16,207 nt of DNA from a bacterium (GTDB lineage Bacteria > RBG-13-66-14). The first letter of the stretch is position 1; each line of letters begins with the position of its first letter. Positions 1-16,207 of this stretch are shown here, one piece after another. Under the pieces are notes generated by a model. That model saw only the letters and a list, made by a program, of their open reading frames with translations. It did not search any database and had not been told where the DNA came from. The stretch lies in contig DATKYS010000011.1 of the NCBI GenBank assembly GCA_035528375.1, positions 1 to 16,207 of the forward strand. The letters run 5' to 3'. The translations under genes were made by a program, and so were the position numbers.

Positions 1-245
1 CGGCGGCCCGCGGAGGGGCCGCCCTACGTCATCGCAGCGTGGCGCGGGATAGGGTGAGGGTTGCCGCATGTCCCCTCCCCCCTCTGGGGGGAGGGTTAGG
101 GAGAGGGGTAAACGCGGCGGGAAAGGATTCCCCGCCCTACGTCGGCGCACGACGGTTGACAACACGTAGGGGCGACCGTCCACGGTCGCCCGTGGGCCGA
201 CCTGAAGGTCGGCCCCTACGTCATCGCAATTTGCGTCACACGGAA
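1..245. repeat. Intergenic REP-like array 1
   Basis: No gene is seen before the peptidase at 300. The stretch holds GTAG-headed hairpin units at 2-27 (minus orientation, ends CTAC), 116-140 (minus, one base short), 166-191 (plus) and 194-219 (minus). A second-family C/G hairpin lies at 73-95: a perfect 10-bp stem with a TCT loop, followed by G-triplets. The short reading frames through it are made of repeat sequence and have no protein character. Confidence 0.8.
166..219. repeat. REPIN-like inverted pair of 26-nt units
   Basis: Two hairpin units lie tail to tail. The first is GTAG at 166-169 plus a 10-bp stem (170-179 with 182-191, 2-nt loop). A 2-nt spacer follows. The second is a 10-bp stem (194-203 with 206-215) ending in CTAC at 216-219. 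The 26-2-26 layout is repeated exactly at 4299-4352 with different stem sequences. REPINs are known as inverted REP pairs moved by RAYT transposases; assigning this pair to that class is inference. Confidence 0.7.
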
Positions 246-263
246 CGGAGTCGCCCGCCGATG

Positions 264-272
264 TGCTAATAT
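264..272 (+). promoter_or_regulatory. Putative extended -10 promoter of the M1 peptidase
   Basis: TGC followed by TAATAT (267-272) is an extended -10 match about 28 nt before the ATG at 300. No good -35 box is visible at the usual distance. A similar GTGCTA core stands before two other genes in this window (4061-4069 and 12919-12927, minus strand). Confidence 0.4.
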
Positions 273-299
273 GACCTCGGACGAAACCGGAGGTTTGCC

Positions 300-2543
300 A
301 TGCGTCACGTACTTCTTACCGTCATGCTCCTGGCCGCCCTGGCGGCGGCCCACCCGCCCATCGAGCCCGCCGACCCCCAGGACTGGTGGAACCAGGTTCT
401 GGCCTCGCGCGCCATCAAGGCCGCGGAGGGACTCCCGCCGCCCACCGAGGAGGACGTCTCCTACCACACCATCGGTTACGACATCTCCCTGACCCTCGAC
501 CCCGGCGGCTCGCCGCTCATCACCAGCCCCGACACGCGGACGGACCTGCAAATCGTCAGCGACCAGGACGGCCTGACCCAGGTCGTCCTGGACCTGGTGG
601 ACCTGACCGTGGACTACGTTCTGGAGAACGGCTCCCCCTGCTCCTACACCTACTCCGACGACCTGTTGACGGTCACCCTGAACGCCCCCCTGGACACCGG
701 TGAGGAGACCTCCATCTCCGTCTCCTACCACGGCGACCCCACGGACGGGATGTGGTACGAGACCGACAACGGCGGGATCGTGTACACCTGCGGTTGCCCC
801 GACGTCACCCGCAACTGGTTCCCCTGCCGCGACTGGAACTTCGAAAAGGCGCCCTCGACCACCGTCGTCACCATCGGAACGGCCTACGACGTGACCTCGA
901 ACGGGCACAAGGTCTCCGACGAGTCGGTGGGCGGCGGACAGCACCGTGTGACCTTCCAGACCCGGGACCCCATCGCGCCCTACCTCATCATGCTCTCGGC
1001 CACGGACTACTCGCACTACCGCAGGCACTTCTACGGCGACGCCGACATCCCCATTGATTACTACGTCTACCCCGGCATGGAGGAAGACGCCCACGCCGAC
1101 TTCGATTACACGGTGCCGACCTGCATGGGGGTGTACGAGGATCTCTTCGGGAGCTACCCCTTCGAGCGGGCGGGGTACTGCGTGAGCCCCCTGCCCTACG
1201 GCGGGATGGAGCACCAGACCTGCATCTCGCTGTTGGCCTCCCTGGTGAACGGCTCCGGCGTGAACTACATCATCTTCGTCCACGAGATGTCGCACCAGTG
1301 GTGGGGCGACGCGGTCACCGCCCACACCTGGAAGGAGTGCTGGCTCAACGAGGGGTTCGCCAGCTACTGCGAGGTCATCTACGACGAGGACCAGGATGGC
1401 GACGAGGGGCGCCGCGCCCGGCTGTTGATCCACCGTAACCGCTACAACGCCGGCGACTACGGAAACCGCTCGCCCATCTACGACCCCGACCCCATCTTCG
1501 GCTACCTGCCATATTACAAGGGCTCCTGGGTCTTGAACATGCTGCGGCACCTCATGGGCGACGGCGATTTCTACGCCTGCCTGGCCGACTACCAGGCCGA
1601 CCGTCGCTACTCCTGGGCCACCACCGGGATTCTCAAGGACAACACCGAGGACTTCTGGGACGGCAACGAGCACCACACCGATTCCGACATGGACTGGTTC
1701 TTCGACCAGTGGGTGTACCAGGCGGGCCACCCCGAGTTCGAGTGGTGGTGGTGGACCTCCGGCTCCGGCCCCGACACCGTCCTCCACCTGCACCTCGATC
1801 AGGTCCAGTCCACCGACCGCGACACGCCCTACGTCTTCGAGGTGCCGGTGGATTTCGGCGTGGACTACGCCTCGCGCTCCGACGAGGTCGTCACCGTGTG
1901 GATGGACGAGCGGAGCCAGGAGTTCTCCTTCGACCTGGACGACGACGTGGAATCCGTCGAGCTCGACCCAGGTTACTGGCTGCTGTGCGATTCCGATGAT
2001 TGCACGGCGGTGGACCGGGCCGAGGCGCAGGTGAGCGCGGCGGGGGACGGCCTGTTGGTCAACTGGGAGACGGGGGGCGACGTGCTGGGGGTGGAGCTCT
2101 ACCGGCGGGACGGCCTGGGCGAGACGAAGCTCCACGAGTGGCTGCTGCCGGCCTCGGGGCGTTTTCTGGACCGGTCGCTGCCCGGGTCGGGGAGCTACTC
2201 CTACCGCCTGGTGGCCCACGCGGCCGACGGACTGTACCTGGAGTTCACCGCCGGGCCCGCGGACTGGCTCGTCCCCGGCGAGCCGCTGGCGATGGCCGAG
2301 CCGTACCCGAACCCCGCCGCGACGGCGGTCACCATCGGCTTCAACCTGCCCGAGGGCGGACCGGTGGAATTAAACGTTTACGACCTGGCGGGCCGGCGGG
2401 TGGCGACGCTCGTCGAGGGGGAGCTGGCAGCGGGGCGGCACGAAGTTTCTTGGGATACGGAGGGTTTCCCGGCCGGGGTGTACCTCGTGCGCCTGGCGAC
2501 GGATAACGGGTCGCTCACGCGGCGTCTGGTCGTCGCGCGGTAA
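300..2543 (+). CDS. Secreted M1-family zinc metallopeptidase with C-terminal sorting tail
   Basis: A predicted exported zinc aminopeptidase of the M1 (gluzincin) family. Residues 1-17 form a signal peptide (MRHVL, hydrophobic core, Ala-rich end). The zinc site is HEMSH at 328-332 plus E351 in NEGFASY, the HEXXH-x18-E spacing of M1. The likely catalytic Tyr is Y405 in PYYKG. The exopeptidase signature GxMEN reads GGMEH (301-305), so the last residue is changed. An FN3-like stretch covers about 573-655. Residues 667-747 match a Por-secretion/FlgD-Ig-like tail (YPNP, VYDLAGRRV, GVYLVRL), known to direct or anchor exported proteins in the FCB group. The ATG at 300 is preceded by GGAGG at 289-293. 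Hairpins of the downstream array begin 8 nt after the TAA. Substrate is unknown; an endopeptidase role is possible. Confidence 0.93.
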   Translation: MRHVLLTVMLLAALAAAHPPIEPADPQDWWNQVLASRAIKAAEGLPPPTEEDVSYHTIGYDISLTLDPGGSPLITSPDTRTDLQIVSDQDGLTQVVLDLVDLTVDYVLENGSPCSYTYSDDLLTVTLNAPLDTGEETSISVSYHGDPTDGMWYETDNGGIVYTCGCPDVTRNWFPCRDWNFEKAPSTTVVTIGTAYDVTSNGHKVSDESVGGGQHRVTFQTRDPIAPYLIMLSATDYSHYRRHFYGDADIPIDYYVYPGMEEDAHADFDYTVPTCMGVYEDLFGSYPFERAGYCVSPLPYGGMEHQTCISLLASLVNGSGVNYIIFVHEMSHQWWGDAVTAHTWKECWLNEGFASYCEVIYDEDQDGDEGRRARLLIHRNRYNAGDYGNRSPIYDPDPIFGYLPYYKGSWVLNMLRHLMGDGDFYACLADYQADRRYSWATTGILKDNTEDFWDGNEHHTDSDMDWFFDQWVYQAGHPEFEWWWWTSGSGPDTVLHLHLDQVQSTDRDTPYVFEVPVDFGVDYASRSDEVVTVWMDERSQEFSFDLDDDVESVELDPGYWLLCDSDDCTAVDRAEAQVSAAGDGLLVNWETGGDVLGVELYRRDGLGETKLHEWLLPASGRFLDRSLPGSGSYSYRLVAHAADGLYLEFTAGPADWLVPGEPLAMAEPYPNPAATAVTIGFNLPEGGPVELNVYDLAGRRVATLVEGELAAGRHEVSWDTEGFPAGVYLVRLATDNGSLTRRLVVAR

Positions 2544-2580
2544 GATGCCCCCTCCCCCCTCTGGGGGGAGGCGCGCCTAC

Positions 2581-2627
2581 GGGCTAGGGTGAGGGTCGGG
2601 ATTGAGAACGTAGAAAACACGGCGGCC
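2581..2627. repeat. 47-bp direct repeat, copy 1
   Basis: Identical to 2915-2961. It joins the G-triplet tail of a second-family hairpin to the start of a GTAG-type unit through a linker containing GAACGTAG. Two linked elements therefore appear to have been copied as one block. Confidence 0.8.
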
Positions 2628-2709
2628 CGTAGAAGGGCCGCCCTACGTCATCGTAACGGGCGCGGATCGGGGTGAGGGGTGTAGCGGTCCCCTCTCCCTC
2701 TTAGGGAGA

Positions 2710-2735
2710 GGGTTAGGGTGAGGGTAAGGGTCGGG
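2710..2735 (+). other. G-quadruplex motif in a repeat tail
   Basis: Five GGG runs lie at 2710-2712, 2716-2718, 2722-2724, 2728-2730 and 2733-2735, separated by TTA, TGA, TAA and TC. This fits the canonical G3N1-7 quadruplex pattern on the plus strand. Similar four-run motifs occur at 2581-2600 and 2915-2934. Confidence 0.55.
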
Positions 2736-2914
2736 AACGTGAATGCGGCGGCCCCCGGCCCCCCTCTCCCCGTGGGAGAGGGGATGGGGGTGAGGGCTGC
2801 CTTAGAAAAAAGCGGCGGGGATGGGAATCCCCGCCCTACGTCCATCCGCCGCGAATCCGACCCGTAGGGGCCGACCTTCAGGTCGGCCCGCGGTCTCCCT
2901 CTCCCCGTGGGAGA

Positions 2915-2961
2915 GGGCTAGGGTGAGGGTCGGGATTGAGAACGTAGAAAACACGGCGGCC
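2915..2961. repeat. 47-bp direct repeat, copy 2
   Basis: Exact copy of 2581-2627. The flanks diverge at both ends: the unit after this copy is the long 39-nt form, and the one after copy 1 is the short 26-nt form. Confidence 0.8.
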
Positions 2962-3054
2962 TGCGGAGGACTCGTCCTACGGGGTCGCCCTACATTTTGG
3001 CGAAATCGGGCGGGTGTGGACACCCGCCCCTACGTACATCCGCCGCCCGAAAGC

Positions 3055-3294
3055 CTAAACCGACGGTTCGCCCCCGGCGGGCGGCTTCGGCGACTCGACC
3101 TCAAAGGTCGCCAGCGTGGCCCGGTCGAAATCCTCCGGCAGGGCGAAACTCTTCAGGTACTCCTCGGTTATCCGCTTCAGGTTGGCCAGCGCCTCCCCGT
3201 AGGTGGCACCCTGGCACATGGTGCCCACCTCGGGGCAGCGGGCCAGCCACGCCGCACTCCGGCGGTGGATGACGGCGGACAGCGTGACGCCCAT
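3055..3294 (-). CDS. HicB-family antitoxin-like protein (orphan)
   Basis: A 79-residue protein resembling the partial RNase-H-like fold of HicB antitoxins and HicB-like solo proteins. Features seen are an N-terminal strand (VTLSAVIHRR), a WLARCPEVGT segment matching the family's typical Trp...CPEL pattern, and the helix TYGEALANLKRITEEYL. HicB proteins normally neutralise the HicA mRNA interferase. No HicA-like frame (a roughly 60-residue double-stranded-RNA-binding fold) is visible on either side: 98 nt of non-coding DNA lie upstream and repeats lie downstream. No C-terminal DNA-binding domain is present. The ATG start has GAGG about 8 nt upstream. It is probably a solo HicB-like protein or a remnant of a TA pair. 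Confidence 0.75.
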   Translation of the reverse strand: MGVTLSAVIHRRSAAWLARCPEVGTMCQGATYGEALANLKRITEEYLKSFALPEDFDRATLATFEVESPKPPAGGEPSV

Positions 3295-3392
3295 CGGAAA
3301 CCTCGCTCTCGGATAGGGGTATCGTTCAGTTTCTAAAGCGGCCTTCCGCGGAGCGGTCGCGCTCTACCCGTGTCTTTTCCCGCGAGCGTGGC

Positions 3393-3899
3393 CTAGAACC
3401 CCGCCTTGATGACTCCCCAGCTCACCTCTTCGACGGCCTGGTCGAACTCGATCGTGATGCGGAAGCGGTGGTAAATCATCTCCAGAATGCCTTCGTCCTC
3501 GTCGAGATACTTGTGGTAGAGCAGGCGGTAGATGTCCGTGTTCGTCACCCAGGTTTCGAGGTCGGTCCCGTTGTCGTTCATCCACCGCACTTCGATGAGG
3601 AGGTTGCCCACGCCGTCGTAGCGGAAGGGCGTGAAACCGGGGATGTCGAACAACTCGTCGGCGACGGCGTCGAGGATGAGGGGGTCCTGCTCGGAGACGA
3701 GCGCGGGCTCGTTGCCGTCGTAGTTGCCCGAGAAGGAGCTGGTGAGCTCGTCCAGCGATGTGTGGCAGAGCTTCATCTGGAATGCGTTGAACTGGGCGTT
3801 CATGGCGTCGTCGTCCGCCTGGTAGGCGACGCCGGTGATGGTCCCCGGGGCGCCTATCTCGTAATTGCGTACCAGGTCCTGGACGCGGTAGGAGTTCAC
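3393..3899 (-). CDS. Mature domain of a secreted beta-rich protein (split by in-frame TGA)
   Basis: A 168-codon frame beginning at a GTG that directly follows an in-frame TGA (3900-3902). The start of this piece (VNSYRVQ, then EIGAPGTITGVAY) and its middle (PFRYDGVGNLLIEVRW) resemble a secreted beta-sandwich domain common in proteins that carry Por-type sorting tails. In those proteins the same opening follows a signal peptide and a VxIG...PF stretch. Here exactly such a piece lies upstream in the same frame (3903-4016). No Shine-Dalgarno motif is obvious before the GTG, so this is probably the body of one 206-residue protein interrupted by a single codon. No other stop occurs until TAG at 3393. 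Molecular function is unknown and an extracellular location is likely. No sorting tail is present. Confidence 0.65.
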   Translation of the reverse strand: MNSYRVQDLVRNYEIGAPGTITGVAYQADDDAMNAQFNAFQMKLCHTSLDELTSSFSGNYDGNEPALVSEQDPLILDAVADELFDIPGFTPFRYDGVGNLLIEVRWMNDNGTDLETWVTNTDIYRLLYHKYLDEDEGILEMIYHRFRITIEFDQAVEEVSWGVIKAGF

Positions 3900-4016
3900 T
3901 CACCCGCCGCAGAACGGCAGGGCGCAGCCGGCGTCCATCTCGCCGATGACGACCTCTTCGGCCGCCGCGGGGGCGCCCAGCGCGGTCAGTAGCAGAAGCA
4001 CCGGCAATCGTTTCAC
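3900..4016 (-). pseudogene. Signal-peptide fragment, in frame with 3393-3899, ending in TGA
   Basis: From GTG at 4016 the frame encodes 38 residues. These are MKRLPVLLLLTALGAPAAA (a clear signal peptide), then EEVVIGEMDAGCALPFCGG, then TGA at 3900-3902, immediately followed in frame by the 168-codon frame. GGGGAGAA lies just upstream of the GTG and an extended -10 box at 4061-4069. Translation initiation therefore belongs here and not at the internal GTG. Other genes in the window end in TGA, so general TGA reassignment is unlikely. A nonsense mutation, a sequencing or assembly error, or readthrough remain possible. Confidence 0.65.
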
Positions 4017-4041
4017 TGGTTCTCCCCGTCGTGAAAGGTGC

Positions 4042-4056
4042 ATCGTTTTCAACGAT
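4042..4056 (-). promoter_or_regulatory. Inverted repeat just after the -10 box
   Basis: ATCGTT-TTC-AACGAT is a perfect 6-bp inverted repeat with a 3-nt loop. It lies at the expected transcription start of the interrupted secreted-protein gene, between its -10 box (4061-4066) and Shine-Dalgarno sequence. It could be an operator or a 5' UTR hairpin. Confidence 0.4.
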
Positions 4057-4060
4057 AGTA

Positions 4061-4069
4061 ATTATAGCA
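4061..4069 (-). promoter_or_regulatory. Extended -10 promoter of the interrupted secreted-protein gene
   Basis: On the minus strand this reads TGC-TATAAT, a perfect -10 hexamer with an extended TGn, about 45 nt before the GTG at 4016. The -35 region is weak, as expected for extended -10 promoters. An intact promoter suggests that loss of the gene, if real, is recent. Confidence 0.55.
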
Positions 4070-4084
4070 CCTTCGGGGCCGTTT

Positions 4085-4691
4085 CGTCGGGGCGGGTCTA
4101 CATCAGCGGAGAGGCGCGCCTGCGGACCGGGGTGGGGGCTTCTGCGTATCCCCTCCCCCTCTGGGGGGAGGTTAGGGAGGGGAGTGAAGCGAAACCGGCG
4201 GGGTTTAGAAGCCCCGCCCTACATTTGGGGTTCAATTGAAAACGGGCGGGTGAGGACACCCGCCCCTACGGGTTGGTTGTGAATCGCGAATCAACCTTGT
4301 AGGGGCCGACCTTTAGGTCGGCCCGCGGGCGGACCTGAAGGTCCGCCCCTACGCCAGCGCAAAACGCGGCGGCCCGCGGAGGGACCGCCCTACATCATCC
4401 CAATTGCAGGGCGTGGTACGGGGTGAGGGGCGATACGTCCCCCTCTCCCTTCTAGGGAGAGGCTCGCCTACGGGTTGGGGTGAGGGTAAAATCGCCTAGT
4501 GCAGGAGCCCCCGCCCTACGTTCCCCCTCCCCCTCCGGGGGGAAGCGCGCTTACGGGCCGGGGTGGGGGGTAAAAAACGGCTGGCGGGTGTTGATACCCG
4601 CCCCTACGATGGCAACGTACGATTCCAAAACGTTGGGCGGCCCCGTGGGACGAGTCCCCTGCGGGCCGCCGCGATTAAAAAAGCGGCGGGG
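4085..4691. repeat. Intergenic REP-like and G-rich hairpin array 3
   Basis: No credible gene. GTAG/CTAC units lie at 4197-4222, 4244-4269, 4299-4324 (plus), 4327-4352, 4368-4393 (imperfect stem), 4582-4607 and 4632-4670 (plus, long form, head mutated to GTTG). The rest are in minus orientation, and a decayed half-unit ends with CTAC at 4516-4519. Second-family C/G hairpins lie at 4152-4171, 4442-4462 and near 4523-4543 (imperfect). Next to the 3' end of the 261-residue gene is CCGCCGC/GCGGCGG (4666-4672 with 4683-4689) with a T-rich loop on the minus strand. This is a hairpin, but not a standard terminator, because the T-run is inside the loop. Confidence 0.8.
4299..4352. repeat. REPIN-like inverted pair of 26-nt units, copy 2
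   Basis: GTAG (4299-4302) is followed by a 10-bp stem (4303-4312 with 4315-4324), a 2-nt spacer, a second 10-bp stem (4327-4336 with 4339-4348) and CTAC at 4349-4352. The total length of 54 bp and the 26-2-26 arrangement equal those of 166-219, although three of the four stems differ in sequence. Confidence 0.7.
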
Positions 4692-5477
4692 TCAACCGCT
4701 CAGGCGGCCGAGCACCCGACTTTCCACCCACCGGAGCTGGTCCAGGCCGAACCGGGCGTCGTCCTTCTTTTCGGGAAAGTCCTCCACGGTGGCCTGGAAG
4801 GCGTCCACGGCATTATCGTAAATTTCCCTCCCGACCGCGTCTCCGGCGGCCATGCGGGCCAGGCCCAGGTAGCCGTGGCCGAGGACGACCGAAAAATCGC
4901 CCCCCGAGGCGCACTCCGCGACGGCGCCGGATTCCCGCGCGTTCTTCACCGCGTAGTCCAGGGATTTCTCGAAATCCTCCCGGGCGGCGGTCGCATTCCC
5001 CAGCGACAGGGCGTGCATCCCGCAGGCCCAGTGGGCCATGGAGAATGGCCCGGCGGCCTTCTTCAATTCCCCCCGCCAGGCGACGCAGCGCCGGGCGAGC
5101 TCCAGGCCCTTTTCGAAGTGGCGCCGCTCGCGGGGCTCCTCGTCCCCCGGCCAGCACTCGGCCAGATTCGCCGACAGGTTGTAACTCATCATGTTGGCGT
5201 AGTCGGTGCACTTGTCCCTCGTCTCCGCATCCCCGGCCGCGGCGGCCTGGCGCAGCCCCTCGGCGATGCCCTCCTCCACGACCTCCACCAGGCCGTCGAA
5301 GTTCTTGCCGTTCCAGTCCCGCATGCTGAAGGCCTGGTTGCAGAAGGCGTAGAGCTTGCGGCGCTCGAGGTCGTCGGGAAAACCCGCGACGAACTCGATC
5401 ACGGCCCGCGGGCCGCCCCGTTCCATCAGGCGCTTCATCTCCTCCCAGTGGTTCTCCGGGAACTCCTTCTCGGTCAT
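4692..5477 (-). CDS. Cytosolic paralog of the adjacent exported protein; unknown function
   Basis: A 261-residue protein of no family I recognise, likely mainly helical. It aligns along its length with the gene immediately upstream (5493-6335). In the best block (YNLSA..LAECWPGD..PRERRHFEKG, residues 99-124 here) 33 of 40 aligned residues are identical. Further shared pieces are GYLGLA, the motif D-DA-FG--QL near the C-terminus, and a start resembling FPE..WE..R.LM. It begins MTEKEFPE directly where the paralog's mature part begins and lacks a signal peptide, so it should stay in the cytosol. The ATG has GGAGGG just upstream. The gap to the upstream gene's stop is 15 nt, so the two are almost certainly co-transcribed from 6335 downward. 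TGA stop. Confidence 0.8.
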   Translation of the reverse strand: MTEKEFPENHWEEMKRLMERGGPRAVIEFVAGFPDDLERRKLYAFCNQAFSMRDWNGKNFDGLVEVVEEGIAEGLRQAAAAGDAETRDKCTDYANMMSYNLSANLAECWPGDEEPRERRHFEKGLELARRCVAWRGELKKAAGPFSMAHWACGMHALSLGNATAAREDFEKSLDYAVKNARESGAVAECASGGDFSVVLGHGYLGLARMAAGDAVGREIYDNAVDAFQATVEDFPEKKDDARFGLDQLRWVESRVLGRLSG

Positions 5478-5492
5478 CGTCCCTCCTTCGGG

Positions 5493-6335
5493 TTACTTCT
5501 CGCCGATGAATATGCCGCGGACCTTCTCCAGTTGCTCGATGCCGAATTGCGCATCATCGGCCATCTCGGGAAAATCCGCCGCCGTGCCCCGGAATGCCCC
5601 GAGGGCCCGGTAGTAGAGCACCGGCCCCATCGGGTCTTTTTGAATCCAGAGGGCCAGGCCCAGGTAGCCGTTGTTGAGAATCACGGTGAACTCGCCGCCG
5701 GGGACGCAGTCCGCCGGGAGGCCCTCCTCTACGGCGTACGTTTTCGAATACTCCAGGGCGGCGGCGAAGTCGCCCCGCGCCGATTCGACGTTCCACAGCG
5801 AGAGGTCGTGCATCCCCCGCGCCCAGTAGGCCAGCGAGAAGGCGAAGGGTCCTTTCCCCAGCTCCTCCCGCCAGGCCAGGCACCGGTCGGCGAGCTCGAC
5901 GCCCTTTTCGAAGTGGCGCCTCTCGCGGGGAAGGTCGTCGCCGGGCCAGCATTCGGCTAAATCCGCCGACAGGTTGTACGCCTCCACGTTGGCCCATTCG
6001 ACGAGCTCCCGCCGGGCGTCATCGTCGGCGGCGAGGTCCGCCTGTCTGAGCGCCTCCTCGATCCCCGCCTCGCCGACCGTCACCAGGTCGTCCAGGTTCT
6101 TGCCCGCCCATTCGCGGTAGGCGAAGGCGGGTCGTGCGAAACCGAAGAGCGCGAGGCGCTCCGCCGGGTCGGCGAAGCCCGCGACGTACCCGACGACCGC
6201 CTCGACGCCGCCGGTCTTCATCAGCCCCCTGAGCGTCTCCCACTCGCCCTCGGGGAAGGACGCCTCCGCGCCGACGTCCTGGGCCGGGGCTCCGAAAAGG
6301 AACAGGGTGCACAGAATCGCGACCGCCGTCTTCAT
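5493..6335 (-). CDS. Exported member of a tandem paralog pair; unknown function
   Basis: A 280-residue protein with a signal peptide (MKTAVAILCTLFLFGAPA, likely cleaved near residue 20-23). There is no lipobox Cys, so a soluble periplasmic or secreted protein is expected. The mature part matches the downstream 261-residue protein; the strongest block is YNLSADLAECWPGD..PRERRHFEKG (120-145). The Trp/Cys/Arg-rich core conserved between the copies suggests a functional site. The rest looks helical and could be a degenerate TPR-like solenoid, but I see no clear TPR consensus. The ATG at 6335 has AGAGG about 7 nt upstream. The gene is divergent from an HTH-TPR regulator, with 104 nt between the start codons, which makes local regulation plausible. 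Confidence 0.8.
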   Translation of the reverse strand: MKTAVAILCTLFLFGAPAQDVGAEASFPEGEWETLRGLMKTGGVEAVVGYVAGFADPAERLALFGFARPAFAYREWAGKNLDDLVTVGEAGIEEALRQADLAADDDARRELVEWANVEAYNLSADLAECWPGDDLPRERRHFEKGVELADRCLAWREELGKGPFAFSLAYWARGMHDLSLWNVESARGDFAAALEYSKTYAVEEGLPADCVPGGEFTVILNNGYLGLALWIQKDPMGPVLYYRALGAFRGTAADFPEMADDAQFGIEQLEKVRGIFIGEK

Positions 6336-6359
6336 CCAGACACCTCTCGTTGAACTCGT

Positions 6360-6390
6360 TTTATAATCGGCTCGGGGTCTTTTGCCGATT
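6360..6390. promoter_or_regulatory. Divergent promoter region with operator-like inverted repeat
   Basis: TATAAT at 6362-6367 (plus) overlaps TATAAA read on the minus strand at 6360-6365, so one A/T core could serve both directions. AATCGGC at 6365-6371 and GCCGATT at 6384-6390 form a perfect 7-bp inverted repeat with a 12-nt gap, overlapping the -10 core. The -35 boxes are weak on both strands. This is a plausible operator for the HTH-TPR protein. Confidence 0.4.
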
Positions 6391-6439
6391 AAGGTTAACC
6401 GCCCTCCGCTCTCCGGTCAAGGGACATTGGGGGACACGG

Positions 6440-7690
6440 ATGCGCAGGGAAGACACCGTGCGGCTCGACACGGACCGCCTGGTCCGTGAGGTGCGGGAAC
6501 TGGGGCTGCGCCAGTGGGCCCTGGCCCGGCTCGTCCGGGTGAGCCGGAAAACCGTGAGCCGCTGGCTGACCGGGAAGGTCCGGTGGATCACCGCGCACAA
6601 CCTGGAACGTCTCGCCGAAGCCCTGGGTTGCCGATCGGAGGAATTGACCCTGCCGGAGTCCGCTCCCCCCTTCGCCACGCGGGCCGACCAGCGCCACGCG
6701 GCCGAGCTTTCCCTGGACAGGGACCTGGTGCAGCTCCTCTCCCCCTCCGGCGACTGGGAGCTGGCCGAGGGTGTTCTGCGGGCCGCCCTGGAGCCGAATC
6801 TGCCGCCGGAGCGCCTGGGCCGGCTTCTCAACCAGCTCTCCATCACCGCCTGGCGCCAGGAGCGGTACGATGAGGGGCGCGAGCTGGCGCGGCGGGCCGC
6901 CGAGATCGGGGAGCGGATCGGCGACGAGGCTATCCGGGTCAAGGCCGCGGCCAACATGGCCACCGCGGACTCCCTGGTCGGCCGCCACAAAGACGCGCTG
7001 GAGGGGTACGAGTGGTGCCTGGAGAGGGCCGGGCACTTCGAGATGCCCCGGGACCACGCCGGGGTTCTGACCAACGTCTCCATGGTGTACCGGGACTTCG
7101 CCCGCTTCGCCGAGAGCGTCGCGGCCCAGCGCGAGGCGGTCCGCCTGTTCACCGAGCTCGAGCTGCCCTTCAACCTATCCATCGCTTACACGTGCCTGGG
7201 GATTATCCTCACCGAGTGGGGCCGGCTGGAGGAGGCGGCCCTTTCCCTGGAGGAGAGCCGCCGTTGGGCCGAAGCGGCGAATTTCGCCCGGAAGCTGGTC
7301 ACCCTGAACTTCTACTCGGCCGACGTCGCCGCGCTCGGGGGCGACCCGGACGGGGCGGGGGAGCTCATCGCGGAGGGACTCCGGAGACTGGGGGAGTTCG
7401 AGCACTACGACCCGGCCTGCCTGGAAATTACGGCCCGGTGCCGACGGCTCGCGGGGGATTACGACGGGGCGGAGCGTTCCCTCGCCGAGGGCCTCGAGCG
7501 TTCCCGGACGCTCCTTCCGGCCCGCGCTCTCATTCTTCAGGAGCGGGCGCGGCTGGCCCTGGCTCTCGGGGACGCGGCCGGGGAGGAGCGTTACCGCGGC
7601 GAGGCGAACGACATCTTCGAAAAAACCGACCTGGAAAAAAGAATCCGCCGGGGGCCGGTGGCGGAGTACGGACGGATGTTCACCGCTTAG
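6440..7690 (+). CDS. XRE-type HTH transcription regulator with TPR-like sensor
   Basis: A 416-residue protein. Residues 12-68 form a Cro/C1-type helix-turn-helix: LRQWALARLVRVSRKTVSRW, with recognition helix near 35-45, then NLERLAEALGC. From about residue 85 onward it is a helical solenoid of TPR-like pairs (YDEGRELARRAAEIGERIGD, DALEGYEWCLERA, LEEAALSLEESRRWAEAA and later GAERSLAEGLERS). This is the layout of HTH-TPR regulators, in which the TPR part usually binds a peptide or protein partner. The frame is open from 6350, but the ATG at 6440 is preferred. It follows GGGGG at 6 nt, and the HTH begins right after it, whereas the extra 30 residues have no family match and cover the promoter core. 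It probably regulates the divergent paralog pair, itself, or both. Confidence 0.85.
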   Translation: MRREDTVRLDTDRLVREVRELGLRQWALARLVRVSRKTVSRWLTGKVRWITAHNLERLAEALGCRSEELTLPESAPPFATRADQRHAAELSLDRDLVQLLSPSGDWELAEGVLRAALEPNLPPERLGRLLNQLSITAWRQERYDEGRELARRAAEIGERIGDEAIRVKAAANMATADSLVGRHKDALEGYEWCLERAGHFEMPRDHAGVLTNVSMVYRDFARFAESVAAQREAVRLFTELELPFNLSIAYTCLGIILTEWGRLEEAALSLEESRRWAEAANFARKLVTLNFYSADVAALGGDPDGAGELIAEGLRRLGEFEHYDPACLEITARCRRLAGDYDGAERSLAEGLERSRTLLPARALILQERARLALALGDAAGEERYRGEANDIFEKTDLEKRIRRGPVAEYGRMFTA

Positions 7691-7737
7691 CGGTCGCCGT
7701 CATCGGTGCGACGGAGGGGTGGCGGCGGACCCGCTTT

Positions 7738-8304
7738 TCACCCCTTCTTCCGGCGGGCCTGGAACGCCTTCCCCAGCGTCCCCCCCAGACCGTAGTAGCT
7801 CCGGCCGTGGCCGTAGACCACCGACGCCAGGCGGTTGGAATCCACGCGGCCGTCCTCCCCCGCCACCGACCGGGCGACGTGGACCGACAGCACCTCCCCC
7901 ACGAAGAGGTCGTGGGAGCCCAGGGGGAGCGTGTGGCGCAGGGCGCACTCGATGTTGACGGGGAACTCGCCGATGCGCGGCGGGGCGACCTTCTCCGAGG
8001 GGACCGGCGTCAGGCCGGTCTCTCTCCACTTGTCCACGTCCCGCCCGGAGAAGGTGCCGCAGAAGTCCACCGCGCCGACGTGCCCGGCGGCGGGGAGGTT
8101 GACCACGAACCCGCCCGCCTCCGCTATCAGGGGGTGGGAGTGCCGGTTCGGGCGGACGGCGATGGCCAGTTGGGGCGGGTCGGCGCAGACGTTGGCCGCC
8201 CAGGCCAGGGTGATGAGGTTCGCCCGCTCCCCCACGCCGCAGCTCACCACCACGACGGGGGCGGGGTAGAGGTACGTCGCGGGCGCCAGGGTCAGCTTGT
8301 CCAT
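7738..8304 (-). CDS. Flavin reductase-like domain protein (FMN-binding split barrel)
   Basis: A 188-residue protein of the flavin reductase/DIM6-NTAB family. Typical pieces in order are YLYPAPVVVVSCG (11-23), ANLITLAWAANVCADPPQLA (28-47, the flavin-contacting strand-turn with the family's PP), RHSHPLIAEAGGFVVNLP (54-71) and a C-terminal half with HDLFVGEVLSVHV. Members bind FMN and either reduce flavin with NAD(P)H or carry it for a partner oxygenase; the substrate cannot be read from sequence. The frame is open to 8445, but the ATG at 8304 gives the usual length, and the upstream 47 codons show no family similarity. The Shine-Dalgarno motif before 8304 is weak. It converges on the HTH-TPR gene with a 47-nt gap. 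TGA stop. Confidence 0.85.
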   Translation of the reverse strand: MDKLTLAPATYLYPAPVVVVSCGVGERANLITLAWAANVCADPPQLAIAVRPNRHSHPLIAEAGGFVVNLPAAGHVGAVDFCGTFSGRDVDKWRETGLTPVPSEKVAPPRIGEFPVNIECALRHTLPLGSHDLFVGEVLSVHVARSVAGEDGRVDSNRLASVVYGHGRSYYGLGGTLGKAFQARRKKG

Positions 8305-8604
8305 AGGAATGCCGCTTTCAATAATCCGCCGAAACGGGCCGTCCACAGGGGGGGCGGCTTCGGGAGTGCGCGTTTTTCCACGGAACCGCCTAGAACACGA
8401 CCCGGAGCCGTCGGTGACGTCGTAGACCGCGACCCGGCGGCGCACGGCGGTGAGCGTGTCCGCCCCACGTCAGTGCAATTCGTAGCGGCCCGCAGAGGAC
8501 TCGTCCTACGGGGCCGCCCTACATCACCGTAATCAGAGGCGGCCCGCAGAGGACTCGTCCTACGGGGCCGCCCTACATTCATCGCCCGACGGTCCGCTCC
8601 CGCG
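8305..8604. other. Intergenic stretch with two long repeat units
   Basis: 8305-8480 holds no gene I can support. It is open in the frame of the flavin reductase back to 8445, with an Arg-rich translation unlike the family. 8484-8576 holds two long GTAG-type units. 8577-8604 is the short 3' flank of the coiled-coil gene. No promoter is evident for the flavin reductase gene. Confidence 0.5.
8484..8576 (-). repeat. Two tandem 39-nt REP-like units (long form)
   Basis: The units lie at 8484-8522 and 8538-8576. Positions 8485-8524 and 8539-8578 are identical over 40 bases, with a 54-nt period. Read on the minus strand, each starts GTAGGGCGGCC, has an outer stem (8 bp in the 8538 copy) and an inner stem AGGAC/GTCCT, and so forms a two-part hairpin. 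They lie directly 3' of the coiled-coil gene and may form a strong hairpin in its transcript. A diverged unit is at 2955-2993 and an inverted one at 4632-4670. Confidence 0.8.
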
Positions 8605-11313
8605 CTACGAGGAGCTGAGCTTCTTCAGCTTGGTCTCCGCCTCTTTCAACAGCCTCTGGAGCCGCTCTATCTCGTTGGCCATCTCCTCCCGGGACTCCAG
8701 CTCCTGCTCCAGGTTCTGCTGGCGGACCTGGAAATCCTCGAGCTGGACCGAGAAGTCCTTCATCTTCTTGTCCAGCTTTTCGGCCAGCTTGGCCCTCGAC
8801 TCCATCTCCTTGAGGCTTTCGGTGAGCCCGCCCAGGGAGCTCTGGAGCGCGTTCAGGCTGCTCGACAGGTCGGTTGATTCCTGCTTGAGCTGCAGGAGAA
8901 CCGGGTGGTGCTTCTCGCTGGTGGAGGTGACGAGCTCCGTGGTGGTCCTGGCCCGCTCCTCGACTTCGGCGAGCTTTTTCTCCAGCTTCTTGAAGGCCTC
9001 GACCCGGTTCTCCAGCACCGAGAGGTCGGCGTCGAGCTTGACGGAGCGCTCGGTGGCGTTTGAGATGGTTTTTATCCTCGAGTCCAGCTCGGCCAGACGG
9101 GTGCTCTTCTCGACGACGCCTTTGTCGGTCTGGTCGAGGTTTTTGTCCAGGTCGGCCAGGCGCGTCTTGAATCCCTCGAGGCGGGCCTCGTAGGCCTCGG
9201 CGGCCTCGGCGGCCTGGCGGATTTCCTCCTGACGCTCGCCGATTTTATTCCCCGCCTCCTTGAGCTGCTCCAACCGCTCGGCGTTGGCGGCGGCGAGACG
9301 CTCGGTATCCTTGACCCCCTTCAGGGACTCCTTGCGGTTCTTCTCCAGCCGCTCGCCGAGCCCCTCGATTTCCTTGGCCGCGCCGTCCAGCTCGGCGGTC
9401 TTGGCCAGCAGGGCCTCGACCTTGGTCCCCACGGTGTCCACCTCGCCCTTCGTGTGGCGGACCTCGTCGCCGGCGACGCGGCACCGCTCCAGGGAGATGG
9501 CCAGATCGGCCAGCTTGGCGTCCAGCTCGTCCGCCTTGGCCCGCTGCTCGAGCTGGGCCTTGGACCGCCCGTCCAGGTCGTCAATCATCCGGTTGAGGTC
9601 GGCAATCTTCCCCTCGAGGGTCTTGACCGTCTGGAAGCGCTGCTCGATGGTGGCCAGGTGGTCTCCGACGAGGTGCTCGCGCTCGTCGAGGCGGTCCAAG
9701 CGCGCGGCGAGCTGCTCGATGCGCTGGCGGGAGTTGTTAATCGTCTCCAGGCCGTCCAGGGCGGCCTTGGACGATTCGGTCGTCGCTCCGAGGCGCCCCT
9801 CGAGGTCGTTCACCGCCCCGCGCAGGTTCTGGATGCGGCCCTCCTGGGCGCCGATTTCGGTGAGACGGGCCTCGGCGGGCCCCAGGCGGGCGCTCAGCGC
9901 CTCGAGGCGGTCGCGGAAGGAACTGAGGTGGTTCTCCACGCTCTGAACCCGCTCGAGCTCCTCGCCCAGCCGCCCCGCGGTCGCCAGGGCGTCCTCCATG
10001 GCGGAGCGCTTGTCGAAGAGGCCCTGCAGCCGGTCGTCGAAGGAGGCGGACTCGATGCGGAGCTTGTTCAACTTCTCCTCGAACTGGCCGACCTCGGTCA
10101 GCCTGTCCCGGAGGGTGTTGACGTGGACGTCCATCTCGTCGAGCTGCTTGGCCTGTGAGGCGATCTGATGGTGCTGGCTGGCGAGCTCGCGGCGGCCCTC
10201 CTCCATCTCCTGGAGGGCCAGCTTGAACTGCTCGGCCAGCTCCCGGGCCTTGACGCCCTCGGCCTGGGCCGTCTTAGTGGCCGCCAGCACGGCCTCCACT
10301 TCGCCCTTGGCGGCCAGGATGGACTGCATCCGCTGTTCCAGAGCGTCTATGGCCTGGCGGGTCTCCGTGACCTGGACCATCTGCTGGTTGATCTTGTTGA
10401 CCTGGGCCTCGATGTCCCAGAAGACCACGTTGATCCGGGCCTGCTCCGCGGCCACCTTCTCGACTATCTCGCGCTCCCGGTCCAGGCTCTTGAACTTGTT
10501 CTTGATGTACTCGACGGACTGCTTGAGCTCGTCGGCCTTGTGCTGGTAGGTGCCTATTTCGGCCAGGTCTTCGGAGATTTTCTTCGTGGCGTCCCGGGTG
10601 GCGTTGAGCTCCCCCGTCAGCTCGTTGAGCTTGGCGACGAAGCCCTCCGTCCGGCTGTCCACGACGCTCATGTTCTCCGTGATGCCGTCTATCTTCTTGG
10701 CGGACTCTTCCAGGCGGGTCTGGAGCTTGGTTATCTCCTCCCCCTCGCGCTTCAGGTCGGCCAGGTTGTCGGCGACCTCGGCGGCCTTGGCGTCCAACTG
10801 GTCCAACCGGCTGGAGACCTTGGCCAGCTCCTGGTTGGCCTTGGCGACCCCCGTCTCGCTCTTCAGGAGGCGGTCGAGCTCCCCCCGGTAGCCGGCCAGG
10901 GTGTTCTCGAAGCCCCGCAGCTTCTCCTCGGTGTCGGCGATCACGGTGTCCAGCTTGCCCGCCACGTCCCGCACGCGCTTCTTGGACTTCTCGATGACCT
11001 TCGAGGTGAGCCGGATCTCGTCCAGGTCGGCGGTTATCTGTTCCCGGGACCCGGAGACCTCGCGCAGGCCGGCGGTCAGCTCCTGTATCTCCTTGCCCTT
11101 CTTCTTGACGAGGTCGAGGTTTTCCTGCGTCCGCTTGGTCTCATTCGCGAGATCCTGCAGGATGCCCTCGGACTTGGTGAAGAGCTCGGTGAGCTTGTCG
11201 CGGATCTGCAGGAACTGCTTGTCATCGCCCTTGGATTGGGAAAGCGACAGGCTCGATATGAGGTTTTCTTCCCACTGCTCGGGCTTTTCCGCGGGTTTTT
11301 CTTTCTTTCCCAT
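8605..11313 (-). CDS. Very long coiled-coil protein (902 aa)
   Basis: Apart from a charged N-terminal stretch (MGKKEKPAEKPEQWEEN) and a C-terminal LKEAETKLKKLSSS, the whole protein is rich in Leu, Ala, Glu, Lys, Arg and Gln with heptad-like hydrophobic spacing and almost no Pro. That predicts a near-continuous coiled coil. There is no signal peptide, membrane segment, Walker A motif or hinge domain, so it is not an SMC ATPase. Aromatic residues are scarce; VVFWDIEAQVNKINQQM near residue 300 is a break that may mark a hinge. It recalls the large cytoplasmic coiled-coil proteins of spirochetes, but I cannot show homology. A structural, filament-forming or cell-envelope organising role is inference. 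The ATG at 11313 follows AGGGGG by 8 nt and is preferred to a GTG at 11346. A strong promoter lies at 11358-11386. Confidence 0.8.
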   Translation of the reverse strand: MGKKEKPAEKPEQWEENLISSLSLSQSKGDDKQFLQIRDKLTELFTKSEGILQDLANETKRTQENLDLVKKKGKEIQELTAGLREVSGSREQITADLDEIRLTSKVIEKSKKRVRDVAGKLDTVIADTEEKLRGFENTLAGYRGELDRLLKSETGVAKANQELAKVSSRLDQLDAKAAEVADNLADLKREGEEITKLQTRLEESAKKIDGITENMSVVDSRTEGFVAKLNELTGELNATRDATKKISEDLAEIGTYQHKADELKQSVEYIKNKFKSLDREREIVEKVAAEQARINVVFWDIEAQVNKINQQMVQVTETRQAIDALEQRMQSILAAKGEVEAVLAATKTAQAEGVKARELAEQFKLALQEMEEGRRELASQHHQIASQAKQLDEMDVHVNTLRDRLTEVGQFEEKLNKLRIESASFDDRLQGLFDKRSAMEDALATAGRLGEELERVQSVENHLSSFRDRLEALSARLGPAEARLTEIGAQEGRIQNLRGAVNDLEGRLGATTESSKAALDGLETINNSRQRIEQLAARLDRLDEREHLVGDHLATIEQRFQTVKTLEGKIADLNRMIDDLDGRSKAQLEQRAKADELDAKLADLAISLERCRVAGDEVRHTKGEVDTVGTKVEALLAKTAELDGAAKEIEGLGERLEKNRKESLKGVKDTERLAAANAERLEQLKEAGNKIGERQEEIRQAAEAAEAYEARLEGFKTRLADLDKNLDQTDKGVVEKSTRLAELDSRIKTISNATERSVKLDADLSVLENRVEAFKKLEKKLAEVEERARTTTELVTSTSEKHHPVLLQLKQESTDLSSSLNALQSSLGGLTESLKEMESRAKLAEKLDKKMKDFSVQLEDFQVRQQNLEQELESREEMANEIERLQRLLKEAETKLKKLSSS

Positions 11314-11357
11314 AGGGGGCCCCCTGGTATGGTCGGCCGGTACCACAAACGCCTACA

Positions 11358-11386
11358 ATTAAAAGATTCCGTCGGCCGTTTGTCAA
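11358..11386 (-). promoter_or_regulatory. Sigma70-like promoter of the coiled-coil gene
   Basis: On the minus strand this is TTGACA (11381-11386), a 17-bp spacer, then TTTAAT (11358-11363). The -35 is perfect, the -10 matches 4 of 6, and the spacing is optimal. The start site would be near 11350, giving a leader of about 37 nt to the ATG at 11313. The coiled-coil gene can thus be transcribed independently of the HD-GYP gene upstream. Confidence 0.7.
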
Positions 11387-11460
11387 GACTTAATAGAACC
11401 GATATCGTTGTCCTTGCGCCAATTCCGGCGCTCTTCGGCGCTTTCCCGACCCGGGCGGCG

Positions 11461-12876
11461 CTACGGTTCCTCGTAGCATCGGCCCTCGATGAAGAGGGGC
11501 ACCAGTTCCGGGTCGAACTGGTCCCCGGCGTTGCCCTCCAGCTCGAGGAGCGCCCGCTCGGTGGTCAGGGGGTGGCGGTAGGGCCGCTCCGAGGTCATGG
11601 CGTCGTAAGACTCGGCGATGGCCAGGATGCGGGCCGGTAGCGGAATCTCCTCCCCGGCCAGCCGGTTGGGGTAGCCCTCGCCGTCCCAGCGCTCGTGGTG
11701 GTGGCGGATGGTGCGGGCCGCCTCCTCCAGGTAGGGGATGCCCCCCACGAGCGCCTCGCCGACGATGGGATGCCGCCGCACCACGACCCACTCCGCCTCG
11801 TCCAGGGGGGTGTCCTTGCCGATTATCTCCTCGGCCAGGCCGACCTTGCCGATGTCGTGCAGGACCGCGGCGAACGAGAGGGAGGTCAGCTCCTCGGGTC
11901 CGAGGCCCCGGGCCCGACCCAGGCGCACGGCGTAGCGCATCACCCGGTCCGAGTGCCCCCGGTGGTAGGTGTCCCGGGCCTCCAGCGCGTTGACCATGGT
12001 GCGCACCGTGGCCAGATACGAACTTTCCACGGTCGAGTGGCGGGCCAGGCGCTCCACGAAGACCGCGAGCTGGCCGTGGATGGTCTCCAGCCGCTCGAGG
12101 AGCTCCTCCGCCGCCTCGGGCCGCTTCCAGACCATAAAGACGTGGTAGTCGAAGGGGATCTCGCCGAAGGCCATCCCCACGCCGGAGTCGGGCTTCAGGT
12201 CGAAGCTCGCCTCGAAGCGCAGGAAGTGCTTGTTCTGCATGGGCTTGATCGGGGTGTGGCGGGTGGGGAGCTTGCCCAGCTTGTCGAAGGCCTCCTCGAG
12301 CCCCCGGCGTCCGGGGAGCTTGACCCCCTCGGCGCGGGCCCCCACGTCGCCGTCGGGCCGGCGCCAGAGGGCGACCGCGGCGTCGGTGCCGAAGAGCTCC
12401 CCCAGGTAGGCGACCAGATCGCCGAAGAAGGTCTCGGGGTCCAGCGCGGCCCCGAGCCGGTTCTCCATCTCCCGCAGGCCCGTGAGGGCGGCCAGCTCCA
12501 GGCGCAGGTTGGTGTTGAGCGGATTTTTGTCCGGGGCGGTGACGCTGAGCTCCGCGTAGGGCGCGAGCTGGAGCCTGAGGAGCCGGGAGAGGACGCCGAG
12601 GTCGCTCTTCGTACCGTCCCCCCGGCGGCAGATGATTATCTGCATCAGCCCCGGGACCTCGGGGTGGATGCTGAGCGCCGCGCACCCCCCGCCGCAGTCT
12701 ATGACCCGGTCGTGGGACTTGGTGAGCGCTTCCAGGCAGGGCGAGTCCGCTCTGTTGGAGAACGTGGGGCAGTGGTCCTTGGGGGAGCCGAGACGCTCGA
12801 TGCCGCCCTTGGTGAGGACGACGAGCTGTGTGCGGGTGGCCTGGGCGAAGTCGTTCAACATATCGGCTAGCTTCAT
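11461..12876 (-). CDS. HD-GYP domain cyclic-di-nucleotide phosphodiesterase with N-terminal sensor
   Basis: A 471-residue protein. The C-terminal part (about 285-465) is an HD-GYP domain: YHRGHSDRV, LHDIGKVGL (HD pair H340-D341), RHPIVGEALV, HHHERWDGEGYP (392-403), RILAIAESYDAMTSERPYR and GDQFDPELV. All metal-binding and GYP signature residues appear present, so hydrolysis of cyclic di-GMP (or cGAMP in some members) is expected. The middle (about 145-270) looks like a GAF-type sensor. The N-terminus has five Cys within 48 residues (C36, C47, C61, C65, C83) in a pattern recalling PocR-type or metal-binding sensors; this is tentative. No membrane segment is visible. AGGTGA stands 5 nt before the ATG at 12876, favouring it over a GTG at 12885. 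The coiled-coil gene follows after 147 nt on the same strand, with its own promoter. Confidence 0.92.
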   Translation of the reverse strand: MKLADMLNDFAQATRTQLVVLTKGGIERLGSPKDHCPTFSNRADSPCLEALTKSHDRVIDCGGGCAALSIHPEVPGLMQIIICRRGDGTKSDLGVLSRLLRLQLAPYAELSVTAPDKNPLNTNLRLELAALTGLREMENRLGAALDPETFFGDLVAYLGELFGTDAAVALWRRPDGDVGARAEGVKLPGRRGLEEAFDKLGKLPTRHTPIKPMQNKHFLRFEASFDLKPDSGVGMAFGEIPFDYHVFMVWKRPEAAEELLERLETIHGQLAVFVERLARHSTVESSYLATVRTMVNALEARDTYHRGHSDRVMRYAVRLGRARGLGPEELTSLSFAAVLHDIGKVGLAEEIIGKDTPLDEAEWVVVRRHPIVGEALVGGIPYLEEAARTIRHHHERWDGEGYPNRLAGEEIPLPARILAIAESYDAMTSERPYRHPLTTERALLELEGNAGDQFDPELVPLFIEGRCYEEP

Positions 12877-12913
12877 GGGGGTCACCTGCCCGGGGCTTTC
12901 GTAATGTCTAACC

Positions 12914-13081
12914 CTATAAATATAGCACAGAAAAGCCGAAGTGGCTCACCGCCCCGTCAACCTTCTCCAGAACGACCGTTTCGCCGGCGGCCTCGGCCCG
13001 GTCCCGCATGGCCCGCGGTTGCGACTCGCGGCTCACTTCGCGGAGGTCCTTCGAGCCGCGGGCGCAGAGGGCGACGCGCAT
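12914..13081 (-). CDS. Possible small 55-aa protein, doubtful
   Basis: The ATG at 13081 follows the lipoprotein's TAA (13082-13084) with no gap and in the same frame, and runs 55 codons to TAG. The product is Arg/Glu-rich (MRVALCARGS...FGFSVLYL) and matches nothing I recognise. The nearest GGAGG is 14 nt upstream, too far for good initiation. The stretch is GC-rich again, unlike the lipoprotein gene. Its end overlaps the proposed HD-GYP promoter. It could be a translationally coupled small protein, a remnant of a lost gene, or chance. Confidence 0.25.
   Translation of the reverse strand: MRVALCARGSKDLREVSRESQPRAMRDRAEAAGETVVLEKVDGAVSHFGFSVLYL
12919..12927 (-). promoter_or_regulatory. Putative extended -10 promoter of the HD-GYP gene
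   Basis: On the minus strand this reads TGC-TATATT, about 43 nt before the ATG at 12876. No convincing -35 is visible. It matches the GTGCTA pattern before the peptidase gene and the interrupted secreted-protein gene. Confidence 0.4.
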
Positions 13082-13447
13082 TTAATCGGCTTGATCCTCC
13101 AGCGTAATCTCCCAGGTGTAGCCGTCTTCGGTTACGTTAACATCCCAACGATGGTAATTCTCGTGTGATTTGTCGGTCGCATTTAGATTGTATCGGCCAA
13201 TCCCCACCTCGGCAGTCACACTTTCCCCCGGCATTAAGGGGTCCTCCCCATACATGATGATGTAGTTATACCAGGGTTCCTCCCCACCTATGGGGCCATA
13301 ACAGTTAAGCTCGGTTATGCTTTCCTCCAGCCCGTTGATAACCGTCAGATAGGCACACCCCGGGGCAGGACCATCATCTCCATTGTCGGTTGGAGTTCCG
13401 CAGGCCGGCAGCAGGAGGGCCGCCAGACTAATCAGGAACCACTTCAT
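13082..13447 (-). CDS. Small predicted lipoprotein of unknown function
   Basis: A 121-residue protein with a lipoprotein signal. MKWFLISLAALLLPAC ends in a lipobox (LPAC, Cys at 16), followed by a flexible GTPTDNGDDG linker, as expected for an envelope-anchored protein. The mature part is acidic, with many Tyr, Asn and Thr residues, and looks beta-rich (WDVNVTEDGYTWEITLEDQ at the end). I recognise no family. Base composition is unusual for the window: 13141-13200 has 27 of 60 G+C and 13261-13320 has 30 of 60, well below the neighbours. This suggests recent acquisition. GGAGG lies 5 nt before the ATG. It follows the transporter/synthase-like gene by 63 nt on the same strand and may be co-transcribed with it. 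Confidence 0.75.
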   Translation of the reverse strand: MKWFLISLAALLLPACGTPTDNGDDGPAPGCAYLTVINGLEESITELNCYGPIGGEEPWYNYIIMYGEDPLMPGESVTAEVGIGRYNLNATDKSHENYHRWDVNVTEDGYTWEITLEDQAD

Positions 13448-13459
13448 CTTTTCCTCCGA

Positions 13460-13475
13460 GGCGGGGAACCCCGCC
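13460..13475 (-). other. GC-rich hairpin between transporter and lipoprotein genes
   Basis: GGCGGGG-AA-CCCCGCC is a perfect 7-bp inverted repeat with a 2-nt centre, lying between the stop at 13511 and the lipoprotein Shine-Dalgarno sequence. No T-run follows, so it is not a clear terminator. It could attenuate or stabilise a joint transcript. Confidence 0.4.
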
Positions 13476-13510
13476 GTTCGACCGTCCGGCGCCCTCCATG
13501 CCGTCCGGCA

Positions 13511-15829
13511 TCAGGGGCGGTACGTTTCGATGGCTCGGAGGTTGTCGTGGACGGTGGCCGGGGCGTGGAAGTTGCGCGGGGCGGAGTACTCGACGACGGG
13601 GCGGTCGTCGCTGACCGGCTCGAAACCCCGCACGTAGGAGCGGAAGGCGGCGTCGTCCAGGGCCAGCCGGTCCAGGAGCGCCACGGGCCCCGGCACCCCC
13701 ACCTCGGCCAGGGTGCGCACGATGTCCGGGTCGCGCGCCGCCGCGGCGAAGCGGGCCGGGTCCGCGTACAGCGGCTCGCCGGAACCCAGAAGGACGATGT
13801 CGTCCCCGGTGAGCCAGAGCTGGACGTGGGGGAAGACCCGGGCGAAGCTCGCGGCCAGCATCCGCACGTCGCGCACGGCGAGCTGGTAGAGCGGTATCCA
13901 CTGGGCGCACACCCCGCCGGGCTCGAGCGTCCGCCGGCACAGCTCGTAGTACTCCACCGTGTAGAGGTTCACCACCCCGGCCACGGCGGGCGGCATCGGC
14001 TCGGCGGTGATGACGTCGTAGCGCCGGTCCGTGCATAACAGGTAGTTCCGTCCGTCGTCCACGATCACCCGGGCCAGGGGGTTGGCCAGCACGTCCAGGT
14101 TGAACTTTGCGAAGAACGGTGCGCACTCTATCACCGCCGGGGCTATCTCCACGCAGTCCACCCGTTCCACCGTGTCGTACACCGCCAGGGCGCCGAAGGT
14201 GGAACCCGAGCCGAAGCAGATGACCAGCACGTCCCTGGGATCCGGGTGGACCAGCATGGGCAGGTGGGCCAGCATCCGGTTCTTGCGCATGTCGCTCACG
14301 GCGGTGTAGGTGGCCTGGTTCCCGTCTATCACCAGCCGGCGGGTGGTCACCCCCCCGTTGGCGGGGTCGTCGGCGCGCTCGCGCACCTCCACGGTCCCCG
14401 ACTCGCTCTCGTCGTAGTAGAGGAGCGTCTCGCCTTCCCGGAGGAAATTCTCGCCCAGGCGGTCGAAGGGGAGCCAGAGGGCGCCGAAGGCGAGTGTGGC
14501 GGCGCAGGAGGTCAGGGCGAGGGTTTTCTTTTCGAGCCAGCGCCACGCCGCCGCCGCGGCCACCAGCACCGACAGCCCCGTCAACGAGAGCAGGCTCCCC
14601 TGGAACCCCAGGAGCGGTATCAGCAGGAAGCCGGTCGTCACGGCGCCCAGGATGGTCCCCGCCGAGTTGGCGGCGCAGAGCTCGCCCACCCGCCGGCCCA
14701 CCCCGCCCGACTCCCGGGCGTAGAGCCGGACCGCCACGGGGAAGAGCATCCCCAAGAGAAACGTCGGCAGGAGCATGACGATCAAAGTCAGGACCAGCGA
14801 GCTGGCCACGAGAGAGCCCCAGCCGGTGAGCCCCCCGACGACGGCCTGGCTCGCGCGGCCCAGCGCCAGAGGCCAGTTGAGCGCCAGCCCCGTGGTCGCC
14901 AGCGCGCTAAAGGCCACCCCGATTTCACCCCAGACGAAGGCCCGCTGTGGTTTCTTGAGCCGCTTCACCAGCCAGGAGCCGAAGGCCCCGCCCAGCGCCA
15001 GCCCCACCAGGTACACCGCCAGCATGGCCGAGAAGGTGTAGGTGACGTTGGAGAACCAGAGGATGAGCATCCGGTTCCACACCAGCTCCAGCCCGAGGGC
15101 GGCGAAGCCGGAAATCGCGTAGAGCCAGAGGAGGAGGCGTCCCCGCCTGTCGGACGGTGCAGTCCGCCGAACCGGGTGGGGCTTGAGCTCCGCCGAGGCC
15201 GCGCGCGACAGGGCGAAGGCCCCGCCCGCCGCCGCCAGGTTGATCCCCGCCGCCAGCACGGTCGAGCCCCAGAGCCCCAGGTGCTCGATCAAAAAGAAGC
15301 CGGTCACCAGCGTCCCGACCACGGCCCCCGCCGTGTTGAGGGTGTAGAGGAGGCCGGTGCGGCGGCCGATGGCCTCCCGGGTGCGGCTGGTGTGCCGGGC
15401 CAGGGCGGGGAGCGTGGCCCCCATGAGCGTGGTGGTGGGAAGCAGGACCAGGAGCGCCAGGGTGGCCCGCACCGCGGTGAAGAGGAATCCGGACCCCCCC
15501 GTGGCGCCGTAGAGCGGGACGTAGACGAGTCGGGCGAGCTGGAGTAAAAGCGGGACGAGGAGCCCGGTGGCGGCCACCCCGGCCTGGAGGAAGGCGTAGA
15601 AGGCGAGCGGCCGCCGCATCCGGTCGGCCACGCGGCCCAGAAGCCAGCTCCCCAGCGCCATCCCCCCCATGAACGCGGCCAGGACCGTCGTCGCCGCCTG
15701 GCTCGTCACGCCGAACACGAAGGAGAGTTGACGCAGCCAGACGACCTCGTACACGAGGCCGGCGGCGCCGGAGACGAGGAACAGCCCTGCCACCGCCGGA
15801 AGCTGGAACCTTTCGAGCCTGGAGGTCAA
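13511..15829 (-). CDS. Fused membrane transporter-like / spermidine synthase-like protein
   Basis: A 772-residue protein. Residues 1-450 hold two related membrane halves: EVVWLRQLSFVFG...GGMALGSWLLGR near 28-66, echoed by ELVWNRMLILWFS...GGAFGSWLVKR near 248-290, and later GAVVGTLVTGFFLIEHLG echoed by GTILGAVTTGFLLIPLLG. There are about 12-14 transmembrane segments. Residues 465-670 form a Rossmann-type aminopropyltransferase-like domain: CFGSGST (538-544), CVEIAP (559-564), DDGRNYL (591-597). The place of the catalytic Asp pair of true spermidine synthases reads AEPMPP (609-614), so polyamine synthesis is doubtful. Such fused proteins are widespread and their reaction is not established. The start is a TTG at 15829 without a clear Shine-Dalgarno motif; no better in-frame start exists upstream. 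TGA stop. Confidence 0.88.
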   Translation of the reverse strand: MTSRLERFQLPAVAGLFLVSGAAGLVYEVVWLRQLSFVFGVTSQAATTVLAAFMGGMALGSWLLGRVADRMRRPLAFYAFLQAGVAATGLLVPLLLQLARLVYVPLYGATGGSGFLFTAVRATLALLVLLPTTTLMGATLPALARHTSRTREAIGRRTGLLYTLNTAGAVVGTLVTGFFLIEHLGLWGSTVLAAGINLAAAGGAFALSRAASAELKPHPVRRTAPSDRRGRLLLWLYAISGFAALGLELVWNRMLILWFSNVTYTFSAMLAVYLVGLALGGAFGSWLVKRLKKPQRAFVWGEIGVAFSALATTGLALNWPLALGRASQAVVGGLTGWGSLVASSLVLTLIVMLLPTFLLGMLFPVAVRLYARESGGVGRRVGELCAANSAGTILGAVTTGFLLIPLLGFQGSLLSLTGLSVLVAAAAAWRWLEKKTLALTSCAATLAFGALWLPFDRLGENFLREGETLLYYDESESGTVEVRERADDPANGGVTTRRLVIDGNQATYTAVSDMRKNRMLAHLPMLVHPDPRDVLVICFGSGSTFGALAVYDTVERVDCVEIAPAVIECAPFFAKFNLDVLANPLARVIVDDGRNYLLCTDRRYDVITAEPMPPAVAGVVNLYTVEYYELCRRTLEPGGVCAQWIPLYQLAVRDVRMLAASFARVFPHVQLWLTGDDIVLLGSGEPLYADPARFAAAARDPDIVRTLAEVGVPGPVALLDRLALDDAAFRSYVRGFEPVSDDRPVVEYSAPRNFHAPATVHDNLRAIETYRP

Positions 15830-15885
15830 GGGGACCCGATTTGTTGGCGCTTTTTGGGGAAGGTCCCGCGACTGGCGCGGTTTGC

Positions 15886-15900
15886 GGTGTATTATACACC
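15886..15900 (-). promoter_or_regulatory. -10 box inside a perfect palindrome, transporter/synthase-like gene
   Basis: On the minus strand this is GGTGTAT-A-ATACACC, a 7-bp inverted repeat around a single base, containing a perfect TATAAT (15891-15896 on the plus strand as ATTATA). It lies about 60 nt before the TTG start. The -35 match is poor. A dimeric regulator binding here would cover the -10, so repression or activation is plausible. Confidence 0.45.
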
Positions 15901-15939
15901 AATCCGGGTCGGCGCCGCCCCTCCCGGCGTCGTGCGAAT

Positions 15940-16207
15940 GAGGGGCGGCCTCGTTGGGGCAGACCGACGGCGCGCCGTTCAGGTCGGCCCGTTTTTATAA
16001 GGCAGCCCTCACTCTAACCCGTATGCACCCCCCTCCCTAACCCTCCCCCCAGAGGGGGGAGGGGACACGCGGGCGACCGTGGACTCATCGCCCCTACGGG
16101 GGTTCGCCGGATATTGACGTAGGGGCGGGTCTCCTGACCCGCCCGTTGGTTTCACCACCGCCATGCGCCTGAATGTAGGGCGGGGACTTTAGTCCCCGCC
16201 GCATTTT
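15940..16207. repeat. Intergenic REP-like array 4 (window end)
   Basis: No gene is seen from 15830 to the end. A second-family C/G hairpin in reverse orientation lies at 16041-16063 (CCCTCCCCCC, AGA, GGGGGGAGGG). A slightly decayed 27-nt GTAG-type unit lies at 16071-16097 (minus). Two intact 26-nt units in plus orientation lie at 16119-16144 (9-bp stem, 4-nt loop) and 16175-16200 (10-bp stem, 2-nt loop). The array may continue past the window. Confidence 0.75.

Follow-up and report, generated by a model that had tools for sequence, protein, structure and literature searches.

REPs are among the commonest small bacterial repeats. They are non-autonomous and spread as folded single-stranded DNA by the action of RAYT/TnpAREP proteins, which are Y1 HUH nucleases, and to our knowledge what RAYTs read has been established for a few enzymes only.

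The GTAG-tagged REP superfamily has 24 described families and includes the SMAG repeats of Stenotrophomonas maltophilia (Di Nocera, De Gregorio, Rocco 2013; PMC3733652). The units of the present genome share with the superfamily a one-sided GTAG head, a perfect short palindrome whose loop is short and rich in pyrimidines, intergenic copies in the hundreds, several families of stems in one genome, head-outward pairs that are mostly unlike, a unit-flanked RAYT and loop variants with extra pairing, and they appear to be set apart from it by their stems and host lineage. The same paper reports a preference for unlike pairs in many GTAG families and repeat-specific REPtrons where families coexist, whereas here a single RAYT accompanies several classes. 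The marks by which the superfamily is recognized, namely a one-sided GTAG or GTGG at a 20-40-nt palindrome, a high intergenic copy number and a flanked RAYT, are all found here.

The group 3 TnpAREP/REP pairs of S. maltophilia and Marinomonas (Corneloup et al. 2021, PMC8266576) are alike in having perfect palindromes adjoining GTAG, with loop bases decisive and the stem sequence largely tolerated. As judged by SELEX and mutation, the Marinomonas enzyme needs a loop of T, T, any base and A and tolerates most stem changes, and a T-to-C change at the second loop base abolishes cleavage (PMC8266576). Its loop, TTTA with the third base free, matches the TTYA class of the present genome, but the Marinomonas stem has 5 bp and lies 2 nt from the head, whereas here the stem has 9-10 bp directly at the head (PMC8266576).

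For the REP classes of Pseudomonas and Stenotrophomonas, with their RAYT loss and orthoswitch, abundance was found to track the matching RAYT, and units persist after loss of the RAYT and then decay (Nunvar et al. 2013, PMC3686654). The present system agrees in that units outlive RAYTs, abundance follows the matching RAYT and related RAYTs are flanked by different stems; it differs in that a cross-phylum comparison exposes the constants (head, length and loop) and a lost RAYT is caught as a fossil of 26 residues. Published work already covers the superfamily, the coexistence of its stem families, the unlike pairs, REPtrons, the loss of RAYTs and the weight of the loop (PMC3733652, PMC8266576, PMC3686654, PMC6006769). 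As far as we searched the open-access literature, what is new is that the units occur in this lineage and that one RAYT clade is paired across phyla with one loop while stems change.

GTAG Units in the Window

The window, by which we mean the whole 16,207-nt stretch of DNA analyzed, had been read from its letters as carrying 26-nt hairpins, each a GTAG head followed by a 22-nt palindrome and all outside genes. The 16 units claimed in that sequence-only reading are all present, and gene prediction in the window placed none of them inside a gene. Extracted at their coordinates, all 16 start with GTAG on one strand (5 on the plus and 11 on the minus strand); 15 are 26 nt long and one is 25 nt. 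In 13 of them the outer stem runs for 7-10 bp without interruption, the exceptions being the units at 4368-4393 and 4582-4607, which have stem mismatches, and that at 116-140, which is one base short. The unit types of the window fall into several loop classes. The features are listed below; the four 39-nt units had been overlooked in the earlier reading.

2-27, minus: GTAG unit, stem GGCGGCCC, loop TCCG, class E
116-140, minus: GTAG unit, 25-nt variant, stem of GGCGGGGA type, class D
166-191, plus: GTAG unit, stem GGGCGACCG, loop TCCA, class A2; left partner of 194-219 in a head-outward pair
194-219, minus: GTAG unit, stem GGGCCGACC, loop TTCA, class B1; right partner of 166-191
2621-2646, minus: GTAG unit, stem GGCGGCCC, loop TCTA, class E
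2814-2839, minus: GTAG unit, stem GGCGGGGAT, loop TCCC, class D
2864-2889, plus: GTAG unit, stem GGGCCGACC, loop TTCA, class B1
2955-2993, minus: 39-nt long-loop unit, insert GTAGGACGAGTCC ahead of the loop
3008-3033, minus: GTAG unit, stem GGGCGGGTG, loop TCCA, class A1
4197-4222, minus: GTAG unit, stem GGCGGGG, loop TCTA, class D/E, two mismatches to type
4244-4269, minus: GTAG unit, stem GGGCGGGTG, loop TCCT, class A1
4299-4324, plus: GTAG unit, stem GGGCCGACC, loop TTTA, class B1; left partner of 4327-4352 in a head-outward pair spaced by GC
4327-4352, minus: GTAG unit, stem GGGCGGACC, loop TTCA, class B2; right half of the pair with 4299-4324
4368-4393, minus: GTAG unit, stem GGCGGCCC with one mismatch, class E
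4582-4607, minus: GTAG unit, decayed GGGCGGGT type, class A1, three mismatches
4632-4670, plus: 39-nt long-loop unit, degenerate head GTTG; member of the insert family
8484-8522, minus: 39-nt long-loop unit, insert GTAGGACGAGTCC, outermost pair broken
8538-8576, minus: 39-nt long-loop unit, GGCGGCCCC-GTAGGACGAGTCC-TCTG-CGGGCCGCC
16071-16097, minus: 27-nt GTAG unit, altered center (GGGCGATGAGTCCACGGTCGCCC)
16119-16144, plus: GTAG unit, stem GGGCGGGTC, loop TCCT, class D2
16175-16200, plus: GTAG unit, stem GGCGGGGAC, loop TTTA, class C1

The claim of a fixed 26-nt length needs amendment, in that 26 nt is the main size but units of 38-39 nt, with a 12-13-nt insert ahead of the loop, form a second discrete size class, represented in the window by the four units above. 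Because a G follows the unit in 233 of about 240 copies, the constant element is in fact 27 nt. When palindromes of 22 nt with a stem of at least 7 were counted in the window behind any 4-nt head, GTAG preceded 13 and the next head 3. GTAG or GTGG units with a stem of at least 7 numbered 15 in the window, whereas 30 dinucleotide shuffles gave 1 on average and at most 3. The earlier reading had named copies without fixed length or head, or the lack of an excess over shuffled sequence, as arguments against itself; head, length and excess all hold.

A RAYT Clade with a Constant Loop

The genome contains one Y1 HUH gene, at 1429-1902 of locus L001, an intact RAYT with units on both sides, just as expected if the hairpins were REPs moved by a RAYT. 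In a profile search the protein scored 109 bits against NCBIfam REP_Tyr_transpos (NF047646, cut-off 80), its best match among solved structures is E. coli TnpAREP (4er8), and H-x-H and Y-D-H are invariant in the RAYT alignment A1. One unit ends 12 nt 5' of the start codon and two more lie just downstream; the type found upstream is class B2, to which the unit at 4327-4352 of the window belongs. As 2.6% of the genes in the genome are flanked on both sides, by three or more units in all, this single association is weak alone, but it is strengthened by the RAYTs of relatives, because strict units reach 1.9 per kb near 12 RAYTs of the same clade as against 0.27 per kb elsewhere in the same loci.

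The closest RAYTs are 40-52% identical and come from Chloroflexi MAGs, one further bacterium, other families of the window's phylum and G022, a genome of another phylum. In the RAYT tree, 11 rows group with the RAYT of the window genome (support 97/95), and G022 stands unresolved beside the group. With loop classes defined after viewing the data, TT[C/T]A is the loop of 29 among the 30 GTAG units lying up to 350 bp from the 12 clade RAYTs, and the sole exception has a second RAYT-like gene next to it in its locus. This conservation was read from the unfiltered list of flanking units, not from a position table limited to TTYA units, and because the clade rows are related the 12 of 12 RAYTs do not represent 12 independent events. 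The link between clade and loop is a direct observation, and the loop agrees, base for base, with the Marinomonas SELEX loop (PMC8266576). The stems near the 12 RAYTs include GGGCGGACC, GGACAGACC, GGCCGTACC, GGGTGAACC, TGGCGACC and CTGCGGGTT. Judged by these flanking units, stems vary freely within one cross-phylum RAYT clade, and the head, the 22-nt length and the loop TTYA are kept. This suggests that the matching transposase reads head, length and loop and tolerates almost any stem. The pairing of the clade with TTYA, the stem being free, constitutes a natural experiment that agrees with published SELEX, and makes loop specificity directly testable through loop swaps.

RAYT Paralogs in Congeners and a RAYT Fossil

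Three congeners, G001, G002 and G003 (96, 75 and 88% complete, respectively), carry other RAYT paralogs, each flanked by its own unit type, in several cases as inverted pairs. GTCYAC units lie at the flanks of L095 of G001, inverted GGCGGGGACTTTAGTCCCCGCC units at those of L097 of G001 and L100 of G002, and TTCYA units at those of L096 of G001 and of L098 and L099 of G003. The C-type paralogs have a TTYA loop too, yet form a separate clade, so that a RAYT-unit pair is not defined by the loop alone. The C-type RAYT of G002 is broken across two frames; C1 is the commonest unit type in that genome (28 of 163 units) and accounts for 16 of 310 units in ours. No clade-B RAYT was found in the three congeners at the stated completeness, and the GGGC form of TTYA units has 131 copies here versus 49, 49 and 36 in them.

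The present genome retains a trace of a second RAYT. Contig C130 (32.8 kb) bears a 26-residue N-terminal piece of a D-type RAYT, 77% identical to that of G001 and adjoining a D-type unit that carries an insertion, a clear case of a RAYT reduced to a fossil with its own units persisting. Units of types D and E are more decayed (53% of D1 units are perfect versus 77% of B1 units in this genome), and class A units are about as intact as those of class B. The fossil, the decay of D units and the TTYA counts fit the model of Nunvar et al. (PMC3686654), and several of the stem types found here have probably outlived the transposases they belonged to. Between this genome and G002, which are about 88% identical in aligned DNA, unit content differs in nearly all comparable gaps, a near-complete turnover. 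Clean empty sites relative to G002 are few, since the gaps are mostly made of other repeats; the one identified indicates insertion after CT, its exact edge being ambiguous through a shared GTA. The S. maltophilia enzyme cuts at the dinucleotide CT, and for the present RAYT the site is no more than suggestive of cleavage there.

We consider it likely that the units are GTAG-type REPs spread by RAYTs with loop-class specificity, from several paralogs of which some have been lost. The sequence-only reading had instead invoked one machinery that recognizes head and shape more than stem sequence. That idea survives within one RAYT clade, where stems are free and head, length and loop are kept, but is weakened across loop classes; because these flank different paralogs in congeners, and this genome has one RAYT and a fossil, the coexisting types appear to be the product of several machineries, some of them lost. 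In its broadest version, every stem and loop type would be moved by the single remaining RAYT, for which head, length and hairpin shape would suffice as signals. We find this unlikely. It would accord with a RAYT count of one in a genome whose completeness is rated at 100%, with class A units that are numerous and as intact as class B, and with the adjoining of unlike classes in tight head-outward pairs, but each congener paralog is flanked by its own class, the D-type fossil means that a second machinery was once here, D and E units have decayed further, and the Marinomonas enzyme loses cleavage upon the second-base T-to-C change in the loop (PMC8266576).

Under loop-specific mobilization by several RAYTs, the reading we prefer, a RAYT would bind the folded strand of a unit, with GTAG serving as the guide for cleavage, and each enzyme would recognize its own units by the loop (TTYA, GTCYAC or TTCCTA class); a paired stem of fixed length would be required, a given stem sequence would not. 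Units would be moved, partly as head-outward unlike pairs, into gaps mostly 3' of genes. The many stem types may then reflect stem drift inside a loop class together with several RAYT paralogs in the genus, and with one RAYT (TTYA class) kept in this genome, D-type units and perhaps others would be left as orphans.

The GTCYAC Class

One class does not fit. With 173 copies, compared with 55 in G001, 45 in G002 and 5 in G003, GTCYAC units outnumber every other class here, and they are little decayed, about as intact as class B. G001 possesses the matching RAYT, yet has only those 55 units, whereas a search of our genome with the G001 protein as query gave no A-type RAYT or remnant, the sole match being the known RAYT. 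This excess of a class whose RAYT is missing is unexplained. Either the RAYT was lost recently or lies in an assembly gap, or the class is moved by the remaining RAYT, and because the class is abundant, little decayed and without a matching RAYT, cross-mobilization stays alive for GTCYAC. It is conceivable, though rather unlikely, that the single RAYT of this genome mobilizes at least the loop classes TTYA and GTCYAC and recognizes nothing but GTAG, the 22-nt length and a pyrimidine-rich loop. If so, the 173 GTCYAC units would be the product of the resident RAYT, and one enzyme would maintain several repeat families.

Genome-wide Number, Placement and Pairing

The genome consists of 144 contigs with 65% GC. 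Its DNA was taken as stretches totaling 1.12 Mb, with simple gene calls made for this analysis, and strict units (perfect stem of at least 7) were counted on 743 kb (28%). This yielded 249 units, 233 of which lie in the 16% of the DNA without coding calls; the body of these 233 is exactly 22 nt in 186 and 34 or 35 nt in 37. Across the whole genome, GTAGGGGC-N14-GCCC occurs 370 times compared with 6 for the reversed pattern, and GTAGGGCGG-N12-CCGCC 173 times compared with 0. Allowing up to 5 mismatches to a unit type, we counted 270 units versus 4 in reversed sequence. The hundreds of copies, mostly intergenic, that the earlier reading had predicted are therefore present and, along with the flanked RAYT, support its assignment of the units to REPs.

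Several other searches were made. An Rfam search of the window gave no family at the gathering threshold, and a search for IS1595 transposases was uninformative about the GTAG units. For a second repeat family, the pattern CCCTCACCC-N4-CCCTCTCCC, in which the spacing was wrong, gave almost no matches; a looser local count detected the family. MITE identity was rejected, as the units are 26 nt (or 38-39 nt) long with a one-sided head, in contrast to inverted termini around a 70-300-nt body.

Units are densest in convergent gaps (3.84 per kb), followed by co-directional (1.98) and divergent gaps (0.52), and a T-rich tract follows 9 of 15 C1 and 15 of 46 B1 units. Given this bias and these tracts, a role in ending or stabilizing transcripts is possible beside mobility. 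That the units are kept chiefly as intrinsic terminators or mRNA-end hairpins, with mobility secondary or past, is a stronger claim and seems to us very unlikely: T tracts are absent from most units (present after 2 of 33 in A2 and 2 of 32 in E1), a terminator can do without a RAYT, a body fixed at 22 nt and a GTAG head on one side, and gap content has been almost wholly replaced between congeners. Chance palindromes, which a 65% GC genome would favor as GC-rich hairpins, are refuted by the shuffles of the window and by the reversed-pattern and reversed-sequence counts, leaving that explanation a negligible probability.

This genome has 26 tight head-outward pairs in which a spacer of 2 nt separates the partners, and G002 has 10. 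In the two genomes together the spacer is GC in 34 of the 36, and the partners are unlike in all. As paired inverted units they resemble REPINs and may be a moving form (Bertels and Rainey 2011, PMC3116915), but they differ from these in that tight pairs make up only 26 of 252 neighboring pairs, most units being single or mixed with the second repeat family.

Apparently Nested Hairpins in the Intergenic Gaps

The intergenic gaps of the window that hold the GTAG units are also filled by a second repeat family, a hairpin CCCTCTCCC/GGGAGAGGG with the tail (C/T)TAGGGTGAGGG. A count over 1.12 Mb gave 213 copies of its word CCCTCACCC, versus 17 for the reversed word.

Copies of the second repeat family (window, approximate positions)
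60-110
2545-2600
2690-2725
2757-2790
2895-2930
4150-4180
4436-4490
4521-4572
16010-16065

Several types of GTAG unit carry fixed inserts of 12-13 nt directly ahead of the loop. Each of these inserts (GTAGGACGAGTCC, GACGGCGCGCCG) is a small hairpin in its own right, beginning with GTAG- or GACG-like bases. Related inserts (GTCGGCGCGCCG, GTAGGCGAGCC) are contained in the second repeat family, and in both cases they look like small hairpins nested within larger ones.

GTAG units with a 12-13-nt insert
window 2955-2993
window 4632-4670
window 8484-8522
window 8538-8576
stretch L002, 12219-12256

At some units the gene upstream ends on the TAG of the GTAG head, which serves as its stop codon. Using simple gene calls, this was the case for 3 of the 252 units in the sample of the window's own genome (G000), and additional units of this kind are found in the congener G002.

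Units that supply an upstream stop codon
stretch L138, 13158-13248
stretch L029, 18358-18383
stretch L145, near 3903

RAYT Fossil and Related Hairpins

A fossil of a D-type RAYT N-terminus adjoins a GGCGGGGAT-type unit, itself interrupted by an insertion.

L184:1498-1575, minus strand, 26-residue fossil, internal to contig C130 of G000

The pattern GTAGGGGC-N14-GCCC reaches up to 221 copies in the distant genomes G060, G045 and G037 with different loops (for example GTAGGGGCGTACCCTTGTGGTCGCCC in G060), so other phyla also have this head, length and outer stem. Within other families of the window's phylum, GTAG stands at both ends of perfect palindromes close to RAYT-like genes (L101:419-446; L102:2259-2286); these resemble the double-foot REPs of PMC6006769.

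Other Genes of the Window

Motifs in the translations suggest three putative products, and two adjacent genes, alike in sequence and length, are apparently a tandem duplication.

300-2543, putative M1-type aminopeptidase carrying a sorting-like domain at its C-terminus
4692-5477, minus strand, first gene of the pair
5493-6335, minus strand, second gene of the pair
11461-12885, putative HD-GYP-type protein
13511-15829, putative fusion of a membrane transporter and a spermidine-synthase-like domain
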